DNA of 64,000 nucleotides from Ulota crispa. Lineage: Eukaryota; Streptophyta; Bryopsida; Orthotrichales; Orthotrichaceae. Where the stretch lies: contig OY987249.1 in NCBI GenBank assembly GCA_963920765.1, positions 18,696,483 through 18,760,482 on the forward strand, written 5' to 3'. Position numbers and translations under genes: made by a program. This document shows positions 1-64,000 of this stretch, piece by piece (the first letter of the stretch is position 1; each line of letters begins with the position of its first letter). Below the pieces are notes generated by a model that was not told where the DNA came from, made no database searches, and worked only from the letters and a program-made list of their open reading frames with translations.

Positions 1-698
1 TCCTAATAAAATACTGATGGTGAATGCACAAAGTAGCTAGTGCCAACAACTAGTTTTAATGAGAATATTTTGAAGTTTTCCTTAACAATTCACTCCATTA
101 CACATTTACTGAAAAGGGAAAGAAGTTATGTGAGGAAAGCAGCCATAGTTATCAATTGGTTCCCGAAGCTTTGTAAGGGTGATAACTTCTAGGATTGCCT
201 TGTGAGCAACCACCCATAGCTTTGAGTGAATTTCAAGATAAAACTTTCCCAAAATCAAAAGTTTGACACCCCTATTGGGCAAGGACCAAAAAAACCTTCT
301 CTGAAAACTTTGAGCCTCATAACCTTTCAATCTGTGGGGTTGCATGGGCTAAAGTTTGTTGCACATATTACATAAATATTGCACTACAGCATTGTATGGT
401 TGAAATTTCGAAGATAAGTTCTAATTTTCATTTTACATCAACCTGCTGAAAAAACGCAATTTTTGACAGGATATTGTGAAAACCCGCCTTGGGCCTTTCA
501 GCCGTGGAGTGGGGTTGTCATCCTAGTTGTATACAAAGCAAAAACACGTCATTGTTTGGCATGTTCCTTGCTTTATGTGATTGTACGATCCCAAAAAAAT
601 TCTCCAATTTGCTACCAATTTTCTTTAATGTGTCCATAATCCAATCTTAATTTTAGCTCTAATCAAGTACAAAAGGTTGGGCCTATCAAAATTAGGGT
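1..698. other. AT-rich sequence, nothing recognised
   Basis: No gene, RNA or transposon terminus could be recognised in this stretch. The longest open frames are under 80 codons and resemble no protein family I know. It ends where the family C repeat begins. Confidence 0.5.
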
Positions 699-1053
699 CT
701 TTACACTATGTCCCATATCCCAACTTGGCAAGTCCCACCTCAATGTAAGGTCCTAGCTGTAAAGGTCAAGGAATGGATACTAAAGAAAGCTATGAGTAAT
801 TTATGCAAACATATTTATGAGACTTGTGTTAAAAGTTGGATCTAGTAAAATGGTCAATTCAAACTTTGAGTGAAGTCCAACCATCTTTGGTGGACAAAAT
901 TTTCAAAAAATATTTCTATGTACAAAAAAATGCAATGAACCCATCTATGGAACTTGGGACGTAGTGTGAAGTGTCAAGTCCAACCTTTTGACTTTACACC
1001 AATCAAATTCTCATATTTCAATGGAACTTGGAACATGGGCCATAATGTGAACC
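699..1053 (-). mobile_element. Family C MITE-like repeat, copy 1
   Basis: This block matches the reverse complement of 7990-8365 over most of its length, including the phrases around 'aagaaagctatg', 'gcaaacat' and 'atgcaatg'. It is also related to 59408-61570. Its ends carry an imperfect inverted repeat, TTACACTATGTCCCAT on the left and ATGGGCCATAATGTGAA on the right. No coding potential is visible. The superfamily is unassigned; the CACTTCACACTA-like ends of the other copies resemble family F. Target duplications are not clear. Confidence 0.6.
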
Positions 1054-1065
1054 ACCCCCTTAATA

Positions 1066-2275
1066 TGTATACTAGAAAATACAATTAGGTTGCCCCACAC
1101 TAATTTCTCAGCAAATTGAATCTTATAAATACTTATTATAATAGAAATTTTGCAATTTGAGTTGCGCAAGCTTGACTATAATAACCCTTTAAGGACCACA
1201 CCCATTTTCAAAAAACCCACTAAAACCAAGGATGACAAATGTACATGTGCAGTTGAATTAGATATGGACCCAATTTGAACAATCCAACCATACAAATGGG
1301 GAGGACACCTTGTTTGTTGTTACATACCAAAATTTCAGCTAGATCTACCATTGGAGGTAAAATATTATAATGATTGAGTGAGTTGGATGTGGAGAATCTC
1401 TAGTTTTTCATGCTCGTGTGGTTTTGAATGTTAATGCTTCATGCAAGCTTTGATTGAAAAGAGCCTTACATTTCTAGAAAGCCAAGGTTCCCACCTTTCC
1501 AATAAGACTAGTTTCACTCAAAATAGACAAAAATAGCAATCACAAAGTGTAGCTAAGTGGACAAAAAGGGTCAAAAATCCCACTTTCTTGACTACCCTTA
1601 AAATGCTCTCTAGGAAATTTGATAATTGTTATGGAAAATCGAACTGGTGAAAACAATCAAGAATTGGCCTTAAATGTAGAATGTCAAATTTTTAAAATGA
1701 AACAACAACACCATTTTAGTAGATCTTTAAACACTATAATTATACTACTATCGCATAGGAAAACAATACAAGCATATTTCTTAAGCAATTTGAATATTTT
1801 TAAGATTGTGCAATTGAAGTTTGACATTCTTCTTACATACTTGATGTATTGTGTTGTTGCTTTGATCCATCTTTGACAAAAAATGGATACGTATTTTGAG
1901 GCTATGGTGTATAAACACCATTATTTGTCAACTCACATACCTGATTGCATTGTTATTTTTTTAGATGGATGCAAAATTCTTATGATCACAAGCATACTTC
2001 AAGATCAATTTCCAAATTGTTGAGCAATTTTGATATATAGGCCAAAAACTACTCCCAGCAACCAAAATATGGTCGCATGGTCCTTAAAGGGATAATAAGG
2101 GCCTAGCAAGTGACAACAACAATGACTTTGCAAAAAAAACACATTAGCAATGTCCAAGCCACAAACAATGTGAAACCGTAAAATATGGAGAGTTGCATGC
2201 GCCTCCACGTGGTTAAGTGGTGAATCATGAGGTAGTTTTCCAAGACAAGGCAACTCAAATTCAGTATTAGTAGTA
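1066..2275 (+). mobile_element. Family B MITE, copy 1, split by a TTAA element
   Basis: The left part (about 1066-1184) begins like the copy at 27182 (AATTAGGTTGCCCCACACTA). The right part (about 2092-2275) carries the 'gtggttaagtggtgaatcatgaggta' region and a degenerate GGCAACT right end seen in the other B copies. The two halves are separated by the 907-bp element at 1185-2091. Family B ends in an inverted repeat of about 28 bp (ACACTAAATATTGC, then ATTTAGGTTGCC) and is non-coding. Confidence 0.65.
1185..2091. mobile_element. TTAA-type (piggyBac-like) element, 907 bp, in family B
   Basis: The left end reads CCCTTTAAGGACCACACCC and the right end TGGTCCTTAAAGGG, an imperfect terminal inverted repeat of the TTAA family. 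Both flanks are the identical heptamer ATAATAA (1178-1184 and 2092-2098), so the immediate four bases are ATAA rather than TTAA. Either both copies of the target carry the same change or the element entered a near-match site. It contains no long open frame. Confidence 0.7.
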
Positions 2276-2324
2276 AGGTTATAAGGTAGGAGGCTCATAT
2301 TTTACTCAGGCTCAAAAGTGGTCC

Positions 2325-2408
2325 ACCTTCTCAAATGTATCTCATGTGTACATGCTGTTTTTCATAAGTTTCAAAAATGTACAAGTAGTGTACATTTGAG
2401 AAAGTAAG
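2325..2408. repeat. Short imperfect hairpin
   Basis: CTTCTCAAATGTA at the left pairs with TACATTTGAGAAAG at the right, with further pairing of GTGTACA and TGTACA inside. It could be a very short MITE or a chance palindrome. No flanking duplication was convincing. Confidence 0.35.
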
Positions 2409-3525
2409 CTGTTATAAAGCCCTATGGCCTTTTCACTTCAAAATTTTATAACTAATTCCACAAAGCTCCAAAAAAATGAAACAACTTGGGTTAGATGTCA
2501 ATTCTTCTTGTCTTTCAAGAAAAAATTATTGAAAAATAATTCAAGAAGTTTCACCTCCCAAAATTCAGTTTCAGCCCTTAGATGGTCCATTCATGAGCTT
2601 CCTACCTTAGTGACTCCTTCATATCATTCAGAGTCAATAGGATTTTTTGGTGTCAAGTTTGTATTAATTTATACTAGTCTGTCAGGTATGTAAGCTTACT
2701 TACCTTTTTCCTATAAGGTAAGCTTATGTTACTATGTTTTTCTCTCACTGTCAGGATTGTGTTCTCTTTGTTTTTACTTTTTTTTAAAGATTAAACAGTG
2801 GTGCCTCCACCTTTAATATTGTCAGATTTATAGGATCTGTATAATTGGGCTCGTGTTTCTAAGTTGGCTACGTAACATCAAAGTAGAGTGGTGCAGTACA
2901 AAGCTATCATAACATTCAGTAGCAGACAGCGTGACTGCCCTCCCTTCAATCCAAGAGTGTGGAATATTTCACACCCATCAGCAGCTAAGAGGACACTTGT
3001 CTGAATTTGTCAGAGAGTTTATGAAAAAGAGGCTCAATTTAGTGCACATATGTCAATGTGCGGGGCCAATCATGTTAGAAATTTTTTTTTTTAAAAAAAA
3101 ACACACACACACACTTTTTTTTCTTTCTTTTTTTTTTGTCATGATGAAGTTTGTGAATGATACCTCAAGAGAGGAAAAGGTAGCCTCTCTTCATAATACT
3201 GAATGTTATGATGGTTGAAGCCAAGAAAAATCCTTTCTCTGCCGAAGGTTCAATAATTTGTGATTGCTATGAATTTAGATCACCCAAAGTGAAGCAGGGA
3301 GCTTTTTCCTCACAATCTTGCCTCATTTCTACACAAATGAATGAAAATCCATTGTAAGAAATATAAGTAAAAACAAACCCAAGCAAAAAGTGGCAAGGAG
3401 GGGTCATAGACAAACAAAAAATCCCCATAATTGATCAATATGGAGTGTATTTGGATCAATGCAATGTCAAATTACACTTCATATATAATATGCAACTCCA
3501 TATTGATCAAATATGGGGTTAAAAT
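2409..3525. other. AT-rich sequence with homopolymer tracts, no gene seen
   Basis: The stretch contains a T/A tract with a short CA repeat near 3080-3140. The open frames of under 100 codons are low-complexity and match nothing known. The right end merges into the microsatellite at 3526. Confidence 0.45.
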
Positions 3526-3583
3526 GAAAAAAAAAAAAAAAAAAAAAAAAACAATAATAATAATAATAATAATAATAATAATT
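3526..3583. repeat. Poly-A plus (AAT)n microsatellite
   Basis: A run of A of about 25 bases is followed by about ten ATA/AAT triplets, directly next to the TTAA element that starts at 3590. Confidence 0.9.
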
Positions 3584-3589
3584 GCTTAA

Positions 3590-4538
3590 CTCCAAAAGGC
3601 CCGTTGTCCCTTTGGGACCGTTTGGGGTTTGGTCATGTACCTATGAGTAAACTACTTTATGTAATTTTTTGAAACTTTTATGGGAGATGGGGAATTCAAA
3701 GATCTATGTGGGCATCAAATTTTTTCTTCGTTTCTGACATTTATTGAAGAAGTTATGCATGTTTTTTCTGCAATTTTGGGGAGGGTTGCCCATCCGGGCA
3801 GCCAAACAACTTCTTTAAAAATTATATATTTTTAAAATAAAATTCTAAAATTGGTTCTTTAGATTTTTTCATACATGAAAAGCTTTGAATCAATCAATTT
3901 CAATCAAAGAGATGAAAGTTATAAGGAGTTTTTGTTTGCAGGTAGTTATGGATTCTCTACTCTAAAATAAACTTTGAAGTCCTTTATTTTACTCAATTTT
4001 CAATATTTTGAAAAAAAAAAACTAAACCTAAGGAAGTAGATTGTTTATTACAACATTATCACTGTTGGGATTTGCATTCTTCATTTCAATAATTAAATTC
4101 TTAGCAATTTAGTGTTTTGACCCATTCTCTACTTCTTTTTACTTATTGATTTTTCCCATGTGTTGTATAGTTCCAATTGATTTGAAAATTCTCCCACACA
4201 TACCTAACTTGGTTTTCTACATGGGAAAAATAAACCCCAACTTTGCATAGAGCAAATTTTTTAATATAGGAGTGGTCAACGACATCTGAAATTTTTAAGC
4301 AATATGAAAAAGAACTTTTTTCCTCACTTCATTTGTAAAATTCTCAGTCCTTGTCATTTGGAATAAGCTCAATCTTTTTTCCCAAGTACCTCATGCTGTA
4401 TAGAGCAAGATCCTATAGTTGGATTTAAAACAAAAAACAAAAAAACAAACAAAAAAAACAAAAAAATCCATTCCTTTCATCCCCAAAAGTGGCAATTTTC
4501 ATTGTTTTCACAGAAAAAATGGCCTGGGCCTTGAGGGG
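3590..4538 (-). mobile_element. TTAA-type element, subfamily I-a, 949 bp
   Basis: It is flanked by TTAA on both sides (3586-3589, 4539-4542). The left end is CTCCAAAAGGCCCG and the right end GGCCTTGAGGGG. A subterminal palindrome TTGTCCCTTTGGGACC lies at about 3605. It is collinear with 27594-28504 and matches 9588-10516, 45551-46492 and 55815-56742 in reverse complement (for example the 'ctctacttctttttactta' region). No coding region is present. It is a non-autonomous element whose mobilising enzyme is not in this window. Confidence 0.8.
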
Positions 4539-4542
4539 TTAA

Positions 4543-6047
4543 TTAAAAACCTACCCCAAGGCCATCAATCTTTCCTCGTTTTGACATTGGTTTTCTTAAC
4601 ACTTCATAATTTGGGTGAAATATGGGTGAAATAGCCAAACTCTTCTAAGAGGAACACCAAGTTTGCCAAATTTTGGATGAAGTATTCTTCTGTATTGTAC
4701 ATATATATTGGATGAACCTGTTCAAGTGGATGACTATGTTCCTCTTTTTATTCGGCAAGTCGAGGCCCATGTATGCTTGTACAAGTAATACAAAAGGACC
4801 ATCATGGGATTTACATTATTTTTAGTTAGTAAGTAACTGCCATTTAAAAACTGGTTAGGCATGAGCATAGATAATTACCCCCTACGAGAGTCAGTATCCA
4901 CCACATGGGTAATGAACGGGCAGTTACAAAGTAACACATTCAGTTGATTGAATGGATTTTCTTCACTCAAATATCATTCAAAAGTGACTAAGGTGTACTT
5001 TGTGTTGCCAGCGTTGCTAGTTTGTAATGGTTGTCATACTTTTTCAAAAGGAAAAGAAAAAATTGCCTCAAAAGCATCTATTTTGCTGTGTTTTTGGACG
5101 GCAAAAGCCACACACCATAGGTTAGCAAAGTTGGCAAAGCATGCAGAGTTGATGAATTTCTAAGTTTTTTCTAGGAGTTGGAAACGCGTGTTCTGATATT
5201 GCGAAACAAAAAAAAATTATCACTTCCATTTAAGTAGACAAGAAAGAAGCTAAGGAGTAGGATTGCCTTGTCAAACAAGTTTTGAACAAATTGATGTTTA
5301 AATGTGTTATCAACAATTGTTCAATAGAGTTTAGTAATGAGTATCGAAAAGAGTGTATGATATGCACTTGGAAAGCTCTCAACAACACATTTCTAGTGGT
5401 ATATCACTAGCTTCATGTGGAACTTGACTCCCATTTTTTTCGTATTGGTAATAATAGTAGGTTGCAACATAATAATGACCTTTTACAACTTGTCAACTCC
5501 ACTCTTAACCAACCAAGTTCCATTTAGTAAAACACCCTAAATAATGAGTTTTGTCCTCTAACCATGTTGGCAACATTTTACCATGTTTCTAATGCCAATA
5601 AACGATCACCATTCCATGTATAAGCATTGATCAAGACTATAGCTGTTTAGTTCTTTATGAAATTTGGTCATAATTAGAAACTCATTCCAAAATGTTACTA
5701 TTCACCTAACACTATATTTTCTTTCTTTTGTTGTAGATTAACTAGTTAAGGTAGTCGGCTCTAAAACCATGTGGTCATTTTGAATCCATCATGTAGGGTC
5801 ACAAAAACAATGCACAAAGGTTCTTAAATGGATCACAATTATTTATGTTCTAGAATTGTAATTGTGCATGCACAATTTTAGAACCTCAAGAGAGTGACAT
5901 GAGCTACCATTAAGTGTGCTTATTGGCCATGATTGTGTTGAGTTTTGTCTTTCAGTAAAATATAGATACATGTCATACTAAAATAACTGAAAACATGTTC
6001 TCAACCATGATTTGAGCATTGGAATATAGAATGGATGCTTGCACGCT
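4543..6047. other. Unassigned AT-rich sequence
   Basis: I see no gene, transposon end or repeat partner within the window. Open frames stay below 75 codons. It lies between two TTAA-type elements. Confidence 0.45.
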
Positions 6048-6051
6048 TTGA

Positions 6052-6923
6052 CCCCTATACTACCAAGGCCATTTTCTGCTAGAAACCACTCAAAACTGCC
6101 CCTATTGCTGCGTTCATCAAAAAATTCAACATAATGCTGTTCTTGAAAATCTAACCATAGGATCTTGTAATGCACTTGTAGAAGAAGTGGTAAGAATTTC
6201 ATGACATTTGACTGTACGGATTGAAAGTTATGAGCATTTCAAGTGATAAGTTTTTGTTTTTTCCATTGTTCCCAAAAAATTTAGATGGCTTTGACTGACA
6301 TTTGCTGATTTTTTTGCACTACAAACATTGAATTTGTAATTTTATCTTGTAGGTAATCAAGTTACACCTTTGTACACCAATTTTCAAGGCAATCAAAGAC
6401 ACGGAACATGTCCAAAAAAAATTGCAATGCCACTATATAACAAGTTTTGTAAACACACTATGACATTTTTGAGTGAAGTTTCCCACCACATGTTTTTAGA
6501 TGTGGAAAATCCAAACGGTATGTTTGAAGATGAATATGTACTTCAAATTTCAAAATAAAAAGTTAAAAAACTCAAAATCTCTAAAATTTAGAAGTTCCCA
6601 AAGCCCAATTTGACCTTGTAGTTGGAAATGAAAGGGGAAATAATGGGGACCACTAGAGCAACATGTGGCAACCCCTCCTTGCTCCCCCCCTTCAAAGTCA
6701 ATATTTTCTCCTTTGCCCAAGTTGCCCCTTGAAGTGCTTTTGGCCAAAAAAAGCCCATAACTTGTGAACTATGTGACATAATCACATGATTTTTGCATCC
6801 CACAAACCTTATACATTCCTACACACTCATAAAAGGTTTCAAAAAATCATGTAAAAAATTGAGGTCACACAAGCCTACCCAAAATCCTGAAAGTCCCTTG
6901 AAGGGACCTTGAGGCTTTAGGAG
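6052..6923. mobile_element. TTAA-type element, 872 bp, diverged
   Basis: The left flank is TTGA (6048-6051), a one-base variant of the target, and the right flank is TTAA (6924-6927). The ends are CCCCTATACTACCAAGGCC and, reverse-complemented, CTCCTAAAGCCTCAAGG. Before the right end lies the subterminal palindrome GTCCCTTGAAGGGAC. There is no coding potential. Confidence 0.7.
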
Positions 6924-7267
6924 TTAAGAGCCTTATTGGAGAATTCTTGGCTTTGAAGTGGTTACTTTTAAGACTCATGTGCTCCATTTACAAGCCTCCT
7001 TTGCATCATGAATGCTACCACCTATGATTAAGAATAGATACCTATGCACCTTTTGCTTTGATAATTATAGTTAATTCATACCAACTCAAGAAATTTCAAT
7101 TTAAATGGCCATAGAATTGTTTCTTCTTTGACTTTCCACCAAAAATATTTCTAGGTTGCTACAATGTCTTGATTTTAGTACAAACATCATCTTTCCCTTA
7201 GATGGTCAGTTTACAAGCCAACTGCCTTAGTTGAAGTTGGTGCTAAAGTGACACACATCAATCTTAA

Positions 7268-7912
7268 CCCCTAAATGCCCAAGCGACCAAATTTGGGTCT
7301 TTACAATATTTTGAAGATGAATAAAACCTTAGCAAATCATTATTTTTAGTATTCTTTTTTTCAATATAAGTTTTTTTTTTAAATTTATTTTCAACATCAA
7401 AAATCTGATTTTGAATATGAAAGTTCATAATTTTTCTACTCAAGATTTTGTACAAGGGTGTCCATTGCAATCTTGAGTTTTCTAGTGCTGGAAGATCTTG
7501 AAATTGAGCCTCAAATACACTAGAGCTTGGAGAAAAATCCACATTAGAAATCCATTTAAAAAAATGTAGGAGTAGATTTTTAAAACCGTAAATTGATTGG
7601 AGTTAGATATGTAATGACCTTAAACCTCATATTTTTTTAGAGACCAACTTCTTAGATTTGACATGTGAAATGAGAATTAAAAGACTTTAGGTCACTTTGC
7701 AATTTTAACACCCTCATGTTCAAACATTATAATCTTTCAAACTATAAGTGCTATTGATGTGTTTTCTTTTTCCATGTAATTTTTAACATGTTTAGTTTAA
7801 ATTTGTACAGTTACAATTGAAAAAAACTTGATGAAATTTATGAAAAGGTTGATTGATTGTTCAGTTTCATGAAAAGTCCAAGAAGCCCAGATAGGGCTTG
7901 GGCATTTAAGGG
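7268..7912. mobile_element. TTAA-type element, CCCTAAATGCCC subfamily, 645 bp
   Basis: Exact TTAA flanks (7264-7267, 7913-7916). The left end CCCCTAAATGCCCAAGC and the reverse-complemented right end CCCTTAAATGCCCAAGCC form a near-perfect inverted repeat. The same termini occur at 10521 and, more diverged, at 59446. The interior is non-coding. Confidence 0.85.
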
Positions 7913-7989
7913 TTAATGAGTACCTCATGTTCTTTCAACACTCACTACATAGTTGTCTTTTTTGTAGGACTTGACACATTGTTTTTTTT

Positions 7990-8365
7990 AGAGAAAATTC
8001 TACACAATGTTCTATGTCCCACTAAAATTGGAGAATATGATTGATGTACACTAACCAGAAGGTGGGACTTGGCACTTCACACTAAACTCCCAGTCTCACG
8101 TCCCAGTCCATTGCATTTTGCTTATATGACAACTCTTTTTGCGAATTTTAGTGCCAAAAAAGATGAGACTTTGCTTAAGGTTTGAGTTGATCATTTTGCT
8201 AAACCCAGCTTTTAGCCCAAGTCTCACCTACATGTTTGCGTAAATTACACATAGCTTTCTTTATTACGCCTTCTTAATTTTTGTAACCCAACAGAGATGG
8301 GATCTCACATTGAGATGGAACTTATAGAGAGGAGATGTGGGATTTAGTGTGAAGTGCCCCTTAGA
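7990..8365 (+). mobile_element. Family C repeat, copy 2
   Basis: It matches 699-1053 in reverse complement and 59408-61570 in the same orientation. It ends with TTTAGTGTGAAGTGCCCC, similar to the TIR of family F. It begins immediately after the TTAA element at 7268-7912. It has no open frame. Confidence 0.6.
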
Positions 8366-8702
8366 CAAGCACAAATTTGCTAGGGCGTTGGTTGACAAAA
8401 TGCCACTTGGACTCATGACAAGTTGAAAATTTAAAGCCCGATTCTCACTTGACGTTTATAAAGAGCGGTTTGAAATGATAAAAGTGATCACTATGCAGAT
8501 TTCATACATGGTATAATCGAAAATCAAGGGTTAGAAAATTTGAAAGCACTTTAAGTTCGGTGTGTTCACACATGAGCTATTGCGTAATTTACGTGTTCCC
8601 CTCGAATGTGACAGCATGGCAAGTCTCATCGTGGCTAGGAGAGGGGTTCACGTATCTTGTCACTCTTTTATAAAATTGAGGTCAAAGAGGACATGTTACA
8701 AC
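8366..8702. other. Unassigned spacer
   Basis: No gene or terminus was recognised. A phrase 'ttctcacttgacgttt' near 8440 resembles a MITE end, but I found no partner. Confidence 0.35.
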
Positions 8703-8710
8703 ATTATTAA

Positions 8711-9417
8711 GGGAATTGATATGTGTACCACACCCTTTTAATTATTGTACCACATCCCAAAGAAAATTTTAAATTTCTACCATCAAAATGCTGAATTTTA
8801 GAATTTGGAATTCAAATTTGGACTTAGAGACCATGATTTAGTTTAGAACCATAAAAAAAATTGCACTTCAACAGTACCCAATGAAAACGTCTAGTTAGTG
8901 AGAAAAGTGTTACCTTTACTTTTGTTTGTAAAAAATGATAAACTTTTTCATTGGATGTTGTTGAATTGCAACTTTTTATATGGTTTTAAACTAAATCATG
9001 GTCTCTAAGTCCAAACCTGAATTCCAAATTCTCAAATTTAACTTTTTGATGATAGAAATCTAAAATTTCTCTGGGATGTGGTACAGTAATTGAAAGGGTG
9101 TGGTACTGTTGAATTGCAACTTTTTATATGGTTTTAGACTAAATCATGGTCTCTAAGTCCAAACCTGAATTCCAAATTCTCAAATTTAACTTTTTGATGA
9201 TAGAAATCTAAAATTTCTCTGGGATGTGGTACAGTAATTGAAAGGGTGTGGTACTGTTGAATTGCAACTTTTTATATGGTTTTAGACTAAATCATGGTCT
9301 CTAAGTCCAAATTTGAATTCCAAATTCTCAAATTTAGCTTTTTGATGATAGAAATCTAAAATTTCTTTGGGCTGTGGTATAGTAATTGAAAGGGTGTGGT
9401 ACACATATTAATTCTCC
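8711..9417. mobile_element. Family E MITE, 707 bp, with amplified right arm
   Basis: The left end GGGAATTGATATGTGTACC and the right end GGTACACATATTAATTCTCC are an inverted repeat, and the arms continue pairing inward for about 200 bp. The putative target duplication is 8 bp, ATTATTAA (8703-8710) against ATTACTAA (9418-9425), one mismatch. That length would fit hAT. The right arm is present as three tandem copies of 148 bp. A second copy of the family is at 47799-48132. Non-coding. Confidence 0.7.
8963..9405. repeat. 148-bp tandem repeat, three copies
   Basis: The word GAATTGCAAC recurs at 8963, 9111 and 9259, giving an exact 148-bp period. Each unit runs from that word to GGTGTGGTAC. Units differ by only a few substitutions. 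They are tandem copies of the right arm of the family E MITE. Confidence 0.9.
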
Positions 9418-9587
9418 ATTACTAAACCTCATGCACACGACAGTGCAAATGTCCATGACCTAGCATACAGAGGCACTTTAAAACATCAAAGTCACAAATT
9501 ATTGTTGAAGAGTACCTGAAGAGCCTTGGAATTAGCCTTTGATGCTCAAGTGAGTGTACATGAGAGTGCATTATGTACTTAAGTTAA

Positions 9588-10516
9588 CCCCTAAAGGACC
9601 AAGCCCATTTTCCTGTGGAAGTCCCTAAAAATTGCAACTTTGTGGGAATGAGCACAAAGGTAGGAAAAAAAGTTTTTTGAGAATTCAATTGTAGGATCTT
9701 GTCCCAAACTATGGGAGGTACTTGTGGGAAAAATATCAGCTCATTCTAGATGTAGGAGAGTGAGATATTGACATTTGAAGTGATACATTTTTTTTCCTTG
9801 CTGCCCAAAAAACTTCAAAAGCCTTTGATTGCTTCAATATCAAAAAAATTGCTTTACTCAAAGTTCAGGTTTATTTTTTCCATGTAGAATACCACATTAG
9901 GTAAGTGTAGGAGAATTTTCAAAGGAATTGGAGGTGTGAATCATACTTTGTAAAATCTTGCAATGTTGTAAGGCTATGGAATTTGCATATACACTAGGCA
10001 AAATTGGAGGATTTATGCAAAATTGAGAAATCTGAATTACTTTGATCCAAATAGTGAAAACCAAGGAATCTTAGTCTACTACAACTTGGGAAAAAAAAAG
10101 GCAAAAAATAAATTGAAGCACCAAATTTTACAAGGGGAAAAAGGAATGGAGGTTTGAGAGTCCCATACTTACCAACAAACTAAAACTTCTTACTCATCAA
10201 TCAAAATTGAATGGTTCAAAGCTTCCCACATATATAAAATTCTAAAGAATCAATTTTGGATGTTTTAAAAAATTATGTATATTTTTTGAGAAGTTTTTTG
10301 GGCTGCCCAAACTGCTTGCCCTCCTCCATTTTTCAAAAACTCATGCATAACTTTTTCAATAATTGTCAGAATGAAGAAAAATTAGATGTGCATTTACATC
10401 TTTGAATTCCCCACCACCCTCAAAAGTTTCAAAAAAATCATTAAAAATTGGTTTAGTCATAAGTACATGCCCGAGGTTCATTTGTCCCCCAAGGGGACAA
10501 ATAGGTCCTTTAGGAG
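9588..10516 (+). mobile_element. TTAA-type element, subfamily I-a, 929 bp
   Basis: Flanked by TTAA at 9584-9587 and 10517-10520. The left end is CCCCTAAAGGACCAAGCCC and the right end, reverse-complemented, CTCCTAAAGGACCTATT. It is collinear with 45551-46492 and 55815-56742 and inverted relative to 3590 and 27594. A GTCCCCCAAGGGGACAAA palindrome sits just inside the right end. The right-hand TTAA is also the left flank of the next element. Confidence 0.85.
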
Positions 10517-10520
10517 TTAA

Positions 10521-11423
10521 CCCCTAAATGCCCAAGGCACCAGATTTTGGTATCCAAAAAACTTCATGAAACTTTGAAACCTTGTTAAAGGCACAAATTT
10601 TATTGTTTTTAGGTATTTTTTTGTGGAAAAGCTGCACACTGAGGTTAGCTTCACCGTTCAAATTCAACTTCCTCCATATCTTATTCCAATTGATTTTGGT
10701 GGAAGGTTAACTACAAGCATAGATTTTGTGTCATGGAAGAGTGTTGTGAATAGTATCACGGAGCCTATGAGAAGTTGCTGCATTGAAAAGGCGGGCATCA
10801 AGTTGAGAAAAAGGTGAAGATTTCCCTTGGACAATAAGGGCCCTTTGCTTGAAATTTTGACATCTAACAAAATCTAAAATTGCTTTTGGACTAATTTCAA
10901 TTGGAATATCATTGTTATAGAAATTAAGATTTATTCACCGTTGAATTTTCTTTCATTCAAATTGATATTAGGTCAATAATTGAAGCTAAAAATTTCTTTG
11001 TATTAGGTGTTTGCACTTTGATAGGAGCATTGCAAGCTCATTTATGAAATTGTGGTCATGTCTTTGGAAGCAAGGACATTAGTTCTCAAGTAACAATAAT
11101 AAACACTGAAGCATCCTAAGTGGCTCTTTCCCAATTTGGTATCCAAAAGTTGCCAATTTGCATTAGAAGTTTCGGCTTTTGGGCAGCTCCAAAAAAGCAA
11201 AATATTCTATACTCATCATCATTCAATCACAAATTTCTTAGAATCCTTGTGGCCATTTTGGATTTTTTAGGTAGCACCATCTAGAAGCCCTGAAGTTCAA
11301 AATTCTACAATTACAATTTATTTTGATGTTTCATAATGATCTCACAAAGACAACTTAAAAATTTCATAGCTGCCTTCCAAAAACAAGAAAAACACCCTAA
11401 AAACACCCTTGGGCATTTAGGGG
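10521..11423. mobile_element. TTAA-type element, 903 bp, sharing a TTAA with its neighbour
   Basis: The left TTAA (10517-10520) is shared with the preceding element and the right one is 11424-11427. The ends CCCCTAAATGCCCAAGG are identical in inverted orientation for 17 bp. The interior is unrelated to the neighbour at 9588. Small open frames of up to 68 codons on both strands near 10623-10870 do not resemble known proteins. Confidence 0.85.
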
Positions 11424-11427
11424 TTAA

Positions 11428-12640
11428 TTGAACACTAACTCAAAGCTGCTTGCTTGACGCGCCGCCGTAGCAGCCCAATTCCTCAGTTGCAAGCCACACC
11501 AAAAGTTTGGCCGATAATTACCAGGACAGTATTCTCTAATTGAGCTCAAGATCAAGCCTTACAAAATACCGCTCGTATAGTCCCGATGAACTCTCGAATC
11601 TCCATTTCAGCAAGAAATTAATGCCACAGAAAGTTTGCAAGTAATCCCAAAGTTCACAGGAACTTATCTAATACTTTGCCAAAACCAGTGCTCTTTCCAA
11701 TGCTGCCAACTAGGCTTGGGGTGTAATACTCCTCACTAGTGGGAACAGAGTACGTAAAAGACATTTCAAGAACCGATGTTACTGAACTCCCAAGACCAAG
11801 TGAGAATAGAGCTTAAGCTAGCAATGACGATGATTCGTAATATTAAACATTTCTCCTCGCTCTTGGCATTAGATGTTGTAAGTTGCCAAGATACGGACTT
11901 TAGACCAGACTTTATACAGTCTTTGTAAACAAAGCCTGGCTGGATGTTTCGCTTTCAAGCTGGAGCCTGCAAGAGGTGGATCAACGGAAAACTTTGAGTT
12001 GTTGAACTGAATGACAATAATTAGGGAGAACTTTCATGTTCACCCAAGAATAAAATAAAGTGAAATAAAAGGAAGAAACCAAAAACTATTTCACAGTGTA
12101 AATTTATTTTTTGTTCTTGGGTTGTATTATATCCAAAGCTACCATGGAAGTTTGCACCAAGTGTAACTTCTTGTTGGATAATCTCACTCAGAGTTCACAA
12201 AATGAGGTTTAATATAGTACTATTTCTACCAAGATGGGTTTTGATGTTAAAAAAATAAAATAAAATACCAAAATGTTAAATTTGAAGTTTAGCACAAATA
12301 ACGGTACTTTTTTAGATTTTTTAAAGCCTCTTTAGTTAATTTTGAAAATTACAGTAGGATTGCTGCTCAAGCTCCAGGAAGGCTCAAAACTCAAGCCATC
12401 TGCGAAGCTACAGTCACTACAATTAATTCCAGCATCTCGTGCTGTCTGGAATAAGCTTAGCACTCTGGGATTTGGAATTTTGCATTTGTCAAGAGAGGAG
12501 ATTCTCAAAGCCTGCCTTTGCTCCCTCCTAGCCCTTCAATCTAAGGGCAGCTTTTACACCTGGAGTAGGCCATGAAATTTTGGGGCCATTTGAAATAAAA
12601 AATTCCGCCCAAAACGGGCTGAATAACAACACCAAGCATT
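11428..12640. other. Low-copy stretch without recognised genes
   Basis: The sequence from about 11440 to 12020 is less AT-rich than its surroundings and has no partner in the window. Open frames are short on both strands and none matches a family I know. It could hold exons or an old single-copy element. I cannot support either. Confidence 0.4.
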
Positions 12641-12659
12641 CATTATAATGAGAATTTAC

Positions 12660-12780
12660 TAGGGGTCAATTCCATTATGTCCAAAGATCTTGAGGCCGAA
12701 AACTGGAGGCCAAAAGTTGAGGCCAAAAAAATGAAGATAAAAAGTTGAGACCAAATAGTTGAGGTCGTTAGTGCAATTCT
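12660..12780. repeat. Degenerate AGGCCAAAAGTTG minisatellite
   Basis: Variants of GAGGCCAAAAGTTG follow one another about six times. The motif resembles the inner part of family F, where GGCCTCTCAAC and CAACTTTTGACTT occur. Confidence 0.55.
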
Positions 12781-13020
12781 TTGAAATTTTGGAAGAAAAG
12801 AAATGGGACAAGAGACCAAGTTAAGCATCGGAAACATTCGTTCCATCCTAGGTAATCATTATAAAATCCATATGCTTTTCATTTTAGCAATTTATATTTT
12901 CATGAAGTTTGACAATGGCCCCCACATCTTAGATTGGCGTTCATTTCTGTCGGAATTTTGGGCTCATTTTATTTTGAAAAGGTCCTATACATTTCAATTT
13001 TGTTCAAATACATTGAGAAT

Positions 13021-13290
13021 GCTACATAAAATATTGCATGTAGGTTGTCCTACTTTGGAAAGTTACTTCATAACTCATTGCTTGGTCTTTTGGAGGCACA
13101 TTCAACTCTCTAAATACTAGCATTTCACATGGTTTATGACATGGACTCCACTAGTTTGTATTTTTGCAGCTGGGTTGTTGTTGCCTTGCAAAAATTATTG
13201 ATGAAATTTATTATAGTAACAAGAAGAATTTATGTAGTGTAAAATATAAAACAATAGAGTGGAGCAACCCCAACGCAATATTCATTGTAG
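13021..13290 (-). mobile_element. Family B MITE, copy 2
   Basis: The left end is ATAAAATATTGCATGTAGG and the right end CAACCCCAACGCAATATTC, matching the B termini. The inner phrases 'ggaggcacattcaactctctaaata' and 'catggtttatgacatgga' match the other copies in inverse order relative to 27182-27473. It is non-coding. Confidence 0.65.
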
Positions 13291-13321
13291 ATTTCACTAG
13301 GTCATTGCATGGATATACTAA

Positions 13322-13825
13322 GGGCCACTTCACACCATGGTCAAAAGTCAAGGATATTGCAAGAAACCAAGAGTTTGGCCTCTTGGCCCTTCACACTAGA
13401 GGCTAAAGTCCAAAGGCCATCATCCTCCAAATGCCTACATGATAGCAATTTATCATCCAAAGCAACGGCCTCTCAAGAAAAGTTTGGATCAGCAAAAATG
13501 GAGGCCCAAACTTTGGTTGAGAGGCTATCAATTTTTATTTATAAAAAATCAAAAGTCAAAAAGAATTTGGTCATTAGATTTGGAGGGTTTAATAAATTTT
13601 ATGACTTTGGACTTTGGGTTTGGCCTTTGGAGATTTCACACTATGGCCATTCAAAAAATTCATTGCCAAATATTTTGCCTATAAAGGTTTCACACCCAGG
13701 GTGGCCAAATGTGTAAAAATTGTCTTCACACTATGGCTATTCATTTTGAGGGGCTATGGAAGTTCATTGCCAGAAGTTTGGCCTGTGGAGGCTTCACACT
13801 AAAGATGGCCAAAGGTGTCAAAAAC
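13322..13825. mobile_element. Family F repeat, degenerate
   Basis: It starts with GGGCCACTTCACACCATGG and continues collinear with 17392-17768 ('ttggcctcttggcccttcacactagagg'). From about 13620 the phrase TTCACACTATGGCCA recurs irregularly four times, as if the end had been tandemly multiplied. Overlapping open frames of 60-135 codons here are by-products of this repetition. No clean right end or target duplication was found. Confidence 0.55.
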
Positions 13826-14339
13826 AATTTTTACCCCTTATTTTCAGCTTATTTATTTAGCCTCTCAATTCCACAACATCTTGACCCTAAGACAAGGGGA
13901 TTACAAACATCAATTTTTTTAGGTGACTCATGTTGCAATTCACCTCCGTGAACAACAAGGTAACTCACCTATAAAATTCACTCCTAATGTGATTCACGTT
14001 AGGAGTGAATTTAGAAACTCACTTTTGCGCGGCTCATCTTCTCAGATGTCTAAGAAAAATCTCCTACTTGTGTGCAAAACCCTAATTGCAAACTTACAAG
14101 TGTACTAGACATTGAGCATGCACGTAAACCAAAACAATTCACTAGTGAGCTAGAACCTTGTGGAGTAAGAAACTTGTAGACCAGATTTTATATTTGAAGC
14201 CTCCTATTTATTAGCTTTCTAGTAGCTGAATCATCTTTGAAATGACACTAAAGGGGAAATGTGTGTACTCTAAAAGCATAATTAGATTTGTAGACACTGC
14301 TTGGTCTTGATTGCCACTGGAAGTGGCAAAATGTATGAT

Positions 14340-14430
14340 TAGTTAATTGTGGAGCTGCCAGGAATTGAACCTAGAACTTGTCCAAAGATAAGCTTTTGAA
14401 ACACAAAGGTTAGCATTGCAATTTTTTTTC
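14340..14430 (-). repeat. tRNA-like 3' half (SINE relic)
   Basis: On the minus strand CTAGG-TTCAATT-CCTGG forms a T-arm containing a B box (GGTTCAATTCC, about 14356-14366), followed by CAGCTCCA like an acceptor strand. The matching 5' half is not found: the sequence upstream runs into GAGCATCACTTGCAACATG, which resembles a MITE end. It is probably a truncated tRNA-derived SINE and not a working tRNA gene. Confidence 0.4.
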
Positions 14431-14479
14431 TAAGAGCATCACTTGCAACATGTTTAAAGAATTGTCTAAAAACTAGGTT

Positions 14480-14825
14480 TGGATGAGACGGTATTCTAAT
14501 GGAAATGCCTCCATCATGAAGATACATATTATTTATCTATTTTTGTGCTGATATCAATAAATCAATAGTCGATGCTAAAAGGGTGGTCATGATGAAAATT
14601 ACAGTTTGATGACAGCGCAGCAGTTATAGATTTCAAGGCGTTGCGCCGTCTCGTCACATGTACAGCTCAGGGAGGTAGGTAGTAGGTTGCTTAGGCCAAT
14701 TTTTTGCCTTACCAGCGTGCCAAATCATGGGCCGCCATCACCATTCGATGAGTCTACTTGGATTCGAATCCAGACCGGCAAGGGCCAAAGGGAACCGCTT
14801 TTTCAACCAACCAAGTCCACGATTT
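14480..14825 (-). mobile_element. tRNA-derived SINE-like segment, copy 1
   Basis: On the minus strand an A-box-like GGACTTGGTTGG (about 14807-14818) is followed about 45 bases later by the B box GGATTCGAATCC (14760-14771). The body then ends in an AT-rich tail near 14530. The same unit is found on the plus strand at 37640-37985. Both copies lie inside repeat P, so the SINE was part of P before P was duplicated. Confidence 0.6.
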
Positions 14826-16079
14826 GGCGATTGAAGACATGTGTTTGACGCTATTATATATTTGCAAAGGCCCATGCCCACTTTGCAGTGGTGTTTATCT
14901 TGTATTTGTTCTTTTTTATATGTTTATATAGGTGTTTTGGAAGATTCATATATTTATCATTTTATGAATAAAAATACATAAAATTTAGAAGTAAATTGGA
15001 AATGTGTAAAAAAAAGAAAGTTTTAGCATCTATGGTGCGGTTAAGATGGAGGGAGGTATAGGTTGATGTGCCCCTCCCCTCTACTTTGGATATGGTTGAA
15101 ATGTAGAAAGGAAGATTTCTTAATATGTCAGAAGTTAGTATATGAGTGTTGGTTGGAAAAGGATGAGAAATCCGAAACTTTGATGTGGAAATTTTTTTTG
15201 TGCATATATGATTTTAAATTGAAATTTGAAAAAATTGTTCATTGTAAGATTACATTTTTTAAATGAATTTACAAATTTGATTTAGAGTTGAGATACAAAA
15301 ATTATGAGTGTTTGAAATTTGGAGTCAAAAAGCCAAACTATGAAGAAAAGCTGAGACTTTGACAAGCCATAGCTTACAATTTATATGTCATTTTATAACA
15401 AAATTTGAAAATATTGTTCATCCTAGTCTTATTTTTTTAGAAAATCCTAAACTTATAATTTGGAACTTGGAAGAGAAAGTTATGAAGGTGTGAAAGATTA
15501 GATGTGACTGTTTTTTTATTGTGAGAAAGCCAAAACTTTGAGGAGCTACAACTTTCGGATAGTATAAAATTTTCTTCTTAAACTTCTAGAAGTGGTAAAT
15601 TGTTGTCATTTTTTTTCAAATTATCATTAATTATTTTATTTGAAATTTTATTGAAAAAATTATATTGTGTAAAAGTTAAGAGGTTGGATACTCTCTAAAA
15701 ATTTGAAACCCAAATTTTGATTGACTAAAACTTTTGAACAAAGTTTTGGTTTGTAGTGAAATATTTATGAGTTGTAGCTAGTGATATTGTCTTTCTAAAT
15801 TGATATCACGTTTGTATAAGTGATGTATAGAACAAAAATCATAGAGGTTTAAAGAGGCAGTATTTAGTTTGCAAAAAAAAAAAAAAAAACCTCTATTTTA
15901 AATCCGCATAACTTTTGGTCACTATCTTAAATTGAGTTGAAATTTAAAAGAATGTTAAAAGTTTAAAATGGCTTTCCAAAATGCTATTATATTTGGCATT
16001 TGGATCTTTTAACTATTTGTGACACTAGGTAGAAGGTTGTAGCCATTTTAAGATTTGTTGATAATGATTTTTTCCATTG

Positions 16080-16150
16080 TTTTTATTAAAACATGAAGAC
16101 TTGAAAACATGAAGACTTGAAAACATGAAAATTTGAAGATTTAAAGATAT
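16080..16150. repeat. Short tandem repeat ACATGAAGACTTGAAA
   Basis: The 16-bp unit occurs about three times, followed by degenerate units. The corresponding place in the other copy of repeat P (about 36320-36375) has degenerate units of the same kind. Confidence 0.6.
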
Positions 16151-16667
16151 GAAGATTTCAAGAGGAATGTTTTGGGTTTATTTTTTATACATGTGTGACA
16201 TGTGACTTTGTTATTTGTAACTGTTTTTGAAAGCTCGTTTATCATTTTATTTCTATTTTATTTTGAAACCTTGTTGCGGACAATTTGGCTTAAACCAAAC
16301 TTAACCTTATTTATTGTCGTAGTGATGAAGTGAGATTAATCACCTACATGGTCAAAACTTACTCTGTTCTCACAATTTGGAGTTCTGGTCAGCAGATTGT
16401 GAATTTGATTTTAGAGTCGCATCATATGGACGGCAGCTTGTGTCTACTGTTCCAATTTACCTCTCTCATATCTAGTGGATTCTTATCTTTACCTTGACCC
16501 TTATATCCGTAGAATCAGCCACAAAATAAGCCAACGGAAGACAAAAGACCGAAGATTTAAAAAATAAAAATTAAGACCAACGACATTCCCTAGTTAGATA
16601 TGCACGATTACAGCTAGACACCATGTGTGTTCCCAAGGCGCCTTTTTTTTAACCCAACAATAGAAGC

Positions 16668-16967
16668 AACAAATAGCGCAACAGGACGTGAAATTCTCTT
16701 GTAGTTTAGAGATTTGACGGCATGCGCTTGCGTTACAACAAATCACAAGGGTATGTCTAGCTTTGCAGTGTGAACAATGCATGAACAGTGCTTGGCAATG
16801 ACCATGAAGAGGGCTTGGAAAAAACTTGAATTTGACGTGAAAGTGGCTAGGCTTAAATGGCGCCACTCTTGCACATCAATGAGTACAATACTGTTAGAGT
16901 CTTGAATTGCAAAAGTCGTTACTAATTAACCGCAAAAGGTTGTTTTAACATGCTGCAAGAGATGCTC
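16668..16967 (+). mobile_element. GAGCATC (PIF/Harbinger-like) MITE, left end missing
   Basis: It is homologous to the right three quarters of 28591-28962 and ends with TGCAAGAGATGCTC followed by TAA. The left terminus is absent and the sequence abuts repeat P. A frame of 90 codons on the minus strand is incidental. Confidence 0.6.
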
Positions 16968-17264
16968 TAATGACGTGACAAGGAAATTATAGCATTTATA
17001 CCTAAAAGGAGCTCCGTCCTTATGGGAGAACATCGTAATGGGATCACTTCTAGATAAAAAAAAGACAAGCCAAGGCTTGGACTTGCTTTGTAAAATTTAC
17101 AATTTTTGAGTGAACAACAATTCCTCTAAAAATTACTTTTTTTTTATCATCTAATAGGTTGAAGTAAATAATGATAAAGATTCTGTCTATTTTTTCAAGC
17201 AATAAAGCTTGTTACTGGTTAAGCACTAATTTGCCTATTTGCAGAGTGGGAGTAATTTCTAGTC

Positions 17265-17290
17265 AATACAAAAAAAAAAAAAAAAAAAAT
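17265..17290. repeat. Poly-A tract
   Basis: About twenty A residues, followed by a GGAGATGCTCTAA word at 17330-17342 that resembles a GAGCATC MITE right end. No left end was found. Confidence 0.5.
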
Positions 17291-17391
17291 CATTGTGTTT
17301 CTCCAAGACAATTTCCAACCGATGTGGTGGAGATGCTCTAACATTTATCAACATAGTGGCAGTGGACAAAGTTTATGGTACCAAATAACTT

Positions 17392-17768
17392 GGGCCCACT
17401 TCACACTATGGTCAAAGGTCAAGAGCTCGTTGGTTTCCACCAATTAGATTGCAAAAAACCAAGAATTTGGCCTCTCAACCCTTCACACTAGAGGCCAAAG
17501 TCTAAAGTTTAGTATCCACCAAACTGCTTACATACTTTATCATCCAAAATGACGGCCTCTCAAAAGAAAATTTGAGTCCCGCAAAAATGGAGACCCAAAT
17601 TATGGTTGACATGTTGTTAGTTTAAGTATATATTACCTATTTTTAGTATTTATTGCCTATTTTCAACAGATTTTCTCGAGGATTTTCTTGGCCTCTCAAC
17701 AAAATTTGGCCACTCAATCTAATAGCCGCTCAACTTTTGACTTGATTGGCCATAGTGTGAAGTGGCCC
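17392..17768. mobile_element. Family F MITE, 377 bp
   Basis: The ends GGGCCCACTTCACACTATGG and CCATAGTGTGAAGTGGCCC are an inverted repeat of about 19 bp with one extra base. The interior matches 13322-13600. It has no coding potential. The flanks (ACTT left, TTAC right) do not give a clear duplication, so the superfamily is open. Confidence 0.75.
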
Positions 17769-17820
17769 TTACTACCAATTTCTCATGTGACAGAGGAAAA
17801 TTCATGTCCAAAAGCATTAA

Positions 17821-18046
17821 CCCTTAAACGTCAGAAAGGCCCTTTGTGACCATTATAATATGGGGTATACTTTTTGTATTTGGAATGGATCCACACTTCT
17901 ACTACATTTGAGATCAACAAAGAAGTTGGAATATTGATAAACGCGGTTCTAGTGAGCTATTTGAGATCCCAAGTTAAAATTTCTTATTTGTAACAAATGC
18001 CAAATATACGGCAACATATTTACTATGCCCTTGGGACGTTTAAGGG
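17821..18046 (+). mobile_element. TTAA-type element, 226 bp, first of an inverted pair
   Basis: Exact TTAA flanks (17817-17820 and 18047-18050). The ends are CCCTTAAACGTC and GACGTTTAAGGG, 12 bp perfect. It is homologous over its whole length to 18051-18282 in reverse complement. Being short and non-coding, it is MITE-like. Confidence 0.85.
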
Positions 18047-18050
18047 TTAA

Positions 18051-18282
18051 CCCTTAAAGGACATAGCTACTAAAATACATATAGTATACGCTGTTGTATA
18101 ACTGGTGTTTGCTACCAACAAAAAGTTTTAATTTGGGATCTTGACTACCTCTCTAGAACAACATTGATCTATATTCTAACTTCTTTGTTGATCTCAAAAA
18201 TAAAAAGTGTTAATGCACTCCAAATATAAGAAAAATACACCGTATTGTACTAGCCGCAAAGGGCTGCTTTGTCCTTTAAGGG
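18051..18282 (-). mobile_element. TTAA-type element, 232 bp, second of an inverted pair
   Basis: The left TTAA (18047-18050) is shared with the preceding copy and the right one is 18283-18286. The ends are CCCTTAAAGGAC and GTCCTTTAAGGG, 12 bp perfect. It is the inverted homologue of 17821-18046, diverged by many substitutions. Confidence 0.85.
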
Positions 18283-18289
18283 TTAAACC

Positions 18290-21200
18290 CCACCTGATTG
18301 CTCTTTTATCCAGCATCAAAGTAGGAGTGTGTTGGTAATTCCACCAAGATTTGGCTCAAAATTTTCTTTTTTTTCAATCTGGCTTTTGTTTAGTTTCACC
18401 AACCTATTCAAATACATATGAAACAGCTTACCAAGGGGGGAAAACCAAGACCCTGTTGTTTACACCAATCATCTAGACCACCAACAGAAAAATTCATAAG
18501 ATCGTTTTTGGATGGCTTTTTGAAGTAAGAATTTCCATACATATTGGTGCAATTTTTATGATTTTTTGTGTGGTAACCTGAGCGTTATAGTGACTAGTCT
18601 ATCTTCATATAATACAAGATGATGGAATTCCACAAAAAGAATAGCATGGTTTCGCTCACCTACTCACTCTTATGCTAGACAGAATTCACTCAAGTTTTAC
18701 AGTGCCTTAAATAAACTTGTCCTTTGACGAGGCTCACAACCTATTGAATGAAGAGAATTGTCTTACAAATCATTCTTCCATGTACCTAGTTTTATACGGT
18801 CGTAAAACCTAAAAGAGGCATTCTCGTTGAAAGCGTGAAAAGAAGTTGTAATGTTGGTAGCTACATGTACTTTAGATACGGAACACATGAATAAACATGT
18901 CATTTGTATACATGAATTTGTGTGTACCAAATGGGATAGTCCAACTAAGAAAAGAATTGATAAGCATCCCCCAAACATTTATATTTTGCTTAGATCTCGT
19001 TCTCTGCGAAGAAATATTTGTAATTGCTGAATTCAAACTATTTGTTGTTGTTAGTTTTCTTCTTTTTTGGCCATTTGAGAGAATACCTTAAGGATTTTCT
19101 TTCTAAGACTTTTAGTCATTAAATTTGATGCAGTAACCAAAAGATGAAACTTTGACATAATACAAGGAGATATAACCTAGTGACTGCTATAACAAGACTT
19201 CAAAACACATGTTATCTATCTATGGTTTTTTGAAAACGTGCAATTTATAAAGCCTCTTGATGCCCTTTGATTCATGAATCCTTGGTCTTTATTTGCATAA
19301 TATTAAAGTCCTATGAAGTCTAGTAAAAAATGAACCAAGTCAAGACAAAATCATTTTTTATGATAACATAGAATTGTAAAGACACCTTATAGTAGAAATA
19401 GGTTACACTTCTAAAATTACACGTAGCACTCTTATCATCTTGTAAGTTTCTAGCTTTGAAACTCTACTTCTACGCACGCTTTCTTTCTTGTAACATTTCC
19501 CATATTGACTCTTTTCAATGTTGTGGAAAACCAATATGACAAATGCGAAAGGCTAATTCACATGTGCTCTAGTATTTCAATTTCTCAAGAATCAAAGTGT
19601 TACTTTTCCCACATGCCATATAATTTTCAGCAAAGTGCCTATGAAGAAGTAGCTCTTACAGTGTCCTTTTTGCCCTTGGGAGGCTTTTCACATGCAATCA
19701 ATAGGCTGGTGAATTACAAACAATTTTTTTTTTGAAAGAAAGTGTAAAATTTTTATCCAAATTTTCATGCAATTACCAACGCGCTCCTATCCACAACATT
19801 ATACCTCTCAGATTGTTTCTTGATCAAAGTGAAGTAGATTTGCAAGTTGTAGATTTTAGCACGTAAACATAATGATGGCAAAACATTTGACTCTTGACTA
19901 GTCAATCCTGTACAGTACAAACCAAAAGTACTGAGATGTATTGTAAGTGGTAATTTAGAAGAATAATCAAATGGTAATTTTTAAATACAAATATTAGAGT
20001 ATTAGTATATAGGCACACGCTTTGCACAAGTTAGACATGTATGGGTAATGCAACATTCAAACTTAAAGAATCAAAATAGTTGGTCTAAAACTTGATCTTG
20101 ATGTATTTTATAAAAAATGAATATCTCATAATTGATTCAAACTCTAGTTGTTGCATAGTCATTTTGGTTCTTCTTTGAACTAAAAATAAGAATTTCTTTC
20201 ATCTAGCACATGGTTGGAGGGTGTTTGGTATTCTATGTTTGAGACATCCTTTATTACTTCAACTTTTACCAAAAATTTCTAAAAAGAAGTAGAAAAGGAC
20301 ATGGTTAGAAAGCTCTTGATATTCTATATCCAAGAAGTCATTTGTTGCTCCAACTTCTACCTAAAAGTTTTAAAAATTTTGAAAAAGAACGCAAAGTTGA
20401 AATCCTCCCACTTGGGTTAGATGATCCACGTGTCGTATCCATGCCATCAAAGCTGTCACTGCGCTAACAAGTTTATCCATTTAAGAAAATCAACCAAATA
20501 ATTTGGAATTCTTTCTAACACGGATAATGAATGAAAGTCAATGATTATTAGAAAGCACTTTTTTCTTTAAATTGGTGGCAGTAAGTTATGAATTTTATTC
20601 ATTTGTAAACATGTTTTTATCATGCTTGATTTTTGAAGTTATTTTGGGATGACGTCTTTAAAGTAAGACAAACTTGAGCTCTTTGTAAACATCAACCAAT
20701 ATTTGGAGCTCTATACCAAGTGAATATTAAAATACTAATGAAATAATGTGGATGGATGAAATAATGGTGTATCCGTATGCTTAGCAGCGGCTAAATTTAG
20801 CAAATTTTTTATCTCAAATTTGGTTGCGCTAAAATTATATTGTAAAAACAAAGTAGAAATTCTATAAAGTAGCCAATGTTTCAAGATGCAAAACTGTCTT
20901 TGAGGTGAGGTGCAATTTGACGTGCTGCCTTGTTCCTGATGGAACCTTAAATTAAGATAACTTGAGTAGCCGTCAATCATATTTGATTTCCCCCCACTTA
21001 GCTATAATGCAATGTGTAAATGCGCTTATATCCTCCTCCCCTCCCTCAAATGATTACTTTTCCTTATATTGTGTCTTGGTAAGGTTTGGCGCTTGCACAA
21101 ATGTACTAAATAGTCTTTTAGCAACTTCTTGATAAAATTGTTAGTGTACACTTTGCAAATGTCCAAGATTAGCACTATAACTAACAAAATAAAGCAACTA

Positions 21201-21855
21201 TTGAAGATTGATGTTAGACATCACCAATTCACATAACTAAAGAATATACAAACAAAACTTAAAAGTTATCATTTATAACCTAATAAGTTTCCATGCATGT
21301 AGTTAAAAATTCTTAGGCAAGAAAAAACTTGTAAACAAAATTCTAAACTAAATGAAAACGTATTGCAACTTGCACATTACTAAAATTCAAGATGGATTGC
21401 AAAAAATTCAACCTACAATCCACGTCTTTGACATTGGCAGGTAAAGATAAAAACCAAAAATGAAATTAATAGCGCTGATGCTTAGGATCTACATGCTTTC
21501 ATTCATCCTTCTAAGTACTGAACATTTTTTCCTTTAGAATTAGGAGTTTCGTTAGTGGCAGAGTTTTGCCACGGATTTACCCCATTTAGTATTGCTTACG
21601 TTAACACTAAAACGAATGAGCGAAAAATAGATGAAATTACCAAATCCCTCTCAAACGACTCAAGTTCGCCAAATATAGGATTAAATTTGATTATTTTAGT
21701 AGATAAAATTGAGGAATGTGCAAGGATGATTTTATCCATAGTTTCCCTTACTTGCTTGCATTCTTTGACCAACTAAAAACCTAAAATTTGATGTTCAGAG
21801 TGTTAAACCTAATTGAAGTTTTTGTAAAATAGAGTCTATACATTGTAAAAGTTGT
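18290..21855. other. Unassigned AT-rich stretch
   Basis: No gene, RNA or transposon end was recognised over about 3.5 kb. Open frames are below 82 codons. The only structure is a diverged 90-bp tandem duplication near 20209-20392. Confidence 0.45.
20209..20392. repeat. Diverged 90-bp tandem duplication
   Basis: ACATGGTTGGAGGGTGTTTG at 20209 and ACATGGTTAGAAAGCTCTTG at 20299 begin two units with the same order of words (TATTCTAT, CATTTG/CATCCTTT, CAACTT, TACC). Clearly old. Confidence 0.55.
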
Positions 21856-21859
21856 CTTG

Positions 21860-23655
21860 TATGTACAGTACCAGCTAATAAAGATACATACCACTTGTTT
21901 TGTAGGTCAAGAACTTACATAATATAGATTATAACTCATACTTTTTTCATCTTACATCATAGATGTGTAGTTCTTATGCAATCCCAATCAAGCATACCAA
22001 ATCTTAGTTCTAGAAAACATAAATCACATTTTTGATGAGTTTTTTTTGTAATAAATCCATGATAAATGATTGAAAAATATTGGTGTTGGGTTTTTGAGAT
22101 TTGATTTCATGGGTATGTAGGAAACATCATTACACACATCTTTGGCTTTAAAAAAAATGAGGGGTTAAGTAACAAAAAAAAATTATCTACAAGAAATTTA
22201 TTATGACAATTGGTTTGCCCAAATTTTGTAAAATAGATATTTCTTCATGATAATCAAATTTTTCTATTTGACTTATGCATGGTGACTGATTTGTATCTCT
22301 AAGCATGATGTTGTGTTTACTTGGTGAAAATCTAGTTTAAAAATAACAATATCTATTTTTTAAAATTTGAGCAAGCCAAAGGTTACATTAAATTAGTTGT
22401 AGATCATTTTTTTGTTACTTCACCCCTAAAGGCCCAAGGGGTTTTTTCACTAGAAATTGCCAAAATTTGTGTTTTTTCAATATGTTGATGTGAATTTTAA
22501 CTTGAAAAATATTTTTGAAAATTCAACCGTACAAAATTGTAGTAAAGTATTTTAGTCTTGAGTGCAAAATAACTCCACCCATTTGACCTCATGGGTTGAA
22601 AGATTATAGCATTCAAAATTTATAAAAAAGGTTTTTTTGTCCTTGCCCAAATGGGTCAAGAGTCAAATTTTTCATTGGCATAAATTAAAGTTTTTTCCCA
22701 CTGGTATCTAATTCTTGTTAGGTACACTCATGAAAAGTTTCAAGAGCATATTATGAATCTAGCTTATTCTAAATTGCCTTGCAGTATAAGGAGGTCAAGT
22801 GAATTGGCAATACATTAGTCAATCTTTCATGATTTATTGTGCATTGAGGACATCTTTTATTTGAAATTCGGATGGTGAAAAGTTAGACACAAACATTTGG
22901 AATGTTTGAAAAAAACTCCAATGCTTTGGATTTATAGATTGAAAGATAAAAGGCCTTGAAGTTAGAGGAGGACATTTTTCTTGAAATTGCCCAAACATAC
23001 TTAACAAAGTTTGACTCCCTTTAGAATGTGATGTGAGGCCTCAATTTATTTGCTTTTTTGACAATTGTACACCATGTCTTTTTAGTTACATACTTGCCAA
23101 ATTTCAAAAGTTGATGAGAGTTTTGGCATAAAATTCTCCAAAGATGCCCAAATTGCCCAAGCTTGCCCAAATTCTTTTGGGTAGCATAAATTTTAACTAA
23201 GCATCCAATTGGGGACAATTTTATATTTCCACTTGGGAGATACATATTTACACCTTGTGTAACAATTTTGAGAACATCCAATAAAAACTAACCCCATATG
23301 ACCCTATCCAAGTTCTGAAGTGGCTCTTGAACGGACACTTGGGCGTTTAGGGTTAAGGCAAAAAAAAATTAGAATGAAAGATGTGCATACCAATGTTTTT
23401 TACATACCCATGCAATCAAATCTCAAAAATTCAACACCAATATTTTTCAATCATTTATCATGGATTTATTACAAAAAAGCTCATCAAATATGTGATTTAT
23501 AGTTCCTAGAGCTAAGATTTTGTATGCTTGATTAGGATTGCATAAGAATTACAAAACTATGATGTAAGATGAAAAAAATACCAATTATACTCTATATTAT
23601 GCAAGTTCTTTGACCTACAAAACAAGTAGTTTGTATCTTTATAAATTGGTAATGT
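21860..23655. mobile_element. Large foldback element 1, hosting a TTAA element
   Basis: The left arm (about 21860-22260) pairs with the right arm (about 22330-22420 plus 23353-23655). Matching words include CTTGTTTTGTAGGTCAA, CATCTTACATCATAG and AGTAACAAAAAAA in opposite orientations. The right arm is interrupted by the TTAA element 22423-23352. The interior loop is only about 70 bp. It is related in sequence to the adjacent foldback. No coding potential. Confidence 0.65.
22423..23352 (+). mobile_element. TTAA-type element, subfamily I-b, 930 bp
   Basis: The left flank is TTCA and the right flank TTAA (23353-23356). The ends are CCCCTAAAGGCCCAAGGGG and TTGGGCGTTTAGGG. It is collinear with 24761-25800 and 46610-47557 (shared 'tcattttctc..gatgcccaaattgccc' block). 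It is inserted in the right arm of foldback 1. Confidence 0.8.
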
Positions 23656-24526
23656 ATTGCAGCCTATAACTTGTTTTTGTTCACCCTTTTCTACATTCCA
23701 AAAAAATAGGTACTTTATAGAATAAAATTAGCATTTTGGAATCTTGTATCACTACTAATTAATTCTTACCCAAATCCAATCAAACATACCAGATTTTGAG
23801 TTTCAAAAAACTAAAACCTTAGTTTTGGTGAATTATTTTACACAATATTCATAGTTTTACATGATAAATGATAAATAAAAATCAATGATGAATTTTTTAG
23901 ATTTGATTGCATGAATGTGTAGGAAACATCTATATGCACATCTTTTCTTCTAATAAGCATCTCCAAACAAATTTAAAATTTCTTCTATGTAGATTTTAAT
24001 GTTGAAGTGATCATGATCAAATCTCCTAAATTATACATTTTGGCTTTTCTATTCACATTTTGGAAAAATAACCACATCACTATGCTCAAAGATTCAAATC
24101 TAATCATGTTGTATAAGTCAACTAGCAAGATTTGATTACTATAAAGAAATATATAATTTAGGAGATTTGATCATGATCACTTCAACATTAAAAATTTAAA
24201 ATCTACATATAAGAAATTTTATATTTTTTTGGAAATGCTTATTAGAAGCAAAGATGTGCATATGGATGTTTCCTACACATTCATTGATCATCAATTTTTA
24301 TTTATCATTTATCATGTAAAACTATGAATATTGTGTAAAATAATTCACCAAAACTAAGGTTTCAATTTTTTGAAACTCAAAATCTGGTATGTTTGATTGG
24401 GTTTGAGTAAGAATTAATTACTAGTGATACAAGATTCCAAAATGCTAATTTTATTTTATAAAATACCTTGTTTTTTGGAATGTAGAAAAGGGTGAACAAA
24501 AACAAGTAGTAGGCTACGGTACATTA
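23650..24526. mobile_element. Foldback element 2
   Basis: Arms of about 390 bp (23650-24040 and 24135-24526) are near-complementary, for example GGAGATTTGATCATGATCAC against GTGATCATGATCAAATCTCC. The spacer is about 95 bp. The ends read TAATGTATTGCAGCC and GGCTACGGTACATTA. Its arms are homologous to those of foldback 1, which overlaps or abuts it. No gene is contained. Confidence 0.75.
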
Positions 24527-25871
24527 GAGCATCTTCACCCCTACAAGCTAAGGGTTTTGCACTTGCCATTGCATGTTAACTGCTCCAAGCCCCTCAAAAC
24601 ATTCTCATGGCACTCAATCTTAGCATGTCAAGCACTCGCTTTTGAAACACTATCAATCTTAAGTTTGGTGAGCTTTTATCCAATATTCCACTTGGTAATT
24701 GATGAATTGACTATTTTTGAAATAAGTTTGTTAAGCAAGGATGAGAGGTAAGCATTTTAACCCCTAAAGGACCAAGGGTGTTTTTTGAGAAGAAATCTCA
24801 GAACTGCCAACTTTTAGTGCATTGCCCAAAATTGAAAATAGAAACCTTTTTTTTTAATTTTATCCATACATAAGTGTGCAAAATAGATAGATTAATATGC
24901 TCAAAAAAATTCAGCCCATTTGACTACGTGGATTGTAAGATTATAATGTTTGAAGTTAGAAATCCTACTTTTTAAAATTCCTGCAAAACAAGGTCAGCAG
25001 ACTTTGACCCTTCCTAGAGTAAACTTTTTGCTCTACAAAAATTTGAGCTTTTTGACCATTCGCAAGTATATGATGTTAGGTTTACTCACAAAAAAATTCA
25101 GATACAAAAATTCAATCTAGCTTGTTCTAAATCATCCTCCAAGGCAAAGAGGTTAAGCGAATTGGCAATACATTAGTAATTTTCATGATTTCTTGTGCAA
25201 TGAGGAATTCTTTTATTTGAAATCTGAATAGTGAAGAATTAGAGACAAACATTTGAAACATAGGAAAAAAAGTTTCAAGAGCTTTGGATTTAGAGATTGA
25301 AAGATGATAGGGCTTGAAGTCACTAGAAGAAACCCGTGTTTTTTATAACAAATTTTTTGGACGTCCACTAGTTTTCATGTTACAATGTTATGTTTGATGA
25401 CATTGTTAACATGAAAACAAGTTTTTTTTTTTCTTCTTGAAATTGCCCAAACATAGTTAGCAAAGTTTCACTCCCTTCTAAATGTGATGTGAGAGTTCAA
25501 ATTTGTTTTTTTTTTGACAATTGTACATTATGTTTTTTTAGTAACATACTTGCCAAATTTCAAAAGTTGATAAAAGTTTTAGCATAAGATTCTCCAAAGA
25601 TGCCCAAGCTGCCCAATTTCTTATGAGCAACATAACTTTTGAACTAGGCATCTAATTGGGGAAAAAATTACGTTTCCACTAAAGGGAATACTTATCTGCA
25701 CCTTGTGTAACAATTTTAAGAAAATTAAATAAAAATTGACTCCATCCGACCCTACACAATTCTCAAGTGCCTGTTGAACAGCCACTTGGTCCTTCAGGGG
25801 TTAAAATACTCTTCAAAAGTAAACGTAAACGTTTACCATGTCAAATTTGGCAAGTAAGGGTGAAAATGCTC
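24527..25871. mobile_element. GAGCATC (PIF/Harbinger-like) MITE, split by a TTAA element
   Basis: The ends GAGCATCTTCACCCCTACAAG-type on the left and GTAAGGGTGAAAATGCTC on the right form an inverted repeat. They are flanked by TTA on both sides (24524-24526, 25872-25874), the 3-bp target of PIF/Harbinger. Without the 1040-bp insertion at 24761-25800 the element is about 300 bp. No coding potential. Confidence 0.75.
24761..25800 (+). mobile_element. TTAA-type element, subfamily I-b, 1040 bp
   Basis: Exact TTAA flanks (24757-24760, 25801-25804). The ends are CCCCTAAAGGACCAAGGG and CTTGGTCCTTCAGGGG. It is collinear with 22423-23352 and 46610-47557 but longer by about 90 bp at 25340-25430. There an extra hairpin (AGTTTTCATGTTAC / GTTAACATGAAAACA) lies. 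It sits inside the GAGCATC MITE. Confidence 0.85.
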
Positions 25872-25874
25872 TTA

Positions 25875-26645
25875 GACTAATTTGACCCATATAGTTTCTT
25901 AACATTTTCGCTATAATACCAAAAGTGGAAAGAAAAGACATACATACAATTTAGAAATTTCTAAAAGTGTATTTATTAAAATACTACTTTTTTGGGTGAT
26001 GTTCTGGTATGCAGGAAAATGGGAAAGGTGTGACAGCACTTATTTAATAGAAGAGCTGGAGATCCGTGAGCTACTCCCCATGTGGGTCTTATCTAATAAA
26101 CACTTGCTGGCAGGGCCCAAACTCGTATTTAAATGGGCTAATTTGATTGGCATTTTAAAAGGATCAACCCTGTAATAGCTGGGTACTAATATAATGGATT
26201 CCCAAGTTATACTTATGCCCTGATCTAGGGTCCAAATGTGCCCTTGGTCCCTGACTCGACCAACTGTTTTTCCTCCTTTTATCACCCAAATTAAGGGATA
26301 TGCAAATGCTGCTCTCACTTATCTGGGCTAGCTACATTAACACCAGCATTTGGTGAAAAGGACCCATGGGATGTACCCCAATTTTGGTATCAAAAGTGAC
26401 TTCTCCACATTTTTAATTTAATCTCCATTTCCTGATTTCTGCTTTTTAAAAAAAAATCCTTTTGTCTCTTTAGTCCGAGTTGGAAAGGCCTCCAACTAAC
26501 CACTCCTACACTGGCCCTCAAATATTGGAGTGCAGATTATTGGCTGGAAGGCACATTATAGATACGCACAAGGCGCTCGTGGCAGCTAGCGCAGTTCAAA
26601 TTAATCCACGTGGCACATGAGGCAGTTTCCTTGCTATTGGACCTA
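25875..26645. other. Less AT-rich stretch, no gene supported
   Basis: From about 26040 to 26640 the composition is more balanced and the sequence has no partner in the window. A G-box-like CCACGTGG is at 26606-26613. Open frames reach only 92 codons and are not recognisable. It may be host low-copy DNA. Confidence 0.35.
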
Positions 26646-26679
26646 AGGTAAGTTAGCAACACCCATAAGCGTGAAACTA

Positions 26680-26994
26680 AGGTAGGAGGGCACCCATAAA
26701 CGTCAAACTAAGGGTTTTGAACATGATGACTATTAATAAACAACTAGCAAATTATATGATCCGGTTAGGAACAAAAAAAAAACAGTTTGTACTCTGGAAT
26801 GTATTATTTGGATATTATGAGAATAAGTTGTGAATTTTTAAAGAGCAAATTGTCATTGCACCCATATCCACTTTTAAGATTTCATGTTCACCTGCTGTAC
26901 ATCCTTGTCATTACATCTATCTACTTCCACATATTTTTTAAGATTTCAGAGGTGACGGTTATGGGGACATTGACGCTTATGGGTGTTCCTACCT
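26680..26994. mobile_element. TA-flanked MITE, AGGTAGG ends, 315 bp
   Basis: AGGTAGGAGGGCACCCATAA at the left and TTATGGGTGTTCCTACCT at the right form a TIR of about 27 bp. Both flanks are TA. A second, diverged copy of the left TIR (AGGTAAGTTAGCAACACCC) lies directly upstream at 26646-26679, so the left end is tandemly duplicated. TA target suggests Tc1/mariner. Confidence 0.65.
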
Positions 26995-26995
26995 T

Positions 26996-27473
26996 ACACT
27001 AAATATAGTGGTGCCTCGATAAGATGAAGGTATCCGGACAACATATTCATTTTGTGTAAGGAAAGCATTCATTGTAACCAAACACATCTTTTGTAGCTCC
27101 CCAACCCCCAAGGACAGTCATCTCCTTCATCTTAGCTAAGTGTCATTTCTTATAAAGGTTCATCTTAAAAAGGCACTACTGTATTGCGTTTAGGTTGCCC
27201 CACACTAATTTCTCAACATTCCACACTAAATAAATATACACTGCTGCTACAGTGTTTTTCATCAAAATTACTGCAACATACCATGTTTAGAGGACCTATC
27301 AACAACAATGAAGCTTCAAAAAGATAAGCTAGTGGCTTCCAAGTCATAAACCATGTGAACTCTAAATATTTAGTGAGTTGCAGGCACCTCCAAGTGGCCA
27401 AGTGATGAGTCATGAGGTAACTTACCAAGGTAAGGCAACCTAAATACAATATTTAGTGTACACAATTTAGGAC
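26996..27473 (+). mobile_element. Family B MITE, copy 3, holding a pogo-like MITE
   Basis: The left terminus ACACTAAATA is separated from TTGCGTTTAGGTTGCCCC by the insertion at 27006-27181. The right end is GGCAACCTAAATACAATATT then TAGTG. Joining the two left pieces reproduces the terminus of copy 5 (59139). The body includes a block ending CATGAGGTAACTTACC that serves as the empty site for the insertion in copy 4. Confidence 0.8.
27006..27181. mobile_element. pogo-like (Tc1/mariner) MITE, 176 bp
   Basis: The ends TAGTGGTGCCTCGATAAGAT and ATCTTAAAAAGGCACTACTG are an inverted repeat of the CAGTRGTGCC type known from pogo-like elements. The TA target is duplicated (27004-27005, 27182-27183), and removal restores the family B end. 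No coding potential. Confidence 0.8.
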
Positions 27474-27521
27474 CTCCTTCAAGTCCTTCCATGTGAGGGG
27501 CTGACCAGTGGTTCTTTTTTA

Positions 27522-27590
27522 GACAACTGATAATCCATTGGATTAGGTTCTGGTTTTTTGGAACCCCAATCTAATTGATTATCAGTCGTT
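27522..27590. repeat. Small hairpin, about 69 bp
   Basis: ACTGATAATCCATTGGATTA pairs with TAATTGATTATCAGT with some mismatches; the loop is a T-rich run. It abuts the TTAA element at 27594. Confidence 0.6.
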
Positions 27591-27593
27591 CAA

Positions 27594-28504
27594 CCCTAAA
27601 AGACCATTGTCCCTTCAGGGGACAAATGGGATTTTGGGCATGTACTTATGGCTAAACTACTTTGCATGATTTTCTGAAACTTTTTATTGAAGGTGAGGAA
27701 TTCAAAGATCTACGTGAAAATGTAATTTTTTCTTCATTCTAACATTTATTAATGCATGAAATTCTAGAAAATGCTGCTCCCCAAGCAACCTAAAACTTCT
27801 TTAAAAATTTCATTTTTTTCAAATAAAAATCTAAAATAGGTTCTTTAGACTTATATAGATGTGGGGAGTTTTGAATCATTCAATTATGATAGATGACATA
27901 AAAATTATGAGTAGTTTTTGTTTGCGGGCAGTTCTAGATTCTCTACTCTAAAATAAACTTTGAAGTCCTTTATTTTACTCAATTTCCATTATTTTGGAAT
28001 AAAAACAAAATTAAAGGATGTAGATTGTTTATCACAACATTATAGCCGTTGGAATTTGCATTTTGCATTTTAATAATTAAATTTCTTAACAATTTAGTGT
28101 TCTGACTCATTCTCTACTTCTTTTTACTTACTATTTTTTCCCATGTGTTGTATAGTTCCAATTGATTTGAAAATTCTCCCACACATAACTAACTTGGTTT
28201 TCTACATGGGAAAAAAAAACTTCAACTTTGCGTAGAGCAATTTTTTTTGATATAGGAGTGGTCAACAACTTCTGCAATTTTTGGGCAATACAAAAAAAAC
28301 TTTTTTCTTCACTTCACATGTAAAGATCTCACTCCTTTTCATTTGGAATAAGCTCATTTTTTTCCCATGTACCTCATACTGTCTAGAGCAAGATCTTATG
28401 GTTAGATGTCAAAAAAACAAAATAAAAATTACCATTCCTTTCATCCCCCAAAACTGGCAGTTTTCCTTGTTTTTCACAAAGAAAATAGTATGGTCTTTTA
28501 GGGG
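27594..28504 (-). mobile_element. TTAA-type element, subfamily I-a, 911 bp, decayed flanks
   Basis: It is collinear with 3590-4538 over nearly its whole length. The ends are CCCTAAAAGACC and GGTCTTTTAGGGG. The flanks are TCAA and ATAA, so both copies of the target have changed. The subterminal palindrome TTGTCCCTTCAGGGGACAAA is at about 27608. Non-coding. Confidence 0.75.
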
Positions 28505-28555
28505 ATAAAAAAAGAGCCACCGGGCCACTCCCTTCACATGGAAGGAGGCCCTTAG

Positions 28556-29215
28556 GTTGCCTTGACAATTAGGTTGCTTTACATTGGTAAAAGCATCTCT
28601 TGCAACACGCTTTGCAAGACCTAGAAAAATGAGATTTCACGGGGAGAATGACACAAATTTGGAAGGCAAGGCTTGAAGTTCTCTCGTAGCCTTGAAGGTT
28701 TTAGGGCTTGCACTTGCGTTACAACAAATTGCACAAATACACCTGGCTATGGAGTGGGGTCGTGCATGAATAATGCCTAAACAGTGCTAGAGAGGGACCG
28801 TGAAGGGGCTTGGAGAAAGCTAGAATTTGACAAGAAGAAGCTCTCACCGTGAAGGCCCCGCCCCTGCACAAGGATGCTTCTAGTGATGTTGGGGATTTAA
28901 AATACAAAAGCCATTACGGCTAAAGACCGTAGGGCTGTTTTAATGTGATGCAAGAGATGCTCTAAGTTACCTCATGATTCATCACTTGGCCACTTGGAGG
29001 TGCATGCAATTCTTTAGATACATGGATTCACATGATTTATGACTTGAAAGTTGTTAATTTGTCTTTTCTCAACTTCATTGTGATTAACATGCCATTTAAA
29101 AACTATTTGTTGCAGTAGTTTTTATGAGGTTATGTAGCAGCAATAAATATTCAAATAGTGTGAAATGTCAAGAAATTAGTGTAGAGCAACCTAAATGCAA
29201 TATTCAATGTAAGGT
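28556..29215 (-). mobile_element. Family B MITE, copy 4, holding a Harbinger-like MITE
   Basis: The left piece (to 28590) ends TTACATTGGTAA. The right piece continues GTTACCTCATGATTCATCAC and ends CAACCTAAATGCAATATTCA. The reverse complement of copy 3 reads TTGGTAAGTTACCTCATGAC through the same point without interruption. An 84-codon frame at 29124 is incidental. Confidence 0.75.
28591..28962 (+). mobile_element. GAGCATC (PIF/Harbinger-like) MITE, 372 bp
   Basis: The ends AAGCATCTCTTGCAACA and TGATGCAAGAGATGCTC form the TIR. TAA is duplicated on both sides (28588-28590, 28963-28965). The empty site in copy 3 of family B proves the boundaries and the 3-bp duplication, the hallmark of PIF/Harbinger. 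A truncated relative is at 16668-16967. Confidence 0.85.
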
Positions 29216-29951
29216 CTTTGGAGTAGGAAAATCAATTGATGAACTTCAAAAAACAATTGTCAAGTTAGCAAGAGGAAACCAAAAATATTGGCCTCAATTT
29301 CAAAATTTTAGTTGCAAGTATTTGTTCACAAAGATTTTTCAATGTCCAAAATCACTGAAAATGTATAATTGTGTGTAGGTGATGCTTTAATTAACGCTTG
29401 CTGAAGTCTTTAGTGTGCTCATATGCTTATAATACTAACTTGAGGAGTTCTTAAATAGTGAGATGGGGCACTCAAAATTGTCATACCAGTCACCCAAAAC
29501 CATCACTTTGATAGGCATAACCTATATTTTTGTATTTGTGTCAAGCTTACACAGATTTGGCTGCTAGGCAACACCAATGGGGACTCTCACAAAGAGGGCT
29601 GTAGCTACTTTAAAGCAGACAATGTATTTGGAGTCTTCCATCAGCTAGACCAACCTTTAAACTACATTTTACTAGAAGTAAGGTGGAAGCAATCATACCC
29701 AATAACTTAAGCAATTTTGCAACAAACTACAAAGAGTTTGAGGCAGCATATTTGTTTTCTCATGTAGAAAGATAAGAAATGTTGGGATTGCCAATTTTTT
29801 AATTTTTTTTGCAAAACTCAATTACTGAGAATTTTGGGAGTCAAAAAGTGCTTTGAACCAATTGCCAATCTCTAGACTTGTGTAATTTCAATAATAGCCA
29901 AACTATTTTCAACTTGTTACTTCCTACTTCACTTTGGGACACATGGCATGA
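29216..29951. other. Unassigned spacer
   Basis: No gene or transposon terminus was recognised between the family B copy and the palindromic TTAA element. Confidence 0.4.
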
Positions 29952-30399
29952 CCCTAAAGGACCAACTGTCCCCTCGGGGGACAAATGGATTTTGGGCATG
30001 TACCTATAGCTAATCAACATTTTGTGATTTTTTGAAACTTTTATTCAAGGTGTAAATTTCAAAAATCTACAAGGGCATCTAATTTTTTCTTCATTTTGAC
30101 ATTTATTGAAGAAGTTAAAAATGAATTTCCAAAAACAGGCGAGATTAAGCAACCCAAAAACTTTTTTAAATGCAAATTTTTAAGAAGTTTTTGGGCTGCT
30201 TGATCTTGCCCGTTTTCCAGAAATTCATTTTTAACTTCTTCAATAAACGTCAGAATGAAGAAAAAATTAGATGTCCACGTAAATCTTTGAATTTCCCATC
30301 ATCTATAAAATTTTCAAAAAATCATGCGAAGTAGTTTAGCCATAAGTACATGCCCAAAATCCCATTGGTCCCCCAAAAGGGGGCTTGGTCCTTTAGGGG
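29952..30399. mobile_element. Palindromic TTAA-type element, 448 bp
   Basis: The ends are CCCTAAAGGACCAACTG and CTTGGTCCTTTAGGGG. The flanks are ATGA and TCAA, degenerate forms of TTAA. The two halves of about 210 bp are complementary throughout, including the subterminal palindrome (GTCCCCTCGGGGGAC and GTCCCCCAAAAGGGGG). Each half matches the right end of the subfamily I-a elements. It is a snap-back derivative of that subfamily. Confidence 0.8.
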
Positions 30400-30403
30400 T
30401 CAA

Positions 30404-31470
30404 ATGGTCCCAACCTTGGAAAGGGTAGAAGAACACATTCCAAAGTACCTATCTCTTGCTAAGATTAGAAATAGCACACCCTATCGGTTGAGTATGGGAC
30501 GTTATTGGCATGGATGCTTCTACCTTACAGCAACTCACATCCAATAATGCAAGAAAATAATATAAAATTACATAAAATTGAATAGAATCAAAAGTATGTA
30601 CACATTCATTCATATAACATATTAGCACTAGTAACGTTCATCAAAAATTTGGCAAACCTAATGTTTGCTTGGGGGGATTTAGCAATTTCACCCAATTTTT
30701 CTAGTTTTATGGTAACTACTCACAAACTGAGATAAGATTTGGTAAAAATTAGCCAGAAAATTAAAAAGCTAATTTGAACACCAATTTGAACACCAATTTG
30801 AACACCAACATGCAAGCGCTTTCCTTGGTTGACGATGAACAGCTCAATTTTAGGACCAATGCTTTACTTTGGGTTGTCAGTTTATTACATAAATTTTCTA
30901 AATGTTCATAATGGTTTTATTATGATGGTTTAGATTTCTTCATAATTTGATGGCAATCATCACTTTAGAATAGGAGTAGAGGCAAACAAAAAAATAGGGA
31001 TATTTGTACAAAAATTTGAGCACATATGGCTTGAAGGACGCTCTTGTGCACTCATTAGAATAAGAGTAAAGATCTAGCCATTCAGACCCTTCTCACATAG
31101 TCAATTTCTCATCAGATTAAAAATTACTTATGTATTTTAAAAGCTTGATATGGAGAATAAAATGGGCATAAAATTTGAGGTGGATCAACAAAAAGTATTT
31201 CACAAGTTATTTTAATTAATGTGCCCCATACTCATTATGCTTTTGAAGATCGCAATCGATGGTTTTGGGCACACACCCTTGTTATTAATCAAGCAAATTG
31301 TGGCGGTGGCGGGTATAACACCATATCCCATTGCCAGTGTTTACAAAAGAAGGGCACTATTCTTTCAAAAATTGGTTTTCTAAGGCAATTTTATTTTCCT
31401 TGTTCTTAATCATTGTGCAAAAGTGCTTCCTTAGTGCTGCGCCTGCGTGTACTGTGGCCACCCACACCAA
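30404..31470. other. Unassigned stretch with a 12-bp tandem repeat
   Basis: AATTTGAACACC is repeated three times at 30771-30806. Otherwise no gene or terminus was recognised. It lies between the palindromic element and the 3' side of the LINE. Confidence 0.4.
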
Positions 31471-31479
31471 TTTAAGAAT

Positions 31480-31692
31480 TCAAGCATGACTAATTGGTTG
31501 GTTTTTATATTTCAGGTTGCATCTGTCTGTCCATATAAACCAAAGAATGAAGGATTTTAGAAGGTCCCACGGCTGGGAGGAGAAAACATATCTCAAGGTT
31601 TTTCGGGTGATGCCCAAGTAGTGACCAATGTCCCGTGAGGATCGTGAGAAGATTTCAAACGCTTGGCTGACCTTGAAGGCTGTCCATTGCAT
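31480..31692 (-). pseudogene. LINE ORF2 C-terminal tail remnant
   Basis: This frame of 70 codons contains SFILWFIWTDRCNLKYKNQP. It resembles the W..IW..RN tail after the zinc-knuckle-like region of plant L1 ORF2 proteins. It lies on the same strand and in the right order after the reverse transcriptase. Confidence 0.65.
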
Positions 31693-33439
31693 TGTACTTT
31701 CCCCACAACTTCCTAAAACCGTTCACACTTGAAGAGGAGATGTGTGGTAGTTTCTAACGGACTTAGTTGTGGCTAGTCTCTGCAGCTTGCTATGCAAAGC
31801 ACACATGTCAAGTCTTCAAGTGCCGTGCTCCACTTGAGCCAAGAGCCCGTTACTACTCCCTTGTTAATGAGCTGCCAAATGAATGTTAATTGTTTTGGGG
31901 GTCTAGAGTAGTGCTACATCAATCCATATGTATCCCATATCTTCTTTGCTGAAAAGCCAATTTTCTTCAACTCCTGGGTGCTCAAAGACTCTTCTCCAAT
32001 TTCTCTTATTCGTTGCCTATGTCCAATTCTTGCAGTGTATCCATAAAATGGAACTAGCACTTGTTCCCCATGTTTGTCTAGCTCCTTCTACCACCAAGCG
32101 GCCGGATTCCAAGTCTAATCTATGATTCAAGGCTCCTGCATTACCCAGACTAAATCTGGGGGCCGTGGTGGCGAGGGTGGGTTACAAATGTTGAAGGCAC
32201 GTTTTTTCTCGGACCACTATACCACTCTAGCTCAATACATCCTAGAGGCTGGTGTTGCTAAACAACCTCGGATTTTGTGCAGTACACTACTCGTGGCATC
32301 CTTTGTGTAGCAACAAGTTTATGTTTAGTTACCCTTTTGTCTATAGCTTCCATAAGGAAGTAGTACCGGCTTTTGGGATGGTATAGCCAGCATCTGTCTG
32401 TAGAAGATGGTGCCCTGGTCCACGGGTCCCAAGGGACGTGGGAGATCATTGTAAGTTGCCTTGACTTTCCTTTCTCAATAGTTGCACTTTTCCTTGGTAG
32501 TTTTCTTTGAATTTGTTCTATAGACGCTCAATCCTCTTTGGAATGGTCCCAAACATCACCAACCTTAGTTATGCCTAAACAAGCCCATAGATGTAGGTCT
32601 CTATTTGGTCCCATATCGAGAAGTATTCCCTCCTACTCTTGTATTAACATATTACCAAAGAGAGGTTGCTGCAAAATAACATCCTTTCTTGTTGGTTCTA
32701 CAGCAAATAAGCCCCATCTTACAGCAATAAAGGCTTTCAAGCATGAGTGTGCAAAAGATGACATGTTGAGAGTGCTCACCGCCTTGCTATAGAAAAGCCA
32801 ATTTGGTGAGGCACTCCATTTTACATTCCTTGATGGCTTGCAATTGGCTATTTGTGGCATGATAAAGCTTTCCACAGCTCTCGTTGTGGTGCCAACGCTT
32901 GCACCACCAACTTTGCCAAGAGTGCTTGAGATTGGAGTTGAGGGTCTACAAGTTTCATGCCCCCTTTAAGTTTGAGCAGAATGCATGCATTCCACTTAAC
33001 TCTTGCAGTGCAACAACCCTCGTTTTTCTTTGTCTACACATACGTCCTCATTAAACTGCAAATCTTGCCACAACATTTTTGAGAGATGCTACAACACGCA
33101 GCCACATATCAACAAGACGCTAGTAATACCTAGTTGCAAAATATAATTCTGCTAGCTTGAGACATCAATTTGGCAGCCCACGCACGCAGTTTTTTCTTCA
33201 AGGTGAGAAGAAGTGGTTCTGTGTTGGTATCTGGCGAGAGTCTGAATTCAACTTTTGGGCCCAAGTAGCATGCTCCAATTCCTTTCTGCAACCATTTCAA
33301 GCTATCTCTTCCTCCCATGAAAAATTCCTTTCAACAGACAAAGCTCAAATACCACAAGCTTTATCCCAGTTTATTTTGGATTTGGATGTTGAACAAAATA
33401 TATCTAGTGCTCTCTGGGCCCTCCCTAGATTTGCCGACA

Positions 33440-34475
33440 TTCCCTTCAAGTACAACGCCGTGTCATCTGCATAAGACGCGTTAGTGAGACTCTGACCATT
33501 TAGCAGCTTGACTCTCTCCACTCTTTAGTTCAAGTCATCTAGCAGATAATCTAAGGCATCCAAGACTACTACAAATAAAAACGGTGCAAGAGGGCATCCG
33601 TGCCTTATAGACTTTGTAAGCTTGAAAACTGGCCTGATTTTCCTATTTACTAGGACTACTGAAGAAGCGCTAGTGTAAAGGGCCATGATACCCTTCACAA
33701 AATCCAAGTCAAATCCATGTTTCACTAGTACGGCACGCATGAAACACCAAGATATTTGGTCGTATGCCTTCTCAAAGTCCAGCATCAACAATGCTAGATC
33801 TTGCTTTGATTCCACCGCATGTTCCATCAATTCTTGGGCCAAATAGATATTGTCGATGACGCTATGCCCTTGAATGAAGCCCATTTCAAAGGGACGTACT
33901 AATTCTGGTAATAAGGTTTGTAAGCATCTAGCCAAAAGTTTGACCACTAGCTAATAAAAGGATAAGAGGAGAGTTATAGGCATGTAGTTTGTGACCAAGG
34001 TCATGTCTCCCCCTTTAGATAGTAGCGTGATGATTCTTTTGTTATATGTACGAGAGAGGCACCCCGATGTCCAAACCTCCTTAACTGCCCACCAGAGATC
34101 ACTACTGATCTAATCTGCACACTCTATATAAAAGTCGGTGGGGACCCTGTTCTCACTTGGGGCTCTACTGCATGAGAGTTCTTTGATCGCCTCTATGACT
34201 TCATCATCTTCTATCGGCCTGCGTAGAAGCTTGTTTTGGTAATCTAACACTATCCGGGGTATGCTCTTGAGGACACTTTCTCTGTCCAAAATTATGCAAG
34301 TTGTATCCGAGTCTGAAGAGTACAACTTTGTGTAGAAACTTGTAATTGCCTCTGCCTTCTTAGCATATTCCGTGAGTTCCTGGCCATCCATTTGTAAAAT
34401 CATGATAGACGTGCAGTGTCTAGTGTCCTTGAAGACTTTCAAAAATTCCCATGTACACCTATCTCCATTTTGCAT
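33440..34475 (-). pseudogene. LINE reverse transcriptase domain remnant
   Basis: The piece 34475-34110 (121 residues) holds the usual pre-RT region (GDRCTWEF, DGQELT, FYTKLYS). The piece 33947-33525 (140 residues) carries GFIQGHSVIDNI (residues 23-34), the motif A segment LDFEKAYD with the catalytic Asp at 57, and RHGCPLAP (115-122). The YADD catalytic box follows at about 33474-33463 in another frame. Together these are diagnostic for a non-LTR reverse transcriptase. Confidence 0.9.
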
Positions 34476-34859
34476 CTACCGAGCTGATATGGCGTGATAC
34501 TACGCCTCAAGGATTTCTAATGATATGTTAGGTAGCTGCGTCCTTGGGTCGTGTATCTTTTTGGTGGTGCTCTGATCTCCAAGATTCCTCACTAATACAA
34601 CCTCAGCTTTTTTCAGCGCTCTTTCTGCAAGGTTCTCTTTTTGATATTTCTCCTTATGGATCTCCTTGCAGATGACTCCACCTTCTCTCATGACATTTGT
34701 CTGAGCATCCACTATCATTTCCATCCATAATCCGTCTCTTGCCGGCTTGGGCATCTCTTTTCATGCTTGTACTAGCTTGCTTTGGTATTTTATCTGTTTC
34801 AAAAGCTCCATCCATTTTGCTTCTTCTTGAGGCAAGATGCTTGCTCGATACCAGTCTCA

Positions 34860-35471
34860 TAAGATTAGGAGCATGATCCAAAATAGAAGTGTGGTTATAG
34901 ATTTCATAAATAACTCCTCTATCGCTCACCTCCCTGGAGATGTATAGCTTGTTGATCCTGGCACATCAACGTGCAGTACAGATTTTGTTGTTGTCTCAAG
35001 AATATGCCTTTAAGCTCTTTTTTTAAAGGAGTCGAAAGTTCCAATGTCCTCCAAACCGTAGTGATTCAAATACATGTCCACGTTGCATGTTCTCTCTTGT
35101 TCTTTGATGTATAGAATTGTGAGCTATCCTAGCGGTCACCTTCTACTTCCACAAAGTTGAAGTCGCCTCCCATCACAAACATCACCATATTCATTAAATT
35201 GGGAATTTTGTAACATTTTGGGTTTTAGTTGCCTAATTTAAACCAACTTTTAGGGTACAACTTGGGAATCTAGTTTTCCCAATTTAATGAATATGGTGTT
35301 AAACGTGTCGCCAAGAATGTCTGCTTTGACCATCTCTAGCCATAAGGCGCAGCCCTCTTGGAACGTTCCAAGAGCATGCACGTTGATAATTGACAAGGTA
35401 GTAAATCTATCCACTTGTATCATTACGTACTGCACTCGGCCTTCACTCACAATTATTTCTGTTTTCCACAA
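34860..35471 (-). pseudogene. LINE endonuclease domain remnant
   Basis: Minus-strand motifs of the exonuclease-endonuclease-phosphatase fold appear in order but in different frames: IIVSEGRVQYVMIQVD (near 35440), VMGGDFNFVEVEGDR (near 35150-35185, with the catalytic GGDFN), RINKLYIS (near 34950), and SILDHAPNLM (near 34880, equivalent to the SDH motif that carries the catalytic Asp-His). The domain nicks target DNA in living LINEs. Here it is split by frame changes and by the hairpin at 35183-35298. Confidence 0.8.
35183..35298. mobile_element. Hairpin MITE-like insertion in the LINE, 116 bp
   Basis: CACCATATTCATTAAATTGG on the left is perfectly complementary for 22 bp to the right end (35277-35298). 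It interrupts the endonuclease reading just before the VMGGDFN motif. The superfamily is not determinable; no separate target duplication is obvious. Confidence 0.65.
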
Positions 35472-35631
35472 CCGGCTAGTTTCTCATGCAGCAAAATTTT
35501 GGTGCTAGCGCGCCACCTATTTGACATTGGGTATGTTTTTATGCCCAAGTTCCAAGCTCTAACTCTGCGTGGAAATGGAAAGCTCTTGCTCCTATTTCTA
35601 CACCAAGATTTGTCCATCCAATATACAAGTA

Positions 35632-35760
35632 AAAAAACGGGTCTACAATGACTAAGTGACAATGACTGCAATGACTAAACAATGACTACAAAATGATTGT
35701 AAAATGACTGTATAGTCATGGTTTAGTCATTGTCACTTAGTCACTGTAGACCTGTTTTTT
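35632..35760. mobile_element. TA-flanked hairpin MITE, 129 bp
   Basis: AAAAAAACGGGTCTACAATG and CACTGTAGACCTGTTTTTT are inverted, and pairing continues through GACTAAGTGACAATGAC for about 37 bp. TA flanks both sides (35630-35631, 35761-35762), as in Stowaway/Tc1-mariner MITEs. It lies exactly between the LINE and repeat P. Confidence 0.75.
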
Positions 35761-35799
35761 TACCTATGATGCTCATGCAAGAGGATAATCTGGGTTGAC

Positions 35800-37990
35800 T
35801 TTTCCATTCGATCAAATAGGCGTTGTTGGGTTGAGAGGAGCGCGCCTTGGAAACACGCAGGGTGTCTTGCTGCGATCGTGCGTTGCCGATTAAAATCGTT
35901 TTTAATCTTAATCTTCTCTTCAAATCTTCAGTCTTCAGTCTTCCGTTGACCTATCCTGTGGCTGGCTCTAAGGGTATAAGGGTCAAGGTAGGGATAAGAG
36001 CCCACTGGATACGGGACGGGTAGATCGGGACAGCAAACACGAGCTGCCGTCCGTATGACGGGATCCTAAAATCAAATTCACGATCTGCTGGCCAAAACGC
36101 CAGATCGTGAGAACAGAGCAAGTCTTGATCATGTGGGTGATCAATCCCACTTTGTCACCACGACAATAAATGGGGTTAAGTTTGATTTAACCCAAATTGC
36201 CCGCAACAAGGTTTACAAAACAGAATGGAAATGAATTGACAAACGAGCCTCCAAAATCGGCTAGGAATAACAAAGCCACATCCCACACATATATAAAAAA
36301 TAAACCCAAAACATTCCTCTTGAAATCTTCATATCTTCAGATCTTTAAGTCTTCACGTCTTCATGTTTTAATAAAAACAATGGGAAAATCACAAATAACA
36401 AGTCTTAGAAAAGCAGTGATCTTCTATCTAGTGCCACAGATGGCTCAAAGATTCAAATGCTAAGTATAATAGCAATTTGAAAAGCTCTTTTAACTTTTTA
36501 ACATTCCTCCAAATTTCAACTCAATCTAAGATGCTATCTAAAAGTTATGTGGGTTCAAAGTAGAGGCTCTTCTTTTTCCTTACAAACTAAACACTGCCTC
36601 CATAAACCTCTATAACTTTTGTTTTATACATCACCCATAGAAACGTGATATTAATTTAAAAAGATGATATCAGTGGCTACAATCCATAAAATTTTCACTT
36701 CAAAACAAAACTCTGTCCAAAAGCTCTAGTCAATTAAAGTGTGGGTCTCAATTTTTTAGAGAGCACCCACACCCCCAACTTCTACCCACTATAACTTCTT
36801 CAATAAAACTCCAAATGAAATTATTAAAGATAATTTGGAAAGCTTTGAAAACAAACTATCACTTCTACAAATCTGAAAAGAAAATCTCATACTGTCCAAA
36901 AGTTGTAGCTCTTCAAAGTCTCGGCCTTCTCCTAACAAAAAGGCAGCCACCTCTAAACCTTCACACTTCCATAACTTTCTCGTCCTAGCTTCAAACCTCA
37001 AGTTTAAGGACTTTCTAAAAAACCAATACTAAGATAAACATTCTTTTCAAATCTTGTTGCAAAATGATATACAAATCATAAGTTATGGCTTGTCGAAGTC
37101 TCAGCCTTTCTTCATAGTTTGGCTTTTTGACTCCAAAATTCAAACACTCATAACTTTTGCATCACAACTCCAAATCAAACTTGCAAACTCATTTTGAAAA
37201 GGTAATCACACAAGAAACAATCTCCTCAAATTTCAATTCAAAATCATGTATACGCAGAAAAAAATCTCACATCAAAGTTTCGGGATTTTTCCCCTTCTTC
37301 CCACCAACACTGATATACACTAACTTCCAACAACTAAAGAATCTTTTTTTTCATAATTTCGATCCTATCTAAGATAGGGAGGTGGAACACATCAGCCCAT
37401 GCTTCTCCTTATCCTAACCCCACTATAGATGCCAAAACCTTTTTCCTTTCACACCTTTCCCATTGACTTCTAAATCCTTAGTATTTTTATTCAAACAAAG
37501 GCAAAATATATAAGCGTTCCAAAATATCTAGATAAACATTTGAAAATGATTAAATTACAAAATAAACACCACCGTAAAGTGGCCACGTGCCCTTGCAAGC
37601 ATATAATAGCGTTAAACGTTTGTTTTCAGTTGCCAAGTCGTGAACTTAGTTGGCTGGAGAAGCGGTCGTCTCTGGCAGCTTGCCGGTCCGGGTTCGAATC
37701 CCATTGAACTCGTCAAGCGGTGATGGCGACTCACGGCTTGGCAACTAATGAGGCAGGAAATTGGCCCAGCCAACCCGCTACCTACCTCTCTGAGTTGTGC
37801 ATGTGACAAGACGGCGCAGCGCATTGAAATCTATGACCGCTGCGCTGTTACCAAACCGTGGTCCTCACCACGACCACTCCTTTTGCCTCAACTGTTGATT
37901 TATTGAAATCAACACAAACATAAATAAATAACAAGTATTTACATGATGGAGGAATCTCCATCAGGACAGCGTATGATATGAACTTGTTTC
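35800..37990 (+). repeat. 2.2-kb dispersed repeat 'P', copy 2
   Basis: It is the inverted homologue of 14465-16665 and is complete at the end that the first copy lacks (about 35800-35900). The order from left is a region with GAGCCAGCCACAGGATAGG in reverse, the GATCTGGCGTTTTGGCCAG block, a long AT-rich middle, then the tRNA-like SINE segment. No protein is encoded. I could not find end repeats or a target duplication. Confidence 0.65.
37640..37985 (+). mobile_element. tRNA-derived SINE-like segment, copy 2
   Basis: An A box GAACTTAGTTGG (37642-37653) and a B box GGTTCGAATCC (37691-37701) are spaced as in a tRNA gene. The body runs to an AT-rich tail (AACATAAATAAATAAC, about 37917-37932) and beyond. 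This copy keeps the boxes closer to consensus than the copy at 14480-14825. Such boxes drive RNA polymerase III in active SINEs. Confidence 0.65.
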
Positions 37991-38067
37991 CGGGAGCCCT
38001 TGGTGGCTACCCCGGCACCTCTTATGTTAAATGTGGCTAGAACTAATCCGTCTTCAAACATGTGGTA

Positions 38068-38216
38068 CACTACAAGAAATTGTGTCATAATTGACATGTC
38101 CAAATTGGCTAAATGTGTCTAAAATGACAAAAAAGCTATCAAATTGGACAGTTTCTGTAGATTTAGCCATGTTGATTTGGACATATTTTTGTCATTTTGG
38201 ATAGTTTCCCCTAGTG
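38068..38216. mobile_element. CACTA-type MITE, copy 1, 149 bp
   Basis: It begins CACTACAAGAAATTGTG and ends TTTCCCCTAGTG. The interior has repeated TGTCCAAATTG and AAAATGACAAAAAA words shared with 42932-43082. The flanking triplets (GTA, GAT) do not match, so the duplication may be mutated. Confidence 0.7.
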
Positions 38217-40118
38217 GATGGGGATAATGGGTTGTCTGCCTTTGCATAAGTAGCTAATGCACTGTTGTGCAAGGCATTTCCTTCTCATGTAAACTCCTCA
38301 ATCAATCCCAATTTTGGTGATACTAATTGTCTTGGAGAGGTCACCAAAGACTACCACCGTTCCGCTACCTCTGTAAGCAACACTGCTCCCGCCCATCTTG
38401 TTAGTAGTTGGTTCTCTAGAGCTCTTCCTGGTTTGTTAGATAGCTTTCTGATTCCTTTCTGCTCAAACCATATGTAGTCCATGCCCTTCAACATACTCAT
38501 TATGCTACTTTGCCCTTAATTAAGAAATATGTAAATTTGCAAGGGGTACTAATGAAGTAATTTACAATAATGTATGTTGATTCAACAAAATATGAATTAC
38601 AATACTATAGGTTGAGAGCAAATTTGGCAGGTTACTGCCAAATTAATTATGTTTTGTGAAAAAGCCAATTCAACATCAAGTTTCATAAATAGTTGAAGAT
38701 TAGGCATTTTCAAGAAAAATTGTTATTATTTATCATCCAACCAAATTTTTTAGTAGAATCAAGCATTTTTTTGAGTACCTTTTAGTTTTTTGTTTGGTTT
38801 GACATTGGGCATTTTTGGAGGATAATTTATGGAATAATTAGGCAAAATTTTAGGAAATTATTTTATGCCAAATCTACTCTCGACTTACAGTATCTAAATA
38901 CTCTCTCAATTAGTGAATTATAAGTGGCTAGATTCTTTAAGAGATTTTGCTAACATGTAGCTCAACTAGGGAGTGTGTGATTACGGAAGCTCTTTCACTA
39001 AATTGCAAATTGAAGGGGGTTAAAGGTTGTGTCCAAGCTCCTATTTAACAAATAAGGACACGATACATGCCACACCTTCACACTAATTGAACATAATTCA
39101 TCCAAATTAGTGGAAGGGGGTCTTGTATTGTTCAAACTCTTGCACTAACTTTAATAACTTGTGTAATTTAAAGAATTTGAAAAGTGTTTGATCACAGTAA
39201 AAAATCTCTTTAAGTTGCTCCAAATCCACATCCAATTAACCATGCATTGTGCTATTGTCAAGCTACAAGATGCTAGCTCAAGTTGAGGTGTTATAATACT
39301 AAAGAGCACCATGAGCCAAATGCCTTGATGGCATATTCATTTGGAATTGCAGGAGCAAATTCATCTTTGGCAAGTTTCGCAACCATGGTGAAGCAATAGT
39401 CTACAATTCATATTTTGGTACCTTTTATCTTTCCTTATTAATGTGCTCTTTAGTAGTAAATTGACGTTTTTTTTTCTTGTGAATCCAATTTTTGGTCTTG
39501 AATCAATGTCAAAGCATTATCTTGCTCTTCAAAACTTAGTCGTTGACTCTTAGTGCAAAAACCTTGCAACTAATTTCAGATATTGAAATAGTAAAAGGGG
39601 AGAATTAAGACTTTTAAAAATTTTAGAACCAATGATTCTTGATGCAAAGCGGCCCATATAATGTGACTTGTATTATTTTAGTTTAGAATTAAGTAATTGT
39701 CTCCAAATACCTTGTTAATGAAAATAATTGGTATTTTTTTTGTTTATTTTACAATTATACTTACCATCTCCTAAAAAAAGGCGAATCACCTGCTAGCCAA
39801 AAGGTTGTTCAATACTTCAGAGGGTGAGTTTTTTTTATTTAAGTTGTTTGAACACTTGAAAACCAATAAGTGATTAGATGCTCTACTTAATCTATCATCA
39901 CCAATTGTTGGATGCGCTTGAGAACTAGCATTAGGTTGTCTCCCCACTTCCCTGCTCCCATCCTTGCTCTTGTACTCTTGTTCATGTACTAAAAATAGGA
40001 TATTTTGAATCTGCCTATGGCCCAAAGAATATATAAGACTACTGTCTTTGCATTTTTTTTATAACTAATTGTGTAATCTGGTTTTTTTGGAAAACAAAAT
40101 TGTACCCTCAAATTTATA
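38217..40118. other. Unassigned AT-rich stretch
   Basis: No gene, RNA or terminus was recognised. Open frames remain below 80 codons. Confidence 0.45.
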
Positions 40119-40122
40119 TTAA

Positions 40123-40503
40123 CCCCTAAACGCACATGAGGGCGTTTTTTGTCCTCTGGCCCTGAAAAAACATTATGTACAATAGGAAAAAGTTGTTTTT
40201 CATCTGTTTTTTTTCCAAAGTGACAATAAACACATGATCCATCATAAAAGGCAAATAACAATCTTATCAATTATGTGCATATTTTTAGGTGACCCAAATT
40301 GTGAGAAATTTTAAAATCATGATGTTAGGTCCCAAGCTGCCCTTATTGTAATTTTCATGAGGTTGGCATGCACTATTGACTTTTGAAACTTTTAGAAGCA
40401 ATACTATTAGTGCCCATCTATCAAACTACTGTTGAAGGTACAGTAAAAACACTACTAAAGCTATAGTATGGGTAGGCCACGGCCACCCAGCAGACACTAA
40501 GGG
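40123..40503. mobile_element. TTAA-type element, 381 bp
   Basis: Exact TTAA flanks (40119-40122, 40504-40507). The left end is CCCCTAAACGCACATGAGGG and the right end GACACTAAGGG, so the inverted repeat is short and imperfect. The interior is unrelated to other members. Confidence 0.7.
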
Positions 40504-40507
40504 TTAA

Positions 40508-41930
40508 TATATATGTATATATTTCACCCAATCAAGAGGATTGTGGTTCACTACTTTTAGTATGAGCGTGTACTCATTTTGCTGGCAACAAAGCTATTGT
40601 GTTGACTTAAGTATTGAAATTTTGACAATATTGACAATAGCCAATTTATGTGTACTCAATGGTTGAGTTTCTAAGGTAATTGCTAGAGTGTTTTTTGCAA
40701 AATTTCTAGGCATTGTAAGCATATTTAATTAAATGAGATTATTTTCAAAAGTGTTTGAGTAATAGTTACTATGAATGGAATTAAATTATGTGTATGAGCA
40801 ATTTAATAAGATAAAATGTAGTACTTTGAAAATAACTATGTGTGGATATTATATGAATAAGATGTAGATTATAGCTTGTATTTGTGAGAATAGAGGTTGA
40901 TTGGACAATCTTGTGAAAGTGTTATAATCTAAAAATGAGAGTCAATGTACTTAGAAGTGTAATAGTAAGACTATGGCAATGATTTGAATGGGATCTCTGT
41001 ACGAGGATAATTGCTATTTGATATTTGATTATTAGTGGATTACAACCATATGCATGAGACATGAGATTATAGCCAATTATTATTGAAATGTGGAAATTGC
41101 TATAAACAATTATGTGAACAAACAATAATAGTACTTAGAAAGAAACTTGCTTTTGTAGTGACTACAAATTAATTATTTATAAAAATTGAAGCATTAATAA
41201 AAACATACAATATCACATGATAGAATTATTTGTGAGAGAAATAATTGATGAGTTTATAAATTGTGAGGAGAAGAGAGTTATGATTAAGTGATAGAACATG
41301 CTAGATTGAAAAATTTTGATAAGTATTCTTTTTAGTAAGTTGTGGATGTGCATAGTGAGAAGGTGGTGTAAAGTGGAAATTAATTAAGTTGGCTTAATGA
41401 ATGTGGATATATAGGTACAAAAGAATGTATCTTACTACCAAATTATTGCCCTATTGTGTAAACAAAATACAAGTATGTAGTTAATCATGGAATGGCAATT
41501 GCTTATTGAGATTATTGCCAAACTATATATGACTATAGTTAAATTTTTGCCAATTGAATATTATGGTTATGCATGAGATTATTGCTAGTGAGTGATATGC
41601 ATAGAATGACTTTTACTCCACTATTTTTGAATATATAATGATAAAATTAAAACTCTTGCATGAAATTTGCATATATGACCAATTAACATACAAACTTAAT
41701 TACATACCTTTTTCATGGGTGTATGCATAATGTTTCAAAATTGATTAACTTCTAACTTTCCTTGATTATTGTTTTCCAAATTCAATCCATCTTACATTAT
41801 ATTTGACCTTAGTGTACGCACTTTAGCTAAATTAGAACATTCCTCAAACAAATATGATGTTAGCTTCTCTTAATGTTTTGTGTAATTAATCATCTTTTTG
41901 ATACAAGAATGCTATACACTGAGTGGGGAT
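40508..41930. other. Very AT-rich stretch, no gene seen
   Basis: The words GAGATTATTGCCAA and TGTGGATAT recur loosely. No transposon terminus and no open frame above 70 codons was found. Confidence 0.4.
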
Positions 41931-41934
41931 TTAT

Positions 41935-42170
41935 GAGCCGTGAGACATGAGCTTAGATTTTTTGTCAAAACACTAAATTTTACCTATAATTGTTTATACA
42001 AGACCCCATAATTACATATTTAAACTTCCACATCTTGAGAAACTTGTTTTATTTTGGTTTATTCATTAAATTTTGATCTCAAAATTGATTCTTGCTCACA
42101 TAGTCTTGGCCCATTATTCATGACTCATTGTTTACTCTCACAAAATAACTTTGTCCTCTTGCTTTTCAAT
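41935..42170 (+). repeat. Dispersed repeat 'G', copy 1
   Basis: It aligns with 50772-51005 in the same orientation: GCCGTGAGACATGAGCTTAG against ACCGTGAGCCATGGGCTAGG, then the shared ATTTTTTGTCAAAA and CCATTATTCATGACTCA-like words. The borders and family are unknown. Confidence 0.55.
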
Positions 42171-42931
42171 CTAAATGAGTGTTTTATGGTACTCACCATT
42201 AGCAGGATGAAGACACAACATCAACATTCAGTAGGTAGAAGTCGCAATATTAGCAAGAATCCTTTCATTTGAACTATTTGTGATTTTTCTTTTTTAGATA
42301 TTGATGTTGAGTTATTAACTAAGTTAGTTTTGTGTTCTTCATTTTTAGCATTGGGATAAGTATTCTTTACTAGCTAGCTAGGGGTCATGGTATCTGTAGC
42401 AAGTATTCTTTTGCTTCGAAGTTTTGTTTCACGTTGTGAAAATTATTCATGTTGAAAGGCAGCAATGACCACATAATTTGTGGTTGAAAGGTTCGAGCGC
42501 CTTGGAATGAAATTGTAGAAAACATTTTGTTAGGAAGATAAGTTATTGATAGTGTGTTATTATCAAGCATCAACTATGTTCTTGTGGTTTGTCAAAGTTT
42601 GAGAAATAACGCCAACTTTAGAATTTAAAAAGGTTGCAGCTTGCAAAACAAAATAGTAGAAGTGCATCCTCTTGAATCATGCAAAAGTATTGCAAAAGAG
42701 GAAAAGTTTGCAGCAAAAATGGCACTTGCAATAGAAAAGGAGATAGAAAAAAGGTTTAGGTTGTAAAATGGTTTACCCCTTCAAAAGAGAACTCACATCA
42801 AAATGCAAAGAGCTGGACGTTAGTGTGACCATTGATGTGGGCAATTACAACATTACAATTGAGCTCCTCCAAGAAATAGAAGCACTCACTGAAAAAAAAC
42901 ATATATTTAGATTTTTTTTCTATTGAAAGAG
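42171..42931. other. Unassigned stretch
   Basis: No gene or repeat terminus was recognised before the CACTA MITE. Confidence 0.4.
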
Positions 42932-43082
42932 CACTATAAGAAAAAATGTTTAAATTGATATGTCCAAATTGACTAAATATGTCCAAAATGACAAAAAAAC
43001 GTATGCAGTGACAAAAAAAATGTCCAAATCAACAAGTCCAAATGAAAGAAAATGTCCAAATTGACATTGTTTGCTTGTAGTG
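42932..43082. mobile_element. CACTA-type MITE, copy 2, 151 bp
   Basis: It starts CACTATAAGAAAAAATG and ends TTTGCTTGTAGTG. The triplet GAG stands on both sides (42929-42931, 43083-43085), the 3-bp duplication expected of CACTA elements. It is homologous to 38068-38216. Confidence 0.8.
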
Positions 43083-43085
43083 GAG

Positions 43086-44050
43086 GCAAAGCTATTTCAA
43101 GGTTACATATTGATAGCAATCAAAATGCTTGAGCACATGCAATGTTTGGGGAGAAACTTCAGCTGTATTGGCTAATTTTTGATGCTTGATGGATTCAACA
43201 AGATTTTTGAAACATTGACTAGTTTTATCTATAATAATTTAATATTATTTGATCATTTTCCTCCTTCATCATTTTAAAACTAGTTGATTTCCTTTTTGAG
43301 TTTCCTTTATCTTGTAACATTCACTAACCAAAATTTGTTTGGGTAAAAAAAATTATTGTTTATGATCAATTGTTTTGTACTGTTATCAAGAATTGAACTT
43401 AATACAACCCTTCACCATGAAAATGCTAAATATCCTTCCAACTCCAAAAGATGAAAATGGGATTGAAAACTAAAAAAAGCTCTAATAAGTCAATGTAAAA
43501 TTTAGAGGTTAGATTTTCCACTTTCATTAAGTGAAAGTTCTACACCTCCGCCACTATATTTTTCAAATTTTATTACCAAATATACAAAAATTATCGCAAT
43601 TTTCCACTAGAACATTTGCATCAATTAGCACAACACCATGATCAGTTGACGGCCCTCTGTAGCTATAAGCATAGTAACTTCTAAATTTGTGATAGTCATG
43701 CAATTGTATTGCTATTGTTTAATGTTGTTTTGCACAAAAAAAACCTTCTCACACATAGTTGTATTGATACATTGACATCTAACTATTTCAAAAATAATAA
43801 GCAAACTAAGATGATTCAATTTCCAACCCTTGTTATTAGCCAATTGCTTATTATAAAAATGGCATGCATCTCGTATTTAAGGAAATGGACAAGTAAAAAT
43901 CTGTCTTTCACAAAATCAACCGGGTAAATTTCTTCTAATTATTTTCTCTTACCAATTGATTTTTCATCTTTATAAATTTCTTTGCAATTTTACAACCTCC
44001 AAATTTTAAACCCAATCGCGCTTTTTGCCATACCAACAAGCTAACAATAC
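43086..44050. other. Unassigned AT-rich stretch
   Basis: No gene, RNA or terminus was recognised. Confidence 0.4.
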
Positions 44051-44055
44051 AATAA

Positions 44056-45013
44056 CCCCTGAGCGCCCAGGCCGTTTTCACCAAAGTCAGGGTTTTTGGA
44101 GATCAACCACTTTGATGCATTGTATCTCGGTCAATTGGATGATTCACAAAAAGTGACCATTGAAAGTAGTGGAGTACCTACTTAGAAAATGGCTTGCAAA
44201 TTTTGGGAACAATTCACCGAGGGAGATGGGAGATTAGAACATTTGATCAAACAACATGTGATGACAAAATCTCAATTTTTGGTAGGTAGTTGCTATTTGA
44301 TGATTCCTACAAAATTCTATAAGACCTGGAACAATCTCAAACTTTGTGAGTAGCAAGATTAGATGTGAATGCAGACACTTGTAAATTATTGAAGATTGCA
44401 CTTCTTTTTATGTCAAGTTTTAGGGCTTCAAATCACTATTGCACTAAAAACAATGGCCGGTACAATTGGTGACTGTTGCCATAATAAGGGTCTAGAACAT
44501 GCTTGAACCCTTGCCAACAACTTTCCCGCTACCACAAAGCTTACACAAGGAAACTTGCAAGGGATATTGGCTAGTTGTAGCCTGTAAAACACAGCTTGCT
44601 AGCACGCCCTATGCGGTGCCACCACTCCCCATATGGTGTTTTCACCCAATCAAATCTCTTGTAGCACTTGTAAAACATTTGGCTTTCATTGCCATTACTC
44701 CATTGGCATGAACAACTTAAATGCCTTCATAATTGTAGTGTATAATAAGACCAAAAAGTTAGATCTAGTCCCTCAAAACAAGGCTTGAAAATTGTAAGAG
44801 GCGATATTTGGGGCTCTATGTAACATTGTTAACCTTCATTGGGAGTTCCCTTTTGCTCCCCCAATACGAGGATCCCAGCCAATGCTATTCATGAGCTCTC
44901 GATCAACACTAATAAAAATCTTTAACTAAACTCTACCCAGGTATCCAGGCTGAATATCCCTCTTGGGGGAGGAACAGGACCGGGTAAACAATATTATGTG
45001 GGGCGCTCAGGGG
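44056..45013. mobile_element. TTAA-type element, CCCCTGAGCGCCC subfamily, 958 bp
   Basis: The ends CCCCTGAGCGCCC and GGGCGCTCAGGGG are a perfect 13-bp inverted repeat. The left flank is ATAA and the right flank TTAA (45014-45017). The interior is less AT-rich than that of other members and has no partner in the window. A 70-codon frame at 44499 is not recognisable. Confidence 0.8.
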
Positions 45014-45017
45014 TTAA

Positions 45018-45546
45018 TGGCCAGTTCTACCTAATCACTATGTTGAAGGATTGGTAAAAATTAGCACAAACAATGCTCGTTTTTCCACACCAGGACTAAC
45101 GTACATTCTTGTTGCTTATGGCGACCATGACTTAGCAAACAACTTCTAACTTAAGTTACAGAATTTAAGCAGTACTCAAAGTGTTTGTGGCATTCTTTGA
45201 AAATATGGGCCAAGTTTTGTGTAAATAAAGCTTATGAAGGACTAATGCTCAAGATTGACAAGTGTACCCTCTTGTGTATTAATTCTAAATTTTATAAATT
45301 GGTTTTCTCTATTAGTTGTTAAATTGCATTTGGCCTCAACCATGCACTCAAAAACATCAGACAACACAACTCTTGCATAAAACTCATTCTGGTTTAAAAC
45401 TGAAATAAACTTTGAGATGTTTAATTATTTACACCAAAATTGTTCAATTGGTATTAACTGCATTGATCTTATTTAAGGTGCGTTTCACTGTAATTTTTTT
45501 ACGTGCGTTGAAGAAATTTATTGCTCGTAAGAAAAGCTCACACAAT
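45018..45546. other. Unassigned spacer
   Basis: Nothing recognised between two TTAA-type elements. Confidence 0.4.
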
Positions 45547-45550
45547 TTAA

Positions 45551-46492
45551 CCCCTCAAGGCTTGAGTCCTTTTTTTTGCAAAAGTCATTGAAAACGGTCA
45601 CTTTCAGGGCAATGAATAGAAAGGTAGAAAAATTGTTTACAAAAAGAATCCAATCGTAAGATCTTGCCCTAGACTATGGGAGATGCACACAAGAAAAAAT
45701 CATCTCATTCTATATGCAAAGGAGTGAGACATTGACATCTAAAGTACAAAAAAGGTTTTTTTCCTTGCTGCCCAAAAATTTCAGATGCCTTTGACCTATC
45801 CTATATCAAAAAAATTATTGTATGCAAAAGGTGAGGTTTGTTTTTCCCATGTAGAAGACCAAGTTAGGTAAGTGTGGGAGAGTTTTCAAATGAATTGGAG
45901 GTGTGAATCATATTATTTAAAATCTTGCAATGCCTAGAGGCCATGAAATTTGCATATACACTAGGCAAAATTGGAGGATTTATGTAAAATTTAGAAATTC
46001 AAATTACTTTGATCCAAATTGTAAAAAACCAAGAAGTCTTAGTCTACTACAACTAGGAAAATAAGAAGTCAAAAAACAAATACACAAAGAGCTCAAAAAA
46101 GTAAAGCACCAAATTTTACAAGGGGCAAAAGGAATGGAGGTTTGGGAGTCCTATACCTACTAGCAAACTAAACTTCTCACTCAACAATTAGAAATGAATG
46201 ATTCAGAGCTTCCCATATATATGCAAATCTAAAGAAACAATTTTAGATTTTAGTTTTTAGAAAATGAATTTTGTTTAAAGAATTTTTGGGTTGCTCGCCC
46301 TCCCCTTGTTTTTCAAAAATTCATGCATAACTTCTTCAATAAATGACGAAATGAAGAAAAAATTAGATGCCCACACAAGTCCTTGAATTCCCCACCTTCA
46401 ATAAAAGTTTCAAAAAATCACAAAGTAATTTTGCCATAGGTACATGCCCAAAATCTCGTGTGTCCCCCAAGGGAACAACAATCCTTTAGGGG
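45551..46492 (+). mobile_element. TTAA-type element, subfamily I-a, 942 bp
   Basis: The left flank is TTAA (45547-45550) and the right flank TTGA. The ends are CCCCTCAAGGCTTGAGTCC and ATCCTTTAGGGG. It is collinear with 9588-10516 along its whole length. The subterminal palindrome GTCCCCCAAGGGAAC is at about 46463. Confidence 0.8.
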
Positions 46493-46609
46493 TTGATAGA
46501 ATTTGCAACATTTGTTGTATTATGGCTTGGTAATTGCAAACCTTTAATAATTGTACATTTTTGCAACAGTGTTTGACTGTGGTATTTAGTTTCATGGATT
46601 TGATTTTAA

Positions 46610-47557
46610 CCCCTAAAAGACCAAGGGTGGTTTTTGAGAAAAGAATGTCAAAAACTGCCAACTTTTAGTGTGCATTGCCCAAAATTGAAAACACAAATTT
46701 TTTTTCTCAATTTCAACCGTATAAAAGTTCGTAAAACAGATAATTTAACATCTGAAAAAAATTCAGCCCAGTTGACTATGCATATTGTAAGATTATAATG
46801 TTTGAAGTGAGAAAAACAACTTTTTTTTCATTCCTGCAAGACAAAGTCAGCACACTTTGATCCTTCCTAGAGAAATTTTTCTGCTCTATACAAAAATGAG
46901 ATTTTTGACCATTCACAAGTATATGATGTTAGGTTCACTTGTGAAAATTTCAGATGCAAATATAGAATCTAGCTTATTCTATATCACCGTGCAATGCAAG
47001 AGGGTTTAGTGAATTGGCAATACACTAGTCATTTTTTATGATTTTTTGTGCAACAAGGAAGATTTTTTATTTGAAATTTGAATTGTGAAAAGTTAAAGAC
47101 AAACATTTGGAATATGTGAAAAAAAGTTTCAAGAGCTTTGGATTTACAAGGTGAAAGATAATAGGGCTTGAAGTTAGAGGAGGACATTTTTCTTGAAATG
47201 CCCAAACATACTTAACAAAGTTTGACTCCCTTCAAAATGTGATGTGGGAGCTTTTTTTTTTTTGACAATTTTACACCATATTTTTTTAGTTACATACTTG
47301 CCAAATTTCAAAAATTGATGAGAGTTTTGGCATAAGATTCTCCAAAGATGCCCAAATTGCCCAAGCTTGCCCAAATTCTTTTGGATAGCATAAATTTTAA
47401 TTGAGCATCTGATTGGGGAAAAATTTACATTTCCACTTGGGGGATACATATTTGCACCTTGCATAATGATTTTGAGAACATCCAGTAAAAATTAACTCCA
47501 TATGATCCTACCCAAGTTCTCAAATGGTTGTTGAATAACCACTTGATCCTTTAGGGG
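46610..47557 (+). mobile_element. TTAA-type element, subfamily I-b, 948 bp
   Basis: Exact TTAA flanks (46606-46609, 47558-47561). The ends are CCCCTAAAAGACCAAGGG and CTTGATCCTTTAGGGG. It is collinear with 22423 and 24761. The 96-codon frame on the minus strand at 47174 recurs in the copy at 23021. It follows from shared ancestry of the element and is low-complexity, so I do not call it a gene. Confidence 0.85.
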
Positions 47558-47798
47558 TTAATTTAAATATACGAGTCCTACTATACAGATTTCTTTCATT
47601 TTTATGATGAAAGGGAATTCATCTTTTGATGAATTAGGTTAAAATATCTTTTGTAAAAAGTCCATGGTTGTAATCAGATGTATAGGCTACAAGCCCTTTA
47701 ATATTCTAAACCTGATAAATTGCATTGTAGATAAACAATGGAATTGATGCTTTACCTAGTAATCCAATCACTCTATGTCATGACACATTCCGTATCTA

Positions 47799-48132
47799 GG
47801 GCATTGATATGTGTACCACACCCTGTGAACTATTGCACCACACCTAGGGGTAAATTTTAGATTTCTACCATCAAAGTGCTGAATTTGAGAATTTGGAATT
47901 CAAATTTGGACTTAGAGACCATGATTTAGTTTAGAACCATAAAATAAGTTGCAATTGAACAACACCTAATGAAAAAGCTTATTTTTTTTTACAACAAACA
48001 AATTCAACTTTTTGATGGTAGAAATCTAAAAGTCACCCCTGGGGTGTGGTACACTAGTTCAAAAGGTGTGGTATAGTAGTTCAAATGGTGTGGTACAGTA
48101 GTTCAAAAGGTGTGGTACACTTATCAATTCCC
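47799..48132. mobile_element. Family E MITE, copy 2, 334 bp
   Basis: The left end is GGGCATTGATATGTGTACC and the right end GTACACTTATCAATTCCC. The left arm is collinear with 8711 onward. At the right end a 22-bp unit (GTGGTACACTAGTTCAAAAG-type) is repeated about three times (48047-48118). No clear target duplication. Non-coding. Confidence 0.7.
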
Positions 48133-48220
48133 TGTTATTAAACATCACTGTTTTTGTAGACCGTTGGATGAATAAAGCTGGCTAATTTACAGCTGGGATT
48201 GTGGACACCAATTGCCTTGC

Positions 48221-48321
48221 TGCATGCAGTCCATGCAGGGAAATGCTTGAGCTTCGAAGGATTGAGTTAAGTTACAGTAAGTTAAAGCTGACCCACTGAG
48301 TGCATGCAGTCCATGCAGGGA
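48221..48321. repeat. Direct repeats of a TGCATG...CATGCA word
   Basis: The 20-bp word TGCATGCAGTCCATGCAGGG occurs at 48221 and again at 48301. Each copy is itself an imperfect palindrome (TGCATG, five bases, CATGCA). Function unknown. Confidence 0.6.
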
Positions 48322-48554
48322 TATGATTGTTGATGCTCTTATTATTTTAGGGCTAGTTGCTAGCAATGTGATGCTCGTGCTTGCACTTTCTTTAAGGGAT
48401 GTTCCCACTTGGGTGTTAGTTAGTGAAGCGAATCAAGTTCAATGGGATACTCGAAAATCACTGATCACGATTTATTTTTTATTTTATGTTTTATTTTGGA
48501 CACAAATGATAAAATTAAAAAATAAAAACTCATTGTAAAAATAAAGTCTTAAGA

Positions 48555-48787
48555 GCATCTTCATTCTTGTTTGCTACACTAGCAAATTTTGGGCATTGGG
48601 TCGGCTGGTCTTCAAGCTAAGGTGCAGCGGCATTGCGCCAATTGGAAAATTGTTGGAAGCCTTGTCAAACTCTTGCTCCAAGATACCAAGCTCTCGTGTC
48701 TTCTCTAAAATTTAGCTTGCATTATTTCAAGTGTTTTTTTTTGTAATTTGGTTTACTTCCATGGCAAGGTGCAATCTAGATTGAATT
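48555..48787. other. Possible left end of a GAGCATC element
   Basis: TTAAGAGCATCTTCATTC at 48550 resembles the left terminus of the element at 24527. No matching right end (GATGCTC followed by TTA or TAA) was found downstream. If real, the open frame at 48788 would lie inside a PIF/Harbinger-like element. Confidence 0.3.
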
Positions 48788-49555
48788 GTGAATTGGCAAA
48801 GCGACAATGCAAGATTCTTCAAAGGAGCCTCCAACAAACACATGGTCATTGCACAAAGAAGAAGCAGACAAACACATTGTCATTGCAAAGGAGCAGGTCA
48901 ATGGCACCGCAAATTATCAACAACCAGCGTGACACATGCGGACCCACCAACGGCACTTGGCGAGCTTGTTACCTACGCAACATTGGATTTTATTTTTGGA
49001 GTTGGGCCCTTGCACATCTTCCAATTTTTCCAAAGTGGTAATTTTACTAATTTTACCATTTTTGGATGTGGTGATGGTAGTGTAATAAACGCAACTAATC
49101 TCCTTGTGACTCTAAGGGCGTCTTTAGTTGAGGCACATATAAGAACTTTGGAGATGGTGAAAAGAGGCTTTGATATGTGCAATTTTGTAATGGCTTTTTT
49201 GAGGAGTTTGCGGCCTCAATGCAAAAGTGCTTCTAGAGTTGCTAGGTATGTGGAGCTCATGGCCAGAGAGGCTAATTGCAAGAGGGATGGAAAATTTGCA
49301 AAAGGAAATTTTGAAGGATCAATTGCATTGCCATCCAAACTTGAATTGCAAATAACTCTTCAAGCTTTGCAAGTTTCTTCCAAGCGTCGGTCAAAATTGC
49401 TCCTATCACAAGGATATAGGTTTTTTGTGTGTCTTTGCAATTGCATTGGAAACAAAAAAAAAATTGTTATGCTTGTAACCACCTTCACTATATGCTTATT
49501 GTACCTTAATCCCCATTCCCAATCAAACCAAGGACCCCGAAGGCTCAACCAATAA
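48788..49555 (+). CDS. Open frame of 255 codons, unknown protein
   Basis: In this AT-rich window it is the longest uninterrupted frame (251 codons is the next). The first 80 residues are basic (QRRSRQTHCHCKG). The middle (about 115-160, SLVEAHIRTLEMVKRGFDMC) looks helical and amphipathic. The tail has a short Cys-rich patch (CLCNC) and a hydrophobic run. I recognise no domain. The weak context of a GAGCATC end upstream allows the guess of a decayed accessory protein of a Harbinger element, but it may equally be a chance frame or a fragment of something else. No intron, promoter or poly-A signal is supported. Confidence 0.25.
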   Translation: MNWQSDNARFFKGASNKHMVIAQRRSRQTHCHCKGAGQWHRKLSTTSVTHADPPTALGELVTYATLDFIFGVGPLHIFQFFQSGNFTNFTIFGCGDGSVINATNLLVTLRASLVEAHIRTLEMVKRGFDMCNFVMAFLRSLRPQCKSASRVARYVELMAREANCKRDGKFAKGNFEGSIALPSKLELQITLQALQVSSKRRSKLLLSQGYRFFVCLCNCIGNKKKIVMLVTTFTICLLYLNPHSQSNQGPRRLNQ

Positions 49556-49559
49556 TAGT

Positions 49560-50770
49560 ATGGAGATAAAATAAAAAATAGCATGAATAGAAAAAAATAA
49601 AAACAATGGAACCAATCGTAATAGTGGTTAAGCAACCAAATAGCATGAGGCCTGGAGAAACATATTGCTACCAATATAGGGAGGCACAACAAAATAAATG
49701 TCTAAATTACTAGCTGACCCTTTTGTAATATACTCAATTCCAAAAAAGACATGGTATACACAAAAGCTTCTTCTATGTTAGAGTAACACCTGTTGTGCTA
49801 GTCCAAGCATGGCTCTTACAATTCAACTCAATACGAGTCACGTATAGCACTTACTTGCAACATTAAATTCTTCTATCCTTGCTGGTAATGTGCACAAATG
49901 AGATTTGAAGAATTTTTTGATTCATACCCAATTTTCAATTGATTTCCTATTTGATTGTATTTTTTGTTGCAATTGGGCATGCATCCACCTGCAACCTCTA
50001 TATTTGATTCTTATTTATTTTGAGGTTCTTGGCATTGCTCCACAAACCTAAAATGTTGTTCAAGGGTCAATAACATTGTTAGCACAAAAACGTATACATA
50101 CTTTAACCCTTTGAAGATAAGGGGATAATTTAGATGCTAAGTATTGTCATTTTAAATTATGAAATGCAATTGAAATGAATAATGAAATGAAGATTTTCAC
50201 AATTAGTACACACTATGACCTATAGATCATAATTATATAGTGGGATCAATTAATGAATTTGTCAACATGTATCAACTATAATTGAAACATATTATTCAAG
50301 ATTCCTTTTAAAACTAGTTCCAAAATGACAATTAACATTTTGATAGTGAATTTTTCATTTATGATTGTAATGTCAAAGTTCTAATAGCACTAGATCTTAA
50401 AGATATTTTAGTATATATATATATATATATATAATTAATTGATTTTGAGTCACTATTTTTTGGACTAGAAAGACTGTTTTTATTAGTGAAATTGCTTGTG
50501 CTCTTCAAATTCTATGATAATTGTAAAAGGGGAGATTGGAAGATTTGAAAAATCTAGCAACATATGGATGGATGAATTTTTTTTTTGAATACATGAGATT
50601 TTTTTACACTCATTGATTGTTTGAAATTCGGTTGCTTAGTTGGTGGGACCAATTTGTATGAGAGCATATTAAATGATGAAGAAATGAGTTGGAAATAACA
50701 ATACTCATTATGTTGGGTGGTATTTGATTATTTGAATCTTCTTCAAAAGTGGTGGAGAGGAAATGCTCTT
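49560..50770. other. Unassigned AT-rich stretch
   Basis: A (TA)n run lies at 50411-50432. Otherwise no gene or terminus was recognised. Confidence 0.4.
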
Positions 50771-50771
50771 T

Positions 50772-51005
50772 CATGAACCGTGAGCCATGGGCTAGGATTT
50801 TTTGTCAAAATAATAAATTCCACCCATATTAGTGTACATAGGTCCCTACAATTTTGCATTTAAAACTATTGTCTCTTGAAAAATTTGCTATTGTTTTAGT
50901 TATTTCATTGCTTCTAAGTTAAAAAACTATTCCTCCTCACAAATCTTTAAATCTTGCACATGACTCACCATTTTATGCTCACCAAATAGCGTTGTCCATG
51001 GTGGA
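50772..51005 (+). repeat. Dispersed repeat 'G', copy 2
   Basis: Homologous to 41935-42170 in the same orientation. It ends shortly before the Stowaway MITE at 51144. Family unknown. Confidence 0.55.
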
Positions 51006-51143
51006 GGTGTGCTTTGTCCATGTGCTATTGGAGTGTAATGGTTTTCACTCTTTTCAATGAGCACCATTTACAATCTGCCTTGGTGCCATTTTTTTTAGGA
51101 ATTCAAGGTATGTTTAATGAATTTTATATTATAATGCATCATA

Positions 51144-51713
51144 CTCCCTCTGTCCCTCTAAAAATGTCCAAATCAGATATATTTCTTGTACCACTAAAAG
51201 ACTCCCTTTGGCTAATTTCAAATGTTGAGAAAGCATTTGATTTTGTGGGAGCAAGTTAAGCTATTAGGGAGCATTCCTCTCCTAGCAAGCTTGGCCTTGC
51301 CCATATGACGTATCATTGTTGCTCCTAATCTTTAAATCATCAATAATGAGGAGCTAGCAACATGTACAAATATGGTACTTTTTTCATGGAATTTGGGTGC
51401 CCAAATGGTTATATCAAAGTTGGAGATTTTGCATACATTTAGAAGATGGTATATTGATTCTAGAATGCATGTGTCACTAGCAGAAATATTAAAATAATGA
51501 GAAGGTGGCACCATTCACAAACTATGCACAGATACGGTACTTTTTGCATGGAATTTGGGTGCCTAAATGGCAACATCAAAGCTAGAAATTTTGCATACAT
51601 TTGGTAAATGGTATATTGATTCTAGAATACATGTGTCACTAGCACAAAGACTAAAAACACAATTAATCCTTTGCAAGAAAGCTTTTTAGACGTTTTTAGA
51701 GGGTCAGAGGGAG
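51144..51713. mobile_element. Stowaway-type (Tc1/mariner) MITE, 570 bp
   Basis: The ends CTCCCTCTGTCCCTCTAAAA and CAGAGGGAG are the well-known Stowaway terminus. TA is duplicated on both sides (51142-51143, 51714-51715). It is longer than the usual 70-350 bp because a segment of about 140 bp with TTTCATGGAATTTGGGTGCC-type words is repeated directly with a 162-bp offset (51374 and 51536). Open frames inside are incidental. Confidence 0.85.
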
Positions 51714-51715
51714 TA

Positions 51716-52477
51716 TAACATTGAGAAAGAAATTAAATATGATCCAAGGATTCATTAAAAGAAAGATGAGGAATGTCCCTTTATTGGAAATGTGCACAAG
51801 TATCAGATTTAAAGGATATACGATGGATACCCTCGAAGTTTGCTATCTTCGTTTAGATATCCCTGTTTCTCCAGAAATTGCACAAACACATTTGGACCAT
51901 AATTTTTAGGTGTTTATTTTATAATGCGCGCAGCTTTCTTCTTTCTTTGTGCACACATTGTTTCTTTTTTGTTTCATTGCACTCCCCTTTTCAACATTGG
52001 TTATGAAAGAAGTGACAAGCACAACAAATAAATGTCCAAAAATTATGTTCCAAGGATGTTTGTGCAATTTTTGAAAAACTAGGAGTGTTTATATAATTAT
52101 TGCAAACTACAAAGGTATCCGTCAAATTTTCCCTAAATGTAATGCTGTGGTAGAATTTGTCTTTTTAGTCTCTAACTTCCACGTCCTTGCAATGGTATTC
52201 CAGAATAAATGAGTAATATTATGTGTTTTCCAAAAAAAATCCATTTGTGTTTTTCTTACACAAATTCACAGAATTGGCATTCTTAAGTACTTCCAAAAAA
52301 TGTATATGTAGGAATTACACATGTAGAGTGCTTGATTTCCACATAAAGTGTCTATAAATGTCACATTTTATAAACTAAGAAGAATCCAAGTTTATTGTCA
52401 AAACATAGATTGAAACATTTTATTGTTTCCCAACAATATGGTGTTACAGGAACTTGTTATAAGCAAACGAAAATGCC

Positions 52478-52540
<63 letters not shown>

Positions 52541-53575
52541 GTATATATATATATGTATGTATATATATGTATATGGCTTTTGTCTTTTTAATAACACTAT
52601 CAACATGACATGGTTCTATTCTATCCACTAAACACTAGGATTTTTTTGTATGTTGGATCAATTGATCATTCACAATAGTTCTAAAGATGAATACATAGCG
52701 TAGCAAGCGTCAACTGCTAATTTATCCTTAAAAACTTCATAATATTGTATTTCTAAGATATGTCCTATGAGGATTGCCTTTTCTTTTGGAGCTTCATATA
52801 TGATTCCTCTTTATAATAATGAAAAAAGAAACCAATAAGCCGGCAATTGAAGTGCAAGATTTAGACCCACAACATGTTGAAGATTGTTCAATGAATGAAA
52901 TGGTCTCTCTAATCACTATCCACCCAATCAATTCTAATCAATTCTAATCAATTTATCATTCAACCCCACTACATTTTTTGACTGAAAACTTGGAATTAAG
53001 GATCCATGCTTTAAAACTGTTACTTTTGAATAGTGAAATTTTGAATTCAAGATTACAATTATGAGTTCTATAAGGTGTTTGAAGTGAATATTTACAACCA
53101 ATTCTCACATAAATCTTAAACTTCTCAAATAATACAACTTAGAATGTTGATATTGTCCATTAAACTTTGCCATGGGTAATTTTGTCAAGCTAGAATCTTC
53201 TGCTATTATAAAATCAAGTTTCATGTTTGCACATTAAAAAAAAACCCCCACAGAAATCCCAACCTATGAAATCACATGAATTAAATTGAAACGTGACAAA
53301 AGAAATTAAAATACATACTCAAAGAGCACTACTTATGTGTTCTCTTATTTGCGACATGAATTCTTCTTTCCATATCACAAACTGTGTTCCTTTGTTTTCA
53401 TTATTCCCCTACTTTGTCATTTGATGTATGGAATATGTCTTTGAATAATTTGAAATATCTGCAAGTCATAGTTTGATAGTGCATATCTATATTTCCAATT
53501 GTTCTAACATTTTTTTATCCTACATATCTTTTCAATAAATTGTATCCATGCTTACATATATAATAAATAAAAATG
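51716..53575. other. Unassigned stretch with microsatellite
   Basis: Apart from the (TA)n block at 52481-52572 no gene or terminus was recognised. Confidence 0.4.
52481..52572. repeat. (TA)n / (TATG)n microsatellite
   Basis: About 27 TA dinucleotides are followed by TATGTA variants. Frames translated through it give only alternating Tyr-Ile. Confidence 0.95.
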
Positions 53576-53601
53576 TAATAATAATAATAATAATAATACT
53601 A

Positions 53602-54006
53602 GGGAATCGCTGAAGGCATCCAAATTTTTTAATGCCACACACTTGTGAGCAAGTAATTTGAGAATTTAAAGCTAATTTTTTATTCAAGTGATTCCTCATT
53701 CAATCAATCATAGCATTATCACCTCTTGAAAAGAAAGAAGAACAAACACAAATTTTTGTTGAACTTTAATTGCACCATTATTATTTCTTTTAGGCAATTT
53801 TTGCTTTAAGTTAATAAAAAGTCATGTACTTTTAATTTCAAATTCAAGCACCTCCAATTTTTTTGAATATAGCCTTAGAATGATAGAGGTAGAAAAAATC
53901 ATTTGTTCCATAATAAACAAATTTGCATGAAAATCTCACATTTCATTCTCAAATCACATCTTGGGGTATGAAGTTAACAATTTTGGGTGTAACTTTAGAA
54001 ATTCCC
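53602..54006. mobile_element. Family E2 MITE, copy 1, 405 bp
   Basis: The ends GGGAATCGCTGAAGGCATCC and GGGTGTAACTTTAGAAATTC match the termini of 57445-57829 loosely. The interior is collinear with that copy ('acttgtgagcaagtaattt', 'cctcattcaatcaatcatagcatt'). It starts right after an (ATA)n microsatellite (53576-53597). Confidence 0.65.
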
Positions 54007-54022
54007 TAACAATATTGTAATA

Positions 54023-54160
54023 AGGTAGGTATACCCATTTCCAACCTTTTCCCAATTTTGACCTTTATGTACCCAAGGTGCTCATTTCAGAACCGAAATG
54101 AACACCATGGGTACATAAAGGTCAAAATTGGGAAAGGGTTGGAAATGGGTATACCTACCT
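54023..54160. mobile_element. Near-perfect hairpin MITE, 138 bp
   Basis: The two arms of 67 bases differ at only three positions by my alignment and are separated by a six-base loop (AGAACC). The ends are AGGTAGGTATACCC and GGGTATACCTACCT. TA flanks both sides (54021-54022, 54161-54162), as for Stowaway-like elements. The TTAA element at 54164 uses a TTAA that overlaps its right end. Confidence 0.85.
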
Positions 54161-54163
54161 TAA

Positions 54164-55139
54164 CCCTTTAGGGCCGCCTGCTCTCCAAGCTAGTTGTTCT
54201 TTTGGAAAACCAAATTGCTTCAGGATTTTTAGCAATTAAGTTAGGTGTAAAACGCACAATCCAACCGTACCAATGTAAACTGCAATCTTGGAAGATAAGC
54301 ACGTAACAAATTTGGACCAATTTGTTTATGATATGTGCTACATCAGTGAAGTGAAAGTTGTTGCAATATTGGATTATATTTGGAGCGTACAAGTTGTATG
54401 AATGGCTCCTACGAGCAACTACCATAGAATCAGACTTTGAAATTGTGGAATTTTCTTATATGTGATATGTTGAAGGGCTTGAACTTATAATTTTGGAAAA
54501 AAGTCATACCATCTATTTTATTTGATGAAAGAAAGTTATGGGTGGCTAGGGTGCAGAAATTGTGGAAAAGATCATGAAATTTTGGTCATATTTAGAAAAA
54601 TGGGATTTGCATGGTTAGAAAATCCAACCGGAGAAGTTATTTGAATAGTATTGATCTATGACTATGTATCTTTTCAAAAGAAGTATGACAATATATAAGT
54701 GATTTTGATTGTGCAATGCTAAAAAGAGTGAAGAGCTTGGGGAGGGGGTACAAAGCCAAAGCATACTTGGGTTGGTTGTTGTTGTAGCACTATTTACCAG
54801 GTCTCAAAAGATGTCAAGTGACGTCATCCTCTTGCTGATGTTTTGGTGAGTGATTTGTATTGAACACTCAGGTTTCCAAACACCCCTTTCAATGTATCAC
54901 TCTCTTTACAACAAGTTGTAATTCCAAACTTTGATCAAACAAGTGTGCATGGAAATAGACTTCATCTCCTAACAAGTGTGCATGGAAATAGACTTCATCT
55001 CCTAACAAGTGTGCATGAAAATAGACTTCATCTCCTACATGTTTGTAATTGGTCAATCCATGGTTCAAAATTGGTAGCACACATAAATTTGGTTTCAAAA
55101 CCTGTGAAAGCAATTTTTGCCTCCTCCGGCCCTAAGGGG
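54164..55139. mobile_element. TTAA-type element, CCCTTTAGGGCC subfamily, 976 bp
   Basis: The left flank is TTAA (54160-54163) and the right flank TTAC. The ends are CCCTTTAGGGCCGCC and GGCCCTAAGGGG. It contains a 33-bp tandem repeat at 54940-55038. No recognisable protein. Confidence 0.75.
54940..55038. repeat. 33-bp tandem repeat, three copies
   Basis: A unit beginning AAGTGTGCATGGAAATAGAC recurs three times with one substitution in the last copy. The period is a multiple of three, so both strands stay open through it (about 75 codons), which I consider incidental. Confidence 0.9.
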
Positions 55140-55814
55140 TTACTGTTGACACTTCTTTGCTTGTGTCTACCTCAGAAGTGAAACTGAAGTCTGTGTTTTG
55201 GCTACATAGACTCCTTTTAACTTTCTTAATGTGGAATTACTAGTGCTCTTGTGGTGCATGTTGCTTGGATTGTTGTTTTTGTGGAGGTGTTGACCATCAT
55301 CTTACAAGTTTATGTCGCTAGGGGCACACAAGCCAAAACAACCAGTTTAGAATGGATGGAGAAGTGAATTTTTTTTTGGTAATTTTGGGGGACAACCATT
55401 TTACTCAAGGTTCCATGCGTTATTCCACTATAGTAACCCTTGACATTAGTCAAGAACATGAAGTTGAAGACAACATATTGTAAAGACCAAAAATCGCTAT
55501 TTTGAAACAAACCAACTTGTCGATGTAAAAATTCAAGGAATCCACTTTTACACCCACAAGAAAATGCCATCACTTGTTATTCTACAAAATGTCAATTTGC
55601 TTTTATGTAACTTGGCATTGCATTTTTCCAAGCCATTTTGGGCTATAGTGTTGTAGTTTACCTCTACAATAAACCTCTTTTCATTTGTATAATAAAAGAA
55701 GGGAAAATTTCATGGATTCCCCTGAAGTTTTTCATATTTGTATAGATATTGTCACTTCTTTTTCCCTTGTGCACAAGTTGGTTCTTTTTTGTTCTATTGT
55801 ACAAAATGCTTTAA

Positions 55815-56742
55815 CCCTTAAAGGATCAAGCCCTTTTCTTTGCCAAAATCACTAAAAATTGCCACTTCTAGGAGGTTTAATAAAAAGGGATTTTTTGTTT
55901 TGTTGTTGGGAAATCCAACCATGGGATCTTGCTCCAGACTAGAAGAGGTACTTGTGGGAAAAAAATCAGCTCATTCTAAATGGAGAGGAGCGTGATATTT
56001 ACATCTAAAGTGAAAAATAAAGATTTTTTCCATGTCGCCCAAAATTTTCAGAAGCCTTTGACCACTCTTATAACAAAAAAAATTGCTCTACCCAAAGTTG
56101 CGCTTTAACTTTTCCATGTAAGAGATCAAGTTAGGTATGTATGGGAGAATTTTCAAATCAATTGGAACTTTATAAGACATGGGGAAAAATAGTAAGTAAA
56201 AAGAAGTAGAGAGTTTGTCAAAACACTAAATTGTTAAGAATTTAATTATGGAAATGAAAAATGCTAATCCCAACGGTGACAATGTTGTGGTAATTGATCT
56301 ACTTTCTTTTTTTTGATTGTTTTTCCAAAATATTGAAAATTGAGTAAAATAAAGGACTTCAAAGTTTATTTTAGAGGAGAGATTCCATAACTGCCCTCAA
56401 ACAAAAACTCCTCATAACTTTCATGTCTTTGATTGAAATTGAATAATTCAAATCTTCTCATGAGTAAAGAAATCTAAAGAACCAATTTCAAATTTTTATT
56501 TTAAAAAAAAGGATTTTTTAAAGAAGTTTTGGGCTGCCTGCATGGCAGTCCTCCCTAAATTTTCATAAATTCACGCATAACTTTGTCATCAAATATCAAA
56601 ATGAAGAAAAAATTAGATGCCCACGTAGATCTTTGGATTCCCACCTTCAATAAAAGTTTCATAAAATCACACAAAATATTTTAGCCATATGTACATGCTC
56701 GAAGTCCAACTTGTCCCTCGCAGGGACAATGGTCCTTGAGGG
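55815..56742 (+). mobile_element. TTAA-type element, subfamily I-a, 928 bp
   Basis: The left flank is TTAA (55811-55814); the right flank ACAT has lost the target. The ends are CCCTTAAAGGATCAAGCCC and GGTCCTTGAGGG. The left half is like 9588, and the right half is the inverse of the left half of 3590. The subterminal palindrome GTCCCTCGCAGGGAC is at about 56713. Confidence 0.75.
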
Positions 56743-56907
56743 ACATTGGTCATGAAGAAAGTAGCGTGCATAACAAAACAAATGCCCAAAGATTATGGTC
56801 CAAGAATATTTGTGCAATTTTTGAAGAACTAGAAATACCTGTACAAATATGGCAAACTTCAAGAATGTCCATAATTTTTTCCTATACACACATATATATA
56901 TATATAT

Positions 56908-57317
56908 AGGAAATTACTACAGCAACACCCTAAATTGCTAACAACACACCCCCTCTGAGCATGAAAATGTGATTTTTAATGCTAATTTTTTTTGGTTTTT
57001 TTATTTTGGATCAAAAGATTTGTTTCATCTTTATCATTCTAAAGCTATACGTTAAAAACAAATGTTCTTAAATTTTAAACTAAATATATAGGACTTTTGA
57101 GTTACTTAAAGAAAAAATACATCAAATTATAGTATTGGTGCAATAATATTTAAACAAAAATTTGTGTTTGTCAGATTTTCTTTCAAGGAGGTGATAATGT
57201 CATGATTGACTAAATGATGGACCACTTAATAAATAAAAAATAACACTAAATTATCAAATTTTATGCTCAAAGAAGGTGTCCCGTTAGCAGTTTAGAGTGT
57301 CGCTATAGTAATTCCTT
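56908..57317. mobile_element. Family E2-like MITE between TA repeats
   Basis: The ends TAGGAAATTACTACAGCAAC and GTCGCTATAGTAATTCCT are inverted. Both sides are (TA)n-type microsatellite. It is a diverged relative of 57445-57829. Confidence 0.6.
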
Positions 57318-57365
57318 GTATGTACATATATGTATATATATGTGTATATATATATACATACATAC

Positions 57366-57411
<46 letters not shown>

Positions 57412-57444
57412 GTATGTATGTATGTATGTATGTGTGTGTGTATA
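57318..57444. repeat. (TA)n / (TATG)n microsatellite
   Basis: Alternating TA, TATG and CATA units with a symmetrical centre. Translations are low-complexity only. Confidence 0.95.
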
Positions 57445-57829
57445 GGGAATTGCTAACGCCACACCCTTGTGAGCATGTAATTTCAAATATTAATGTTGTT
57501 TTTATTTTTTCAAGTGGTTCATCATTCTTTCAATCATGGCATTACAACCTCCTTGAAATGAAGAAAATTAAACACAATTTTTTTTGAACTTTTATTGCAA
57601 CGTTGCTATTTTTTTGATGTATTTTTGCTTTAAGTGATTCAAAAGCCTTATTTTTTTATTACCAAATTTCAACACCTCCAATTTTGTTGCATATAACTTT
57701 AGAATAGTAGAGGTGAAACAGATTTTTTGATCCAAATCAAAAAAATCAACATGGAATTCTCATAGTTCATGGTCAAGCACACCTTAAGGTGTGGCATTAG
57801 CAATTTTGGGTGTGGCTTTAACAATTCCC
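57445..57829. mobile_element. Family E2 MITE, copy 3, 385 bp
   Basis: The ends GGGAATTGCTAACGCCACAC and GTGTGGCTTTAACAATTCCC form a TIR of about 24 bp. Both flanks are TA-rich microsatellite, and the word ACAATTCCCTACATATATAC is duplicated directly at the right border. Homologous to 53602-54006. Non-coding. Confidence 0.75.
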
Positions 57830-57903
57830 TACATATATACAATTCCCTACATATATACATATATATATATAGATATATAAATAAATAATAAGCAAGTAAT
57901 TAA

Positions 57904-58809
57904 CCCCTAAAGGACCAAGGAGCCCACTTTGGGCTTTATGAGAACTTGGGCAGGCTCTATTGATTTCATAATTTGGAAATTTTTCATGAAACTTTTAGGA
58001 TGGATGCTATTCATAATAATCTACATGTGAAGCTTTATTTCATGTCATTCCGACAAGTAATGCAAAAGTTAGAAGGTTTTTTCAATATCAATGTCAAATC
58101 GGATAGCAAAAAAAATATTCTAAATTTATTGTTTTTTTATTTATAAAATTTTATAAATTGATTCCTACTCAAAAAAAAATTGAATCACTCAATTCCAAAT
58201 AATGAGATAAGAGTTAAAAGGAGTTTTATTTTGCAGGCAATGAAGGTAGGAAGAGGGTAGAAAAAACATATAAAGTTATCTTTTACTCTCAATTTTGAAA
58301 ATTTTCAAATGAAAATGAAACTTACTCATTGTCTATTAGAGCATTCTCACCATTGGGATTAACAATTTTCAAATTCTTCCAAAACTTATTAGCATATTAG
58401 TTATATCTTTCATTCATCAATACCTTTCACTTTACAATTTTTGTAAAAATGAATCCAAATTTTTTTGGTTAAATTTTTTTATATATGCTTTCAACTCATT
58501 TTCCAATATATTGCCAAAATTGCACAAGAAATAAAACATATGTATTTTTCTCTAAAAAATTTGAAAAACAAAACTACACCTTCTGGAAGGACTAGAAAAG
58601 CCTATCTTTTGAAATTTAGACACATTGATCTTGCAATTGGAGAGGAGACTCATTTTGAAATTTTAGGACAATGTACTTGTGTAAGGCAAACAAAGGATCC
58701 TACGATTGAATTTGTTAAAAAGTAAATTTCAATGAAAATTTTGACCTTACTTTGGGGATTAATGTTTTGAAGCAGTTTTGGACCTCTAAACACGAAAGAA
58801 TTTTAGGGG
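57904..58809. mobile_element. TTAA-type element, 906 bp
   Basis: Exact TTAA flanks (57900-57903, 58810-58813). The ends are CCCCTAAAGGACCAAGG and AATTTTAGGGG. The left part has the same order of landmarks as 3590 and 27594 but is strongly diverged. An 86-codon frame at 58465 is not recognisable. Confidence 0.8.
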
Positions 58810-58813
58810 TTAA

Positions 58814-59138
58814 TTAACAAATGGCGTTTTGTGTTTCTAATGGGTAATAGGGATGATGCTGACGTGGACCCTCTCTACGAATGTGGTAGGACCAGGAGCA
58901 AAGGGAAGCAGGAACGGTACTTTCTGGTCACATCAAGGCATTCCATTGAATGTTATTTTTAGACTGATATGATGTTTTTAAATTTGAATCATCATTATTG
59001 CCAGACCCTAGAAATAATAAAAGAAACGGATAGCCCACAATTGTAGACCCAACTTGAGTTACTTGATTTAGGATTACTTGACATGCTGCCCAGATTTGGT
59101 AAGTACCTGATTATGGGTTCTCTACCGGGCGGTTTACA
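58814..59138. other. Unassigned spacer
   Basis: Slightly less AT-rich, no gene or terminus recognised. Confidence 0.4.
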
Positions 59139-59405
59139 CTACACTGAATATTGCGTTTAGGTTGCCCTATACTAGTTTCAGTATTTGAATATTTACTGTG
59201 TTGCTAGTTTTTATTGATAGTTACTACAGTAAACAAATTTTAAAGAACTTTTCAACAACAACAAAGTTATAGAAAAACAAATTAGCTGCCCCCACTTTGT
59301 AAATCACATGACTTTAAAGTATCTAGATTTTTGCATGCACCAAGTGATAAGTCACAAGGTGACTTACCATGGTAAGGCAACCTAAATGCAATATTTAGTG
59401 TACGT
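59139..59405 (+). mobile_element. Family B MITE, copy 5 (uninterrupted)
   Basis: The left end ACTGAATATTGCGTTTAGG and the right end CCTAAATGCAATATTTAGTG give the full TIR of the family. It serves as the reference for the terminus that is split in copy 3. About 265 bp, non-coding. Confidence 0.8.
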
Positions 59406-59445
59406 TTCATGTCTCACATCCACTAAAATTTTAAAATCTCATTGA

Positions 59446-59986
59446 CCCCTAAATGCCCAATCAACCATTTTTTGCTCGTTGCCCTTTTTTCCAAGCGGCC
59501 CGAGATGAAAGAATATATTTTTTGAAAATTTTAAAAATACTTTCATATAAGAAAGCAAGTTTACTTTCCAACCCAATGTGAATCATGTCAATCCAAGTTA
59601 AACTCCACCGTAGAGAATTTTTCAAAAACAAACACTTTAATATTTGCTAGTGTTACAAAATTTACTATTTTGGGAAAATAATGATGTTCTCTTCTTCAAA
59701 ATGAAAACATTTTTTACTTTTCAAATTGAATGTCAAATTTTAACCAATCATACCAATTTTTATATTCCATGAATAAAATTTATCATTTTGATGAATATTA
59801 AATGGTAAATGCTTCTAAATTCATGAAATAAGAATCCAAAACTTTTTTTGAATGTTTGACCATATGGATAGTTACTAAACATCATGATTCTAGTTTTCTC
59901 TTTAAAAATAACCTTCATCAGAGTTACAAAAGTATCATTTTATAATGCATTTATGTTTTGCCCTTACCCCCTTGGGCGTTTAGGGG
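59446..59986. mobile_element. TTAA-type element, 541 bp, in family C
   Basis: The left flank is TTGA and the right flank TTAA (59987-59990). The ends are CCCCTAAATGCCCAATC and CTTGGGCGTTTAGGGG. It is related in its termini to 7268 and 10521. Confidence 0.75.
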
Positions 59987-60549
59987 TTAAGAGCCAAAAG
60001 TTAGAAATTGGCAATTCATTGTGTCCAAGGTTCCATGTCTTGGTTCATTGTATTTTGCCTATGTTGTAGCACTTTTATAAAGTTTTTGAGTTATAAAGGT
60101 GGGATTTTACTCAAGGTTTGGATTGACTACTTTGCTATGGATCATATTATTGCACATATGTGTTTATGAGGATAAGGTAAAAAATCTTAGCTTATTTTAC
60201 AAACAAGGTTAAAAGTAATAATTTGCTCCCTCTTGTGGTGTTGTTAAGTTGTATCATCCTTTGTGGTCCTAGATTAAATTAGGGCCATTGAATCTAATTG
60301 TGAACTTAAATTTCACTAATTCAATCTTAAAATGGTACATATCTAAACTCTTACATTTTCTTACATTTTTGGCTTGTGGAAAATGAAAACATTTCCATTA
60401 TGGCTCCATGTTGACGTATGTGCTCTAAACCAAGCCCTAGACTTAACTTTCAACCCAAATCCCGCCAACATTTAGTATAAAATATTCATGACTTCTTAAG
60501 TATTCCTTTTTGTCCTTAATAACCCAATGAGATTAAAACCTTATGTTAA

Positions 60550-61520
60550 CCCCTCATCGCCTAAGGGGACTAAAAGTGTCCTCTCATAGTCTAGCACTTC
60601 AATTTGAATTGTTGTAATTTTTGCATACATTGTCCAAATCTAATAAAATTTGTTGGAGCACTTGCATATTTTAGTCTAGTTTCTATAGCAAAAATCTCAG
60701 ATCAATCTAAGATATACTAAGTTTGTGAAAGCCAATCAAAGTTCAAAGGGTCGATTGGAGTACACCACACCACATTGTGATGCCTGCAACTTTGGAGGCT
60801 TGTATTTTTTTCATCAAGTATTTTTTTCAATAAAATTAGTTGGATTTTGTTTCACTTAAAGTCTAGTAAATGTGGTAGAATTTTCATATCAATCCAATTT
60901 CCTTTGAATGCTTGGGAGCAATTCAAGATTCAAAATCCACACATTTTTGCATCATAATGAACTTTGATGGCTTCTAACTTCTTCACGTAAAGTATTTTTT
61001 CAATATTTTTTGTTGGTTTAATTGCGTATACTAGTCTAGTGAGTGTTGTTAAAATTTCATATCAATCCAAGAAGTTATGAATGAATGAGAAGCATTTTAG
61101 TAGACGGAGGTATAGCCAAAGATGTAATTATTTGCTGCTTTTTTCACTATTTTTGGACATTTCAAAACAATTTTGCAGACATAATGGGTCTACTAAATGA
61201 TTTTTTTTTTCACCAATCTGTTTGATTATTGGTTTTGAATCACTCTACATTTTCAATAATTTTCATTTGAGTAGGTTTAGACATCAAAATTCACCTCAAA
61301 TGTGTTTTTAGGAAACTTTCAGCATCTTTTTTCAACACAAAAACATTATAATCTTCCAATCTATGTGGTCAAATGACCCCAAATTTGACCCACATCATCT
61401 ACAACATGCACACTACAAGATTGTATAATTGAGATTTTCATACTTTATTTACATTTAGACTTATAGCACTTGAGAAGCAAGGATGCATTTGAGGCTCTTT
61501 GGACCTTAGGCGATGAGGGG
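60550..61520. mobile_element. TTAA-type element, CCCCTCATCGCC subfamily, 971 bp
   Basis: Exact TTAA flanks (60546-60549, 61521-61524). The ends CCCCTCATCGCCTAAGG and CCTTAGGCGATGAGGGG are a perfect 17-bp inverted repeat, the best preserved in the window. The interior has no partner here and no gene. It is inserted in family C. Confidence 0.85.
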
Positions 61521-61524
61521 TTAA

Positions 61525-62752
61525 GATGGAACTTGTAGAGATGGGACTTGAAACTTTGTGTAAATTGCCCTTTATCTTAACCTCTAAGAAAAATGATCAA
61601 AATATCCCTTTTCTCCTTCTTTTAATAAATTCCCAACGTACTTGTTCTTAGCTACAAAAATTGGGACAAATTTCCTTAAGGGCCATTCCCACTTGTGCTT
61701 TTCAAATACTGTTGTTAAAACGTAAGAGTAATCAAGGTTTAATGGAAGTTGGGCTCAGCGCTCTGAAAACTAGGAAAGCAGTTTTGGTAATTACTGTGAC
61801 CTAGTTAAGTGTAGCTTGTTTAGACTTGACAAATGATTTGACGTGGCCTGTCGCGCTAGAAGTGCCAACGAGGCTTTAATGATTGTGCAAAGTGGTGAGT
61901 GTTCACACATCACGCGTACTTTAACAGGTAGTCATGTCATGGGAATGTCATCTCGTTCGGGTTGTTTTTTTTGTTTTTAAGATGTCCTTTGTCTTCATAA
62001 CCCCGCCTTCATTTGCCCTTGTTGCGTTTCTCTTGTCCTTTGTCTTCATAACCCTGCCTTCATCTGCCCTCATCGCGCTTCTCTTATCCTTTGTCTTCAT
62101 AACCCCGCCTTCATCTGCCATCGTTGCTCTTGTCTTCAATGACACCTGCGCGTTTTGTTTCATTGCTGCTCTTGACAAATTGCGGCTCTCTGACTTGCGG
62201 AATTTGTAGCGCCTTCCGTGGCGCTATCGGTGTTTGCCAGCTCTGCTTCTTTGCAAAACTCGTTAGGAGAGGGTGTTTCTGCGGGTTGCTGTCTAGAGTT
62301 TTGTGGCGTTGCTGACGCGGTTAATTTTCATTCTTGGTTGGGGTTTCCTCTTGATAATCACGCAATTGGTTTAAGCGTCGCTTTTCTTGAGTCGGCGAGA
62401 TTTACGACCCAGTCCTTCTTCTGAACGGAAGGTACATCACCAACGAACATGAATTGATTTATTTTGTTGTGGATTTGTTTTGTTCTTTCAGTGTATGTGA
62501 GGTTTGAAGCTCTACGGCTTGGCGGGTCTGCTGATTTCCTTTTGTACATGTAGGACTTTGATTAGTTAGGACGGGTGTATTGTTTATAGTTGTGGACACT
62601 AAAAATTCTTGGTAATCTAGGGTTACAGAAATTGGGATTGGGGAAAGGGGACGGTTTAGGGTTCCGTATATGTGCTTTGATTTTAGGGTTTAAAGAGAAG
62701 TGTTGTCTGCAAGTGAGTTCTCATTGTTCGCCGGTGCTGGGTTACAAGGGCG
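61525..62752. other. Leader region before the Harbinger transposase
   Basis: From about 61700 the sequence is clearly less AT-rich. TTAAGGGCCATTCCCACTTG at 61676 could be a TTA target plus the left end of the Harbinger element, but the right end would lie outside the window, so this is a guess. Overlapping frames of 60-90 codons at 62124-62549 match nothing. Confidence 0.35.
61988..62122. repeat. 51-bp tandem repeat, about 2.6 copies
   Basis: GTCTTCATAACC recurs at 61991, 62042 and 62093, a 51-bp period (17 codons). The plus strand reads a hydrophobic repeat (SFVFITPPS) and the minus strand a charged one (ADEGGVMKTKDKR). Neither is supported as a gene. Confidence 0.85.
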
Positions 62753-63978
62753 ATGGACAATGTTGACAATCTAGAACTTGCTTTGGCGATGGCCTTTTGG
62801 TTAATGCTGCAGCTCCTCACAGTCTGTTACTCTGATCTCGTTCCTCTTCCTACTAGAGAAGACAAATCACTGCATTGTGTAACTGAAATCATGGAGAGTT
62901 TGGGTCGGCCATCGGAGGACCCCTCATTGGTATGCGTGCAGGATTGCATTCTTTTCATATATGTACTCCTACTTTTGCATTCATTGACGATCTCAGTTTT
63001 TGGATGAAGCTGCAATCAACAACCTGGTTTTCTCAATTTCTCATGTTCAAATATGACAATTGGCGTTGGCTTGAACTCTTTCATATGTCCAAAAAAAATG
63101 TGTTTCAGCTAGCTGATCTACTGGAGCCTCATGTTAGATGCAAGGATACCAAATACCACGTGGCTATCCCGGTTATTATCTGTGTTGCATGCACTCTCCT
63201 GAAGTTGACAAAAGGAGTTTCTTTTCTTATGTGCTCCGAGATGTTTGCCATCGGCAAGAGCACCGTTTGTGCTGTTATTTGCGAGGTGGTTCATGCCATC
63301 AACAACACAATGCAGCACCACATTTCTTCGCCTACATGCGATCGATGCTACAGGCACAACATAAATTTCATGACTTGTGTACCAGGTGTAGTTGGAGCTA
63401 TCGATAGGACACATATTTTGATTGGAAAACCTACACGTGTCCTTGCAGACTATTTCTATTTCAAGAGTAGGGGGTACACTCTAAATTGCCAAGCGGTGAT
63501 GGATTCGGACAAGAGATTCCTTGATCTTTACCTTGGCATGTTGGGATCAACCAATGATTCTCGAGTTCTGAGGAGGTCCTCCTTGTATGAGATGGCTAGC
63601 CATCACAATCTCTTTAACCAGAACATGAATTCCAAAGGTTTCAATACGTACCTCTTGGGTGACCAAGGGTACCCTATTTTGCCCTAGCTCATGGTTCCAT
63701 ACCAAACCAATCTTCTGTTGTCTATGGTTGATGCCCTCTTCAATAGAAGGCTCTGGAGAGGTCGATGCGTTGTTGAGAATGCTTTCGGCATTCTCAAGCA
63801 GACATTCAGGGAGTTACTCACCAAATTTGATTTGGAGGTTGTTTCCTCCCTGATGTTATTCTTTGTTGCGCTATTCTCCATAATGTGGTCCTTGCTCAAT
63901 CTGGTGAAGAATTCTAACACTTGTTCGGAGTTTTACGGAATGAAGGCTTCAAGGGCGATGGAGTACAGGCTTTTCTAG
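62753..63978 (+). pseudogene. PIF/Harbinger transposase (HARBI1-like), near-complete
   Basis: The protein belongs to the DDE_Tnp_4 family that cuts and pastes PIF/Harbinger transposons. A 5' frame from ATG 62753 (MDNVDNLELA...SEDPSL) gives the likely N-terminus; the main frame takes over near 62932-62996. The main frame holds a helix-turn-helix-like region with MFAIGKSTVC (residues 104-113 counted from 62932), GAIDRTH with catalytic Asp 158, GSTNDSRVL with Asp 209, and LLGDQGYP (241-248). After an in-frame TAG (63685-63687), where the family has Trp in PWLM, the frame continues through VPY to VENAFGILK with the catalytic Glu. The frame ends at 63978. The shift near 62930-62995 could be a small intron (GT at 62929, AG at about 62995), but the phases do not fit, so a frameshift is likelier. 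Confidence 0.9.
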
Positions 63979-64000
63979 GAGATGATGATGGTGTGTACGG

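Follow-up and report, generated by a model that had tools for sequence, protein, structure and literature searches.

Putative piggyBac-type, non-autonomous elements with TTAA flanks and a subterminal palindrome in the genome of Ulota crispa

Described piggyBac ends and the elements of the window

In structural work on piggyBac it was shown that the first 16 bp are bound symmetrically and that at the left end the C-terminal domain binds a palindrome which spans bp 17-33 and has its centre near bp 25 (PMC7351741). The repeat is present at both ends, an insertion having shifted the right one inwards, and in the structure it is bound at one end. CCC tips with TTAA are given as typical of piggyBac in a further study (PMC10813416). 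Like the piggyBac superfamily and its animal MITEs, the elements described here have a TTAA target, CCC...GGG tips and a tip of about 16 bp; unlike piggyBac, their host is plant-like and their copies run into the tens of thousands.

In the window, the whole 64,000-nucleotide stretch of DNA that was analysed, we delimited 20 elements of 226-1040 bp between positions 1185 and 61520, in agreement with the earlier note, which had counted about 21 TTAA-flanked elements of this size range with CCC...GGG ends. The termini are 5'-CC...GG-3' (CCC...GGG), and the common tip starts with CCCCTAAA. TTAACCC or GGGTTAA sites occur 33 times in the window, compared with 5.6 expected, and ends with at most one mismatch from TTAACCCCTAAA occur 28 times, compared with 0.77 expected; 11 correctly spaced end pairs were found, and none in any of 30 second-order Markov simulations.

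Exact TTAA flanks both sides of 11 of the 20 elements, namely those at 3590..4538 (949 bp), 7268..7912 (645 bp), 9588..10516 (929 bp), 10521..11423 (903 bp, having one TTAA in common with the preceding element), 17821..18046 (226 bp), 18051..18282 (232 bp, an inverted relative of the preceding element, with which it has one TTAA in common), 24761..25800 (1040 bp), 40123..40503 (381 bp, with a weak right end), 46610..47557 (948 bp), 57904..58809 (906 bp) and 60550..61520 (971 bp). Five of the 20 have TTAA on one side: 6052..6923 (872 bp, TTGA/TTAA), 44056..45013 (958 bp, ATAA/TTAA), 45551..46492 (942 bp, TTAA/TTGA), 55815..56743 (929 bp, TTAA/CATT, its right end decayed) and 59446..59986 (541 bp, TTGA/TTAA). 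The remaining four are 1185..2091 (907 bp, ATAA/ATAA), 22423..23353 (931 bp), 27593..28504 (912 bp, TTCA/ATAA) and 29951..30399 (449 bp, CATG/TCAA); the left flank of 22423..23353 is TTCA, and its right flank becomes TTAA if one terminal G has been lost. In the set of 42 delimited elements, made up of the window and fetched genome loci (L-numbered), TTAA was found on both sides of 27, on one side of 9 and on neither side of 6, one of the 42 (L009 3032-4365) probably being two elements wrongly paired and having been set aside for that reason as a possible longer autonomous copy.

A subterminal palindrome and the putative piggyBac-type transposase

A palindrome lying beyond the 16-bp tip is a new observation of this analysis. 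Among 39 elements (the 42 minus three shorter than 350 bp), 17 have a palindrome at exactly one end, with its centre 24-26 bp from the tip, where the palindrome of the piggyBac left end lies; in the other 22 none was found at the threshold used. In the window the dyad lies at 24 in the right ends of 6052..6923 and 55815..56743 and in the left end of 27593..28504, at 25 in the right ends of 24761..25800 and 46610..47557 and in the left ends of 29951..30399 and 57904..58809, and at 26 in the right end of 9588..10516. L013 847-1182, a short element outside the 39, has the palindrome at both ends.

When the dyads were binned by position, 17 of 105 ends fell at 24-31, each of the remaining 8-bp bins up to 183 holding 0-7 of the 105, and of the best palindromes with a dyad at 14-40, 16 of 22 were centred at 24-26. 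Counted by ends, 17 of 78 carry the palindrome, against a background of 3.3% per search window. At a palindrome score of at least 8 it was found in 15 of 42 best ends, where shuffles gave 1.75 and none of the 34 internal controls reached that score; with the score lowered to at least 6 the excess shrinks (28 of 42, where shuffles gave 17 and 13 of the 34 controls passed). A search for hairpins close to any of the 60 exact ends gave only a modest excess (14 of 60, with 4.4 in shuffles and 6 of 60 internal controls), and the signal is clear only when the ends are taken separately and the dyad position is measured, a choice made after the sequences had been seen. No element of the 39 has the palindrome at both ends, the chance expectation being only about 1.9, so that the one-sidedness is not significant.

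Unlike in piggyBac, the sequence of the palindrome varies between families. Of the 14 interior-sequence families, 7 contain palindromes, among which several half-sites are unrelated, and since some half-sites (TTGTCCC, AGCCCA) recur across interior families the cases are not independent. In piggyBac the repeat is at both ends and displaced at the right; here a palindrome further in at the partner end was seen in only 6 of 17 elements (bp 31.5-34.5, score of at least 5, background 7.8%), mostly in related families.

The elements are non-autonomous and probably moved by a putative piggyBac-type transposase. The enzyme would be supplied from elsewhere in the genome and act by cut and paste; a catalytic dimer would grip both 16-bp tips, another pair of domains might hold the palindrome, and the element, once excised with its TTAA tails, would then join into a TTAA target. 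As a member of piggyBac, such an enzyme would be expected to have a DDD-type DDE_Tnp_1_7 domain (PF13843) and a cysteine-rich C-terminal domain, and its excision to be seamless, with TTAA restored. From their TTAA target and CCC/GGG ends the earlier note had read the elements as piggyBac-like, or else as an undescribed lineage with convergent target choice, and the likeness to piggyBac is strengthened by a palindrome at the position of the left-end C-terminal-domain site.

The strongest rival, which we consider unlikely, is that a Sola-type or other undescribed TTAA-choosing transposase is responsible and that the piggyBac-like tips are convergent. Sola transposons make 4-bp duplications, and TTAA is preferred by one of their groups; against this, it is the left end of piggyBac that combines CCC tips with a palindrome centred at bp 25, and to our knowledge no such arrangement of tip and palindrome, nor tips matching those found here, have been described for Sola. 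Like the elements, Sola (Sola1/Sola3) occurs in land plants, being one of the superfamilies listed for them in a review that gives Physcomitrella Sola1 (PMC9033089).

Insertion site and the weaker rivals

Copies can be aligned over their full length, up to a boundary at TTAA|CCC, where similarity breaks off in six families. In a loose scan of 89 ends, some of them surely false, the flank bases from -4 to -1 were T 88%, T 89%, A 76% and A 83%, and position -5 (40% T) was not conserved. Unoccupied paralogous sites were surveyed at 12 sites with a listed relative (67-89% identity, printed alignments read by eye), and among relatives of at least 80% identity a single TTAA was read in 6 of 8. Both unoccupied relatives of 6052-6923 (L025, L010) have one TTAA each; a TTAA was present in 3 of 4 relatives of 22423-23353 and 3 of 9 of L021 5392-5818, two sites that lie within the same repeat, in 1 of 6 of L022 8676-9633 and in 1 of 2 of L026 2663-3378. 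No clear TTAA was read in any unoccupied relative of L010 5449, L013 8095, L018 7049 or the window elements starting at 1185, 27593, 55815 and 57904.

The TTAA target proposed earlier is borne out, but the conserved outer T and A, which had been taken to exclude a duplication of TA, are insufficient for this, because a TA-duplicating element that prefers TTAA would give identical filled and empty sites. Such a mariner-like element, duplicating only TA and having the inner A and T as its tip bases, would also fit the flanks ATAA/TTAA of 44056-45013 and CTAA/TTAA of L017 4435-5364. It should nevertheless show greater variation at the T of -4 than at the TA or the base of the tip, whereas the four positions are conserved about alike, and 1185-2091, the sole concordant non-TTAA pair among the 42, is flanked by ATAA on either side, which is what duplication of four bases would give. 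We regard the mariner-like reading as improbable; duplication of four bases is favoured by the flat conservation and the one ATAA/ATAA copy, short of proof.

Kolobok-type elements likewise duplicate TTAA, the target found here, and yet they are a very improbable source, for in one account their termini are 5'-RR...YY-3', as against 5'-CC...GG-3' here, and the plants named for them are chlorophytes and rhodophytes (PMC9587614).

A PIF/Harbinger-driven (Tourist-like) origin is suggested by a DDE_Tnp_4 open reading frame of a Harbinger-type transposase at the window edge (62887-63684), and is scarcely credible: Harbinger was rejected as the driver because its own transposon ends (GGGCCATTCCCACTTG, at window 61680 and L028 3508) differ from CCCCTAAAGGACCAAG, and it duplicates three bases (TWA), whereas four flank bases are conserved alike here. 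The elements do resemble the Tourist and Stowaway MITEs of plants, which duplicate TTA/TAA and TA respectively, in being short, non-coding, present in high copy number and tipped by inverted repeats, but the tips differ.

Host range, abundance and age

The earlier note had also stated that piggyBac is generally reported as missing or very rare in land plants, and for this the literature is divided. In the list given by one review, six TIR superfamilies of land plants are named and piggyBac is absent from that list (PMC9033089); in a sentence on plants in another review it is named (PMC10794571), and an annotation line for the fern Ceratopteris gives 1,230 piggyBac hits (PMC6890710). We tentatively propose, at somewhat less than even confidence, that a putative piggyBac lineage may have become dominant in a land-plant genome, with some 40,000-60,000 non-coding copies (an extrapolation from genome-wide tip counts, a 170-kb genome sample and window statistics), keeping its two-part grip while the palindrome sequence changed between families. 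Within this putative piggyBac lineage such change would suggest repeated co-evolution with the C-terminal domain of the transposase. If true, this would widen the range of hosts known for a major transposon superfamily, raising the question of how piggyBac arrived, and the elements would form a natural data set from which the rules of tip and palindrome recognition could be read from sequence alone; they might also lead to a plant-native transposase for seamless genome engineering.

That copies are very numerous genome-wide was confirmed by a tip search of the full assembly, in which the exact 12-mer TTAACCCCTAAA was found 30,972 times (15,477 + 15,495) in 274.8 Mb and the reversed pattern, used as a control, 77 times (41 + 36). 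As a 20-mer the tip had no match in viral contigs and one, about the number expected by chance by estimate, in prokaryote genomes. None of the elements examined was coding, the longest stop-free stretch in the 40 scanned being 111 codons, in keeping with the non-autonomous nature claimed earlier. L016 5918-7279, considered as a longer autonomous copy, was dismissed since, compared with 55815-56743, it contains an insert. The window also gave weak Rfam microRNA matches, which all fell below their gathering scores and were dropped. The elements are short and non-coding with inverted-repeat tips and many copies, as MITEs are, and they can be taken as real mobile elements in plant-like surroundings, as had been thought.

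The "burst" that had been proposed is unsupported, because the closest sampled relatives are only 71-88% identical (median 82.6%, 31 of the 42 elements having a relative) in a sample of 0.1% of the genome, in which nearer relatives may be missed. The population is large and MITE-like, and it is probably long-lived. The elements at 40123..40503, 44056..45013 and 60550..61520 are without a relative among the 42, and 57904..58809 is 88% identical to L010 6685-7596 over its full length. In the 170-kb genome sample the elements cover 12.7% of the sequence.

Abundance and coding capacity

Between positions 1185 and 61520 of the window 20 elements were delimited, with TTAA on both sides in 11, on one side in five and on neither in four; the 21 elements counted in the earlier note, their size range and the number of exact TTAA/TTAA pairs (11) were thus reproduced to within one element. 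Ends of the type TTAACCCCTAAA (at most one mismatch) were seen 28 times in the window versus 0.77 in 30 second-order Markov simulations, and pairs at the correct spacing 11 times versus 0 in the same simulations. Elements and homologous pieces together make up 15,755 of the 64,000 window bases. The whole assembly (274,817,297 bases, 157 contigs) contains 15,477 forward and 15,495 reverse exact matches to the 12-mer, versus 41 and 36 for a control pattern read backwards. It was also found that 12.7% of 170 kb, a non-random sample of 17 loci of 10 kb (L011-L027) picked by hand at round coordinates, matches the 40 elements delimited at that stage. Extrapolation from the 12-mer counts, the sampled coverage and the window elements suggests that the genome may hold some 40,000-60,000 copies. 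Sixty exact ends share a common tip of about 16 bp, CCCCTAAAGG[A/C]CCAAG, beyond which they diverge. Stop-free stretches in the 40 elements reach at most 111 codons, and therefore none of them encodes a transposase.

Mobility, target site and age

When the 40 elements were compared all against all, pairs among the matches listed could be aligned end to end at about 68-88% identity, and in the matches listed the full-length alignments often begin at the first C and finish at the last G. Six families were aligned with 40 bp of flank, and in all six similarity ends at the TTAA/CCC junction, the boundary expected in the earlier note, while the flanks of different copies are unrelated except where another element abuts. 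Furthermore, flank sequence joined over the element finds unoccupied relatives elsewhere; these sites, judged by eye, are paralogous ones inside repeats rather than orthologous, and among the eight of at least 80% identity a single TTAA is present in six and absent in two. The six belong to elements 6052-6923 (two), 22423-23353 (one), L021 5392-5818 (two) and L026 2663-3378 (one), the last two in other loci of the genome. Judged from these sequence comparisons, the elements are mobile.

The bases next to the tip, profiled at 89 ends from a loose scan, are T (88%), T (89%), A (76%) and A (83%), with exact TTAA at 60 of the 89 ends and a fifth base close to base composition. It was previously argued from the conserved outer bases that the target is TTAA and not TA. 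By itself this argument is indecisive, since duplication of TA alone within a preferred TTAA yields identical filled and empty sites and would fit as well. Elements 44056-45013 (ATAA/TTAA) and L017 4435-5364 (CTAA/TTAA) are compatible with such a TA duplication, but mutation could account for them too, and the outer T shows no drop in conservation across the 89 ends. As element 1185-2091 is in addition flanked by ATAA on both sides, a four-base target is favoured.

The elements had also been described as a burst. A single recent one is not supported: for the 31 of the 42 elements with a match of 300 bp or more, the closest such match among the sampled elements has 71.0-88.3% identity (median 82.6%), in a sample of about 0.1% of the genome outside which nearer relatives may exist.

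A subterminal palindrome

Palindromes with a net score of at least 7 were centred 24-31 bp from the tip at 17 of 105 distinct ends, whereas the other 8-bp bins up to 183 bp held at most seven each (0 below 24, 1-7 from 32 onward). The best palindromes centred at 14-40 bp lie at 24, 25 or 26 in 16 of 22 cases. Scoring the better end of each element gave 15 of 42 at score 8 (1.75 in shuffles, 0 of 34 internal controls), 20 of 42 at score 7 (6.4 and 6 of 34) and 28 of 42 at score 6 (17 and 13 of 34). Palindromes occur in seven of 14 interior-sequence families and are built from several unrelated half-sites, e.g. TTGTCCC, CAAGTGGCTGTT, AGGGGCCC and AGCCCA, two of which were found again in other interior families.

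Among the 39 elements that are 350 bp or longer (centre 23.5-26.5, score at least 6) the palindrome is present at exactly one end in 17, at both in none and at neither in 22, that is at 17 of 78 ends versus a background of 3.3% per window. Because only about 1.9 two-ended elements would be expected with independent ends, restriction to one end is only suggested. The short element L013 847-1182 has a palindrome at both ends, and in six of the 17 cases, a weak signal, a displaced palindrome lies at bp 31.5-34.5 of the partner end.

Candidate transposase and other repeats

CCC tips with TTAA are a feature of piggyBac elements (PMC10813416) and are seen here too, and the piggyBac left end has the same tip length and palindrome position. 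In the part of the structural account that bears on this, the palindromic repeat is bound at only one of the two ends, and the natural right end also has a repeat, shifted by an insertion (PMC7351741). Kolobok likewise duplicates TTAA, but its termini are described as RR...YY (PMC9587614), unlike those found here. On tip length, palindrome position and CCC/TTAA, a piggyBac-type enzyme is probably the driver and the most likely candidate.

Published statements on piggyBac in plants vary. One review gives six TIR superfamilies for land plants, with Sola and not piggyBac among them (PMC9033089); in a second review a sentence on plants includes PiggyBac, citing a general classification (PMC10794571); an abstract names insects, fungi and plants as sources of isolated piggyBac (PMC10813416); and a fern repeat table has 1,230 PiggyBac hits (PMC6890710). 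Among the matches listed from the open-licence literature, no description of a large plant TTAA or piggyBac population was recognised.

A Harbinger-type transposase at 62887-63684 (PF13359, DDE_Tnp_4) was rejected as the driver, being part of another transposon with its own ends, GGGCCATTCCCACTTG. This PIF/Harbinger-type transposon of about 5.8 kb has inverted ends and runs from window 61680-64000 on to L028 3508; its DDE_Tnp_4 ORF runs into a stop, beyond which it continues open (63688-63975), and a 371-codon ORF on the other strand (L028 774-1886) has no Pfam match.

Other repeats were noticed in the window and in the sampled loci. Window 26677-26998 holds a repeat of another kind, which shares 90% identity with positions 348-667 of element L022 8676-9633; it is absent there from that element's relatives. 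In L021 3470-6200 interrelated repeats are clustered in both orientations, one of them interrupted by an element. Just ahead of another element, a 148-bp unit is repeated three times in tandem (8959-9402, 97% matching), and a tandem repeat at L013 2804-4194 has three open frames, each of more than 380 codons. Fragmented LINE-like ORFs, one matching RVT_1, were found on the minus strand at 33528-34475. Several unrelated microRNA hairpin models match 54034-54150 on both strands, all below gathering scores; this is perhaps a foldback element.
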